Shown: in pieces, positions 1-64,000 of the stretch
How the letters are laid out: each line of letters starts with the position of its first letter
How positions within the stretch are numbered: the first letter of the stretch is position 1
NCBI GenBank assembly: GCA_026419785.1
Contig: JAODTK010005631.1
Coordinates: 62,001 to 126,000, forward strand
Direction: 5' to 3'
DNA: 64,000 bases
Origin: Sclerodactyla briareus
Lineage: Eukaryota > Echinodermata > Holothuroidea > Dendrochirotida > Sclerodactylidae
Position numbers and translations under genes: made by a program
The notes under the pieces: generated by a model
Seen by the model: the letters and a program-made list of their open reading frames with translations, nothing else
What the model was told of the DNA's origin: nothing
Database searches by the model: none

Positions 1-1575
1 CCCCAACGTCACTACTAGAGTCACTGATTGCAGCTGTAGTACATAACTTGATTCGCATTATGGTATACGTAATTTGAAGCTGCATTTCCGCATCCTGTAC
101 AGTCGGGCATGCGTCCAAACGCGCATGCGTCTTGCATTCTGCGTGGACAGGACCGCGTGTGCCTAATTGTATATTGACTGAGTATATTCACTGATTTTCA
201 GGCGTCAGTATAGTAACATTAGTAATACTCAGGAATTAGTAACCGTCTTTTTGCACAAATCAGGCAGTCCACGCTTACCACTATGACTAGAACGGGGTCT
301 TAGAAGTCCCCGGTCACACATGCCAAGAGGACGGTAATAATTCGTTCGGTTGTGTGACGTGCTTTAAGAATAACGAAGAATAAGAACACTGAGACTATAC
401 ACCACTCCCTGTCGGAAAGGTGTTCTTCCTGGGTGAGTCATTCGACAAACCAAGCTGTCTCGTGCCCCTGATTCCAATCCGTCGAGCTGACGCGCTCGAC
501 GAGAAGGCTACAGGTTCATTCTGCGGGGATTTGGTTATAAACCGACCGGGATTCGACCCCTGACTGACCCTAAAGCAAGCACGGGAATAGTAGATTGTGA
601 GACGGTTCCATTCTTGTTTTTGTTGGATTTGATTATGTGTGCAAAGTTTTATGTCATTTCATTATATGAGAACTTTCCAAAAGGAGGGCCTACATACGAA
701 ACGAACGAAGCCAGGAAAGTCAGTGAATCAGGAGCTAACAATGAAAATCAAACAATCATGGAACAATCAGTCATGTATGAAGCAACGTATCTTCAGTGAC
801 CCTTCTGGAGCCTGAAATTGAACAATAAAACCCTAGAAGTGAAAGTGTCAAAGGCAAACGTCCACACTACTACGGGAAAATAGAGGTGGCTGTGCCAAGC
901 ATCTCTTTTCCCGAATCTCTCTTTCGATTTCAAGCCAAGGTAGGGGTATTCCCTATTGAACAAGGACAGAGATATGACTGTTATTCCTTTACCTAAGGTT
1001 TTTTACCTTATGATATCTAAAGGATATAGTGATATTCATTTTACGACGCACGCGCTAGGAACAACACAATATGAAAGAATATACTAGTAACCCTCAAAAG
1101 CAGTGTTCACAAGGTTCACAGTTCTTAAAATCCTCCCACTCAGTTTATACCTATCTTTGACTAGATGAATCGCAGAGGTTGAAAAACCATTCGTAAAGTT
1201 TGACCACAAGTAATTGGACAGACAGAAGACAGAACCAGGCGCACAGACAGACAAACGATAGATAGACCATTTACGATGTGTTTTTTTACGGTTTCAGTTT
1301 CACGTGACATTGTCTAATACGTTATTCGAAACTGGTTCCGTTCTTCGTTGTAAAGCCCACAAATAACTCATGATAACGTCACTTTTGCACCATAAATTCA
1401 TGTGTGTGCCCTGTGTGTGTCAATGGTCTCTAACAGAAGATAGCCAACTTTTACCAAGAGAATAATTTCCCAGAGCATAATACCGGACTGACCAGTGTCC
1501 ACCTTTTGCTGTACTGACGGAGAAAAAGAGTCTCTCCGTGGACCCAGGCAAATGTAATGTTTCTTCCTATGAAGA

Positions 1576-1640
1576 AATGATAATAATCATACTAATAATG
1601 ATTATATTATTATTGCTAGTAATAATAATAGTAATTGTCC
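1576..1640. repeat. AT-rich trinucleotide repeat (copy 1)
   Basis: Interrupted ATA/ATT/TAA units. The equivalent in duplication copy 2 has expanded to about 200 bases at 19,563-19,765. Confidence 0.7.
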
Positions 1641-1949
1641 GGGATTTGTAGGAGGAGACACACGAGCAGAGTAGATATGGTCTTTTGGTCAAATGTGTAT
1701 TGTCTTTCTACACAAAAACCCTGTAATAAAAATAAACAATTCTTAATGGACTGGCAAGAATATAACAATTAATAAATTGACGTTGCAGTGCGTACTAACA
1801 AAGGCATGCTATTATCAGAACCATACCAGTCTTGACCAGTGCCAACAACTCATAAAGCAACATACAACAAAATCCTTGCCTGAGCTATTTTCCTGTATTG
1901 TCTTTGTCCGTTATTTATTTCTTTTCTTTCTTCGGGCTTCAAGGAGCCA

Positions 1950-2370
1950 ATTAATGCTCACCAGGGAACCTATCAGTATTGCTCGCCTTACGCTTCTCGA
2001 CTTAGTGCTCAGAAGATATCGAGTCAGGGGGGGTACCAGTCCTCAAACCTGCCCGGAACCGCCATTTGGCGTCCCCCATCGAACATAATCACTGAACTCC
2101 AGACCGATACGATCTCGATCGTTCCTGAGGAACGTCTTCTGCTCACAGCCACTGACATCAACACTTAACGACGTCGGCAATATTCCGTGACAATCCCCCA
2201 ACAAATTCAGAAATCCACACTGCATTACAGCGGGATCACGGAAGTGAAGACCACGACCTCGTCCACCCAAGTACGCACCTAGGGAAAAACGGTCCAGTAC
2301 GTGCTGATTTCCAAACCTGGAATGCTTGTTTTGGAATGCACAATCACTGTTACTCAGCACGCATTACTGT
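1950..2370 (-). pseudogene. Decayed kinase C-lobe region (copy 1)
   Basis: Similar over its length to 6,280-6,720 and 19,900-20,280. The part at 1,981-2,040 corresponds to the RLGSV-HPCLEIAWSTSQDEKAR stretch of the 6.3-kb piece, but the frame contains stops unless a base is added. Open minus-strand codons from 2,360 to 2,043 are a by-product of this alignment rather than a convincing protein. Confidence 0.4.
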
Positions 2371-2579
2371 GGGGACGCAACACAGATGCTAACGTGTATT
2401 CGGTGTGTACATACATCGCGCATCGGCCACTCCCGTTATATTTCACAAACAGAGCACGTATAGGGCGCCATGTGCTCGACGTGGGCAATGAATTCATTTC
2501 GAGCAAGTGACTGATAAAAACACGACGTAACAAACAATTCTGAAATAGTATTGAGAAAAGACTGTCAGGAGTGACCAAC

Positions 2580-2647
2580 CGTGTCGAATATCTCATTGAC
2601 TTTGTGTTGCAAATATCGTCAGGCACAAGTCGTACAGTTTTACACCA
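2580..2647 (-). pseudogene. Possible kinase activation-segment exon, frameshifted (copy 1)
   Basis: Nucleotide counterpart of 20,498-20,563. The acceptor-like ...gctagcacag at 2,648 is followed by TGGTGTAAAACTGTACGACTT, where copy 2 has TGTAAACTGTACGACTTC. The extra A changes the KLYDF frame, so the reading becomes CKTVRLVPDDICNTKS. The downstream part, equivalent to PADIAQNKV, is recognisable as PDDICNTK in the shifted frame. Consistent with a decayed copy of the same exon. Confidence 0.4.
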
Positions 2648-3869
2648 CTGTGCTAGCGGGTCAGGAGCAACTTTGGAGGCCGAAAGCCTGGGTGACGATA
2701 CTGTAAATATAGAATAACATATGTCCATATTCCTGTTGGTTCATGTTGGGATGCAATATACGATGACCGATAACGGGACAAACCGTCTGTTGAATAGTTA
2801 TTATGATTATATTACTAGTATATGATTATGTTTTTTGTTTGTTCTTCGTTTTTTTTTTTTTTTTTTCGTTTTTTTTTTTCACTTATTTGTATAGGCACTG
2901 TCCACTTATCCTGGTATTTATGGCAATTTCGTGTGTCAGTGTGTGTCGAATTACACGTCAATCAGCGTTAATTGACAGTAATATATCAACACGGGTTGAG
3001 GCATAGCAACTGCTTTGGACTATATAAGGTCCATGATCCACTTAAAAAGCGGTTGAGGTCGAACGCATTGGGATATGGCACAAAATATTGAAGGTGGAAT
3101 GGGGTGGCAAACTACTCGAACAAACCTGATCTTTTGGTTGGCGAGTAATATCTAATTCACGATTTTCTCGGTAGTCGGGGATTCGAATGAACGATTTGTT
3201 ATTTTTATTTTTATTGAAATAATTCCATAGGCCCACACTCTTTGTATTAATTCGGGTGGCTAATCATTATTAATTTTTTCTCAATCGCAATCGAAATTTG
3301 TTAACATTTTTATTGCAAATTCCTGTCATGTGCATGAATAGACGACATGACACCACACGCTTTGTGATTAGGTCTAGCAGTCGGGGATCCTTTTCGCCCC
3401 CCCCCTTCTGTTCGTCGTCGTATAGCCTATTTTGTCAAATGCTTTCAAAATAAAATGCAAACCACTCCACTTGAGTACTCTCACACTCAAAAACTATTCT
3501 ACCTTAATGTATTCGCTTCCCGATCTAACAGTCAAATTTTCTCTATCAATACAATTTCACATACAGCGAGAGCATCTTCCCAAAGCCGGCCTCACTACTC
3601 CTCTGTCCCATTCTGTTGCTCAGCGTAGTAATTTACATGGAGAGGCTTTTGAGGAAGGGAGATACATAGGACGAGTCCATACCTAATCAGCATGGCGTTT
3701 GCTTTCATACTGAACATTCCTCTTTTTACATACTGTATTTATCATGAACTCATCTCACCGAATAGGTGTTTGTAAAGAAATTCACGTGAATCTGATATTG
3801 CAAAATACATCTTGTAACTTGGCTGGGACATACTCTACGTGATTTTTTTTACAAAATACTGAACCTAAA

Positions 3870-3914
3870 TTCATGGTTTTTAATTCCTTGACGACGTCAG
3901 AAACCTCCATGCCT
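3870..3914 (-). pseudogene. Possible kinase alphaE piece (copy 1)
   Basis: The minus strand contains GMEVSDVVK, and with one base shift GMEFLTSSR-like codons, matching 22,935-22,983 in copy 2. The segment fits the alphaE region that leads to the HRD loop. There is no HRD motif and no clear splice borders. It lies between the hinge (5.5 kb) and activation-segment (2.6 kb) pieces, which is the expected order. Confidence 0.25.
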
Positions 3915-3979
3915 TTTGGACCGCGTGTATATGACGGCGTGTGTAGTGTGTACGTGCGTGTTGCGTTGTTTTTGTTGCT

Positions 3980-4350
3980 TGTAAGTGAACGCCTAGCTTG
4001 CTGACACCTGATTCACCAGGTGCCGAGGAGCTCATATTCGTTATGTGGGTTTCCCACGATGAGTACGCGTTGTTCTGACATCTTGTTAATACGATTATTC
4101 TAAGATGTTAGTCTCATACGGTTGACTTCTGGTATGCACTGTTCTCATTGGAGTAATACACGAATCCTTTTTTTTGGGTGTAAATAAAAAAAATTCTCTT
4201 TTTTTTAGTGTGAAGACAAAAATGAATATTTTGGCCCGGATTTAGCTTGTTTAACACAATAACGTGAACCCACCTGGGTAGATGAAACTTACTATTATTG
4301 GGTCGGGATAAAAGTATTTGAAGGTACACCATTTGAATCTTATAATTCTT
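3980..4350. repeat. Dispersed 'hormone-element' type repeat (copy 1)
   Basis: Holds 'gaacccacctgggtagatgaaac' and the pair 'aacgtgaaccc'/'gttaacac', which recur at 23,020-23,420, 27,120-27,600 and 38,290-38,830. The family signature is: accaaatttcaac-tgat, ggactta-cgtgttaaca, tgacctttgacct, ccccaaaacaatagggatcatgtact, accaagtatgagcttcat and cctgggtgg-gtcgag. It lies between the hinge and activation-segment exons. Confidence 0.5.
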
Positions 4351-5455
4351 CATTATGGAAGTGTTAATATCCAGGACACGGAGAATACTCCACGTCCCCC
4401 CCCCCCCTTTTTTCTCGCACCCCACGATTGGGAATCGCTGGCTACGTGATTGGCATTAGGTAATGGCAACGGCAAGTTAATTCCCCGGGACGGGCTAATG
4501 GGGCCTTCGCACCTCGGTGTAACGCGGTTATCGTAAGCAATTAGCAAGTTCTTTCCTGAGGTGGTTTAACTTAAAATCCTATGCATATACTATATTTACC
4601 AGTTGTGTGCTCACGGTCCAGTCCATCATGCTTGCTTCGATCAGAATTTTAAGTTATCGTGTTAACATTGAGTATTCAGTAACCCTCTAAGCCAATAAGT
4701 GACTCACACCATGGTTTACTCCAGATAAAGTGGTTCACGAGAGTCATTTGCACCTTAGTATAAGGAACACGATATGCCGACCATATAATGTTGATTGGGT
4801 AACACAATCTCCTCTCCGTTCAATAGATTACTAGTGATCAGCCGATGTCCGAACGAGGAGAAACCAAGTATCTTATTGAAACTTAGCTTCCTCCGACGTT
4901 TAAGCTTCGAAAATGTAAGGAATATGAGGGGTTTCGGTACGACAATTCTCCCTTGGTATTCGATACATATTGATTGACCGTGTTTTTACAACCCCTCACC
5001 CCCCCCCCTTTTCTTTTCAGTTTGCGGCGCAATTGAGATTTTTCGTACTCTAAAAGTTATGCGTAACAGCATTAGGCCCATGCCCATTCGCAGTTGTTGT
5101 TTGGATAGGAGCCCCATTTGTGCCCCTCTCCGCTATATTAAAAACCATTTTTTTTTTTTATTCGTTCGCTCTAGGAATCTATCATCTATCTAGAGGTCTA
5201 TGTCTGAAAGGAAATTGAAATGTTTTACGCATAGGGGAGCCCGGGTGTTTGTGAATGTGGGATAGGTGAAGGGATGCAGTACCCCAATGATTAGTATATG
5301 AACCGATTCATCGGAAAAAGTCAAAAAAAGTAAAGGAATCACCAAGACATCTTGGCTGTTCTATTCTTCTGATTCCCTCTTATTCTTATCTCCGTCGTGA
5401 TTTCCAGCGAGATTCCCGTGTCCAGGCCATTGGTGAGGTCTGACAAATAACTTAC

Positions 5456-5589
5456 CATACTCACTATTCCTGTTTGATGCTGCTGCCTTGGTGTTAGCAG
5501 CACCGGCAAGACTCCCTCTTTGGCCCGGTAGCTCCTTGACGGTACCTCGGGGAAGATCCACATGTACTCTATGAACATATAGTAAGGCA
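5456..5589 (-). pseudogene. Protein kinase hinge exon, frame-scrambled (copy 1)
   Basis: 134-bp exon. The acceptor is ...caccttacag at 5,590 and the consensus donor GTAAGT is at 5,455. The first two bases complete a valine codon from the alphaC exon, then PYYMFIEYM is read (beta5 and start of hinge). Relative to copy 2, about five bases are missing directly after EYM, so the following frame (WIFPEVPSRSYRAKEG) no longer gives GSLRDYL. It nevertheless stays open to the donor, and the exon keeps the phase-1/phase-0 borders. The alternative frame shows remnants equivalent to the ANAKAA stretch of copy 2. Probably a decaying paralogue; a diverged functional exon is possible but less likely. Confidence 0.6.
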
Positions 5590-6280
5590 CTGTAAGGTGT
5601 AGGAAATATCTCTATGACTACAGTATTCAGTAGTGTAGTTGCGGGAGGAACAAGCGCAAATGATAGGACGGATACTAAACGGAATCTTGCACAAGGATCG
5701 TATCTTGGCCCCAATTTGAAAAACTAAACTACCCCTCCTCGACATTCAAAGGGTCATGCTTTGGGATGCTGTGACGCTCAATAACCCTTCAGTATAGCGG
5801 AAACCATGTTTTCGGGTTCGGAACCTGATCCCGAAGCAGTATAAATTTGGCTCTCAACTGGTCGCGAAGGCAATGGCACCGTCTTAGTCCCGCAGTCAAA
5901 TCCATGGGGTTGAACGAGATGAACAAAACTACCCTAGCCTCAGTGAATACGTGAAAGTATGTTGACTTGCTCTGCAAAACGTGTCTTGTCCCAGGTGTTG
6001 TGAGCACCAATTTTCCTGACTAAAACGAACTTGAAAAGCTACAACAAATGGTACGTTAACAATGAATACTCTGCCTTCTAACCTCGTTTATTAGTAGAAT
6101 GCTTATGACCTTTTTCCTTCTTTGAACAGTATCAACAACATTCCTGATGGCATATGCCCGCAAATTTCAGAACACCTATGTTTCGGACAAAAAAGGGCAT
6201 ATTGAGAAACGGATAGACCGTTCGCCAGAGAACTTCCTCTTTTTCATTTTTTTTTTATAGTTCATGACATCCAATAAAGC

Positions 6281-6499
6281 TCAGCAAGGAACCCTGGCCG
6301 TATGATCGCGTTTGAGCAGCTGCGTTAACCTCGCCTTCTCATCTTGACTGGTGCTCCAGGCTATCTCGAGGCATGGGTGTACCGATCCCAACCTGCTACC
6401 CATACTATTTTCCATCCCCTCCTGATGGTCGATCAATGAACTCCATCGCCTGGCCACTTCTCGTGGCCTGGGGGCGCGGAAGTTCAATGCTGTGCTCAC
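6281..6499 (-). CDS. Protein kinase C-lobe end, third copy, open frame
   Basis: Open minus-strand segment whose translation contains REVARRW, then SRLGSVHPCLEIAWSTSQDE followed by KARLTQLLK. This matches the alphaG-alphaH-alphaI end of tyrosine kinase domains (usual pattern: REV...L..G.RL..P..CP..L......CW..dP..RP.f..Ll). The invariant Arg of 'RP' aligns with the KAR stretch. A stop follows about ten residues after LLK, as expected for a short C-tail. It is the best preserved of three related pieces (others near 2.0 and 20.0 kb), but it lies between the alphaC exon (7.2 kb) and hinge exon (5.5 kb) of copy 1, so it cannot be the normal 3' exon of that gene. Confidence 0.5.
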   Translation of the reverse strand: MSTALNFRAPRPREVARRWSSLIDHQEGMENSMGSRLGSVHPCLEIAWSTSQDEKARLTQLLKRDHTARVPC

Positions 6500-7144
6500 A
6501 GCCCGACCGACGGAGACCTCACTTCAAATATCCCTAACAATCCCAGTAACCACAGAAGGCCCACTGCAATCAACGGCGGGGACCATGAAGGAGGACCAAG
6601 ACCCGCACTCAAGCATCGCAACTACACACACGCCCGCGGAAAACGGTCAGTTCACTGCTGGAATTGAACCCGTGATGTTTGCTTTCAAAGCGTTACTGCT
6701 AACTGATGTCACTCTCCCGCCCTGTCCTCTATTTGCTCTTACCTCTACGACGAAATCCCAGTGGATTCGAAAACATTAAGAACAGTATGGAACCCTGTAC
6801 AAGTAAAACTTTCGTGTTATACAATGAACTATAATAAGAAAGTATCTAAATCGATCGAGTCTTTGACTGTAGCACCTGTACGAATAAAAACCTACGCATG
6901 CGCTGTAATTAAAACACTGATTCGCGGACCATTAAAAGAACACTCTTTGAATGGAAGCAGGATCATAATGTTGGCCGTATAAAATCGAAAGTGTCGACAG
7001 GCCTTGTTTTTACTCCTTCTGCCCCATTTCAACTGTGCTCAATTAGGACATACAAATCACGCAAAAGGCAGGGCAAACGCAGGTTGTGGCGTTCATTTGG
7101 GGTGGCACCGGTCTCTATCAGAATATATATGGTGTTTTCCTTAC

Positions 7145-7216
7145 CATCGTCGACGACAATCCCGAGAACGGTGACGATATTCCTGTTTTCTCTGAGAACT
7201 GATCAACTGTGTTGCC
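7145..7216 (-). pseudogene. Protein kinase alphaC-beta4 exon with in-frame stop (copy 1)
   Basis: 72-bp exon on the minus strand. The acceptor is ...tcgggttcag at 7,217 and the donor is GTAAGG at 7,144. It encodes SVLRENRNIVTVLGIVVDD, a textbook alphaC-beta4 segment with an intact NIVxxLG motif, better than copy 2 in beta4. A TGA codon lies four codons into the exon, upstream of SVLREN, so the exon as read is broken. Length is 2 + 23 codons + 1 base, preserving the phase-1 borders seen in copy 2. The terminal G joins the hinge exon at 5,589 to give valine followed by PYYMFIEY. A sequencing error cannot be excluded for the stop. Confidence 0.6.
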
Positions 7217-7299
7217 CTGAACCCGAAAAACTCATTAGATCCGCAATATGGTCTTCCTTTGGGGAAATGTTCAGAGAGACAATTGAACCTCTAACACAA

Positions 7300-9250
7300 A
7301 CATGCGAGAATATGACTAGTCGCTACGTGAATGCATTTCCCTATTATAGGGTAACGTCAGCTTTCCGTCGAAACAGTGTAGGGTAGTATCGGTCTACCTA
7401 TGGTAAGTGATGTATAACTTCCTCGGGGAACATGCACTTGCAATAGGTGAATGTGTTCAGTTACACGACCTCCTACCTAAACCGACTCTATTCCAAAGCT
7501 ACTATAGCATCCTGGAAACCGGGTGAAATCAGACAAACGGTTTAAAATCGTCATTTTTTCTGTCAATCTTGTTTGGGGTCAATTTCGGTCAGCTGACTTT
7601 GTTTGATTTTCTGATATAAACACGCTACTACCCAGCAACCGCCAAACCAATCCGATAACAAATCAGGACATACAACCCTCAGATTAGGTTTTTTTATAAG
7701 GAACCAAAACAGTGGGTACACGTGAATGACATCTCTCGCCCTAGCAAATCTACATAACAATGCATAAAATAACTGTGGCACACCGCGTAGCCAGTCCTTT
7801 CGACAGGAGTGGCAAGCGAACGATTTACTATTTCCTCCCGAAATTGGCTTTGCCCTCCCGGGTTTATCTCAGCTGACGAGAGTGATGGCGAAAGTGATGG
7901 GGGTGGGGAGGTTGGGAGAAGGGGGAGCACTAACTTTCATTAGGGTTAGGAAAAGCCGGGCTAACTCGTACCTCGCTATACACCTATTCCCTCCAATGAC
8001 ATTATTTTGGGCTCACTTATTCTCACAATTATTCGAATCATTCTCAACTTTACTGGATTTTTTTGTATTTTCCACTTATTTTCCCCTTCCCCTCCACTTT
8101 ATTTCCCGTTATCCTCTAGCCACGCTTTCTCGATTTTCCCTTTCGACTTTCTGCCGGGGTGAGGCTTGTACCTCTACCCTCACTGGCTACGCCACACTGT
8201 GCAGCAACAGGTGCCTATTTTGTACATGCATATGTGCATCAATTTGCTGTGCACTAGCACTTCGCCCTTATTGTGGTGTGAAGGAAAGGGGATTTGCCAG
8301 TTTTCTTGCCATCGCCATACGCTGATTTTGGTATACTATGAAAAAACTTTTTAAATAGGTCCAGTGCAATTTTTTAAACAAATCTCTGAACAATTCCATT
8401 CACCGAATGTGTTGTTAGAGAATCAATTCCTTTTCAATGGTGGATGGGATGGCAGGACTGCAAACGTTACAACAGCGACACCCCATCAGCCAGGAAAGTA
8501 GTAGTTGTTTTTTTTTCTCGGCTGCGCGTGTCATGTTGTTTACGCCTCGCGGCATCGGCTAAGCATTGATTGCATAGCTCAGAGTGGTGTCAACGAGACA
8601 TACTATACACCGGCATCGTTCAGCTAACACTGTTGGACCACGGCAGCGCCCACTGTGCATTGCATGTCCTATTGTTGATGCTACTATTTACTGACCGATT
8701 CAGTGCAATTTAAATATTGGTCGAGTCACACGATGAACTCGAATTTAAACGATGGAGTATCACAGAAAAGCTATACAATTTTGAGTGAGTAATATGTTTC
8801 TTTGTGAAGTGAGCTATCTAATAACACTGTGATTTTCTCAACGTGTGAAGCACGTTCTTTTGGTACACATTTTCCGTAATAAATTGAGACTCTCTATCCC
8901 CAATGATTCTTGGCTGGAACTTCATCGCAATCGCCCTGCCGTCATTACCCTGTGGGAAGGGCGGCGATTATGGGGGTCCGGGGGGGGGGGGGGGGGGGGG
9001 GGCGGCGTCCCCAGATTTGGGGTGAGGTGCTACGTGCGCGGTAATTTCATGTATCAGTAGTGTTCAGACATTTGTTGTGCCTGTGCAGACATATGATTGC
9101 CTTAACAAAAAAAAAAAATGCCTGAAATTACTCTTGGATTTTCTTATATGACTAATCATGAAGAAAGGGTTTCTCCTTCGATCCTATCGTATGCATAAGA
9201 CTTGTTTTACCAGCTTGGTGTGTCCTCCTTGATTGGACGTTACGATGTTC
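7300..9250. other. No gene recognised
   Basis: AT-leaning sequence with scattered short open frames. A plus-strand frame at 7,882-8,325 is rich in Phe, Ser, Leu and Cys and looks like translated pyrimidine-rich DNA. A 23-base G run lies at 8,980-9,002, followed by a gcggcgtccccagattt stretch. 5' kinase exons of copy 1 would be expected here, but I found no P-loop or VAVK-like piece. Confidence 0.5.
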
Positions 9251-9254
9251 TGCT

Positions 9255-9690
9255 GGGGGACCAGTTAGTTAACTAAACGAACACACCTTACCCACATCGC
9301 TATTTTGAGGTGAAGAGGTTGTTGAGGCAACGGGGGTAGGTCTACCACCTGGCTGGATCTGGTGATATTTTCTTTATGGTGCGACTACCTTGTTGAAGTT
9401 GGGTGCAAGGTCACATACTATCACTAATTGGACTGTATGAGGTACAACGGTTGCGGCATCGAAATGCAGGCCGGGAACACCACACATTGCGTTGGAAAAT
9501 AATAGTTGGTTCGAAAAGTTGACTTGGATGCCGTGCGTTTCCGCCAGGTATTTGCGCACTCTGGGCCATCGGTAGCACTTATCTAACTTGGTGGTCGCTT
9601 GAAAGTGAGTACCATCCCCTTCTCCGCACCTCGATGCACCACCCACTAGAACGTGTGGCATTGGTCTGGGTCTCCAGCGCGGCATTCACG
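9255..9690 (-). mobile_element. Transposon-type ORF fragment, replicase-like
   Basis: Minus-strand frame 9,685-9,374 contains GDGTHFQATTKLDKCYRW followed by RKYLAETHGIQVNFSN. From memory this resembles a domain found in many invertebrate multi-copy ORFs, with a 'fHfh...KLd...RW..v...l...hgi.vnFs' core followed by 'YYSAwrYvtKED' and 'HP'. The first motif has the spacing of an HxH (HUH-type) metal site, but the second His is Gln here. Downstream, a frame change gives HPTSTR, consistent with the HP that ends this domain, then a basic tail. The fragment is short and frameshifted. The HUH assignment is inference; a profile search would settle it. Confidence 0.4.
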
Positions 9691-9699
9691 GGTCAAGCC

Positions 9700-10860
9700 G
9701 CTAACAGCCGCACCGTTTCTCTCTGTTCCTTGAAGTTTAGTAACCACATAGCCACCTTTGAATTTCAGAAAGACCCCTTCCCAATGATCAGTCCTGTCTT
9801 TGCGAAATAAATTCTTCTGATAGCCTACTGGGAAGACTTCTGAATTGAAAACCTTGTTTGAAATTTTCGACTCACAGCCATCAATACCGTCTGGTATTAC
9901 GTAATCGACCAGAGTGTTTAGTTCATGTGTTTTACCTCGAAACCATATAAGTTAGTAATAAGTTATCTCCAGTTATTACATTTCGGAGGGAACTAGTCCA
10001 GATTCCGAGGAGGTAGAAACACGCATGTTGGACTAGGAATTGGATCATAGTATAGGTAACATTGTACTGTTAGCCTTATCTTGAGGATTCGAAATCCTTG
10101 TGAATTAGGAGGTCCAGTATATGACCCCCGACTGTGATTGGGCTCAGTAACCAGCCGTGTCAGACCTAGCACCTCAAGTAGATTATCAAATAAAGTCGCA
10201 TCATCTCAGTCAGGGATCGCAACATGGTTACTGAAGTCCTAGACTGATGATATACAGAGGGGATGCGGCCATTTTGCTAACACGTTTCTCAGATTTATCT
10301 AAGAACAGATATAGAGTGATACCCAGGACCTATGACGTGGCGAGTCTGTAATATTATGACTCATAGGTGGGTCGATTTAGTGCCAGGAAGAATAACACTA
10401 TTTAAAGTGGTGCACTGCCCTTAAACTGGTATGACCTGTACAGGTATTCACTGTCTAATGCATATGCACGGATTTGGAGTGGTATCCTTGACTCAAAGGG
10501 ACCTCTTTTGTTTTTCCTCCGACGTCATGTATATAGTATGTATCGTACGAACACAAGCTCGATAAGTGATCATCTTTTTTTTAAGTTCATGTCTAACTGA
10601 TCATTTATTTGTATGGCCGAAAGAATTATTGAATTGAAGAGTTTCGTGTGGCGCGAAGGGACATGTCCCAAAATATTAACATTCTATTATTTGGTGGTTC
10701 CTTTTACAACCTTGAAAGACCTTCGATGACATGCCGGGTTTTATGAAAAAAACTGCCTGATGTGATGCACCAACCACTAAAAGCATGTCAGATTAACACA
10801 CCCATGCTATGCCGTGAAAGAACAAAACCTTGGCCCCTGGTAATTTGAAGATCAGGTGTC
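9700..10860. other. No gene recognised
   Basis: Unique-looking AT-leaning sequence. No open frame with family resemblance, no strong repeat and no RNA gene seen. Confidence 0.4.
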
Positions 10861-11535
10861 AGATTTAGGCGGGAGTTGGCTCCGTCAGGTAGCACACAGA
10901 GCTCTATCACATATCCAAAAAATGGGACAGTTTTATTTTTTGCCCTTCAACTCCTAAAAAGCACTGAATTCAAAATCGTCATGCTCTTTACGAAACCGGA
11001 ACATTTTTCAATTTTGTTGTTACATAAAAGTACCCTTTGTGACCTTGACACTGATGTTAAGGTTGTCCAGGATTGAAGGTGTACCATCTCCCCGCAACTG
11101 TCAACCTCTGCATACAGTAGCAAAGTCGACTACTCAAATACAAATAGGTCACATAAATGACTTTAGTGGAACTCGTCCTTACTGTTAAAATTTAATCGAG
11201 AGTATAGATAAAACCATCTCCACTAAGTTTCGTGAAAATCCAACAAACCGAAGATCGATAATTATGCATATATACCACTTAAATGAGCACATATAATGCC
11301 GGAAATCTAATCCTTACGTGTACACTTCATAGTGATATACACGCGTACTGCACACGAGCTGTTTGCCATTAAGTATGGTCTTTTTGGGACGGAAAGTGGA
11401 TGCACATCGACAATTCCACCGTACATTCCATCAAATTTCAGCGAGACGGCTTTTACGGTCAGGAGATTTCAAAACGCAATACAAACAGGCAAAGGACGGC
11501 AGACATACGGACGACAGAACAAAGTGAACACTTTG
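10860..11535. repeat. Dispersed repeat with gtgaccttgac and acagacg end
   Basis: Contains gtgaccttgacactgatgttaa near 11,040, aagtttcgtgaaaatccaac near 11,225 and an end rich in acaggca/ggacggcagaca/acggacgaca (11,480-11,520). The same style of 3' end occurs at 1,212-1,262 and 19,146-19,210 (gacagaca...) and, as GATA units, at 43,625. These are typical of non-coding dispersed repeats; no protein is encoded. Confidence 0.45.
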
Positions 11536-11837
11536 TCTCTCCTCAAAGTTCTGCCAAGACAAAAGAATCAAGAATGGACATGACTGGTAGAATGACCCCA
11601 CAGTGACATTTGTGGAAGTATGTTCAGTCACACACATACTACTGTGACTGCAAAAATCCTTCAAATCCCAATTCACAAGGAGCAGTCCTAGGCCAGAACA
11701 ATACGGCTCGTCGAGACTTCCTGCAATGCTATTCAAACTCTCTGTAACCTGAAACATATGTACAGAACTAGGTCAACTAAGCAAGAGTAGCATGAACCAT
11801 CCAGCTGTCCTAACAAAGGGAGCTGTAAGTGTGAGCA

Positions 11838-11859
11838 CCCCCCCCCCCCCCCCCCCCCC

Positions 11860-11907
<48 letters not shown>
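11838..11907. repeat. Poly(C) tract, 70 bases with one A
   Basis: Twenty-two C, one A at 11,860, then 47 C. The minus-strand frame across it (Gly run) is an artefact of the tract. Shorter C or G runs follow at 12,115-12,128 and 12,213-12,223. The strand asymmetry and length could allow G-quadruplex formation on the minus strand. Confidence 0.95.
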
Positions 11908-11908
<1 letters not shown>

Positions 11909-11909
11909 T

Positions 11910-14480
11910 CCCACGGGAAACCCGGCACCCTACTACTGGTTAAGGCATGGAGCCAATGAAGGTCAATGGGCGTATGTGTGTATTGCAAAGCAATGTATGG
12001 CTGATTGCAATGACACCATTTTGAAAGAATACAATGATTTTCAGTCGTCGTCATATCGGATGTTAGGGAGAGAGTCCTAAGTATGAGGCACTCATGCGGG
12101 CGAGGAGATAGGGACCCCCCCCCCCCCCTCCTCTCCCCGACCCCGTGGATAGGCTGAGTCAGTCTGGACGGAGTCACGTAACAGTCACGTGACAATACAT
12201 GACTGTTGTTAGGGGGGGGGGGGAGTGACCGTCACAGCGAAAGTCACCAAAACCACCACAATAATAGGCAACCCGGGGCGTTGAGTATGCGTGTTCACAC
12301 AGGCAAACTACAGCCTGGAAGCCAGGTCTGCTCACTGAATGCTCTTAACCTCGTTCGAGTGTAAGATATAAATTCATTTCCCATCCGGGCTTAGCCTCTC
12401 CCGATGGACCCCTCTCCCACCCCCCATTTCCCCACCCCACACATCACCCCTAAACACGCTCACTAAGTTAGTGCATGTTATATGCAATAACAGCGATACT
12501 GCCTCAATTGGGAAAGCCAATAAAATATATGGCATACGACTTTCCAAGATGCTAACCAGGCTAAAATTGAAGATGCACCACCAATTACAAGCAAAGCGGG
12601 TCATGCTATGGGGACTTGGGCTCAGGACGCGAAACACTGACCAAAATTGTGATATTCAACTCCAGTATGCATCAGCCTTCCACAAGCCCTAAGATTTGTC
12701 ACAGAGATTACAGTAGTAGTCGCACATCCATAAAATCCATTTTCTCGCACCAAGACTTCCGGACTACAAGTGAATATACTTCCGCGTTGTTCAGTTTTGG
12801 GGGTGTTAATGCATATTGAGGAAACCTCATGGCGGCGTCCCTTTTTTCAGTACAGAACATATGCGACACCCGACTTTCACTTAATAATGATAATTCCGTG
12901 GTTCTAACGTTCTCGGGTAAGCAGCTGCACTGTAATGTAGGAATATGGTAAGTATATGGTGTCAAAGGTCAATGAAATCGGGTACATGGTACAAATCCAG
13001 ACACACAATCACTCAAAATGGGTGAAATATGACCCTGACTGGTTGTAACAATTGCAGTGTATGTGTACCCAACAATTTCTAGAAGACTAGGTGGTTCCAT
13101 AAGTGCGGATGCGGGGAAGAGTTTACTAAGTATGTTGCGACCTAGCCCGGCAATTCAACAGCCACGCCTCTACCTACAGTACGACGAGCCACCCCCCGCA
13201 CCCGTGGTGTAAGGCGATTTCACTCCTAGCCTTTATGTCATATCATACACATTCTGGCACGTTTCACTCCCCATGTGCTCTACCTAGAGAAAGGAAAACT
13301 GAAACAAGGTTAGTCATGCAAATGCAATTAGTTGTCGTTCAGTATAACCACACAGTGACACTGTTCCGTCTTCGCATAGTTACTTACATTAGCCTGTCCC
13401 ATTGCCCTCTCCCCTAAATCCAATTGTCCATGGTTGTAACCTGTACCCAGGATGTGACATGCGTGACTGCTGGAATCTGATAAATCGAAAGAAATGCTTA
13501 TTCACTCGTTAATATTACAGTTGAACATTCAAACGCAAAATACTGTTAATTAATGTTGGAAACCATCATGATAGGTAACATAACCCAATTTATGGAGTTA
13601 TCGAAACCAAAGCTCGGTAGTTCATGCGAATTTCTATGAGGAGATAGATAACACATTCGTGTATGATATATAGGCGAAGCCATCTGTTGACAAATATGCA
13701 AGTGCGGCACCTAGACTGCACTTTTAAAAATAATTTATTCAGCAACGCACGGACAACATTTGGTCGAAAATAGGAGATTAAAGAAACATAGAAACACCTC
13801 TCTTTTTTATTGCTTTACATTGCACGTTCAATAAAACCAGGATATGGAAACCAATTACACAATTAAATGTAGAACTTCAACGCACAGGAACCGGTAGCTC
13901 CAAACTTGATGAAATATCCCATAAACTTGAAATGCTGCAATATAAATGCTCTCCTAGTCCTCGTAGGCTACCATCAACTAGAACGAATAACCAAAAGCAC
14001 AGTGGAAGTTGGGTGTTTCATTATAATACATCATAATAATATACAGTGACATTTATATAGCGCCTCGTCGAGAAGAACAAGCGCTGCTTTGCGCCGACTG
14101 GCCCTTTTTTATTCTTTTAGAAAATAAGAAACAGGGTTATCAAGCGTACGATTTTTAAAGGATGGAGGACACCCTTTCACATTTGGGGAAGGAAGGGGGG
14201 GGGGGGGCAAGTGTTCCCTGCAGTACCGACGGTACTTTCCGTATTAGAATACCCTGTGATAGGTTCGCAGCCCAACTTGGTCAGGTACATTCAACACGCA
14301 CTGAAGCAGAATAACAGAACATCCAGGTTTTTTTTTCCATTGTATATGTCATTGTTCGCGTTTCTTAAAATACCCAATCCCATATCAAATATTTTTGTAA
14401 TTCATTTGTAGCTTCAACTGTAACATTCTTTCATTCAACTTCTTTCATCTCTGAGTCTCCGTATCCCCCTATTTGAATAT
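11910..14480. other. No gene recognised
   Basis: Mixed sequence with homopolymer C/G runs near 12,120, 12,215 and 14,196 and no frame that resembles a known protein. Plus and minus frames at 12,470-12,960 overlap each other and lack coding character. Confidence 0.4.
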
Positions 14481-14489
14481 TGAACTACA

Positions 14490-14590
14490 ATTTAGCCAGG
14501 AACTAAGAATTCGAACCTAAGCAAGATTCACCCCCTACCAACCAGGCAATGCGCCGAGCTTTCGCTAAGACTGCCCCCCTCAACAATATC
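14490..14590 (-). repeat. Weak tRNA-like (SINE-type) segment
   Basis: The minus strand reads cttagcgaaagctcggcgca then tgcctggttggtagggggtg and ttaggttcgaattctta. The last part resembles a B box (GGTTCGAATCC) and the first loosely an A box. Arms do not pair well, so it is not a functional tRNA; a decayed tRNA-derived SINE is possible. Confidence 0.2.
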
Positions 14591-14599
14591 ATGCCGTCT

Positions 14600-17500
14600 T
14601 AACCCGCTTAACCTAATGGAGCGAATAATTGTTTCTCCTAATATTACCACTTGCACAGATCGACGTCAAACCGCTTTCACCCATACGTTAAAACAATAAT
14701 CCAGTCTCTTTTTTGAAGCCTTCATGGTTTAGCTTACAACGGCAAATAATGTTGATATTTGCTTAAGTCGCACGATGACTTCCCGTATAAACATGAAACC
14801 TCATACGCCAAGTCTAACAATAGCTGTATTAGGCAAAAGTGCTCTCAACACATTTCTATTAGGAAGATAAATGCGCTTCAATCAAAGCTTCAACCAGAGG
14901 ATGTAAAAATGACCGCACAGGCACCAACTAGTAGCTCTCTCAGTCTAGAAGCTCAGATATTCGCCCATTTCAGATACGAGTGCAATGATGAAGGTAATAC
15001 TTTACGAGCCTGTCGATGGATAATATGAATGAGGTTTGACATTACGAAGCAAGTTATATATAATATATATAAAAACGTTTTGCTACTGTGGACAAAACCC
15101 ACATGTCGAAGGCTTAGTATGCTAGGAGCTCTGGACTAAACCGTTTTCATCTGCTGTTTCGAGCCTGAGCAATAGCAATGAGAAAAAGAGAAGACCCCCT
15201 CATCTTCATTACCAAGATAGACATAGGCAAAACATATGATTATTTGCACTATGAACGTGTCTGCATTTAGTAAGATCTAACTCAGTGTAGTCATTCATAT
15301 TTAGTGACGGAAATGAAAACATCAGTGTACAAGTGAACCCATGACGATTAAACAAAAAATAATCATTAAACATCTAGGCCTACTTGATTTGAACTTCACG
15401 ACCGTTATTGAATTAACACGCTGTTTGCGCCGTGATTTGCTTTAATATTCCTCGCATCGCACAAGAATTAGGAACAACGGGAACCAGCCAGTCGTAAACA
15501 CACCTTCAGCGGTATTGGTTTCTCAGCTTTTGCTCGTGCTTCTAGGTTTGGTATGTGTCTGTGTTTTGCACTGCTGTTGAGTCCCTCCTGGTAAAGAGGC
15601 GGACATGAGATTTGGCCTCCAAGTTTCTTCTGAGACCTTCAATGAGATGGTTACGTTGCTTGATTCCCCTTTTAAGCTGCTACAAAGAGCCGCGAGGCGC
15701 TTTGATAACTTAATGCGCCTCGGGTTAGTTCTTAGTAGGCGTGCATTATAAATGCTGCATATTTTTATTAGTATATACCAACATGCCGATGGCAGTGGTA
15801 AGTTCAGGAGACCAATGTTGACATGTTCATATGTAACATTACCTAAACTTACTTAGGAGCGGGGTTCCTGCGCATATTGTTTCCCGGAGGTAAAGTTCGA
15901 TGAATATTCAGTTCCTCATCACTTATTGGGAAGAGCTACGCAGAAATAATTCGGAGTTAGAGCCGCCAACACTGTGTAAACGATTTGAATCGTTCGTTTG
16001 GAACCTGTCTTTAAGGCTCAACAAGGATGGAATATGGCCTGTGTTAGGTGATAAATGGCAGACTATCATCATACCATTCCATACAAAAAACGCCCGATCC
16101 TCAAAATCGAAAGAATATGGTTCACCTAATACTCCTAAGTCAGTCATATCGTGAAAAACCGATAAAAGAACCTCGTACGATAATCTGTTCACTCAACGAG
16201 ACTAAAACAATGTGATCCATCCCACGTTGGCAATAGCGACGCGGTCCTCCATAATTGGGCAGGATGCTCAATCAGTAATGATAAAGACTACATGATAACC
16301 GAAAGAATGCACCATATCGTTGTAATAAGATCTGGCCTTATTGCAGTGCTTTCTTTATTACATATCATATCCCGAGTAAATCTTACGAAATAAACAGATC
16401 TGGCCACTACTTGCCAATAATTTGGAACACTCCTGAATGCCTAACAAGATTCCCAGTTCTTAAACGTGGTGTGTTTACTTAGTAAAGTTGTAGCGTACCA
16501 ATTGCGTCTAATTGCTAAGCATTTTAGAGTGGAAAAACACCTTTCGAAGTTTGACAGTGGAAGCTGATGTTTAGTTCACCAATTCCTTTGGAATGCAGGT
16601 ATCCGAATAAACAGATAGAGCCAAATGGCTTATTGACCCTTGATTGATCCACAATCCTGCCCAATTCTATCTCTCTCGAATAATTCATGTACTCATAACT
16701 AAGAACTCACATACCAAGTAAATGAGCACCATCTCTGTATGTGTGCGGTCGTCGAGTTATCGTGTTAACACATTCAAAAATTATCGAAATATAAATCTGC
16801 CCCCACAGGCCACCCCGCCGCCCCACCACCCGCCCCCACCTCTCTTTTCCACAAAACGTGGCTCCCAACTATGCCATGAACAAGTTCTCCAACGTTGAAC
16901 CTGCAATATGTCAAAGCGATGAAGAACATCTATTCATAGGTGAACCACATTGCCAAGTAATAGATAAAAAAACATGTAATATATATTACATAGTCTCAAT
17001 ATCACAAAGAGTAATCAATGCGCTTCCAGAAGAAGAAAACTAAGTCCTAACGACATGAAACAACACCAAACACCGTGAAGAAACGAAAGAAGCTACAAGT
17101 AGTAAAAGCCCCTAACAGGAAAGCGTGTTTACCGCGACTGTACAACCCAGTAATACTAGTATGAGGTATTAACTTCTCTATCCATTGGTGTTTAGTTATT
17201 TGTGTGAACGAGTCCAGGACGGCCCCTCACATATAACATCCCCCCCCCCCCACCCTCCTACCACACACCACGATAATGACGGCACAATTCACGTTCACGT
17301 GACTTCCGTCAAGACTCGAACACCATAGAGTTCGGGTTGACGGAAATTCAGGATTAAATGCATATTTCGACTTGGAACATCATACCTCTTTCAGGATAGA
17401 GTACAACAAACGAGTCTAAGTCGGTCCAGAACTGGTGGAAGGAGGGTCGACCTTGGGGAGACCCAGTCCTCATGCGACAGCATTATAACCAAATCTAACG

Positions 17501-18010
17501 AGGGATAAATAAACAGTCCGATTCCACTAAAAAATAATGTAAGAGCCAGAAGGCATTCCTAAACGTCCTCCGATATGTCTCCGTTTCGCCTGACGCGCCA
17601 ATTTGATCGCCTCACACGTGAATTTCCGGGAAGTCCGACAATGACTCGTTTTGATACGCCCCTGTGTCAAAAAAAGAAAAAGAAATAGAGCGGAGACCGT
17701 CCATATCGGAACTGGCCTTTCGAAGACGCCATGCGCATCTTACGGAGGCTATCCGTCAATTCGGTTTCTGTAATGTTTTTCTCTCACGAACATTTTGGAA
17801 AGTTTTTTTTATTTTTTTTTCATATTTTTTTTTCTTTAGATTCACTATAGACTCATCATCACTATCGCGATCGCCCACAGCGAATTAGCTGGTTGTTCTG
17901 GACCTAGATTATATGTTGACTGGCCCTACTGAAAACGCATCGATATTGGTGCAGTATTTCTCATCTGTATCGAGGGGCATTGTCTCGTACGGGCATGTCT
18001 CATGCATGCT
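14600..18010. other. No gene recognised
   Basis: AT-rich sequence. A C-rich patch lies at 16,801-16,845 and a C run at 17,240-17,250. Overlapping plus/minus frames at 15,900-16,190 are not family-like. Further exons of the left-hand kinase gene, if it had an intact 5' half, should be here, but none could be recognised. Confidence 0.4.
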
Positions 18011-19562
18011 GTTTTTAGCCTGTTTTATATTAACTGATTTTCATACGGACGCCGGCACTCAATATTAATAATCCTCACTCAGCAACAACCAAAGTCTTCC
18101 ACAAATCCCGGCCCTCCACCCTTCACAGCACACCTTTGCCTGAACGGGAGGAGTTTTTCAAGACGCTTCCCTAGTCAAGCAAAAAAAGTGCTGCTAAAGA
18201 TTTCCAGCAATTTTCATGGGCTTCCAAGCACAATTGTGGGACTTTTTGTTATTACGTTTCAATTGTGGTGCTTTAAACACACAAATAGCCCCCGAGACGA
18301 ACACACGATAAACCGTCCTGAATCATTACCTCTTTCGGGGTACAACACAGTCTCGTTCCCAATGCGGCGTGCTGAGCGTTTAGCAGAAGGTAACAGTCGC
18401 CATTTTTGTGGTGTGGGTATATTCCGGCCATGATACGACACGACCCTAAGCCAGCACTGGATGTTTCAATGTGAGAACAATCAGAAGTCTCCGTTTTGTG
18501 GAGGATAGTAGGTTACGGCGTTTCACTATTCTTGGAAGTATACGTTTTTGCAGGAGAGCACATTTTTAAATTAACGCTATATAATACCGACATCATGATC
18601 GCTAAGTAATTTAAAACATTCACGGGTGAAAAGGCCTACATGTCAATACCATTCTATGTGATACGACATCGTGTATAGCCACAGATCAACTCAACTCATG
18701 GAACTCACCTCCTGGGAACAATCTCTGCAAGCAATGAAATGAAAACAATCGACAACCCTAGAAGCGAAAGTCGTCAAAGGCAAACGCCACGGCTCCAGGA
18801 CATATGGGGCTGTGCCAAGCATTTCTTTTCCCGAATCTCTCTTTCGATTTCTTCTCCTGTCAAGCCAAGGTCTGATATATTCCCCTGTCAAACAAGGACA
18901 GAGATATGGCTGTTATACCCTCTTATTACCATGAAGGCTATTCCCCTAATGACAGCGAATGGATATTGGTATGTACTAAGTATTATTTTACCGACACACG
19001 CTCCTAGAAAACAACATATTCTTTTATCAGTATTCCTCGAAATCAGTGTTTTACAACACAGGTTTCCAGATATATCCACCCAATTAGTATAGAGTTATTG
19101 ACTGAATGACGCAGTCTGAAATCCAGTTGAGTTTGGAACAATAACGGGACAGACACACAGAAAACAACGGACGAACAAGGCAATATACAGACGACCGATA
19201 GATATACAGACGACAAGGTGCGAGTCTTTGTAACGTTTTCGTTTCACGTGACGTTTTCCTACTTTATTCAAAACCTAGATATGTGCCCTTTCGTTGAATC
19301 CAGCAATAACTCCATGATATGTCACTTTTGTCATTTTGCATACCACCTATTAATGTGGTGCACTGTGCGGTGGGTGGGTTCCCAAAAACATGTCTCTAAC
19401 AGAAGGAATAAGGCCGACTTCACCAAGAGAATAAATTTTCCCAAAATCATGATAAACCGAAGGACATATGTCTGCCTTTTCGCTGTATCTGACGAAGGAA
19501 AATATCCTCCGGTGGAACCAAGCAAATGGAACGTTCTTCTATCAAATGAAAAAAACAAACAA

Positions 19563-19765
19563 TAATATAATATTAAACCGATATTATTATCATCAATAAT
19601 ATATGACTAATAATCTAATATTAATACTACTATACTACTATACTACTACACTACTACTACGTCCTACCACACTAACTAATACTACTACTACTTAATAATA
19701 ATAATAATAATATAATATAATATATAATAAGAATAATAATCATAATAATAATAATAATTATAACG
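19563..19765. repeat. AT-rich trinucleotide repeat (copy 2, expanded)
   Basis: Runs of TAA, TAC, ACT and ATA units. It corresponds to the short array at 1,576-1,640, so it shows length divergence since the duplication. The minus-strand frame over it (I/L-rich) is an artefact. Confidence 0.75.
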
Positions 19766-19924
19766 ATATAATAATAAGACTCAGCCCATTTGTCAATGAC
19801 TAGAGTATCACTGGCTACGTTTATTTTCTGACTGTCTGTGGATTCGATTTGGATCATATGGGTTTCAAGAGCACAATACGGGCGCACCATGGAACCTTTT
19901 CATATTGATATAGATGAAGCACCG

Positions 19925-20060
19925 GCGGCAACTCGCTTTCTCTTCCGACTAGTGCTCATAGGATATCGAGGCAGAGGTGTCACCAGCCCTACCATGTCCC
20001 GGGACCGCATTTTACATCCCCATCCAAAGATGATCAGTGAACTCCGACCGACCACGTTCT
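19925..20060 (-). pseudogene. Decayed kinase C-lobe piece (copy 2)
   Basis: Aligned by nucleotide similarity with 6,281-6,499, which encodes a C-lobe end. Here the stretch equivalent to WSTSQDEKAR reads STSRKRKR only after a one-base shift; the uncorrected frame meets a stop just before it. The surrounding block 19,900-20,280 is similar to 1,950-2,370 and 6,280-6,720. It is downstream of the activation-segment piece, as expected for the last kinase exon of the right-hand gene. Confidence 0.4.
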
Positions 20061-20497
20061 CAAATCGGTCGGAAAAACTTCTTCTGCTACAGCCGATTGA
20101 CAACAATTACGACGGCGCATAATCCGTAACGAACGGCCACAATTTCAGAAAACCACTGCATTACAGGCGGAACGACGGAGTAACGACCAAGACCTCGTTC
20201 AATCGGCAACTGCAAGTACATTCACCTGGTGAAACGTCCGGTGACTGCGGATTTTCAACCCGGAATGTTTACCTGGCCGAACGTGTATTCGTGGTGTACA
20301 TAACATATAGCGCATCCACTTCCTTTCTATCTCACACACAGTTCTTCATTATCACATTATTGAACACGGGATAGGGCTCCATGGTTCTTCGCTGGTACTC
20401 CGGGGCCGAGAACTTCATTCGCGGGCACGGGACTGAGAAAAACACTGCGGACCACCGATCTAAATACAGTAAAAAGAGGACTGTCAGAGTGACCAAC

Positions 20498-20563
20498 TTC
20501 GTCGAAATATGCATTGACTTTGTTTTGGGCAATATCGGCAGGCACGAAGTCGTACAGTTTACA
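20498..20563 (-). CDS. Possible kinase activation-segment exon, DFG altered (copy 2)
   Basis: Tentative 66-bp exon. The acceptor ...gacagcacag at 20,564 is followed by TGT AAA CTG TAC GAC TTC, giving CKLYDFVPADIAQNKVNAYF in phase 0. The pattern [C/V]K[L/I]xDF matches the beta8-DFG segment of kinases, but the DFG glycine is valine here, so if real the product may be a pseudokinase. The donor (GTTGGT) is weak. The frame stays open further to about 20,357. The corresponding copy-1 sequence has an extra A that breaks this frame. Order on the minus strand (after hinge, before C-lobe) supports the assignment. Confidence 0.4.
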
Positions 20564-20723
20564 CTGTGCTGTCCGTGGTGGAGAACTTTTGGAGGCCACA
20601 AGCCGGGGTGACTATACTGTAAATATAGAAAACATATGTCATATTCAATGTTGTTCAATGTTGGGGCACAACCATCATGAGTACCTCGTGATAATAACGG
20701 GGGACCTCCGACGTTGATAGTTA

Positions 20724-21580
20724 AGCGAACTATCCACTAGTCCACAGCGCACGCGCAACGCGAGGCCGTCCGCAGAATGTCACCATCCACTCCTCCGCAG
20801 AAACCACAGCACCACGCCAATCGTGCTAGAGAGTCAGTAACTCGGAAAACTAGTTCTTCTTCTCTCTTCTCGTTTTCCTCTCTATCTTTATTATCCGGCC
20901 ATTCTGCTTTATTAGCCATTCAGTAAGTATAGGCCACATGACACGTCGACTTTTCAACAACTCAGGAACTTGTAGTATAATCATCGTTTGGTTCGCCCCA
21001 ATTCTATTAATATAATGGCAGAAAGCGCATGCGACCAGCTCGTGGCTCGACAGGTGCAGATGTGTGGTGAGTCTATCACTCTCGGTGTCCTCTAATGTAT
21101 AAATCCAGTTCAGCAATCGTTGATGTGCCAAGGGTTCTGTGTGGTAGCTGCCTACACGGGTTGTCTCTCCATTTATGCACCCGTCGGCAGCTCCCCCCCC
21201 ACCCAAAGTTGGGAAGTCATGGCACGTCCCTGCTATGACTAGCTACGCCAGTTCCCCCCGCCCGTTGTGGAGATCATGGCGCCGTCCCTGTTAAATGGCA
21301 TAGCTCCCCCCATGCCCCCGCCTGCGGGAGGATCATTGCGCCGTCCCTGCCAGTGGCATCGCTCCTGCCGATGGCCACGATGCCCATTCCTGCGCATCAG
21401 AACCATCCGCAGTGCTTGTCCGCAGAAATCGCTCACCGTTGATTCCCCTGCGCGCACTCTGCGGATGCGCGCGCCCTGCGAACGTGGATGAACCTTTGTT
21501 ATTCCCCACATATCAATTTCTGCGGACGCGCAGCGCCTGCGCTGCGCCTGCACCCGCGGGCTAAGTGGATGTCCCGCTTC
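20724..21580. mobile_element. Terminal-inverted-repeat insertion, GC-rich
   Basis: An insertion present in duplication copy 2 and absent at the matching point of copy 1 (near 2,790-2,800), so copy 1 gives an empty-site comparison. The left end reads ...tatccactagtccacagcgcacgcg...cgtccgcaga. The right end read on the other strand gives ...catccacttagcccgcggg...cgcgtccgcaga, an imperfect inverted repeat of about 60-70 bp. Length is about 860 bp with no recognisable transposase, so it is probably non-autonomous. A related segment is found at 57,860-58,020. The target-site duplication was not defined. Confidence 0.55.
21188..21358. repeat. 57-bp tandem repeat, three units
   Basis: Three imperfect units inside the terminal-inverted-repeat insertion (about 21,188-21,246, 21,247-21,300 and 21,301-21,358). 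Each has an agctccccc start, a catggcgccgtccctg-like core and a tggca end. GC content is far above the surroundings. Confidence 0.6.
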
Positions 21581-21752
21581 CTGACTATATTTGACTATTA
21601 TCTCGATTATGTGATTAGATTTGTTCGTTTGTTTGTCCCCCCCCCCCTCTTATGTTAGATTGGCACTGTTCGAGCTATACTTGGTATTAAATGCTATTCG
21701 TTTTTCGGTGTGTATACTCGCACTTCAACAGCGTTCATGACAGGAATATATC

Positions 21753-22700
21753 ACAGCGCGATGGGGCAGAGCCACTGTCTAGCTATTAAGTCCATTATCT
21801 AGTTGAAAGCGGTGATGTGAGAGCATCATTATAGCACAACATACGGACCGTGGTAAGAATGGGTGGGCATTGAAGAAAAAAAAAAAAACCTTATCTTTGG
21901 GCGATTTTCTCGGTAATTGTGGAATCGATGAACGACTTTGTTTTTATTCAGGAAAAAAGTCATAGTTTCCCACGCTTCTGTGTTAATTTTGTGGAATGAA
22001 AGACCAGCAGGACTACAACTATGTGATGAGGTCTACTACTCGATCGCCCTTCTTCTCTTCGTATATCCTACTATTGCAATATGCTTTCAAAGATTCGAAC
22101 CAATCAGCTTGAGTACTTCACATTAAAAAAAACTTCCCGTTAATTATCGCTTTCGATGCTCGTGTCATATTTCTCTAGTCCGCAAGTTCGCACACAGCGA
22201 AACCTGTCCACCTAAAACCTGCCTCAACAGCGCGATGGTGCAGAGCGGACGTCTATGACTATTAAGTCCATTATCTAGTTGAAGCGGTTGATGTGAAAAC
22301 CATGATTATAGCACAACATACCAACTTTAAGAATGTGTGGGCATTTAGAAAAAAAAAACATGATCTTGGGCGGATTTCTCGGTAATTGGGGAATCGATGA
22401 ACGATTTGTTTTTATTCCGGAAAAAAGGTCATAGTCCACGCTTTGCAGTTAATGTGGAATGAATAGACCGCATGACTAACAAGCTCTGTGATGAGGTCTA
22501 ACTATCGGATCGCCCCTTCATTCGTCTTCGTACTCCTCTCTATTGCAATATGCTTTCAAAGTTCGAACCACTCAGCTTGAGTACTTCACATTAAAAAAAA
22601 ACCTTCCACGTTTAATTATCCGCTTCGATCTCTTGTCATATTTCTCTATCAACGCAATTTCGCCACACCGCGAAACCTATCCCCTAAACTGCCTCTTCTG
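21753..22700. repeat. 474-bp tandem duplication inside copy 2
   Basis: The unit starts at 21,753 with acagcgcgatgg and restarts at 22,227 with the same sequence. Both units then carry gtccattatctagttgaa, an A-run, ctcggtaatt, gaatcgatgaacga, gtgatgaggtcta and cttgagtacttcacatt. The two are clearly closer to each other than either is to the single equivalent in copy 1 (about 3,005-3,600), so this duplication is younger than the 18-kb one. Open frames across the units differ, so it is not coding. Confidence 0.75.
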
Positions 22701-22934
22701 TCCCATTCGGTTGCCTGACCTCTGTCCCATTCTTCTTTACATAGAGTGTCTATATGAAGTTAGATTTAGTTTTTCTTTCATTACTGCCCCTTCTCTTTAG
22801 CAGACACGTACTCATAACTGGGACTGACTTTCAACCCGATACGTTTGGGAAAAGACATTCACGTGAATCTGATATTTCAAAATACATCTTGTGACTTGAT
22901 GGACAGATTTAGTAAATGTATACAAAGAATGGAT

Positions 22935-22983
22935 CTTAATTCATGGGTTGCCACGTCCTTGACGAAGTCGAGAACTCCATGCA
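22935..22983 (-). CDS. Possible kinase alphaE / catalytic-loop piece (copy 2)
   Basis: Tentative partial exon. The minus strand reads CMEFSTSSRT, similar to the alphaE 'GMEFLxSR' segment that precedes the HRD catalytic loop in receptor tyrosine kinases. A one-base frame change afterwards gives THELRS, where HRDLxxRN is expected. The position between the hinge exon (24.9 kb) and the activation-segment piece (20.5 kb) is right, and the same sequence is conserved at 3,870-3,914 in copy 1. There is no clean splice border and the catalytic Asp is not visible, so this is either a degenerate exon or chance similarity. Confidence 0.3.
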
Positions 22984-23019
22984 GTTATGACTGCGTTTGA
23001 ATGTATGTGCGTGCGTTTG

Positions 23020-24010
23020 CGTATTGGTGTGTGGTGGTGAAGTGCGCCCGCTTGCTGACACCTACTCCAATAGTTGCAATGGAGCTCATATTTGTTACTG
23101 GGTGGGTTTCCCATTATAAGCAACGCATTGTTTTGGGATTAAAATTGATGGACGGTCATCTAAGGTCGAAAAAGGACAACGTCTGAACATCTTGTCAATA
23201 CGATGACTTTTGGATGCAACTTTGTATTGGGTGTACAAGGAATCCTATTATGTTTGGTGTATACCGATAATCATCCTCCTCTTCTTTTAGTGTGACAAAA
23301 AAATATTTGGGCTTAATTCTAGCTTTGTTAACACCATAACTTGAACCCACCTGGGTGGATGAAGCTCATGTTCGTAATTGGGGGTTTCCCTATTAGTCCA
23401 CGACCCCAACTGTTTTTTGGGGTCGGATAAACGTCTTTGAAAGATAATCCTCTGGAATCTTATAATAACAACCCCCCAATTGGGGAGAATTCTGCCTCAC
23501 TCTTTATCATCCCTTTTTATCCATGCCACGGAGATACCCGCGGTCCCCACACCATATTGTTGGTTCTTACACTCCACCACGATTTTTAAAATCGGCTGGA
23601 CCTGATTGGCATTATGTAATGGTACGGCAAGGTAGGTCAGCGGGGTCTGCGAGTGCGCCTTCGCACTCGCTAGGCTTCCGATGTGTCCTCCGTCCTGCCG
23701 TTAGTGACCATTACAAGAGTTAGCACTCTCTTCCATGGGCGTGAGGGTTAACTATAAATCCTATAGATATTCTATATAACAGCGTGTGATAACACGATCA
23801 GTCCAGCTGCTTGGCCCATAAATTATATTCTGGACTTATCGTGTTCACAATTTTTGGACCTTTGTTTGTGACCTCGGTGACCTCCGACCTAAAAAGAAAG
23901 CTATGTGACCGTGAACCCCTTATAGGAATTCTCAAAATAGGTATGATCTTATCTTGATCCATGCATGTTCCATGCGAGTGTTCATGGGCCAGGCGTCCAC
24001 ATACCAAGCA
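23020..24010. repeat. Dispersed 'hormone-element' type repeat (copy 2)
   Basis: Counterpart of 3,980-4,700. It keeps gggtttcccattataagcaac, gaacccacctgggtggatgaagctcatg and a TGACC-rich stretch at 23,857-23,890 (gacctttg-tttgtgacctcggtgacctccgacct). Copy 2 is about 220 bp longer than copy 1 across 23,815-24,190. Confidence 0.5.
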
Positions 24011-24864
24011 CCCACTTTCATGACAGCATATTTTCTTCGACTTCATCGAGTAATGAAAAAAAGTTACTCCTAGCCTATTACTGTAATTATTACTCAAGCA
24101 GCATTCTCGTGTACGTCAGAAAAAAAGGTGATTTACGCCATCCAAATCTGCACCTAACAGTAAAACGACCAAAATAAGGGCGACCCTTTTGATGTTGATT
24201 TTGTACGCAATATTTCCTATCCGTTCAGTGGACGATTCATGATCAGCAGATGACAATAAAATTGAAAACATTAGATTTCCCCGAGGTATAAGCTTAAAAA
24301 ATGCAAGAATACGTGGTTTCGGGTAGCAGACCTCTTCTCTCTTGTATTAAATACAATTAATTGGACTGTTTTTACACTCTCTTCCTTTTTTTTGAGATTC
24401 CAATGCCCTTCATCTGTTCATCTTTTCAGCGCATTGGATTGTTTTCAACCTACTAATACTACGTATGGGCTTAACGCGTAGGCCCATGCCTCCTTGTAAC
24501 GAGAATTGGTACCGCCCTCCGCCGTAGTCCAACTTATGGGACTCACAGCAGCGTGTGTTTTAAGATTTACACAATTGTCCAAAAACCAATCGGGTCTAAT
24601 AAATGGAACATGTCAGTCTTACTGAACTTCATGATCTAAACATGATAAAAACGCTGCTATGATGCGTATGTTTTTGTTTTTGTTTCTCCAATGGAATACT
24701 TCCGAGCAAAGGCTGAATGTGTTCCAACAAAGTAAATGTTCACGAGAGACACAGAACCAGCTATATTATACAAATACCCTACTACGATGCTTCGTTATTG
24801 GCATAGAGATACGCCATCGGCCTGCGCACGTCAAGGGCAAGTAGATGAGCCCGAACTTATCAAC

Positions 24865-24989
24865 CTCTGTTGGTACTGCTGCCTTGGCGTTAGCGCACCC
24901 GCAGTACTCTCTTAGACTGTTCACTCCTGAGAGGTAGTCTCGGAGAGATCCACATTCCAGGTACTCCATAAACACATAGTATTGTGGTA
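24865..24989 (-). CDS. Protein kinase exon, beta5-hinge-alphaD (copy 2)
   Basis: Partial CDS, one exon of 125 bp. The acceptor is ...caactcacag at 24,990 and the donor is GTTGAT at 24,864. The exon starts with two bases (TA), completing the codon left by the alphaC exon, then encodes PQYYVFMEYLECGSLRDYLS. That is the classic beta5 strand, hinge (MEYL) and alphaD start (GSLRDYL) of tyrosine kinases and JAK-like domains. The remaining residues (SLREYCGCANAKAAVPTE) would fall in a kinase-insert position. The frame is fully open and ends in phase 0. The donor is weak compared with the GTAAGT in copy 1, so the 3' border could be a few bases off. This is the strongest single kinase signature in the window. 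Confidence 0.7.
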
Positions 24990-25739
24990 CTGTGAGTTGT
25001 AGAAAGTGATATGCATGTAGTAAATATGTGGTAGTGTAGCGGCACCGATTTCCCAAGGATGCCCGAGCCTAGTTTAGTTTTGTGAGGAAGGTTAGAGTCG
25101 AGGAAGGACAAATCCCTCATGAACGACCCTTAACCACAACCCCAAAAAGTGCGAACGCGCCCAGAAGCTACATAATCGCCCCACAGTTTTCAAAAGAATA
25201 AGTCGAGGGCGTTCTTGAAGCATTACACTACTAGACATAACAACATTTTTCGAAAGGCTATTACATACACTCGTTATTACTCCTTTTCTGAAAAAGAAGT
25301 GTTTCCGAATCCCAATCTACACGAGAACCTTGGGTTGGAAGGAAACAGACCAGTCCAACGTTTTTTTTCAATTGTGAATGAAAAAAAAAAATTCCTCAAT
25401 TGGGGCCTGAACCTGACCTCCAAAGCAGTACTCACAGCGCACATAATCGAAAAAAAGTGAGCTGGTGACAGAAAAAATACACTCTCTCTATTCTCCATCC
25501 AAGTTCGTGTATTTACCAATCTGCGAAAAAAATATCGCGTCCTTGTCAATAATGCTCTTTCACTATTGTTTCGTTTCACTTTGCTCTGTATGCAACTCCA
25601 GTCCATTAGTGATATCAGTATTTCAATATCTAGAAACACTCAGTGACTTCCCTTTGACTGATTTCTGGTGACGAATGTTAAGAGAACACAAGAACAAATG
25701 TTCAATTGTACTCAAGCTCTAGTGGCAACATATATATGT

Positions 25740-26270
25740 GTTCACAAACTTCCATTTTCTCAAAATTCCACACTCTACCAAAAGCAATAGGTTTCCTGTG
25801 ACACAATGGCCATTTCATCTTCATATGATAGCATTGTCGAATTAAGCTGTAAGACGATGTCTTTTATGAGAGATTTTCACACTAGTGGCACTTGAATGTA
25901 CCATACTGATGTATTGTGTTTATGGGGATTTCTGAGCGTCTACCACTAACCTCGGGCTGAAATATTCAGTGGTAAATGTACTCATCATGGGGAACTTGCA
26001 TCCCATGCACGTTCTCAAAATTACACCAACTCTACCAAAGCCAATAGGTGTCCTGTGACACAAGGCCAGCATTTCATCTTCATATGATAGGCATTGTCGA
26101 ATTATCCGTAAGACGATATATTTTTGAGAGATTTTCACAACTAAGTTGGCATTGAATGTACCATACTGAATGTATTGTGTTTATGGGGGGCTTTCTGAGG
26201 CGTCTACCTTTAACATCGGCTAAATATAGGGGTACGATGGTACTATCATGGACTGCATCCCATGCACGTT
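25740..26270. repeat. 265-bp tandem pair
   Basis: Two direct units, about 25,740-26,009 and 26,011-26,272. Shared landmarks are ttctcaaaatt, tcctgtgacacaa, catttcatcttcatatgatag, cattgtcgaatta, gtaccatactga, tgtattgtgtttatgggg and gcatcccatgcacg. They lie in the intron between the alphaC and hinge exons of copy 2. Minus-strand open frames here are interrupted and not conserved between units. Confidence 0.75.
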
Positions 26271-26628
26271 TAGCCTCCATCCACACAGATGAAATATGCA
26301 AAATGCAAATTTGCCATTTTTACCACGAAGGGGCCTCCTCTCACAATTTTCAAGTTATCGGCCAAGTGCTCTCCGGAATCATCATGTTCACGCGGTTGAA
26401 CTCTGCTGACTTTTGACCTGCCCCGGGCACACTAAAATAACAACTTGTTCTGGGATGGATATCCCCTACCATACTAATTAGGAGCTTCCTCCTGCAGATC
26501 TGGCGATGTTTACAAGTCCACAAATTGACAAAAAAACGTATCTTACACATTTCATAACCGTAATAACCCCCAAGCGCCGGAACATATACATCTTAGTCAT
26601 GGCACCAGGGCATGTTAATAATATTTAC

Positions 26629-26703
26629 CATCATCGACCTGCAATTCCGGAACGGTGACGATGTTCCGATGTTCCTTGAGGCTGAGTCTGAGTTGCCTGG
26701 CGC
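26629..26703 (-). CDS. Protein kinase exon, alphaC-beta4 (copy 2)
   Basis: Partial CDS, one exon of 75 bp on the minus strand. The acceptor reads ...ggtttag at 26,704 and the donor is GTAAAT at 26,628. It begins with two bases of a codon, runs 24 open codons and ends with one base, so both borders are phase 1. The translation contains QLRLSLKEHRNIVTV, which fits the alphaC helix and the [HxN]IV start of beta4 in eukaryotic protein kinases (compare the usual 'L..HPNIV.LLG'). The expected LLG is PEL here. The final base joins the hinge exon at 24,989 to give a valine codon and keeps the frame. Family is inferred from motif position; tyrosine kinase or receptor kinase is most likely. No P-loop or VAVK exon was found upstream. 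Confidence 0.6.
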
Positions 26704-26774
26704 CTAAACCTCAATAAATCCGCGATCTGTGCTTTATCTGGGAAAATTCAGACGAATCAGCCCACCATTATATA

Positions 26775-27115
26775 TTATATACATGGTGACACCTGTAGTG
26801 GCAATTTTGGAAAAATTAGACATAGAGGTGGCAAGTCGGAAAATCTGGAAGTGTGACAATCTCAGGGCGCTTGCACTGAGAGCAAGGGGTCCGTGGGTTT
26901 CGAATCTTGATTGGAACCATGAAACATACCAAACAAACCAAGAACCAAGTACCGAAGTAGACCAGACCATATAAGTTACCAAGACGAGATCCCTACTCTA
27001 CGTGGATATAGTTGTCATGTTAACGAACTGAAATTGGCAGAATTAATAAGCATTCACAATTTCCCATTTTCCATTTTCCAACTACCACGCGGTCTACACC
27101 ACAACAATATGGAGT
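26775..27115. other. No gene recognised
   Basis: Overlapping short frames on both strands without family resemblance. The N-lobe 5' exons of the right-hand kinase gene should lie upstream of 26,703 on the minus strand, but no glycine-rich loop was seen here. Confidence 0.4.
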
Positions 27116-27119
27116 TTTT

Positions 27120-27600
27120 GTCCCCTTCCCATAAGAAGCTTCATAACCGAATTTCAATCTGATCAGACCAGGTATTCTGGACTTATCCTCGCGTTAACAA
27201 TTTTTTCATCTTCGATCCTGAATCTCTCGACAGCGGCTGAACCTTTTCCTGACCACCAACAATAGGGATCATGAGCCACATATCACTATGAGCTTCATCC
27301 GTCACAGGTGGCTTAGGTACTCGTGTTAACGAGATGACATTTGTCGAATTATCTTTTCAACAATTTTCCACAATTTGTTCCAATCTCACCATGTCTGTAC
27401 GAAACACGGTGAGAAGTTGCATACCAAATTGCAACCTTATCGGACCAGGCCTCTGCTGGACTTATCGTTGTTAACAGAATTTCACCTTCTTTACCTCTGA
27501 TGACCTGACGGGACCCCAAAACGGTAGGGATCATGTACTTATTATGGGGGGAAACCCATGTACAAAGTATGAACTTCACACTAGGTGGGGTCGAGTACCC
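27120..27600. repeat. Dispersed repeat, two tandem partial units
   Basis: Two direct units. The first has aatttcaatctgatcagacca, ggacttatc, gttaaca, acaatagggatcatg and tgagcttcatc. The second has accaaattgcaaccttatcggacca, ggacttatcgttgttaaca, gatgacctgacgggacccc, gtagggatcatgtact and aagtatgaacttca. Same family as 38,290-38,830. Confidence 0.65.
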
Positions 27601-27630
27601 TGCAACAAGCGACAAGGCGTCACATAAACT

Positions 27631-27656
27631 AACACACACACACAAATATATATATA

Positions 27657-27702
<46 letters not shown>

Positions 27703-27741
27703 TATATATATAGATATATATATATATATATTATATATATA

Positions 27742-27791
<50 letters not shown>

Positions 27792-27813
27792 GATATATAT
27801 ATATATATATCGA
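27631..27813. repeat. (CA)n then (TA)n microsatellite
   Basis: A short acacac run leads into about 165 bases of interrupted TA repeats. It is perfectly self-complementary in principle, so cruciform formation and assembly length error are both likely. The Ile/Tyr-rich frames across it are artefacts. Confidence 0.95.
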
Positions 27814-27859
27814 ACAGGTCTTAAACTGCCATTATTCCTCTGCTTTCTTCGAGGTATAG

Positions 27860-28455
27860 AAAACAACAAACTCTTGTACTAATACTATGTGCTTGCCACT
27901 TGAACAAACAGTGGCTGGAACGAGAAATCTCGCGAGGCTAATGAAACTCTAAGAGTATATCCTGAAAACCCCAGCACCCTTCGGCTTGAAAACCAGGAAC
28001 GCATGGCCATCGAAAGTTAGTTGTCGCCAATGATGTGGGGATTATCCTCTGTCAGTCAAACTGACAAAATTAGGAACTGTCAATCTACAATGTATGGACT
28101 TTCCATTCCCGCCGCTAACCGGGGGACTATCGACGCGCACCATTTCATAACACCGTCAATCAACAGATAATGTCGGCATAATATTCATCGCGATCCGGCG
28201 AATCATCGGTCAGCAATCAACTCAGCTCAACAAGAGGGAACTTGGCTGCCTCACTATTAATCTGCGGGAGTATTGGCTGCCAGGTCACCACTAAAAATTC
28301 ATAGCATTACCCCTCCAGCACCCATTGTACATTGTGTATAGGTTTCATCGCTTACTCTCCTCGTTGTACATCTGTGATCAACTTCACTGAAGAGGAGCTG
28401 GTGTTTGTTCGAAAAGATTGGTTATACGAAATAGCGATAGGTTCGTTAGAGAAAC
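27860..28455. other. No gene recognised
   Basis: Non-repetitive sequence. A plus-strand frame at 28,332-28,517 overlaps the LINE end and has no family resemblance. Confidence 0.4.
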
Positions 28456-28459
28456 CGTT

Positions 28460-29485
28460 CATTCATTTTATTTTCATTTCATTCAACTTTCGAATGGGTT
28501 ACTCAGTTAGCATGTAGGTATCATCCTCGGGCCCTAATACAAACACTATACAGCACAAAACGATAGGCCAATAAATAATGTATAAAGAGATCTAGTAGAA
28601 ATATGGACATATGGTAAATACATGTTCGAAACATTGACTGGAATAAACGGGACACGTGACCTTGAACACGTTTGAGAAGAGAATAAATGGTAAACTAAAC
28701 GTTCAAAGATTGACAACGACTTGGCATACTTACATTCTACAGGTAGACTACTCCACTCCTTGACGGCAATGTATGAAAAAATCTACGCCTATTATACTAG
28801 GTCTTTCCACCCTTGTGTGATCATGTACGTTGCGGGTGTAATCTAATAACTCCGTCAAGTAATTAGGTGCCATACAAATTTTCAGAGATTATTAATCACG
28901 ATAAGCCGTTGTATACGTATTGAATGCTAGTGGTTGCCCAATTCATATCACAAACAGTTCTTGAGAACTTTCAAAAATTCCTTCCTTAAGATAACACGAG
29001 CGCAGGAGTTTGTTAAACCTAATACTTTTTGCAATAACACGTTGTTGCATGTGCCCTGTTACTATGCTACAACAATCAGGACAGAGATATATTCCGTTGT
29101 AAGGAGATGGAGAGAAGTAAGGACGTCGAATAATGGACGTACACGCCTTAACAGAGCGAGACGATTCGATACGGATTTTTATGAAATGGCCATCTGGGCA
29201 TGCCAGGACAGCTTGTTGTCATTCATCACACCTAATAACTTGTCAGGCCAAAGTGATACAGTTTTAGAGGTTGCATTGTCCGGTAAAGACGCTAGCCGCT
29301 GTGAGGAATCAATAACGTTTTCGTTGTACGTGGTGATTTGATAACCATCTAATGATTATCACCATATCCTCATGCAATTCATATTGCGATTAGTGAGTGG
29401 ATTACCAAATGGTTGTGTCCTCGCGTACATATCTGCAGAACAGTGTTTCGAGGTTCAAATCCTATCATTGAAATAAATTAGAAAC
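28460..29485 (-). mobile_element. CR1-like LINE, 3' part
   Basis: The minus strand encodes, with frame changes, the region after the RT palm: DKLLGVMNDNKLSWHAQM, then KSVSNRLALLRRVRPLFDVL and NSCARVILRKEFL. This is the usual thumb/'connection' order (LLGV.ID..LSW..H...., ..R..LLRR.R..L....., ....A.RVI). The same nucleotides occur at 50,515-51,130 at the 3' end of the large LINE, so both are one family. Shared 3'-end text includes ggccctaatacaaaca and acatatctgcagaacac. On the plus strand the end at about 28,460 is flanked by T-rich DNA (ttcattttattttcattt), consistent with a 3' A-rich tail. Confidence 0.7.
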
Positions 29486-29489
29486 AGGG

Positions 29490-31620
29490 CCTTTTTAGCT
29501 GAAGCGGTTGTTCATTATCTGCCTTAATGTGAGCCAGCGAAGCTGATAGCAGGGAGGACGAAGGAGCACAGAGAATAAGAGAGAGTAGCAATGTCCGCAC
29601 TCGCTAAGCTTGTAATGGAAAAGATAGAAGGTCAGAGGAGACCAAATAACAAGGAAGTTGGATACTGGATCCTGGATGCATGGATGTTGTGACAACAAAA
29701 GCATGGGCCAGTATGGTGGTGGTCTTCTGATCGAAGTACAGGCGAATGTCCCCAATCATTCTAATTGCATGCAGGGCACAGCTTTACAATGGTTTGCACA
29801 GGATAGACATTCTAAGGAAGGTCCATAACCATTCCTATATTGCGATACAGAATAGCAATGACAGATCCCCGAGGGACAACCAAGCAAGCATGGTAGGGCG
29901 AGGACGAGACACATAGTATCATCAATCAATAACAGAATGTTTTCGACCACACAATAGCTAGCAAACCACTCAGTGCGTTACCAGTAATACGTATATCATA
30001 TGAGGCGATCAATCAGCTGAGAGTGGTCCATAGTATCGAACGCTTGTACTGGAAAACTAAGTAGCACCAACAAAGCTTCAAGCTTCTGAACACGAAGCAG
30101 TGGAGTTTCAGTGCTGTGAAAGGCCGGTAAGCCAACTGCATAGGGGCATGAGTGATGGTCACAAGTACACAAGCAGCAGTGATGCCTGAGGGGAAAAAAC
30201 AAGGAAGACAAGGGGTTGTCACTGATCGAAGCAATAGTTGGAATATGGCAGGAGAGGGATTCCCAAAGCAGGATTTTTGACAGTAGAGAGCTTGAGATCC
30301 GGTATTACCTTCATTTCGGAAACTCAGAAAAAATTGTCAAGCTAGCCATTTGAGCACTCAGTAGCAACCTCAGAGAGAGGTTTGGTTGTAGCCTACAGAT
30401 CCAGACCATACGGCCGGTTCCCGACATAACTGTGGCAAAAACCATTGCAGAATTCGCCCAAATCCACAGTATCATCATGGGCACTCAGGATCTTTGGGCC
30501 TTTTGGAGAAGTGAGTTTGTTAATGACACGGAAAAGGTATTTTGAGCAGACTGTGAATAAGACCAGGGTGATAGTCGGTTTAACGTAACAAAGGATTACT
30601 CTTGTATTACTTCACTGAGTCCAGATAACTTCCTTGTCTACAGCAAGTCTGTACTGCAGCCACTTGCGTTCAAAACGACGACGCTCTCTATCTTGGCTGC
30701 ACGGAGAGTAATAAAGTACCAGGTGCATGATGACGAAGAATAACAGTCCTATGAACTATAGCGGAGCATGGTGTACAATGTTCACCGCCAGATGTATTGA
30801 TCCACTAACCAAGGAATAAGGTCCAAGCAGGAGGCGGCAAGTGAAAGGAGGTCTGGATGGGAGCACAGAAAGAATTCATCTCTGCTGATATTATGAGGAG
30901 CACGGGTTGTTATATGCTTGGAGCATGGCCTTGGGCGGGAGAGTGAAGACGGCACGTGGAGTGCACAGTGGTATGACGTAAGCCACGGTGCATCTTAAGA
31001 CAACTACAAGCTGTGGCCTCCCTGGAGATGAGTAGATCCAGGGTGTGATTGCAGGTATGAGTGGGCTCACGAACATGTTGCTGAAGGTTGTAAGTATCCA
31101 ATAAATTGAGAAACTTAGCAGCATCATGGTCATCACAACATCAACATGAAATTTGAAAAATCCCCGTCAGTAACAGTTGGGTAGATCCGACAATCAAAAT
31201 GTCAAGGAGGTAAGAAAATTCATCAAAGAACAATGAGGAGTAAGCTTATTCTTATTGTTTGGAGGAGGTCTGTGAGAACAATAAGATGGAAAGATGTGGC
31301 AGAAGAAGATATGGTTAATGCATAGATTCAAAGGAATTGAACATACATATGTCGTTGACATTAACATGGAGACCATCACGAATAAGAATAGCAGTACCAC
31401 AACCTCTACCAGCCGCGATGAGAATGGAGAAATCTATAGTTAGGCAAAGTGTTTTTGAAAGTCGGTCATGACCTGATCATCTCTGCTGTCGCCAGTCAGC
31501 CAAGCTTAGTAATGGCAACAGCATCAAGTTGGGCACTTATAACGAAGTCACATAAGGAAGAACCCTTGTTGATAATGAACATGATGATGATGATGAACAT
31601 TGCCCGTACCAAGCCCTCCC
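29490..31620 (-). mobile_element. L2-like LINE, 5'-truncated and frameshifted
   Basis: The minus strand, in several frames, follows an L2-type ORF2. Endonuclease: INKGSSLCDFVISAQLDAVA at 31,565-31,510, GCGTAILIRDGLHVNVND near 31,400-31,350, HRPPPNNKNKL at 31,274-31,242 and NLQQHVREPTHTCNHTLDLL at 31,089-31,030. Reverse transcriptase: FHSTETPLLRVQ at 30,121-30,086 and AFDTMDHSQLIDRL at 30,043-30,002, the RT A motif. A GVPQGS-like piece (VVPRGSVI) follows near 29,880, and the C-terminal LRWL (usual LHWLP) is near 29,540. No intact YxDD was found. Known biology: this order and these motifs define APE-type LINEs. Many indels make it a dead copy. Confidence 0.8.
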
Positions 31621-31656
31621 TCCATGTAGAAAAATGAATGACTTTATTGCAAAAAC

Positions 31657-31733
31657 CTTTCGTCAGCCTATGGATGCCACATCCGGTCAGTATCAGGGCT
31701 AGGAACGCAGCCGTACTGATCCCAGCATAGACA
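31657..31733 (-). CDS. Candidate transmembrane exon
   Basis: Tentative 77-bp exon with a possible acceptor ...gaagatatcag at 31,734 and donor GTTTTT at 31,656. It encodes VYAGISTAAFLALILTGCGI followed by HRLTK: about 20 apolar residues then a basic stop-transfer segment, as in a single-pass receptor. It ends in phase 1, the same phase as the kinase exons near 26.7 kb. It lies 5' of those exons on the same strand, so it could be the membrane-spanning part of the same gene. Splice sites are weak, a LINE begins just 3' of it and no homologue was identified; this is inference. Confidence 0.3.
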
Positions 31734-31734
31734 C

Positions 31735-32490
31735 TGATATCTTCAAATAAACTGCTTTCTGTTTGTAGTAACATAGGAGGCCGGTTGTTGGCTCTTCAGT
31801 GGTCTCTGAATTACCGCTGGTCGGATACGTCGTCCCGGTAGGTTCTGTAGAAAATGTAAAGAAGCTGCGGCCTATACAGTATGTTTATATCCTGATGTAC
31901 TATTATACTGCATAGTGTCAATTCCATTCAGCCTACGTCCTATAAGTATTGGAATTTGTATTTTATATACATACTTTGCTCATGTCATAGCATAACTAAG
32001 AAGAGAGAAGAAATGTAAACACGTTACAAAGATACCACCTTATATAAATTACAGTAAACTATCGTAAGAAATGTCAACTCAAACGTTCCAAACGCCTTCG
32101 TTAACACATCTACAGAACCTTTGCCGGCTCATGAAAGCAGAATATGTTCGAGATATCTCATGACCTGTCGAAAGTGGTCACCATCTAACTGCACTCCAAC
32201 AGGACTGAACCAGGTTTTCGGGTAGTTGATCTAGTTGGGTCCCATTATCGGGTTCATTTAGTCTCGTCGAGTCCTGATGTTGTTCCCATTATTCCCGACT
32301 CAATAACTATGGCAGGCGACGGAGGACAAAAAATGAGTCCACTCTTGTTCTAATCGGTACAGTCGCAGCCCAGTTGATAGTCCCAGCAGGTTTTTTGGAG
32401 GGCTAATAGGAAAACACAGACAGAATGGTGCAAGCCGTAATGTTGACCTATCAATTTACATGTGAAATCAATACTTCGTTCATTTAAACG
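31735..32490. other. No gene recognised
   Basis: Lies between the candidate transmembrane and extracellular exons; presumed intron if those are real. No repeat recognised. Confidence 0.35.
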
Positions 32491-32493
32491 TAC

Positions 32494-32761
32494 CATTAAT
32501 CTGAGCTCTCACGCTGATTGAATCCACGAAGACGGTCGAGCAAAATGTGATTCTGACGGAGCAGGGTATGATGGAATCCTTGGTTACATTAGTCATCGAA
32601 AGCGTCGGGATGGGTACACTGTTCGCTTTCTTTTGACTGCAGGTGGACTGATGTTGTTTCAGTAAATTGCGGAGACTTCGAGCCATCTATCACAGCTGAG
32701 GGTGTCATTTCCGAAGTACCCGAAGTCATGACAATTTTCTCAGAGGTTACATTCTTGCACA
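32494..32761 (-). pseudogene. Candidate extracellular exon with a frame change
   Basis: The minus strand has an acceptor-like ...actaacattacag at 32,762 and a good donor GTACGT at 32,493. Codons read CKNVTSEKIVMTSGTSEMTP onwards in one frame (Ser/Thr rich, N-glycosylation site NVT), then after about residue 55 the open frame switches to one reading VPIPTLSMTNVTKDS and ending SVRAQIN. The second part has an Ig-like rhythm (C-V-x-I...SISVRAQING) and another NVT site. Position 5' of the candidate transmembrane exon fits a receptor ectodomain. The frame change means it is broken or mis-sequenced. No family assigned. Confidence 0.22.
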
Positions 32762-32989
32762 CTGTAATGTTAGTCACTTCAGAGGAAATCGTACTATCCC
32801 ATAGGGAAAGAAGCGTTGCAGAATACTTCTATGTTACTATTTCGTTTGTGCTCAACAATTTGAGAGTTATCAGCATAACGCCTTTGGTTGGTGAAAAGAG
32901 AGATTTCTGGATGAACTGCGTGAAAAAAAAACAAAACAAAACAAATGAGGATTCCTTCGTGATCGATAGTCTATGAACCTAATAACCTT

Positions 32990-34950
32990 CAAAATATTGA
33001 ATAACAGTCTACATTGCCTTTGGAATTTGATATTTCACCACACCATTTGTATAATAGCTTTCTTCTCACTTATTTGGTAAGTAGAAGACCATCGATATTC
33101 TCCGCTTGTCTTACGAGTTTACTAAAAGGCAAGGAATCGTATATGACCCTATAGACCGAGGCCAGAAATAAGATTGCATATGCCATCAAATGAGCATTCG
33201 TCATAAATAATGAATATTAAAGAAATATGGATGTATGTTATGATTTTTTAACTAAGGTGATGCATTGCACATTGGACACAGCGCAGCACACGAAATTTAC
33301 GTATTGAGAGATGTCCTGAACTGCATTTTGGTGTACTGATTTCCATACGGAATGGAGATGTAGGAGTTTCCTTCTTAAGCCCCTGCGACCAGCCTCTAGG
33401 TGAATATTAGTCGTGGGTGTGAATGTGGGTTGTTTTAGAAATCACTATATGGATAATTACGGAAATCTCTAACCCACAACCTCAAATATTGTTACACACT
33501 CGCCGTCGTTCATTGTTGTGAGTGCCCATGAATCACTATATTGCTACATGGATCTAACTGAAACCCCCACACCCACATCCTAGAACCTTATCACAAGCTC
33601 GCCGGGGGTCGTAGGTGTACTGTTCTACAAACCATTATATGATTATTACTAGGATCCCCACAACCACGACCTCAAACATTTGTTGATCAATGTTATGCAC
33701 CTTTTTTCACAGAAACGGTCAGATGCGTTGCCTCGCTGTGTATGCGTGTGTGTGTGTGTGTGGTGTGTGTGTGTGTGGCGGGGGGGGGGGGGGGTTCTGA
33801 AGAAACCCACACCTACAACCTTTGATCAATTTCGTCCTCATGTTGCGGCATGTCGTGGTTGATCGTAGACACGAGGGAAGAGGGTACAACGGGCTCTTCT
33901 TTGTTCGCTCAAGTTACTCCGGCCGCAAAGAATGCGTGAATGCCATCGCAATTCTGATTAATCATGCAGTCATCAATTTTTCGATACGTGAAACAGGTGG
34001 GCCGGTAAAGAGCATAGTATTAAAATATTCATTAATTACCATACAAGCTACAGGGCCTCCATTACTTTAATTATTTCACATATTTGACTCGCCTGCTTTG
34101 AGAGCCAGCCGGTTAAAGCTGAGAACTTTATTAACAATACCACCATACAACAACGATTGATAGGACTAATACATTATATAGCGGGTAAAGACAAACTTTC
34201 ACACGTGCGTGAAAGTCGCACTGCTAGTGCCGATCAGTTTGTGAATTTTCTGCAATTGTTCTATTTTTCTTTTGTCGCCTGACTGGAAGTATTACGATTG
34301 ACCTATATATAAAAAAAAAAAAAAAAAAAATGATACAAATAATAAATAATACAAAATCTGTAAAAATGCATTCAACTTCGAGGCTACAAACAGCCTAGCT
34401 AATTTGGCTAAAAAACAGGCAGCAGCATACTACGATCGACCCAGGCATCTGGCGAGAAAAGCTGCTATAATACATGCCAAAAAAAAAAACGCTATTCCTT
34501 TTACGTTGGTGATTTTTTTTAGATCCGGGCAACATCAATATCTGTCACCACCTAAATAGACGGTTCCGTTCACCTATGCATGAACCATGTATTCAGACCA
34601 CAGTATTCAGTTATAGATTCAGTCACTTTCTCTCTACAACATGAACTCACCAAAATGCCCCCCCCCCCCCCACACACTTATCCACGTTGAATTATGTTTC
34701 TGGCCGTAGTGGGCATTAATCCACTCGAAATTCACCCAGATGACAGATAAGATGTCGGATACTCAATGTATATTATATTTTGTTATCATCAGTGTTCTTC
34801 ACCGATTATTGTCTCTCATAAAGCTATCTCAACAAGAATCATGCGAAATACCCGTTTCTGCATAGGTATACCCCTAAGCTCTGCGATTGTATTATTGCAT
34901 GGTTAGTCCAGATTCCACAAGGGAGCCTCAACATAACTGGCAGACGCTAT
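32990..34950. other. Low-complexity and unassigned sequence
   Basis: Contains a short repeated phrase 'acccacaacctcaaa' (33,472, 33,661), a TG run then G15 at 33,737-33,794, A20 at 34,311-34,330 and C run near 34,660. No protein-family resemblance in any frame. Confidence 0.45.
33737..33794. repeat. (TG)n followed by poly(G)
   Basis: About 40 bases of TG units, then a G run from 33,780. The same (TG)n-then-G arrangement recurs at 39,098-39,132. Confidence 0.9.
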
Positions 34951-35045
34951 AATGCATGCACGGCCGTAGCTTAGCTAGGGTCATAGGTTGGGGGAAGCGC
35001 TAGGGGCTTGGAAGTGGTGGGGGGGGGGGGGGGTCTTAACAGGGA
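34950..35045. repeat. Repeat edge with gccgtagcttagc and poly(G)
   Basis: 'cacggccgtagcttagctagggtcat' is followed by a 14-base G run at about 35,019. Similar arrangements, a short gc-rich lead then a long G run, are at 44,383-44,420 and 58,785-58,825; see findings. Confidence 0.4.
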
Positions 35046-35049
35046 CCAT

Positions 35050-38000
35050 CTAGAATTGGGGGCGCCACTACAGGTGAGCGCGGTTGCCCCCAAGAATTCG
35101 GTCGGACCACGGTTCGTGACTCATACCTGCAGTGACTTAGCATTGGAAATTGACACCATATCTGCAAAATCGAGTCAACTGGATGGTTTCACGAAAATCT
35201 ACCACTTTCTTGTTGCCCATTACCGGTGGGATGGTGATACACGAATCAACATACCACCCACGTTCACCTCATCCATTCATATCCATCACCATTAATACTC
35301 TCTTGGCCTTGCCGCATGCCCTGTGCGCCTCTGTCTCCTGTCCAGTCTACCACTACTCACCCCCGTCTTCTTCTCTATCTTCTAATATATGTTACAAATT
35401 AATCGATAAATTGACGGTTGTCTGTTGTGTGTTTTTCCGATGTAGCGCTCCTTGCTGCTCCTTCGATCAACATCATCAGGGTGGCGATTGGAACACTACA
35501 ATCTGAGCGGAGTGCAGCCATAAGATGGCGCGGAGCGTACAAGAAAACTGTTGGCGCTACAAGCTACGCCATAAAAAGGGCGGAAAGCGTTTGACCTGCA
35601 GGTTGCATGTACCAGCCTTGAAATATGGACGTCAGAAAGGCCTATGCAAATTTTCCAATGATGACAAAATGTTTTGTGAAAGATGGAACCAGCTCTCAGC
35701 TATTAATCATATCATATGGGCTAATATTCAAGAATCATAATGATACAAGAATCATGATCTGCAGTTTTGCAATGTCCACCTCGTGCTCCTCATCCATTCA
35801 TGCCCCTTACCAATTATATATTTCCTAGCCATTCTATTCTACTGTGGATCTAAGTTGGCCAACGGGGGCCACAGCCCTCTCAAAGAAAGGCCAAAACATC
35901 AAGTGTCCGGAAAGGCGTAAAATTTCGCTTGCTTCCTGCGCTGTGGTGTTTCGGCCTTCACTCTGTGCACTTAAACCCCCAAGGAATTCTAGCAACCTTT
36001 CGAGATTTCAGCTAGCAATGTCTGCTTGCCACAGGAAGGAAATTTCCAATGCACCTATGATACGCATACAAGTAACTAGAAGAAGCCAAAAAGGCTTCGT
36101 GATTCCTTGACTGATCCTGACTTGATCAAACTGAGCGTTGTAAACTCCACATGCTTACAACATTTACGATAGGAATCATATAGCACTCAGTAGCAGATAC
36201 AGAGGGGGTACAGGAGGACCGGACCCCCCCCCCCCCCTTGGTGTCAGAACCTTCTGAAACACTAATGATTTATCAATTTGTGGATCCAGCTGGCCATTCT
36301 TTCTGTGGAGTCGCCCCCTCCCCCCCCCCCCCCCGCCCCCCCCCCCCCCCCACTTTCCCCGCTTTGTGATGTCATCGCACTATTGTTGGCTCTCTGTGCG
36401 TGTGCGGCGATGGTATTTCCCCCTTTGGAATTATATTCCCAAAAATAAAATTATTTAAATAACATTTTAAAACACGTTATTTTTTTAGGGGTAAGGTGAG
36501 GTGTCACACTATCATGGGATAACGTGTATCGTGATACATATATCTGTCGCATATAGGATATCTTCCGTGTGAACTCCGGAAATTTAGCGCACTTTACCGG
36601 CTCTCGTTTACTCATTGTACATCCACCTCATACTGCAGAGTCCCAGACGCAAATATGTGAGTATACACGCATCTATCATTTGCTATATAGCCAATGGTAT
36701 CTTCATTCGCCTCAAAGCTTACACAACTCGGCTGTCTTCTACATCTCAGAAGACCCATGATTGAATTTCTCTCTCGAGTTTTTCTTCATTGTAAAAGGGT
36801 TAATACATTGTAGTATAAACAAGAGATGGCGCGAAAAAGACATATATCCCCGGCGAAATTTCGTGGAGAATCATATTATAGTTGAGAGAACAGTATCAAC
36901 ACTAAACTGTCTGAGGCTGATTTGAGTGATGGAAGTTATTTCAAAACCGTATTTGACCGACCTTTTCATGAATGTGGTGCATTTTGCGAGTCCCATGGCC
37001 GCCTTTACGACCGTGGCTCATGGAGAAGTCGTATGTTAGTGTGTAAATTAAGTACGCATGGTCTTATAACAGCTCGTTTTACTTATGCAGTGGATTAATA
37101 GCCACCAACTTTTAGACGAATTGGGCGAAGGTGGATATTCGAACCAACGCCGGAAGGAACTAATTCACTCAGCACCAAATCGCATCTTAGGTCAGGTGAA
37201 AATTATTTTCAAAATAGAATGAGTGAGAAGTGTGCTATATTTCTCCATATTGGATCCAAGGCCACCTGGAAATGAAATCAATTAGAACCCTCACACAGCC
37301 TACCAGCAATCCCCCCCACCCCCCCCAATAAAATCACCGAGCCCCACCCCCACTAAATAAATTCTGCCTACGCCACTAGTTTGGACCCCCCTTTCAAAAA
37401 CCCTACATCAGACCCAGGGAGCAGGGTGCGCCTCCGTACCCATTGTTTACTTCATGGTAGGACCCTTACCGATTGGAAAAATTAGAAGAGGACTATTGCT
37501 TAAGGGTAGCATTGTAGTGTGAAGCTATATAGCTATTGTTGGATGCTTATACACTCGAACTTCATATATTTGCACCTGGGTCCTTTGAATAATTAGGCGG
37601 ATGGACAACAATGAAAAGCAGTGAAGACTCGCGTGCCAAGTGCACAGTTTTCGATGATTCAACACTGGAGAAGTCATATATTCCATCACGCAGGTCCCTC
37701 CCTAATCAGTCGATTAACCACGAAATATGTCGAATACAGTATAAGCGAAATTGGGGGAAGAAATGCACTAGCGTCCCTTTCAACCAAATTATTGATGGTG
37801 ACCGCCCATTCATGGTAGACGGATATGAGCACCCCATAGGGAGGCCCCCCCTTACCATCGGGAGCCTGAGTGGGTATGTGCAAAAATGTACCGAACCTCG
37901 ACGAAGGCCTCGTGCCACGGCGGGCTATCTATATCCAACCTTAATTATAATAGCAGCATTTTCTATGCCGAAACTAAAGATTTCTGCAGCACATGGGCGC

Positions 38001-38285
38001 CTTGTGAGGTCAACACAACAACAAGATTGAGGGGGGGGGATTGAATCCAATGAAGATATATTGAAAAAACGCAAGTTCCTGACAGAGGGGTAGTGAGATT
38101 CGGTTTGTTAATATCTTCGATCGGTCCTCCCCAAAAGCAATTTTTTTGAAGAAAAAATAAGACATTCGAGAGAAAATTTGAAAATAAAGTGAATGAAAAA
38201 TGGTATAGGACGTCGTGGGGGTAGGGTGAGGAGAAAAAATGTTGGATGGCCATTTTTCGCTGGAGCCAAGTTGGACCCCTCTCTT
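35050..38285. other. No gene recognised
   Basis: Several open frames of 60-140 codons (for example plus 37,611-38,030 and 35,844-36,110) have no family resemblance and overlap frames on the other strand. C runs lie at about 36,225-36,237 and 36,314-36,350 (interrupted by one G). A short repeat tail 'ccccccaataaaatcacc...gcctacgccacta' lies at 37,320-37,377. Confidence 0.4.
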
Positions 38286-38289
38286 TTGA

Positions 38290-38830
38290 AAATCCTGCAT
38301 CTTTGGTCTTTGAGGCTACCAAATTTCAACCTGATCGGACAGGCACTTCTGGAATTTAAAGTTACAAGATTTTCGGACTCTGCTCTCTTACTCGTTGGAC
38401 TTTTGTGCAGACCGCAAACGGGATCATGTACTTCCCCATGGAGAACCTACATACCAAGTATGAGCTCCATCCATCCAGGCGGGTCGAGTATTTCCTGTTA
38501 ACACGGTAAAATTTGCCAAATGATCAGTTTTCACAATTTTCCATTTTTCCCCAAAAGTGACTTCCGGTCCACACCAAAAACAATAGGGTCCCTGTACCCC
38601 CCATGAGAGAAACTGATGCCGAATTTTAACCTAATCAGTCCAGGCAGACGGGATCGTGTTAACAGATATAGACTTGGACCGCTCTTGACCTCAGATGACC
38701 TTTAACCTGACCCCAAAACAATAGAGATCATGTACTCGTAGGAGATCCACCACATATAACACGTATGAGCTTCATTCATCTGGGTGAAGTCGAGATATCG
38801 TGTCAACGAGCTAATAATGGACGACGCCAT
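38290..38830. repeat. Dispersed repeat, two units, with a DR1-like site
   Basis: Unit 1: accaaatttcaacctgatcgga, gggatcatgtact, accaagtatgagctccatcc and gggtcgagta. Unit 2: gccgaattttaacctaatcagtcca, atcgtgttaaca, ccccaaaacaatagagatcatgtact and acgtatgagcttcattcatc. Between the units tgacctttaacct at 38,696-38,708 is two nuclear-receptor-type half sites spaced by one base on the other strand (AGGTTA A AGGTCA). Same family as 27,120-27,600. Confidence 0.65.
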
Positions 38831-38834
38831 TTGC

Positions 38835-41800
38835 ACGATGCCCACGATTGCACATTCGTACGACAGGTTTGCGTAATAATCTTGGCATTGACATATTGAA
38901 GTCCGATATACCGTATCGACAGGGTATCGACGAGGGCGCATTATCTCCTTGCACCAGGTATTTCTTTTACCCTGTGAAACTGGCTCCAGCAGATGATGGG
39001 GCGTACGCATCTTCATTCAAGAAGCAATATATTGTTGAAACTTAGGAGAAGCCAAGAGGAGGTTATGCAGTAACGGCTGTGCGTGCGCGGTGTTTGTGTA
39101 TGTGTGTGTGTTTGTGGGGGGGGGGGGGGGGGAAGCTTTTTGTGGCACTTGACCCGGATTCGTTCCCTGCGGATATCTAACAAGCGCAAGCATTATCCGA
39201 GTTTATATGAGTAGGTAAAGGTTGCCCTATGGTGGAGTCAACCTTCATTTTTTTCGGTATAATTTGATGCACGTTCTAGGTCGTGGGATGTCAATGTTCG
39301 GAAGTTTCTCCACACGATATACGAGGAAGGGAATCACGTATGAAGTTTGAACCAAAAATGCAAGCAGCCGAAATCTGGACTTCCTCGCCAGAGCATAACT
39401 ATTTGCGATTGTGTGGGCGTGTGTGAAACGATAACGTTAAAACAAGTGTTTGTGAGGGGTTCATCCCTGGGTTTGTAGTTGGTCATATGGATTCCATGAT
39501 CCATATTGTTCGGGAGTCTGGTCCAAGAATTCATTTGTTGGTAACATAGGTAGAATCGGAACAGTTGTGACATGGCAGCTGCTGAATGCCAGTGAGGTTC
39601 ATTCCTGGATGTCGGTTCACAGTGTAACACAGTATAACCCTGGGTCTAGTCCAAAGTGCATCCGATTTGTTGTTTGCAAAAATAAGGCAAGGATCACCAG
39701 CATTGTTAGCAGTCTTGTTTATGGTGGTATTTTAACCCAACTTAACTACACTTTACGTTAAATGTTGCACTGGCCATGCGTCCAATGGTCGAGAATGTGT
39801 TTCTTTTTTTTTTCCTTTTTTTTCCGTAATATCCATATAGTGAATTCTGGAACCCCACACCCACGACCAGGTATTACCTGGGACTAGACGCGAGGGCGAA
39901 AATTTCATGAAGTTCTACAACTGATTACCACATGTAGGTTATTGGATCCGGAAACATATAAAATCGTAAACGAAGCAAAATATCGATCTTATTGATGAAG
40001 AAATAGTATGGCCGAAAACGAGCTTTCCGAACGCACTCAGCACACAAAGTTCCATGATACACTCGGAGAAAAGGCCTCCCTGATACATCTGCATAACGTA
40101 AAATTAGTTTTCATCAGAGGATTTTCGTTTTTTTCAATTGAATAGATTGAAGTGGAAGAAGAGACGCGGCAGCAAGTAGAAGGGACCGTAGAAAACGCTA
40201 ATCTAAGAGTATGGTTTCTAGAGACATCCGCGGGAAATCTTTCAACGGAACTGTTGACGAAGCAGTGCATGCCAGGGCCTACATTACGGACGGTCAAAGA
40301 GGTCAGCGAAAAGAAGAGATTATCAGGGGAGGAAGCCTCCAATACGCATAACCGCATGTGCCTTTTCTGAACAGGGTGGCTCCAGTCAAGTCCAACCTAA
40401 AAAGTATATGTACAACATAAAACATACATTTTCTGTGTCAGGTCCGCCCCTCTCTCCAACCCCAATACATTGACATCGACTCTCAGCTATTACTCACCAT
40501 AGAGGGTGTATCATAAGCATTCAATGAGTTCCATTACAACGGCACATGTATATTCCTCGGGTATTGGTCAACATTCGAAATCTCACGATTTCCGCTCTCT
40601 TCGACGACGTGAATAATTTTTTGGAAATCGCCGTCTATTACATCATCAAACACTGTTGTTTCTTCTGTGCACTTCTTGATGAACCACAATATTTCGCCAT
40701 TACAGGAACAAGTAAAATGGTTGCTTCATTTTTGAGAGTCTTTTTCAATCATCGAGAAATTGCTATATGTTTTGAATCACAATCGAATTCACAGCCTAAA
40801 CAGAAAACAGGAAACCGATATAGAAAGGCCCCTTCCTCCTCCAAATACGTATGCCATGTGGTTCTATCGTTCGTTATGATGTTTTTCTATGAACCATCTC
40901 GAATCATATCCCTCAAGTAACGCTCCGTGTTATTTGAACCAACTATGGACATCCAGTAATCTCGATCGTTTTGGACAGTTCACATACGGTCACGATATAG
41001 AGTCTCCAATATACAATGGACGACCCGCGAAAGCGTTGAATGTGGATGGCGCGCTATTGCTCATAAGCCACTGGCCCATGCTTTCCAGTCCTCTGTGCCT
41101 TTGTCCGACTAACCCCCCCCCCCCACCAATTGGAACCATCTCGGTTTAACAGTGCATTGCTATTTCCCATATTCACAGATGCTGGTTACCACAGCAACGA
41201 ATGCTATCGTGAACATTGTGTTAGTTAGGAACTATCCACTGTAAGAGTACCTTATGATGACCCATGGCTGCTGGGTGGTTCCTCTCAATGAGCGCAATCA
41301 CCAAGGTTTGTCTTTGTGTTGTGCATCGGGGTGTGTATGTGTGTACGTATGTGCGTGTGTGTGTGCGTCCGCGAGTTCGATCGTCAGATCTCCGTGAGGT
41401 TTGTGATGATTGTTCGCAGATATCTTCAGTTTGACCAAACATGTTTAAATTTTGCACATGCCTGAATAGTCACGCATTGCATACTGTCTCTCAAAATTAG
41501 GCAAACTTATCAGACTTGTTGAAATTCAGGAGAAAAAAAAAAACAATTGGGGCTAAATTCCTCTTTTGCCGGAATCTCACTATTTCCCAAGATGATTGCT
41601 GATTCCATTGTTGAGACTGTTTCAATTTTGTAACAAGGTGAAAGGCCCAAATTAAATTTTGCTCAAGCAATCAGCCGAAAATTTCCAAGAAATGTGGATT
41701 TCAGGTGGAGAAAATCCTGGCCATTTCCACAACTCTGAAAATATTGAGATTGGAAACTGATGGTAGGATTAAGAAGAAAAAGGCCATTTTTAACGCTCCC

Positions 41801-42740
41801 TACGGAGGTCAATCAGCAAACTCGGGATTCGACCACTTCATCGGAACCTGGAGGAGTGGAAGATTCATGTCCTGGCCAACGTGACTATACTCAGAGCTGA
41901 CCAACGAGGCCAATCGCAAATATCTAGGAACGAACCCCGACCTCATGCACAATCCACTGCAATGGAGCGAAATAATGGAGTGAAGTCCAAGATTTCGCCC
42001 ATCGCAAATGTGAGTACAGCCTAACTCTACCGCTCCCTTGTTTTAATCAAGAAGGGACCTGCGAAATTGACCGCAGCTCTAGCGAAATCGATCAGAGGCA
42101 CATGACTCTTATGCCATGATCTGCGTGGCTGCCTGGAACATCGGCCGTCAACATCTAAAACATTCTCGTTCCCCCCCCAACCTCTTCTAATTTCCTCTCT
42201 AAACGCTACTAGCCAATACGACTCGACTTAACTATCAATTTCGTTATTACCTACTCTTCCTAGGCAGTATGATCAGATATCTCGCATCGACGATCTGTTC
42301 CAGTGCGAGGAATTCCTCGGTATATGCCTTGCGTTGTTCACCTCTCACGATACGTCTCTTCGACAACCTTCCGGAGCTCTTCGGAGCAAGCGCGCCTAGC
42401 CTGTCTTTCGTTCGTCCTCCGAAGGCCTACAGTTGTTCAGAAAGTGGAACACACCTGTTTGGGTTCTTGTTAGCCTAATCCAGCTGGAATAGCGGTCTTG
42501 GTGCATTTACCACGTTTCTCTCAATACACTTTGATCTCGGGTGAGTGCCTTCTTCGATCTTGTTGCTCGGTCACTACGATTCGTTTCGCTCTAACCAATC
42601 TAGCGAATCTAGCGGATCCCCCCTCGTCACAATGTCCGCTGTTCCATTGCGCTGGATTGGAATTTTCTTGGATTTCTCTGAACTCGGTGGGGCCACGACT
42701 GCTTGAACTCATTCTATTCGACCATAAATGTATGTCTCAA
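38835..42740. other. No gene recognised
   Basis: A plus frame at 40,152-40,370 follows an acceptor-like tttttttcaattgaatag and is hydrophilic, and a minus frame across 42,712-42,280 has charged helix-like stretches (RRACSEELRKVVEE) with stops. Neither has recognisable homology. A C run lies at 41,110-41,123 and a purine-rich stretch at 41,530-41,545. Confidence 0.35.
39098..39132. repeat. (TG)n followed by poly(G)
   Basis: tgtgtgtgtgtttgt then 17 G. Parallel to 33,737-33,794. Confidence 0.9.
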
Positions 42741-42749
42741 TAGATGTTC

Positions 42750-43620
42750 CACATAATGGGGCCCGCAGGGCCCCAGTTACCTGGCCATGGGTCCTAAATC
42801 CCTGGGCACCCTGAAGGTACAGCTATTAGACCATCATATGACTGAACATCACTGTGCACATAATTTCGTAGGAGATACAAGATTTTGCAGTATTTCATAT
42901 GATGGGCCCTAAGGCCCAAACTGGGCTTTGAGCCCAAAATCCCCGAACACCCCAATGGCCCGCTCCCAAGGACCATTACTTGTAAATCCAAACTTGTGGG
43001 AGGAGATGCATTTCAAGTATACCGTTGTGTGAAATTTCATAAAATGAGCCCACGGGCCAAGTGGGACTAGACCAGCAAAAAATTCCTGAACACCCCAAGG
43101 TACGGTTGTTAGACAATCATTATGACCGACTGCAGCACTGTTCACTGAAATTCGTAAGAGGGAAGCATTTTTTGCGTAATTTCAGCTATTAGACTATTGG
43201 GCCTTGAGCACAAAATCCCCGACAGCCCCCCTATGGCCCTCCACCCAAGGACCATTACATGTAACTTTTAAAAACATCAATTGAATCTTGGTGAGAGATG
43301 CATTTCAAGTACTTTTATGTGAAATTTGTATAAAAAAATGGGCCCTCGGGCCCAAGTGGGACCTTGGACCGAAATTCCTGAACACCCCGAAGGTACGGCT
43401 GTTAGACCATCATTATGAACATAGCACTGTGCATCAAAATTTGTAGGAGGAGATACATTTTGAAATTTCACATATATGGCCTATACTGCCCCTTTAATGC
43501 CTTTGACCTCGACCTTCTCAAGGTCAAACATGTTCCATGGGTCCAATAACATTGTGTCCAAGTTTGGTCGACATCCGTCGCAAATGACTGATTGGGAGCC
43601 AAAAAGGCAATTTGTTGACA
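42750..43620. repeat. Alternating half-monomer tandem repeat
   Basis: Five half-units of about 140 bp alternate A-B-A-B-A, starting near 42,803, 42,943, 43,086, 43,222 and 43,378. Type A has caccc-gaaggtacggctgttagaccatcat and gtaggaggagataca. Type B has ccccaatggcccgctcccaaggaccattac and gaggagatgcatttcaagta. Each half ends with gaaattt-at-a-atgggccc. The array leads into a tail with gacctcgaccttctcaaggtcaaac, tgtccaagtttggtcgacatccgtcgcaa and then the GATA microsatellite. Minus-strand frames here are repeat artefacts. Confidence 0.75.
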
Positions 43621-43624
43621 CACT

Positions 43625-43709
43625 GGATAGATAGATAGATAGATGATAGATAGATAGATAGATAGATGATAGATAGATAGATGATAGATAGATAGATAGA
43701 TAGATAGAG
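43625..43709. repeat. (GATA)n microsatellite
   Basis: About 85 bases of GATA with three gatgata interruptions. It sits exactly at the end of the half-monomer repeat, so it is probably the repeat's 3' tail that expanded. Confidence 0.95.
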
Positions 43710-43739
43710 TGACTCAATTCCCATAGCTCAACCAGCATA

Positions 43740-46700
43740 GCTGGTTTGAGCTAAAAATGTTCGGGAGCGCTACGCGCCAACCAATGGTGGCGTCCCGCTC
43801 AGATTGTAGACTACTTCTACTCCCACCCAACTCCAACTGACGTGCCCACCCCCAGTGTCCCCAGAATAAGACGACTACTACTTTAGATGCAAACTAAGCA
43901 TCGTTAGTACCCGCTCGTAGATCTGAGAGTACCTTGAGCAAACATTTCAAGCTCTGCCTCTGCGCCATCCGCTAGTGGTAACGGGCCTCTATCAAACACC
44001 CGCTGCTACAGTGGTGATACCCAGGTCGCATACACACTGTTGGGGGACATTTTTTGGCAAATTTCTTCTATATATGAAGGCCGGGTTAAGTCGACAAACG
44101 CAGCATGGCAATCGGCAAACTCAGCATGGTAGTCGACAAAAAATGGGTACACCCCCAAAAGGAATGGTCTGGCGATGCCCCCTGAAGATGTTGCCGTAAT
44201 TGTAGTAAGTTATAACGTTACCGGTGCCGCGTCCCCGGTGAACACTGGAATCGCCACTCTCTTCCATCCAGTTGTTATTCACATTCTTTGTGGCCCATCG
44301 TGGGTGACCTGTTGACCCCTGGCTCCGCACTCGTCTCCGTGAGCCGTGAGTCTCCGTGGAGTTTATTGGCTCCCCGTAATCCAGGGGCGTACCCAGAAAT
44401 TTAAATTGGGGGGGGGGGCTGTAATATGATGCATCATTACGTTATACTTTGCATATCCTATGATCCATAACGGCCCAACCTATATAACATTATTATGCGT
44501 ATTAATCCAATCACTGTTGGCCATCGCATTAATCTATTAGCCAATCAGCATTCAGCTAGATTGGTGATTGCTGTGTGCTTCTAGAGAAGCGCCCTTTTTG
44601 GTTTAGCCTTCAAGCGTCCACAAGGATGCCCGGTTGTATTTTGTAAATTTTAGTTTTAGTTGAGTTTAAAATGGTCCATCCAAATTACAACCCTTTTTAG
44701 ACCCTTTTTTAATGTGCGTAAAGCACATCCACCATTTAGGGGCGGCTAGCACATACGAGGGGGCCAGAGCCACCGCGCGAGACCGAAGTGCAACTAGAAT
44801 TAGTGAGATAACACATGAATGGAGGACGATTTGACCATTAGTACGCGTGATTTTTCACAGGGTGTAAGCCAGGGGCCAATAGCAACCTCTGTTAATTTGG
44901 GCTATGTATGTTTTTCACCAGTGGACATTTCCCGTGTTTCTCGTAAGGGGGAATGGATCCCTCGACCTCATGAGCCTGAACCCTAGCTAATAGTGCTTTG
45001 AAAAGCATATTATTTCCTAGCAGGGTTGTCGATCCTTTTTTTGAAGGGGGGGGGGGGGGTACCCATCGAATGCCATGAGCATCTACGCGGAGCGCCATCG
45101 TTCGTTGGCGCGAAGCACAACCCAGACTTTTTCATATTTCCCGTTTCCCCAGATCGACGGAAGCAGCACTTGCCAGGCTCAATACCCCATTACAGTTTGA
45201 TTTGAGAAGACAGCATTGATACATACTAAGATGATTTGCCGATAATCACACATTGTATTCTTAGGACATTTCCTACTCTGGCTTTGCTTGCTGGGTCAGG
45301 GGTCTTCGAACGTCCCTGTGGGATCGAAGGGAAAAGCCATAGCTAACGGGACCATTCCAATCTGGAGCAGAAAATGTGTACCCTAAATTTCCAAGTCAGT
45401 TCATCGGAAACTACCGGCGCGCGAACGCGGGAGTTTTTTTTCAGGTTTTTCGGGCATTTCACCGAAAGTCTTTCTTTCATGTGTCTTTTCCTTCCCAAAA
45501 TTCCCAAGAATTTTCGCCCGAATTCCTCATCTCAGAAAAATGGGGAGAGGGAGAGGGGGGCAGTCTGCCCTGAAGGCTTCTGAAATTATTCGAGTGAACC
45601 CAAAATGATTCGAAGCATTAAATCGATATTCAGCCTGAGAAAAAACGCCGTTGCGCGCAGAGCCGTGAAAAAGTATGCACCTTTGGCTATTTTTCGATTT
45701 AAATTCGAGAACTCGATGAAACGACGAGTAATCCTTCGATTTCGGCCCTAGTCGTGTCAAGATCTTCACCATAGACTTAAGACAACTTCCAAACGCGATT
45801 ATTGTTTGGTTAGACAATTTGATCAGTTTAGGTGATACAAAAATCGCCTATTTTTTTATACGGTCCGAAAAGTGGGCGGGGACAAACAATACATTATACC
45901 TCCCCCCCCCCCCACTTGAGGGGGGGGGGATATGTCCGTCCCCCACCTGTTGACCGCATGCCTTCACCTAATATTAACAAAAGGTGCTCATAATGACCAC
46001 AGTGTTCCCAAAACAGTAACATACGCTACACTGTGCGAACGCTATATTACAGCAACCGTTTGGGTCTCGATGAGAACAATAGAATAACCTAATTTGGATA
46101 ACGTCTTTGGACACTTCACCCACCCTCGACAAAACGTTGCATTAAACAGCATTCGGTGGTTTTCTTTTTTCGCGGCCAAACCCATAGTGGTGAAGCCGCC
46201 CCCCCCCCCCTGTTGCGCCGCCCTGGGTACGCGTTAACTCTTGGGTACACTCTTGGGCACGATCATTGGCCTGCGTTTCCCTTACCTTTGTTTGTTTAAC
46301 AACTACACAAATCGTGACCGTGATCTTCTCGTCTTCACGAAAAAGTGACCTTCCTTCGACTTCACAGTTTGGTTGCTTTGATTCACAGTGTAGCTGACTG
46401 CCATTACGGCTTGACACTGACACTATGATCCACTACCTCTATCAGTGAACAGAAAGATGCAACCCTGTGGGCGGTCTTGGAGTCATGGTATTCTCCAATT
46501 GACACAACATTTTACAGGCTCAAAGCAAGGAATTTGGGTCGATCCGTCATTAATATTTGAACTTTTCGACACATAACCTTGAACATGTTGTGGGGTGCTA
46601 GATGGGAGTTGGGGGGCCGAGCCCGTGGCTACGCCACGCCGCGTAATAAGCATATAGCTCAAGGGCGTACGATCGGTCAACGACGACACGGTGATTTAGG

Positions 46701-47100
46701 GTCACCAGCAGGGTTATTCCTTGTTCTCCCCGGCTCGGTGCGATCTGTGGCTGTAAGTCCTGTATCATGGCTTCCGTGTTGCAAAATTCCCCATTACGCC
46801 TCGATACTAACTGTGGGCGTTAGGAAACTCTGTGTCTATACAATCTATTCATTTTTTTTTCCGGTGACTGTCAATCCGCGTATTCAGCGTCCGAAAATAT
46901 CCGTCGTCATTCACTCCGTAGCCGTGGTCTGCGTATTACTACAATAGCCTTGTAACGGCTGCCGGACCAGTGTCCGCACTGGTTAGCGGATTATGATAGC
47001 CGATGCCGGAGGAATCCATAGGAAAATATCCCGCTCTGCTTGCCACTTTTCTTGCGTGGAGATGTTCTAGAAAAGTGAACGGGAAACTCGAAGTTGTGTA
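43740..47100. other. Unassigned, with several poly(G)/poly(C)-bearing repeat edges
   Basis: G or C runs at 44,408-44,419, 45,047-45,059, 45,901-45,915, 45,920-45,929 and 46,199-46,210. The edge at 44,383 reads aggggcgtacccagaaattt; that at 46,220 has ccctgggtacgcg, which is its complement. Around 46,616 gagcccgtggctacgccac is another repeat phrase. No protein-family frame. Confidence 0.45.
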
Positions 47101-47109
47101 GTGAATCAT

Positions 47110-47400
47110 TGCCATATTTGTAACGATATCAATCTTTTGGTATTTAACTTAACACCTTGTCCTTGAACAGCTGAAGTACACACCATCGCAGAATTCCGAC
47201 AAGCCAGGCACTACCAAAGTGGGTGGTTATAACAAGAAGAACACAAATTTGTGTCAGTGATTACTTGACATATGTTTGTAACAATATGTACTGTAACTTC
47301 TGTAACAGCTTTCGGAACCAGTCCTTGAACAAACTTGAAGATACACACCTTGTTTCGAAATTTCCGAAATGGCAATCATGTCACAGTCACTGTGTGTTAT
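47110..47400. repeat. Imperfect direct repeat, two units
   Basis: 'ccttgtccttgaacagctgaagtacacacc' near 47,155 and 'ccagtccttgaacaaacttgaagatacacacc' near 47,319, each preceded by taacgatat/taacaatat and followed by a ga-attccgac / aatttccgaa stretch. Units are about 165 bp apart. Non-coding. Confidence 0.45.
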
Positions 47401-48083
47401 AAAATTGACTGTTGGGTGCGTGCTTGACTAGAACATTGACTGGCTTCCATCGTTGTAGGCTCCCAAGTGAGAGGTTGATGGGTGGGGCACAATTGAAAAT
47501 GCCAGGAAGAAATGGTTGTAGTACTAATGGTAATAATCTTACACAGTTGAACAAATAAATTCATGAAATCATTAGTGACACATAGGACAATTTCACTTAG
47601 CTGTAGCACTCAAAGTCCCCGTAGTCCACATCCGTTACTATGTCTCCTAACGGACGTCGACCACCTCCAAAAATTAAATAATCATATCTGACGCTATCAC
47701 GAAAGCATTAGGCTAGTATTCCATAGAGCAGAAGTGATTATTGCGGAACGGCAGCACATTGAAAAAAAAATATTTTGAATACTTCATTCGTCGAAACACA
47801 TAATAAAAACACAGAGCAAACTGCAGTGCTTAGTCGAATCCTCTCAATCCGAGTCCGAGTAGTAATCAGTTATCCGGTCCGATCGAGTCATTGGCTTCCG
47901 AAGTTGAGTAGTCAGCGTCAAAATGTCCGGGTCCAGTCCTGATGTCACTTATGTGGAGATTTTTTGTGACCTGTACGTCCACAAACATAATTGGTTAATA
48001 ATCTTAACAACCGCTGTATCGCGTGCTACCAAGGCAATGTTTCCGCGGCGGCCAGGGCTCTACAATAACAATGCAATGGCGGC

Positions 48084-48084
<1 letters not shown>

Positions 48085-48131
<47 letters not shown>
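48085..48131. repeat. Poly(A), 47 bases
   Basis: Pure A run preceded by caatgcaatggcggcc. It could be the 3' tail of a plus-strand retroposed sequence, but nothing recognisable precedes it. Confidence 0.95.
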
Positions 48132-48133
<2 letters not shown>

Positions 48134-48134
48134 G

Positions 48135-49440
48135 AGGACTGGGATGGTCATACCTCATGACAGGTACAAACTATCAGATTCAGACTGGTCTAATGATTTT
48201 ACTCCGATAGCCGAGATGCAAAAGAACATAATGACTATACTTTAGGTGCAACACAAATGAGAGGTGTCTTGTGGGCTAGTAGTGGGTTGCAACAAAGGTA
48301 CATTCCAAGAGGAAAATATAATATTTTAAATTGAAAATTATATGTGTTAAAATGTGAATGCCATTAATATCTTTATCTTGATTGGACTCATAGAGAATGA
48401 AAGTGTTTCTATTGCCACATTAATCTCCTTTTTTATGGAAGATTTTTTCCTCATTGAACCTATCCCTCCCACTCCTGGAATTCATTATTTTAATTCACAT
48501 TACATTGTTATGCTACAAGAATAAACGAGCTGACGCATATCGATTAATTAATATCAAAAGTGTAACGGCAAATTTTGTCAGGCGGCAAAAAATAACAAAC
48601 CAACATTGCACCTGAATGACATCACAATAATTCACCTCTGTCCGGTAATTTTTCCCTCATGATCTTTCACAATGATTTACCGGTTATGCGGTAACGTGAA
48701 TACCCACTGCCAGTTACGAATCAATTATGAAAGTACATTGTCACAGGGTTCTTCCCTGCAGACTGCGCATATCTCACCAGGATCAAAATAACCAAAGCTC
48801 AGGCGTAGTCTAACCACAACCGACGGCGCAACCCACTTAACGGCTGAGCATATAACCTTATACAGATCATACAACAACAGATCACACCGAGATATGTTTG
48901 CAAATTGCAGTATTCCAACTGTCAATACGACAGTATTATTCTCAAGCTCACTCCGGCAAGCATAGTAGTAACTGACTTAATATAATACAAAATACATAAC
49001 AAAGTGAAACCTAATAAACCTGGCCAGGTCATAAATCAGTTCGCTAACTCGCCGTACAGCTCCAGCCCGTCAGATTAGAAAACGTGACGATCCCGACACG
49101 AAGCCCAGTCCCCAAGCCTTTCGTCCCGGTCGTCTAACATCCGCTGAAGTGTGTTACGCGTAATATACCGGTTCCGCGATTTCGCTAACCGTCCTCTACA
49201 GAATGCTCCGAACGACGACGAAATCCGCGCATGACTTCCCGGGGAGATTAGACTACGCCATTCCCAATAATTTCAGCAGTAGATATCAGTTTCACAGTTT
49301 TCAGAAATAATGATGTCAGTAAGTAGAGATTGTGAAACGCCAAGTCCGTCCACCACCAGGGCTGCTAATTTACCACCACGTAATCAAGAGTGTTGCCCAT
49401 GGCGACTTTCAACAACGACAATGGATAAATAATGTTCCAA
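48135..49440. other. No gene recognised
   Basis: AT-rich to 48,960. A more GC-balanced stretch at 49,020-49,250 has minus-strand fragments such as RTVSEIAEPV in broken frames; not enough to call a transposase helix-turn-helix. Confidence 0.35.
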
Positions 49441-49459
49441 GATACAGGATAGACCGACG

Positions 49460-49660
49460 TGCCACACAGGCTAACTAGGATACGGTTGCCACACAGGCTA
49501 ATTTCGGTCACACAGACTTTGTGCCACACAGGCTAAATGTGAAGTCACAAGATGGAGTTCCACACAGGAGAAGCAAAAGTGCACACAGAACTCTTAAAAT
49601 TGCCACGCAGGCAACGTTACTGGCCACACAGGCCTCTTAAGATAATGTAACACAGACAGA
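49460..49660. repeat. Cluster of GCCACACAGG direct repeats
   Basis: The motif (g)ccacacagg occurs at 49,461, 49,488, 49,523, 49,559, with variants at 49,580 (gcacacag), 49,602 (gccacgcagg), 49,623 (gccacacagg) and 49,649 (aacacag). Three copies continue as ggctaa. Spacing falls from 27-36 bases in the first half to about 21 in the second. Unit interiors are not similar, so this is a motif cluster rather than a plain minisatellite. Function unknown. Confidence 0.65.
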
Positions 49661-49664
49661 AACT

Positions 49665-50485
49665 AGTTAATAAACAACTGCTTGCTGTCCGCAAAGGACG
49701 CCCAAGCAGGATCGTACACCCTAAAACCGGTTACGACTCACTAAAAGAGGTCTACTTGTACGGAGTGGGTTTCTAGAATGACTACAAAACTCACGCACAC
49801 CCATACCAAATCACCGGAATCCACTAGTAACTTACACAACCAAAAGCCCCATCAATACCGATATCCATGCTAATACCAATGGCTTTAACAGAGGATTAAC
49901 GCATACCCCTATGTAACAAACCAGCTAGCCCTTCCTGTTGCGGCACGTAGCCACGAAGATTGCAACCTCGTGACCACCACTGATGAGAGCTTACCCCCAA
50001 ACCGCAAGTGCAGCTGCCAACAGCTAAAGGGCGTCTGTGACAAACATGTTTTTAACAAGTATATACACTGGCCAACAGGTTAGAATGAAAGCTAGGCTAT
50101 AAATCTTAACCACAACAAGATCGTAAGTCCAAGAGATTTGCGTATCCCAGGTTGTCTAATGTCGTGTTAGGTACCATCATAAACCAGAATAATGTTGTAT
50201 AAGTTTCGTAGTAGGTCTCATATTATTGATTCGTCCAAAATAAGTGGATATATGTGTCCATGTTGATTTTAACTTGCAACCAATTTGAACTAGAAAACTT
50301 TTCGGCATAGTGTACAACTTTTCGCTGCATGTATTATATCTGTAATCGATAATCTCATCACGGATTATTGTGACCGTAGACATGCGAGGGCGTGTGGAAT
50401 TTTGTAATTGCCCTCCTGGATATAATATTCGGACAGTTGGAAATACGTTGGACAAGTTTAGGCTTACTCTCGGCAAAGCGTTTGT
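49665..50485. other. No gene recognised
   Basis: Unassigned sequence next to the poly(A) end of the large LINE. A minus-strand frame (50,518-50,177) starts in the T run and is not family-like. Confidence 0.4.
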
Positions 50486-50489
50486 TGTG

Positions 50490-50514
50490 TTTTTTTTTTT
50501 TTTTTTTTTTTTTT
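50490..50514 (-). repeat. Poly(T), 3' A tail of the LINE
   Basis: Twenty-five T on the plus strand, directly next to the conserved LINE 3' end (50,516 onwards). Read on the minus strand it is a terminal poly(A). Confidence 0.85.
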
Positions 50515-50999
50515 CCATTTATTAAACTTTCAAAGGGGGTTCTCGAGTTAGCCTGTAGCTAATCTTCCCCGCGGCCCTAATACAAACAAACTGTACAGTA
50601 AAGTTTTTTGTGTTTGTTTTTTTGTTTTCTGGACCGTTTTTTTGCGATCTCCGTTGTGCTTGGCCCCTATTTGCTACATTATATCTAGGACAGGTCTTCG
50701 AAGATATCCGTGATGTAATAGAAATACCGTTACTAACGTCGATGAATGGACTTAACGTCTTAACAGGCGAGACGATTCGATAGGATTTAAACAGGTCAAA
50801 TCTGGCGATGCCAGGACAGATTGTGTCAAATCATCACACTAACTAATTTATCATGGCCACTGCCTGGAGAGTAGTACCCTGGATTGATACAGTTAGTTTA
50901 TTTGCATTGTCACGGAATGACGCTAGCGCTTTGATGACCCAATCAATAACGTTTTCGTCTTATCCGTGTTCATAACCATCTTATTTAATACACCCACCA

Positions 51000-52180
51000 T
51001 TTTCACTGATTCTCATCATATCCTCCTACATTCAATTCTGCGTTGATTTACCAGAAACGTAAAATGTTGTGTCCTCACAGCGTACATATCTGCAGAACAC
51101 TTTGTCAAGGTCAAATCCATATCCTTTGATAATAAATTAGGATCAGAAGCGGTCCAAGTATACTTCCTTGTTGTACCAACATAGTCAAGTAAACACGCCC
51201 CCGGGTAGAAAATACAAATCACCATTTATAGAGGTACACTGAAATCAGTTGGTTAAATACAAGTGAACCAATGCATTGATTCATCAGAGAAACGTAGATA
51301 CGTAGTTTTTTGATACTAATATCATGATCTAATAAATCACATCCTTACGGAAATCTAAGAAGATAGAATCCCAGTAAGTGTCATGTATTCCAATCCATTG
51401 GTCCTACAATCTTCAATAAGCAGTTTCGCATGAATGCTTTCTTCTTTCTCTGAACCAGATTGAGCATCACGTAGAAGGTTAAACTTATTTAAATATTGGG
51501 TTAGTGCTATAATGAACGTGCTTTCCAATATTTTGGAAGGATTGGCAATATAGTGATGGGTCGATATTTGGAAACTTCGAGCTTTGGATCACTTTTTGAA
51601 AATTGGAATGATTTTGCGGCTTTACACACACGCTGGAACACTGGCATCGATACTCCGGTTCAGTACATGTGTAATACTCCGGGGCTAACCACCTCATTTG
51701 CGGTATCTTCAAATGTGAACACTAATTTCATCGAGACCTGTGGCTTTACTTGGTTGAGCGCCATGAGATATTCAAACAAATTGCTCACTCCCCTTCAGGA
51801 TATTGAACTTTTCACCTTGGGGGAGTTGGGAGTCACAAATTGGTTTCAGCCTTGCAAAATCAGAATCACTACTCTAATACTAACATGTCACTCACATACG
51901 TATTTGCCTACCCTCAGTGAAGAACGGCTAACAAAGCTCAACAATTTCCTGGCACCGTTATTCATTGCTGTGGCCGTTCATCATTAGAATATTGGGGTCG
52001 GATTGATGTCCAATCCAGTAATTGTTCCGATTGGGCAGTTCTCACTATTTTTCCAAATAGCTCTAGAGTTGCCACTTTTCGATGCGATGGCTTCCTGTAA
52101 TTTGCACTTAGCTTTACGGATCATGGAGGTCACTTTGTTACGACGACGCCAGACGCGATATAATCGGTTCATTTGCCATC
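51000..52180 (-). pseudogene. LINE reverse transcriptase domain
   Basis: The frame 52,172-51,984 has NRLYRVWRRRNKVTSMIRKA then EAIASKSGNSRAIWKN, the linker before RT. Then come KATGLDEIS near 51,750 (usual KA.G.D.i), an N-x-RPISILP-type stretch recognisable as FPNIDPSLYCQSFQNIGKHV in a shifted frame at 51,575-51,512, FRKDVIY near 51,335 (motif A area, usual FRKAFD), SMHWFT near 51,270 and a YTWTASDPNLL segment near 51,160 where YADD is expected. The 144-codon plus-strand frame 51,553-51,987 is its antisense. Confidence 0.75.
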
Positions 52181-52439
52181 TTTGTTTTTACCCAGCCCAT
52201 TTTAATTCTAGCATTTTCCTGTCCTTATTGAACCACTAGGTTGTTGTCCACCCTCTCTTGAGCCTTTTAGATTGTTCTTAGGGCAATGCTTTCCATACCT
52301 AATGAAGCTACTCTGATGCCATATTCAAGGTGATTTATCAATGTCCGTTCAATTTTTGAGGTTAATCCCACATGGACAACGTTCCTTTTCAATATTCTTT
52401 GAATGATCGATATCGATCGTGTCCATGGGTCCTATTACG

Positions 52440-52760
52440 TGATACTACTCCGGTGGAATTTTATTCCTCTTTTCCTTGTATTTAATCGCCAAGAAAAAAT
52501 GGGGAATGATCACTCAAACGTATCTGCGGGACGCTTAAAAAATACATCCGATAAGCGTGGCTTACATTGGTGGTAGAGACATGTCATCATAGTCCTCATG
52601 GTCCTTGGTCAATCAGTCTGGCGCGTGGCCATGGTAACCATTTTTTTTAAGTGAGAGTTTGAAGTTCATACTGCCATCTCTTGTTGCCTTTCTTTGCTAA
52701 GAGATTCACTATTAAAATCACCTAAAATATAATATCACTGTACTGATTATAGGAGTGGAA
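52440..52760 (-). pseudogene. LINE AP-endonuclease, C-terminal part
   Basis: The minus strand reads VILIVNLLAKKGNKR (position of GDFN) and then YRMYFLSVPQIRLSDHSPFF near 52,545-52,486. SDHSP is the catalytic SDH motif that closes APE endonucleases. Frame changes between the pieces. The N-terminal part is on the far side of the GTACTC block. Confidence 0.65.
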
Positions 52761-52789
52761 AACCCTGCATGAAAACAATCAAACTATTC

Positions 52790-53720
52790 AGAACTGGAGT
52801 CGGAGGCAGACCTTGTCGTACTCAAGTCCGTACTCGTACTCGAGTCCGTACTCGAGTACTTTTCTTGTACTTGAAGCGTACTCATGGGCCGCTGTATCTT
52901 ACTCGGTACTCGGACTTCAGCTTTTGGAAAACCTGTGTACTGTACATCATAGTCGTACTCATGGGTTTTGTACCATACTATACTCGTACTCGTACTCATA
53001 GTGATTCCTCGTACCTTACTCGTACTCGGGTCAAACATCCAAAAAACATAACTGTGTAGCATTACTCACTGTTTATGTACTAATATAGTAATAGTCGAGT
53101 GCATGCTCGAATAAATTTTGTGGACTCGTACATATGTCTCCATATGTGGTTATTTCAGCGCGGCTGCCTTTTCGCAGTGATGGCCCAGCAATTGCTACAC
53201 CCCCTTGCCCAGCCTTCAGGAAGTACTGATGGCGCGGACCAGTTGATACCAAACTCCGGTCAATTGGGGACTTGGACATACATCGGGGTCCCGGAGCAGA
53301 ACATGCCTGCTTACAACCTTGCCTCGGCATCGTCCTGATCCTATTGGAAATGGAGGCGAGTTATTTTTGGTGCTCATCTCCCTTTCCACAATCGCATGGG
53401 TGCAGGTTTTCTTTCTCTTCTTTGTTGAAGCCATTGAAGCCTAAACCCATAGTCTCAGATATTATTATTATTATATCATACTGATGGCCGAAGACCTTGT
53501 ACTCGCTAGTGTCGTGTTACTCGTACCGTACTCGTGTGTTGTGTAATCGTACTCGTACTCATGAGCTCTGTACACGTACTCGTACTCATCTTTTTGGAAA
53601 ACTGGTACTCGTACTCATACTCGTACTCATGGTCTTGGTACTCGTACTCGTAACTTTCCCATAGTGGATGTACTCGTACTCGTCCTCCGGGTCAATGTAC
53701 TCGCACTACAAGTCTGTCCG
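52790..53720. repeat. Two GTACTC-repeat arrays around a 430-bp core
   Basis: Degenerate tactcg/gtactc hexamers fill 52,810-53,040 and 53,490-53,710 in the same orientation. Between them, 53,070-53,480 is non-repetitive, with a plus frame reading QQLLHPLAQPSGSTDGADQ that I do not recognise. The whole block interrupts the LINE endonuclease and so arrived after or during LINE decay. Frames over the hexamers encode Tyr/Ser/Thr/Arg repeats and are artefacts. Confidence 0.75.
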
Positions 53721-53759
53721 GTGACGGATCAATATCACATTAAAATAACATTTCTAATA

Positions 53760-54280
53760 TGGGGGTCAAATCAACTCGAATCCATGAATTGCTTTTCGTT
53801 GAGTCAACTTCGTACTTGTAATTTCTAACGTATGATGCATCATGTTTTGTATATGCGCTACAATACTACAACCCACCGCCAATCGCTCCTTTCTATCTTT
53901 CCTAACAATATAATACCCTGGAATTGATATTCGTGGTCTTGAATTTGGAATCTTTACAAACGTCTCAATTCGGGCAAAACCATTCGAACCCTGCATTGTT
54001 TTTCAAATGATTGACTCAATTGCTTCAACTTTAGGGTCATCGTGGCAGATATTTTAAAAACCCGATCTGTAGTGATCCATTAACGATAGCGTATTCTTAG
54101 GGGGTGGGATTTCAAATTTCCTCCAGTAACTGGATTGTTATAAATGCCAGTTCGGTCATAACATTTGATGCCTTAGTACTGATGGAATCATTTTTGGGGA
54201 CTTTAAAAACGTCATCTAAAGCACAGGATTTTGATTTAAAAATGGCAGTGGCAAGAGTATTGAAAATGCGTCCATAATCA
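53760..54280 (-). pseudogene. LINE AP-endonuclease, N-terminal part
   Basis: The minus-strand frame ending at 53,766 reads RPRISIPGYYIVRKDRKERL then HTLEITSTKL. 'I.GY.i.R.DR...GGGv..Yi' is the segment after the ETW motif in CR1-type endonucleases; the glycines (IGGGL) are visible in the neighbouring frame. The upstream part to 54,280 is less clear. Broken by frame changes. Confidence 0.6.
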
Positions 54281-54911
54281 AACATTAAAAGAGAGTTCCA
54301 CCTGGATGGTTAAAATTAATAATACCACCCTCGAGAGAGTTGGTGCACTCCCCTCCAGCAATAGCTTTATGAGTTGTTGGGCTACTGGCGGCGCCCTCTT
54401 ATTGGCCATCATCCTATTGAAACGCCACAGGCGTTCTTTGTGGCCAAGTCGGAAGCATCTCCGACATTCCAACTTGCGTTCATGTCTACAGGTTCTGGTC
54501 GTGTGGTTAGATTCCCCGCAGTTGTAGCATCCCCTCCGTAACTCGGTTGTGATGTGGGGCCCATTCCTGTCGCTAGCGTATCTGTTTTCGTGGTTGGTAG
54601 TCTGTATGATGGGGAGACCTGTAGTGATCCCGCCGAGGAGCGTAGTGTCGGGTACGGGTCCGCTCAGAAGACATCTGATGGACACGGGGGGAGTGATGGT
54701 AGCGAGACGATCTATCCCTGGAACCGTGCCGCGGGGAGGTACCGATATCGTCGTTCCGATATTCGTCGGTGTCACGATACTGACCATCGGTCGATGCTTG
54801 TTGGTTCGATTGTCGTCGATACATGCTGGGTATTGCAGTTATACATCCAGTGAGTCGCTCACTTCTCTTCCTATTTAGGTGAACATTGTCCTCGTACATC
54901 GTTTTGTCCAC
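54280..54911 (-). pseudogene. LINE ORF1 with CCHC zinc knuckles
   Basis: The first half (54,911-54,573) encodes an Arg/Asp/Ser/Tyr-rich basic region. Near 54,590 a frame change leads to TTELRRGCYNCGESNHTTRT at 54,547-54,488, with a perfect CX2CX4HX4C knuckle at 54,529-54,488. A second knuckle, CRRCFRLGHKERLW, is at 54,466-54,425, where the last Cys is Trp. This is the nucleic-acid-binding layout of gag-like LINE ORF1 proteins. Plus-strand frames over the same bases are antisense shadows. Confidence 0.75.
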
Positions 54912-54999
54912 AATCGAGTCGGCCTACTTAAACGGCTATAGTATCCTCGTTAATAGCCTATGCCTTGGCTAGTATGACTGTTGATTGAAGAGTAAATTC

Positions 55000-55770
55000 A
55001 CATCTGTTGCTGTAACATTAGGCCAAGACTAGGCTAAATTGGCATGATTGTATAATGCACAGCCATGTTTACCTGGATGTATGAGATTAATGTTAGGAAT
55101 TAGGGGGTGGGGTTAGGGTGGGTTAGGGTTAAATTCCAATGCCAGAGTCCCAATCTTGTCTGTACCAACACCTAAACATGAACCTCACTAACACCTTTTT
55201 CGAGCAACCCCAGTGCTGAACCATCCGACACCCATGGGCACCCCACCATAGGGTACCTCTCAGTGAATAGTTCTTAACCACCACTATCGTTACCATAGCA
55301 ACCGTTGCAATGGCAGCCGTCTACAGTATATATAGGTGAAATGGTAAACTGACTACAATATCTCATCTGGTCCTTCGGGACCGAAGAGATAAAAAAAATG
55401 TGGCCATGCCAAGGCTGACATCGGATTATATTGTTTGATTGTAAATTGAGCTTGTTCCAATTGAAATTCACTGTTTGGTTCAAATTTCCTGCTCAAATAT
55501 GATCAAGGTTCGAAAATGGGCAGTTAGGTCCCATAATGGCCTATTTCAGGCCTTTTAGTATGGATCAATGTCTTCGAGTGAGCCAACAGTGGTTGAATTA
55601 ATTATTCTATCCAGGTTGGAATGGTTAGGATGTATAATCTCAAATCTTATCGTTACCACCTGACACAACCCCTGATCTCACTAATCCGAACCCTACCCCT
55701 AATCCCCCTAAACCAGTTATTCAGTCTAACACTAATCTCATGCATCCAAGTACACACCGGTATACTATAA
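55000..55770. repeat. Imperfect inverted repeat with TTAGGG-like arms
   Basis: The left arm has tggatgtatgagattaatgt then ttaggaattagggggtgggg and ggttagggtgggttagggtt (55,073-55,135). The right arm, read on the other strand, has tggatgcatgagattagtgt followed by ggtttagggggattaggggt (about 55,749-55,690). Arms are therefore at 55,073-55,140 and 55,680-55,749, with weaker similarity further out. A hairpin lies near the centre at 55,360-55,390. Size is about 680 bp with no ORF, so a foldback or MITE-like element is likely. Confidence 0.6.
55360..55390 (+). other. Hairpin with UUCG loop followed by A-run
   Basis: GGTCC-TTCG-GGACC at 55,369-55,382, extended by atctcatc and gaagagat on either side (seven of eight pairs), then eight A from 55,391. 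UUCG is an unusually stable RNA tetraloop. It sits near the symmetry centre of the surrounding inverted repeat. Confidence 0.7.
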
Positions 55771-55774
55771 CTGT

Positions 55775-56845
55775 AGCTCGTACTGCTTTAAATTAGCGAT
55801 GGTAGCCAGGGTGCCTGATAGCCGATGTTCACACGTACACCCGACTAGGAATCTCCAGCTCCAAGTTTGTCTTGCTCTGATTTTAGAGTGGTAACTAATC
55901 AATGGAGAATCCCTTCATTCTCGACCTCTACCCCTCCCCCTACCCCCTCGCGCACCCCTCCCCTTACTCAATCATGTCTGGTCTAGTCCAGTGAGGTGTA
56001 TCCAATGTTTAAAGTTTTCCTCTCCCAAATTCCAATATCATAGAAAATTCACTTGAAGTAAAGTTGAACTTTGTATTTGGGGACTTTCTGTCTACAGTGT
56101 ATCACAATTCACTTATGAACCATTCTCATTCCAGTCCCAAATTTTCAAATAAAAACTTCCAAATTTGCAGGAAAATATTTTGTTTTCTCTCTAAATTTGA
56201 CTGCATTCAAGTAGTCGACATGGGTAGTCTTCTCCCGACTAGTACAAAGAATGGAACTACTCCTGAATCTGGAGTACTGTAAGAGAGTCAATCAGTTTAA
56301 ATATGTGTAGGCTAAATAAGTACGACAGGATAATATTTACGACAGGGAGGACTAGGCTTAGGCTACTTAGTACTAGTAGCCATGCATTCTTTTGGAAGGG
56401 TTGAGCTCACTTCCAGCAACACATTCTTACTTCGATAAGCTATCACCAATCCTTGTAACGTGTTTTGCTGGGTGTAAAAGAAAGAGGAGTGAATTTTTGA
56501 AACTTATTTTCCAACATTTCAATAAGTATAGAGCCCTCCCAGTGCGGGGACTTGACATTGTTAACATTTTGTGACAAAGGTGTAGCTCATAGCCTGTTCT
56601 TGACATGTTCTTTCCAGTTCTGGCGTTGAATATTTTGACCTCTCTTCTACTCCCCAAGCACTACATTATTTCAGCCAAAAATTGAAAAATCACACTTTTC
56701 TGAGAAATGAATTGCGGTCAACATTTGGTGGAGCACACATTGGGTTTTTTTTCGGAGAAATGTTATGGGATTGATCTGTTATTCTTATTCTGTCCATTTC
56801 TGAGTTCAAAAATTGTGACCCTCACTTTTTCCCCAACGCTAACTA
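55775..56845. other. No gene recognised
   Basis: AT-leaning; a pyrimidine-rich patch (ctctacccctccccctacccc) lies at 55,925-55,960. Short frames on both strands are not family-like. Confidence 0.4.
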
Positions 56846-56849
56846 TTTC

Positions 56850-56860
56850 ATATATATTAG

Positions 56861-56897
<37 letters not shown>

Positions 56898-56912
56898 ATA
56901 TATATATACTAT

Positions 56913-56948
<36 letters not shown>

Positions 56949-57019
56949 ATCTATATATATATATATAATTATGATATATATTATAATGATATATATATAT
57001 ATAGAATATATATATATAT

Positions 57020-57065
<46 letters not shown>

Positions 57066-57066
57066 A
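56850..57066. repeat. (TA)n microsatellite
   Basis: About 215 bases of interrupted TA. Ile/Tyr-rich frames are artefacts. Length in the assembly is unlikely to be reliable. Confidence 0.95.
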
Positions 57067-57289
57067 AACGCAACAATTGTGGAGGGTGTCAAAATGTTGT
57101 AAACGACTTATTTCTCTCCTGGTGTGTTTTACCCAAATTTTGATCATGAAGGTACCATTGAGAGCCAAAATGGCCACGAATTCGATTCAGGCCCGAAAAA
57201 TTGGCGGATGGGTTAACGATCTAGAGCACAATGGTGCACCTTCCATCCTCGGCAGCATTTGGTTTCCATGGTTTATTGCTGAAAAGTAG

Positions 57290-57520
57290 TTTTTTATTTT
57301 TTTCACCCCAATCGACATTGGATGACCTTGTGTGACAGACTGTTCTTTTGAATATATTCTCTTACATCAATCGCAACTAGGTCCAAAGGATCAGCGAAGT
57401 AGGGTCTTGCTGAAAGGGTTATTGTTCCGTTTGAATTTTTTCGGATATTTGTCTCTCTCTGACCTTTGGTGACCTTGACCAGGCAACGGGGAATTGGAAT
57501 CATCTACACCACAGGGCGAA
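57290..57520. repeat. Dispersed repeat with TGACCT half-sites
   Basis: Contains tgacctttggtgaccttgacc at 57,460-57,480 and atcgacattggatgaccttgtgtga at 57,311. It resembles the families at 27,120 and 38,290 in its TGACCT run. Confidence 0.45.
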
Positions 57521-57596
57521 CCTACTGCCGGATAATGGTCTACATTCTTTTGCGTTTTTCAGATCTCGTCCCGGGGGTCCTCCAAAGGGTGTCACA

Positions 57597-57690
57597 ACAC
57601 ACACACACAAGCCACCACAACACACACCCCACCCACACACACACACACAGAAACACTCACACATATACACAGACAGCACACATACATGCA
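57597..57690. repeat. CA-rich microsatellite
   Basis: Interrupted acac, cccaccca and acacat units. The plus frame over it (TH-rich) is an artefact. Confidence 0.85.
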
Positions 57691-57859
57691 TACTCCCACG
57701 CATTGGGACAAGCGAGGGTGCACTGTTGTGTGTCACCCGTCTGAAAGCATGTCTTCCCCGTTGGGAGAACCATGGTCAACGGCCCTTCCAGTAACATTAG
57801 CTACGCGCCCAGACGGTACGAATTGCCTATTCGGCGCCCCACGTAACCATCCGCATGGC

Positions 57860-58020
57860 TTGCGCAGTCCGCAGAAATCGCTCACGAATCGACTCCGTGC
57901 GCAACAATCTGCGGATGAGCTGCGCCTATACAGTCCATTGTATGGAACCTTTTGTTATTATTATCACATTCTCGATTTCTGCGAACGCGCAGTGCCTGCC
58001 TGCGCTGCGCATATACAAAA
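57860..58020. mobile_element. Fragment related to the 20.7-21.6 kb GC-rich element
   Basis: Shares gtccgcagaaatcgctcac, ctgcggatg, tttgttatt and atttctgcg-acgcgcag-gcctg-gctgcgc with 21,418-21,555 in the same order and orientation. Both segments are dense in CG and tgcgc/gcgca steps and can fold back. The shared part ends near 58,020; outer ends of this copy were not found. Confidence 0.55.
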
Positions 58021-58029
58021 AAAATGCGC

Positions 58030-61000
58030 TGCGTGGCTGTGGATTTCTCCAAACAACCTATCCGCAGAGAGGCTATTCCACTCATTTATCTCCTCTTCGC
58101 GAAAAGTAATAACTTCCGAATGTCTAATCTGCAACGTTTAACACGGAGCCTGAGACAGTGGCCCCTATTATAGTGGTAACAAACATTAAAAAAACTCTAC
58201 GAAACGAGTCAATGGAAAGTTCTTCATGAAATATTTTGAGACCTGAATCATGTCACCACCCCCTCGAATTCGCCTTCAGCTCCATTGAAGTTCGGCAAGA
58301 CCTTTCCTTTCCTCGTAGCAGAAAATTGCTGCAGAGAGTGAACTATTCTCGTAGCCCTCTTTTGATTCCTCACTTCAACAGAATACCCTGATGATGTCGA
58401 AACCGACTGCTTTATGAGATTTGTAGTGTAGATTCGAAACACACACCAATATCTCTTCCTGTTTTTTTTTCCCACAACATGTTGGCGTCATGGTGGACCT
58501 GTTTTTTGTTTTTGTTTTCTGCGAAAATAATGAATGGCAATGATGCGCTTTTTTTAGGAAAAGGACCAAATAGGTAATTTGAACCTTACTTGTGCTGAAA
58601 ATGAATACCTTGTGTTTTTTCTCAAAATTGTCTAATTAGGTCAGTAATTGCGGTCCAAGTTCCCTCGTGTGCAAAAATTTCCTCTTTTTAACAAGAAATG
58701 ATCTATTTTAACCTCTTCAATACACCGTGTGAATAATCTTGTCGTTATCTCTTTTAGTAAAAACCACGAACAGCCAATCACGCAGGGTGCAGGGGTGGCG
58801 TATGGGGAGGGGGGGGGGGGGGGTGTACCGGACTCTCCCTCCGGAGATTCAGAATGACTACCCCCTAAAATTGTCTGAAGAAAGGGCGATTTCAGCATTT
58901 TTTTTGTATAGGTAGATTGAGGTCCACTTCTTCCCCGGGCGCGTTGTCCTCTAAGGTCCCCTTTTCTTCTTCCCTTATTCTCTGCATTTTCGAAGGCTGG
59001 CGCATCCTCTGAATTAATGGAAATTGTTGAATAATTATGCACTTATTTGCGACTTTTTCTATTCTCTGGAATGAGTTTTGTACTTGCGTTTCCTTCTCAT
59101 CCAATGCAACCTCGATGACGTTCTCTGGGTAATTTCCATTGCTTTGGGTGGTGAATGACTGGAATGTGGTATCTGGTCATGAATTAATATAATAGGGCAG
59201 TCAGTAATTAGAGCCGAGAGTCAATTGGTGCAGAATACCAATTTATGAGAATGAGAATGAAGTATCCGCTTGTCCATGTTCGTCCATTCGGCATGATCCA
59301 TGAAAAAAACACATCCTACCTGACAGTTCAGCTAAACTAGGATAGAGCAACCAAAATATCATAACCAAACTGAAATATCTACGAAAGTCCGAATTTTGAA
59401 TCGTTGGCACCATTCTCAGTGAAAGCGCATTGGCAATGATCTGGCACTATACGTTTGCATCGACTGACTTGATTGTGATTCATTCGAACGAGTTGTAGCA
59501 TGGGCGAACGAAGTTCTTAGCATGGGCAAAACGAAGTTGTGGTTGAGATTAAGGGTAGCATTTGGCATTGTTTTTGCATCGCCAACCAGTCTCTGACTCA
59601 CTGCATTGCACCCATTTGTAAATTTGAAGTTCCACTTCTTGCAAGCGCACACAACCCTTCGTACAGCTACATGACCACAACAATTCCTTGCATGTATCTA
59701 GAACGGAGGGGTCAGGTCGGTGAGGGGATTACTAGTTGGAATTACAGGCCTTTATCCACACTAGGCTTCATTCGTTGGCACGCGGTGTGTGAACTTGGCC
59801 GCCATCATTTATGGTGAAAACGAGTCGGTGCCTGGCAGCTTCGCCCGGGAATCGTCTATAACCGTTTCCTGAGTTTGAGACATCCCAAGATCGGCAGTAG
59901 ATATGGGTCGTGCAGTGAATACATCTAATGCTGACTTCGTGGAGTGTCAGACAAGGCATGACCCCCGTATCACATCTCTGCGATGGCATGGATGCTTGCT
60001 TGGTTTGATATTAGACACGTCACTGAGGCCAGACTGATATCTAATAGTGGGATTGGAACATACTTTGGTTTCTTCAAAGTACCAGCTCACGCCAAAACTG
60101 CAAGCAGTGAGCTAGCAGTTAGCAGTAAGGATCAAGATGTCTGTATCACGAGCCGAGACGTCTATGATCTGTGCGTTGCTGTGGTTATAGTGGAGTGATA
60201 TCCGCCTTCTCGTTGTTGCCAGCACTTTTGTGTCGTGGTTGGATCACTACTTTGTACCTCAATCTCGACTGCAAAATCTCTACCCACCGCAACGGTCTTC
60301 TCACTAGGACTGTCAGCAATGAGTGCATTAGACAGGAGTAGGCATAGACCCTTCTTGTTGTCAGTAGATGCCAGGATGCCAGTCCACTGCTGTGGGCGGG
60401 AGGTATATTTTCGTCTTGTAACCAAGACCCTGTAACAATCGAGGTCACATAATTCTTATCATCTTCACCCTGTCTCGAAATAATTTTTGACGAACATACT
60501 GGCGTATGTTCGTCAAGACAAACCGGGAAGGTGCTGACATCGCTTGGCTTTCCCAATGACATTACCGTGGCTCTTCATCTACGATTAGGCAAGACATGCT
60601 TACTAATGGCGATTTCTGGAGGACAAAACATATCTTTTGTTAACACATCGAACACGATGGACTTGGAACCGGTCCGCAGATTGTCAGATGTATCAGCAAG
60701 GCTCACCGATACTATAATTAGTTCATGGTTCAGATCAACTGAATAAACCAAGTCCTGGAAGGTCTTCCTTCAGCATCTTGACGGAGCCACGGAAAACCAT
60801 GTCTTGGCATGCTTGATCAAGGGCAGCTCTGTGATTTATCCAAGATTTATTGAACCAGTCTGGACGGTGAATCCTCTAGCGACGTGGTCGGGGACATTGT
60901 AAGGGCTGGAATGCACCTTCAGGAGTTGTGTTATCATCGGTCCAGCTTCAGCTGGAAGCCTCCTCTGCCACGCCGCAATTTGGGTGTTAATGGAAGGGTC

Positions 61001-61350
61001 TTGCCATTTCAGCGTGAATAATATATACGAGATTGTGCCCTGATGAAAATGGACGAACCATATTTGTAAGCGGGGTGTCACAAATTTACCCGTCCCATGT
61101 TCAATTATGCCGATCTATATCCATAGTCCTACATCATTACTCAGTACACTGCTGGGTTTGGTTTTGTATTACTACTAGGGCAATATTCTCGCTACGTTTT
61201 TATTATCGGACTTGGGTTGGTCTCGGTCCACCCGACCCGGGAGCCGCCCAGACATCGGAGGCCATACCAATTCATCGAGATTCGAGACCAAAGTCAGCCA
61301 ACCGAAACGAGAATAGGTCTTGAAATCGGTCTCGAGACCGTCTGCAATAC
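58030..61350. other. No gene recognised
   Basis: A G17 run lies at 58,810-58,825 beside gcaggggtggcgtatggggag, a repeat-edge phrase. Frames at 59,983-60,198, 60,185-60,562 (minus) and 60,531-60,746 are moderately long and more GC-balanced than the rest, but overlap on both strands and match no family I know; they may be an unrecognised transposon 5' to the LINE fragment at 61.4 kb. Confidence 0.35.
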
Positions 61351-61359
61351 TCATAACTG

Positions 61360-62075
61360 CTCCATACGTGAAGACACTGAAGGAACCAGAAGCAGAAGCA
61401 GCTATAGTGCATGCTGACAAGCTGAAATGTCGATTGGAAGGGCTGGAGGCGAATGTGGACCCCGAACAGGGATGGGCGAACTTCAAAGCCTGCATCCTCA
61501 ATACAGCAGGGCAGTAATCCTGGAGCGTCCTGGGAGGACCAGCGGGACAATTCTAGAGACACCGTTGATCACCGAGGGAGATCCGCCAGACCGAGGCGCA
61601 GTGATAACACTGAGACTGCTAGGAGCTCCGGAAAATGGCACTGAGGGCCCTGCGACGCGACCGTGAGACGGGGGTCCGGCGTTTCTGTCAGTCCATGGAG
61701 ACAAACCATAGAGAAAACGGGTTCCTCGAGCGATTCTAAAACTCGGCCTCCATAGTGTATTGGCCCAGCCTATCAAGGCAAAAGACGTTAGGGTCTTGAC
61801 TGAGCAAATCGATGTAAGGGCCCGGTGGGCTGGGTATTTTGAGGATTTGTGCATGCTGAGCCCCCGGATGGATGGATGATTGTTGCACCTTAGAAGATGA
61901 ACCGCCCTATATGACTGTGGACGCCGTGCCGGCTACAAAGAACTTGAGAGGCAGTGGAGCAGGTAAAGGACGGGAAGGTTCTCGGGATCTATGGCATACA
62001 TCCACAGATGCTCTGGATGGTTGGCCAGCCTGACCCTTTGAGTGTTGCATGGCTGTCTACCATAGTAGGAACGAA
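61360..62075 (+). mobile_element. LINE fragment: pre-RT linker and RT start
   Basis: Plus strand, in changing frames: HADKLKCRLEGLEANVDPEQ then GWANFKACI near 61,410-61,500 (usual 'W..f...i...a...' linker), VRARWAGYFEDLC at 61,814-61,852 (usual W.eYFe.Ll), and EAVEQVKDGKVLGIYGIHPQ at 61,949-62,008 followed by ML (usual 'ei..ai..lK.gKapG.DgI..E.lk'). This is the RT fingers start of an APE-type LINE in which the G.DGI motif reads GIYGI. It ends near a G run at 62,083, without the catalytic palm. Different family from the two minus-strand LINEs. Confidence 0.65.
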
Positions 62076-62079
62076 GTTT

Positions 62080-64000
62080 TGAGTGGGGGGGCGGGGGCTG
62101 AAGTTTGTAGACGGACAATGGGGGAGTGTGTCTAAGGATAGGGGGTGTCCCCTCCCCTTTGGAAAATGCTTGCATTTCAGATAGGTTAGATGCCAATTTG
62201 GTGACAATTTAGCACACTTATACACCATTCCATTGGGGGAAATCACATTTTCACGATTACGACTTGGTGATTCATTTTTTCTGTACCCAAATTGAATAAA
62301 ACAAAGGGCCCGAGCGTTGGTTCTAACTTTCACACTTTGGCTAATATGCCCAAACTTGTTGTTCTGAACAGTTGTTCCAGTTGAAATAGTGCTGTGATCG
62401 GACGTTGTTCACAGTCACCCACTTATACAATTTCTGGGAAACTCACTATACTGTAGGTTGTTTGCTGGCGATGACCTACAATCGCTGATGATTATTCCCC
62501 AATCAGTGTCGTTGGTTTTGATGATTTTTCATTATCGATACCGCTAACATGGTTGACATATGGGTCCGGCAGGCAAAGGGGTGGTCAAACAAGATATAGC
62601 ACTAAATACCATAAATTAATGAAAAAATGAGGAATATATAATCAACATAAATCCATATTTTTCCGGAACCTTAATACCTTAATTAACTCGTTACAGAGTT
62701 AGGCCCCACTGAGGATTAAGTTCCTTTGTTATATTACGCGGACATTTGTATAGAATTCAAGTATAAGATCTCCATTGGCAATACCAGTTCTATTTGGCAC
62801 TGACTCATCCAGCTGACCAGGGATTGCGTGTGCATGCCGATTGCGACTGCTAAATACAACAAAATACTCAGTGTACTGGTTGGTGCACGTACATACACGT
62901 AGAGATTATATCGCGGGTCGGCAATCGGGCACACAACACGTAGGCTTGAAGGGTCAGAATATTGCGTTTTGAGTAATGCGAATATTAATTCGCAGGTTCT
63001 TGCTTCTAAATGTGGAAGATGAAGAAACACACAAATTATAGGCTGAATTATAGCATATATAATTTAATAATTTGTGAATGAAATAAAAAAGGGTTTTCTT
63101 CATTGGGAAGTGGGGCGATGCTATTCCCGCCCCAGCCCCCCGGTTCTTACGCCCTGGCTTTACTGCTATTGTTTGGAGCCCTGGTGGCATTCCCCAACGG
63201 AAGAGGAGAGGGAAAAGGGGACTCATAGTTCCAATCTGGAAAGGAAAAGGGTGTACTCGGGACTGCAATAACACAGCGGGTTACCTCTTCCTCTCGCACC
63301 TGGCATAGTCTTCGCTAGGACATCCTGAACAAGATCCGTTTGTTGTTGACAGCTGCATGCCATCAACGTCATGAGCAGTCGAGGTGTTTTACTTCCAGAA
63401 GTCCACTGTCGATCGCCGCGGACTCACAGCCGAGTTAAAGCTCTCCATGGGCCTTGGCGGTTTTTCTAAATCATCATCCATACCAGTTTCCACCATTCAT
63501 TCGCTATTGTCAATTACCAACCCTCAGGGGTGGGAAAGGCTCATTGTTCACGCACCCCCCACAGACACACATGGGTCATGGACGCATCACGGTTGCTGGA
63601 CATGCAGTAGGAGCGCAATCCTAGGCTTACCATAGTTCAATTTGAACTACTACTGGTTGTAAACGTACAACATATACAAGTGAGGCGAAATGTTAATTAC
63701 AATGTGGACGTCCACGAACACTCTCTGAAACATTCATTCATTCCCATGCCACTTTTAAAAGTAACCACTATTTAAGAGACTTATAATCAGCCCACCACAA
63801 AATAATTTCTCTTTTGCATCCACGGGTCTGGGGAGAACATATCATACCACATCTTCTCCATATAGTTTGATGATATAAGAAAGGACAAAAAATCTCCAAC
63901 TTGAGGTAGGTAAACGTATACCTTCGTGTGACGTGGTGACTCCTCCGAAATGACGGTCTACGTGAATGAGTCAGATGAATATTCTTAGTTTGTGCTGTCT
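62080..64000. other. No gene recognised
   Basis: A repeat edge lies at 62,125-62,165 (aggatagggggtgtcccctcccc). The rest is AT-rich with short overlapping frames and no family resemblance. Confidence 0.4.

Follow-up and report, generated by a model that had tools for sequence, protein, structure and literature searches.

The window, the 64,000-nucleotide stretch of Sclerodactyla briareus DNA analysed here, raises the question of whether two similar blocks within it are tandem copies of a kinase gene and, if so, what kind of product they would encode. Self-BLAST of the window showed that the blocks, A and B, are collinear at a distance of 17.9-19.5 kb, introns included, in good agreement with an earlier note that had placed collinear blocks about 18-19.5 kb apart. 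With laxer scoring, segments 470-628, 778-4669 (in pieces), 4712-5642 and 7141-7275 of block A matched segments 18355-18506, 18696-23851 (in pieces), 24107-25043 and 26625-26752 of block B, so that A and B form head-to-tail collinear copies of the kind that defines a tandem gene duplication. The duplicated unit extends to the left to about 5.7 kb beyond window position 1, and the downstream part of unit B (12719..17818, minus strand) shows a patchy likeness to the flank of A left of the window (12719-13178, 13406-13544, 15184-15822, 17190-17363 and 17378-17818).

Part of the similarity between the blocks is accounted for by one copy of a transposon-like repeat, strand unassigned, which occupies the matching intron place in both (1982..2265 in A, shared with 19932..20201 in B) and has more than 20 further genome copies among the matches listed. 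The presence of this repeat could suggest that A and B resemble each other only through scattered transposon copies; however, the kinase exons are collinear with profile matches and the repeat itself sits at the same place in both blocks. The collinearity found in the laxer-scoring self-BLAST, together with the PF07714 matches described below, refuted this explanation, to which we assign practically no probability.

Six exons, from αC to αI and all on the minus strand, are common to A and B. The αC exon of B (26629..26752, 5' end approximate) reads IFPDKAQIADLL...LKEHRNIVTV..QVDD and lacks a Glu codon where the αC Glu would be expected, and that of A (7145..7275, 5' end approximate) reads NISPKEDHIADLMSFRATQL.SVLRENRNIVTVLGIVVDD. 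It ends in ...GACGATG followed by the donor GTAAGG at 7145 in A, and in ...GATGATG followed by GTAAAT at 26629 in B, whereas the hinge exon begins after ACAG at 5589 in A (TG...) and at 24989 in B (TA...). The junction is therefore in phase 1, and G+TG in A and G+TA in B rebuild a valine in both copies, followed by VP(Q)YY[MV]F[IM]EY. Thus, the conserved borders, the phase, the rebuilt valine and the passage of the frame into a β5-hinge motif, all pointed out in the earlier note, hold base by base in the two copies.

The β5-hinge-αD-αE exon of B (24794..24989, its end inferred from the donor of the copy on contig C213) has a phase-1 acceptor and reads VPQYYVFMEYLECGSLRDYL...ALDVRRPMAYL; the hinge-αE exon of A (5397..5589, end approximate) is more eroded, with a 5-base gap in the hinge and an αE that is hard to read. 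The catalytic-loop/DFG exon (20505..20616 in B and 2590..2700 in A, 3' ends approximate) carries HPG at the HRD position in both copies, with DFV in B and GACTTGTG in A at the DFG position. Across frameshifts, the P+1/PPE-αF exon of B (19424..19538) reads NVPFAW.PPEDIFLR.YSEKADI.SFGIM.WEIYSLG and the P+1-αF exon of A (1455..1566, donor GTAAAA) reads NITFAWV...GIMLWEIYSLG. The αG exon (3' ends approximate) reads GLTGEEIEREIREKKCLAQPHMCP in B (18800..18884) and EYPYLGL...EIEREIREKRCLAQP in A (860..952). The αH-αI exon of B (17386..17493) reads MLS..D.SPQGRPSF...LDSV.SILKE across frameshifts, and the corresponding last exon of A lies just outside the window (contig C2874:61006-61107), where the kinase domain of A runs out of it.

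Consensus and probe searches of A and B for an N-lobe and an additional C-tail gave nothing clearly above controls; in one probe search, the sole matches clearly above controls were those of the αC and αI probes of the blocks themselves. Since the copies lie head to tail on the same strand and an N-lobe was seen for neither, they could be read as the kinase domains of one long gene, encoding a protein with two such domains in a row. This arrangement is very improbable, because no linking exon was found and the duplicated unit holds several kb past the last kinase exon.

The joined exons matched the tyrosine/TKL kinase domain profile PF07714, the kind of profile check that the earlier note had proposed, with an E-value of 5.7e-19 (68.9 bits, residues 8-199) for B and of 1.5e-10 (41.2 bits) for A, the latter in the αF-αG part only (116-179). 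Both scores pass the curated cut-off of 23.1 bits, and both are raised by the way the exons were joined, across frameshifts and with frames picked by kinase likeness. The αF exon alone scored 38.6 in B and 23.0, just under the cut-off, in A. When the whole window was scanned against a tyrosine-kinase consensus, with tolerance for frameshifts and no manual frame choice, the APE-αF exon of A ranked first (65) and that of B second (61), with the best reversed-sequence control at 48, a score that the B hinge exon only equalled; across the entire contig, one unrelated place on the plus strand reached 54. A more permissive version of the scan gave minus-strand scores of 72-106, but its reversed controls reached 93, and it was discarded in favour of higher penalties.

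Kinase searches on single open frames gave no match, nor did PF07714 when three open frames from the hinge region were tried singly, and a genome-wide PF07714 search listed no exon of block A or B at E 0.001. A Pfam scan of 130 of the 164 frames in the window that reach 78 aa returned nine families, one frame each (best E 0.002), with neither kinase nor Ig domains among them; of the 34 frames outside the scan, 14 lay beyond the first 150 and 20 were mostly AT- or CA-rich or overlapping. Profile searches that do not tolerate frameshifts miss such loci in indel-rich assemblies. Taken together, the collinearity, the exon phase, the frameshift-tolerant scan and the PF07714 match confirm the tandemly duplicated kinase locus of the earlier note: A and B are paralogues, arranged in tandem, of an animal gene with a tyrosine-kinase domain, and duplications of this kind are commonplace. 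Of the two outcomes that the note had named as refuting its reading, a missing profile match for the joined exons and a similarity made up solely of scattered transposon copies, neither was obtained.

The suggestion that the genes are receptor-kinase-like fared less uniformly. In its favour, the nearest solved structures listed are the kinase domains of EGFR and FGFR1-3; FGFRs fill 59 of the best 60 of 851 structure matches, the first row being EGFR with two kinase stretches, and the alignment with FGFR1 is collinear over query residues 6-198. Like the kinase domain of FGFR1 and FGFR2 (PDB 3c4f, 2pz5), A and B are collinear from αC to αG and have a long αD-αE stretch. On the other hand, no counterpart of the FGFR Ig ectodomain and N-lobe was found in A and B, and the 130 scanned frames yielded no ectodomain family, in a search where exons may be missed through indels. 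Neither an N-lobe nor a transmembrane or outer domain came to light, so that the receptor status of A and B is unproven and a receptor architecture would be an inference.

HRD, DFG and the αC Glu are all present in FGFRs, as the alignment also shows, but A and B lack them. The HRD Asp, the loop Asn, the DFG Gly and the αC Glu are absent from both copies, as assembled, in any reading frame: no Asp or Asn codon occurs within 38 bases of the start of the catalytic exon; the 21 bases that begin with GACTT include no GG, which leaves no frame able to read Gly at DFG; and no Glu codon was found around 33-36 bases ahead of the NIV codon, the spacing seen in FGFR and Src. Both copies keep the DFG Asp, and their αF, αG and RPS[F/L] regions can still be recognised. 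Of the losses by which a pseudokinase is recognised (HRD Asp, DFG or β3 Lys), those of the HRD Asp and the DFG Gly are thus present as assembled, along with that of the loop Asn, and the β3 Lys lies beyond the exons found. With catalytic residues absent and scaffold motifs still readable, A and B are best taken as members of a small family, probably of pseudokinases, in a draft assembly where small base errors are frequent. The evidence for the motif loss comes from two copies, since the catalytic exon DNA of B matches only A in the genome and its αF exon DNA matches only itself (E up to 1). The missing residues and the indel-rich sequence are observations beyond those of the earlier note.

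In such indel-rich DNA, a few indels could convert an HRD-like sequence into the observed string, and both genes could then be ordinary active tyrosine kinases whose odd motifs are sequencing or assembly errors. We consider this improbable, as the separate loci A and B show the same departures (CACCC.GGCTT and GTGCCTG.CGATATT) and the places tested offer no Asp, Asn or Gly codon in any of the frames.

The extent of the indels bears on whether the copies are genes at all. We counted 27 frameshifts in 371 codons, in DNA full of single-base indels. In copies of the intronic repeat, indel events per kb amounted to 86 and 70 for the two in the window, 46 for a third on the same contig and 33-70 for 20 outside copies; indels thus abound across the assembly, with no more than a modest excess in the window, and these rates do not separate error from biology. 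Actin on contig C1260 is also broken into three frames, and HSP70 is frame-broken as well. The indels are therefore at least partly assembly error, and the frameshifts may largely be uncorrected single-base indels, which makes apparent frameshifts in this assembly unsafe as evidence of a pseudogene. For A, gene and pseudogene are not separable on this account.

Evidence of selection differed between pairs of copies. The B hinge exon is 0.907 identical to that on C213, against 0.766 for the flank (p 2.4e-4), and 9 of 17 single-base codon changes between them are synonymous (p 0.011), suggesting some constraint on B with respect to this one relative; the corresponding counts were not significant for B and contig C2857 (4/11) or for C213 and C2857 (5/12). 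Between A and B, an unbiased DNA-only test showed no significant selection: among 40 codons changed at a single base, 12 changes were synonymous (p 0.26 against 0.245; introns 0.19-0.20; changes at codon positions 15/12/13). A protein-guided version (25/47, p 2e-5) was set aside as biased after this control. Exon identity between A and B (0.849) exceeded intron identity (0.815) only slightly (p 0.04), and that of the hinge-αE exon (0.788) was no better than introns. Given these results, pseudogene status may apply to the ancestor or to A alone.

It could even be that a receptor tyrosine kinase, formerly active, has decayed into pseudogenes in both copies, with real frameshifts and an ancestral motif loss that marks the onset of decay. 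The DNA-only A-B test and the hinge-αE identity agree with this, as do the frameshifts in both copies, the TAG that one frame reads near the start of the B catalytic exon and the failure to find an N-lobe. Nevertheless, catalytic residues were lost while scaffold motifs persist, the 11 frameshifts of B leave residues near consensus (six of them within the 39 codons of its αF exon), although partly because frames were picked by likeness, the B-C213 exon is conserved, and actin and HSP70 are also frame-broken. We therefore hold general decay to be unlikely, though a serious contender.

We somewhat favour the reading that A and B descend from an ancestor already deficient in catalysis, that their likely product is a dead pseudokinase, and that B is the better preserved copy and A relaxed or decaying. 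The ancestral gene would have encoded a tyrosine-kinase domain with a long αD-αE stretch and a C-lobe of FGFR type, and a 13-14 kb segment of it would have been duplicated after a transposon had inserted into an intron of that segment. In this common ancestor, the catalytic-loop Asp and Asn, the DFG Gly and the αC Glu were probably gone already while the scaffold motifs were kept, from which a catalytically dead product would follow, acting, if at all, through binding and allosteric partnering. If real and expressed, this would be a young tyrosine-kinase-fold family in which catalysis was lost before duplication, useful for asking why dead kinases persist.

HER3, CCK4/PTK7 and the JAK JH2 domain act by binding and allosteric partnering. 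HER3 (HRN), CCK4/PTK7 (HKD/ALG), RYK (HKD/DNA), SuRTK106 (HGD/GLG) and JAK JH2 (HGN/DPG) resemble A and B in keeping the scaffold while catalytic motifs are lost (PMC2639636). The combination of HPG with DFV matches none of the motif rows compared from that source.

The local family proposed in the earlier note turned out to be wider, with at least four hinge-exon copies in the genome: A, B and one each on C213 and C2857. A hinge acceptor followed by TA recurs in the two further copies, for which the hinge exons were covered. In viral contigs, nine stretches fitted a pattern and none was confirmed as a further copy. Tentatively, these copies might form a partly tandem family, specific to the lineage, of pseudokinases of the FGFR class that have an HPG/DFV active site, in which catalysis was lost before duplication and at least one copy is still under selection, so that the family would signal without phosphotransfer; we rate this fuller proposal as possible, short of an even chance. 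Another pseudokinase-like tyrosine kinase sequence of the same genome, C3080:40805-41374, which we take to be a PTK7-like gene, appears by eye to belong to a different subfamily (36% identity to a mixed A/B query over 143-237); it has a clean open frame of 240 aa and, also by eye, reads HAD for HRD and CTM for DFG.

Self-BLAST revealed a chain of collinear matches between a left block (A, ~0.5-7.3 kb) and a right block (B, 18.4-26.75 kb) at an offset of 17.9-19.5 kb, and the duplicated unit continues past the window's left edge in A, as far as roughly -5.66 kb, and down to 12.7 kb in B. The resemblance includes non-exon DNA, where 3093 aligned bases have an ungapped identity of 0.815, and no third copy of the block was seen on the 219,794-base contig. 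A dispersed intron repeat occupies the same place in both blocks (1982-2265 in A, 19932-20201 in B), which suggests that it was already present before the duplication; a 2-kb query around it gave at least 54 matches in the genome (40 of 2738 candidates scored; assembly of 319 Mb in 3171 contigs). At this locus a tyrosine-kinase-domain gene has been duplicated in tandem, an ordinary event with nothing of a new kind in its mechanism. By gene content the assembly is animal-like, with kinase, actin and HSP70 genes rich in introns and a PTK7-like tyrosine kinase. The window contained no tRNA genes and no Rfam matches at the gathering threshold.

We observed six exons on the minus strand, whose order is the same in A and B: αC; β5-hinge-αE; catalytic loop-DFG; P+1/PPE-αF; αG; and αH-αI, the last of which falls outside the window in A. 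The αC/hinge junction proposed in the earlier note proved exact, being in phase 1 at 26629/24989 (B) and 7145/5589 (A) and rebuilding a valine codon in each (GTA and GTG, respectively). In our own reading the αF-αG junction also looks like phase 1 (TTG/GT..., then GG GAA TAC in A). When the joined exons were read across frameshifts, with frames picked by kinase likeness, PF07714 gave 68.9 bits for B and 41.2 bits for the αF-αG part of A. Among the best 60 of 851 distinct sequences matched, FGFR1 is collinear with B along its length. In a frameshift-tolerant scan, the top two places in the window were the αF exons of both copies (65 and 61 versus 48 for the best control), and the B hinge exon, at 48, scored no better than that control. 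The kinase exons of A and B were absent from a plain genome-wide PF07714 search (36 matches, E up to 0.001).

Against our own exon readings, 16 frameshifts in 179 codons were needed for A and 11 in 192 for B. Actin (C1260, 170309-170820) spans three reading frames and HSP70 (C2424, 94846-95132) two, by our own frame arithmetic, and intron-repeat copies across the genome also carry many indels. We concluded that assembly error accounts for much of the frameshifting, though not necessarily for all. This error is uneven over the assembly, since a tyrosine kinase at C3080:39305-42874, which we take to be a PTK7-like pseudokinase, has a clean exon with HAD for HRD in a 240-aa open frame, versus the noisy window. 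Block B also holds abutting direct duplications, 83-84% identical (21753-22225/22227-22695 and 25757-26013/26012-26270), with 42 and 21 indel events versus 26 and 14 mismatches; this ratio of 1.5-1.6 resembles what long-read error or faulty assembly would leave.

At the HRD position A and B alike have H-P-G, in the phase-0 frame suggested by the exon end of a hinge-exon relative on contig C213; at DFG, B reads GACTTCGTG (D-F-V) and A reads GACTTGTG. Because indels leave the frames uncertain, codons were also checked independently of frame. No Asp or Asn codon occurs in any frame within the first 38 bases of either catalytic exon, the first Asp codon being at base 39 (A) or 44 (B). The dinucleotide GG is missing in both copies from the 21 bases that begin with GACTT, and therefore a Gly codon is absent there in every frame. 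From the spacing in FGFR and Src, the αC Glu is expected ~33-36 bases before the NIV codon; neither copy has a Glu codon there, the nearest being at -52 and -11 (A) and -47 and -9 (B). In contrast to these catalytic residues, the hinge, αF, αG and RPS[F/L] stretches are still present, RPSL of A in one of three frames. Error alone is an unlikely cause, since both loci show the same departures. Judged from sequence, the family is probably one of pseudokinases, and one of the copies is possibly decaying. The HRD/DFG motif rows for pseudokinases in PMC2639636 include HER3 (HRN/DFG), CCK4 (HKD/ALG) and JAK JH2 (HGN/DPG); PMC8662651 names CCK4 as a pseudokinase family and describes organism-specific tyrosine-kinase families. 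A literature search without the species name, which therefore says little, gave no account of this locus among the papers listed.

The B hinge exon has DNA relatives at C2857:49561-49761 (83% identity) and C213:4163-4353 (78%), a lower bound, since A itself is missing from this list. In both, the acceptor and the first two bases after it are conserved; at the exon end, C213 has the canonical donor GTAAGC and B has GAAGC. At E up to 1, catalytic exon DNA matched A and B only, and B αF exon DNA only itself. Between A and B, exons reached an ungapped identity of 0.849 against 0.815 for non-exon DNA (p 0.04): catalytic 0.933, αG 0.881, αC 0.851, αF 0.841 and hinge-αE 0.788. In a DNA-only alignment 12 of 40 changes were synonymous, compared with a fraction of 0.19-0.20 for non-exon frames (p 0.26 when tested against 0.245). 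For B and C213, exon identity was 0.907 and flank identity 0.766 (p 2.4e-4), with 9/17 changes synonymous (p 0.011); the same exon/flank test on the hinge exon gave p 0.35 for A and C213 and p 0.09 for A and B. The synonymous test was not significant for C2857 with B (4/11) or with C213 (5/12). These results therefore indicate some constraint in B, for one exon and one relative, and none measurable in A.

Elsewhere, a repeat family occurs at 27010-27643, 38318-38820 and about 139.1-140.6 kb of the contig, with several adjacent copies ~13-15 kb past the window end. A 70-base run at 11838-11907 is 97% C, which is unusual in genomic DNA and may have been produced by the assembly. On the minus strand, an open frame at 54281-54838, presumably Gag-like, matches a CCHC zinc knuckle weakly (E 0.0049, short of the cut-off), and another at 29999-30336, without a Pfam report, ends in FDTMDHSQLIDRL, which by eye we take to be reverse-transcriptase-like. 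A 1.2-kb repeat pair (54969-56131 and contig 179871-181018) shares 71% identity.
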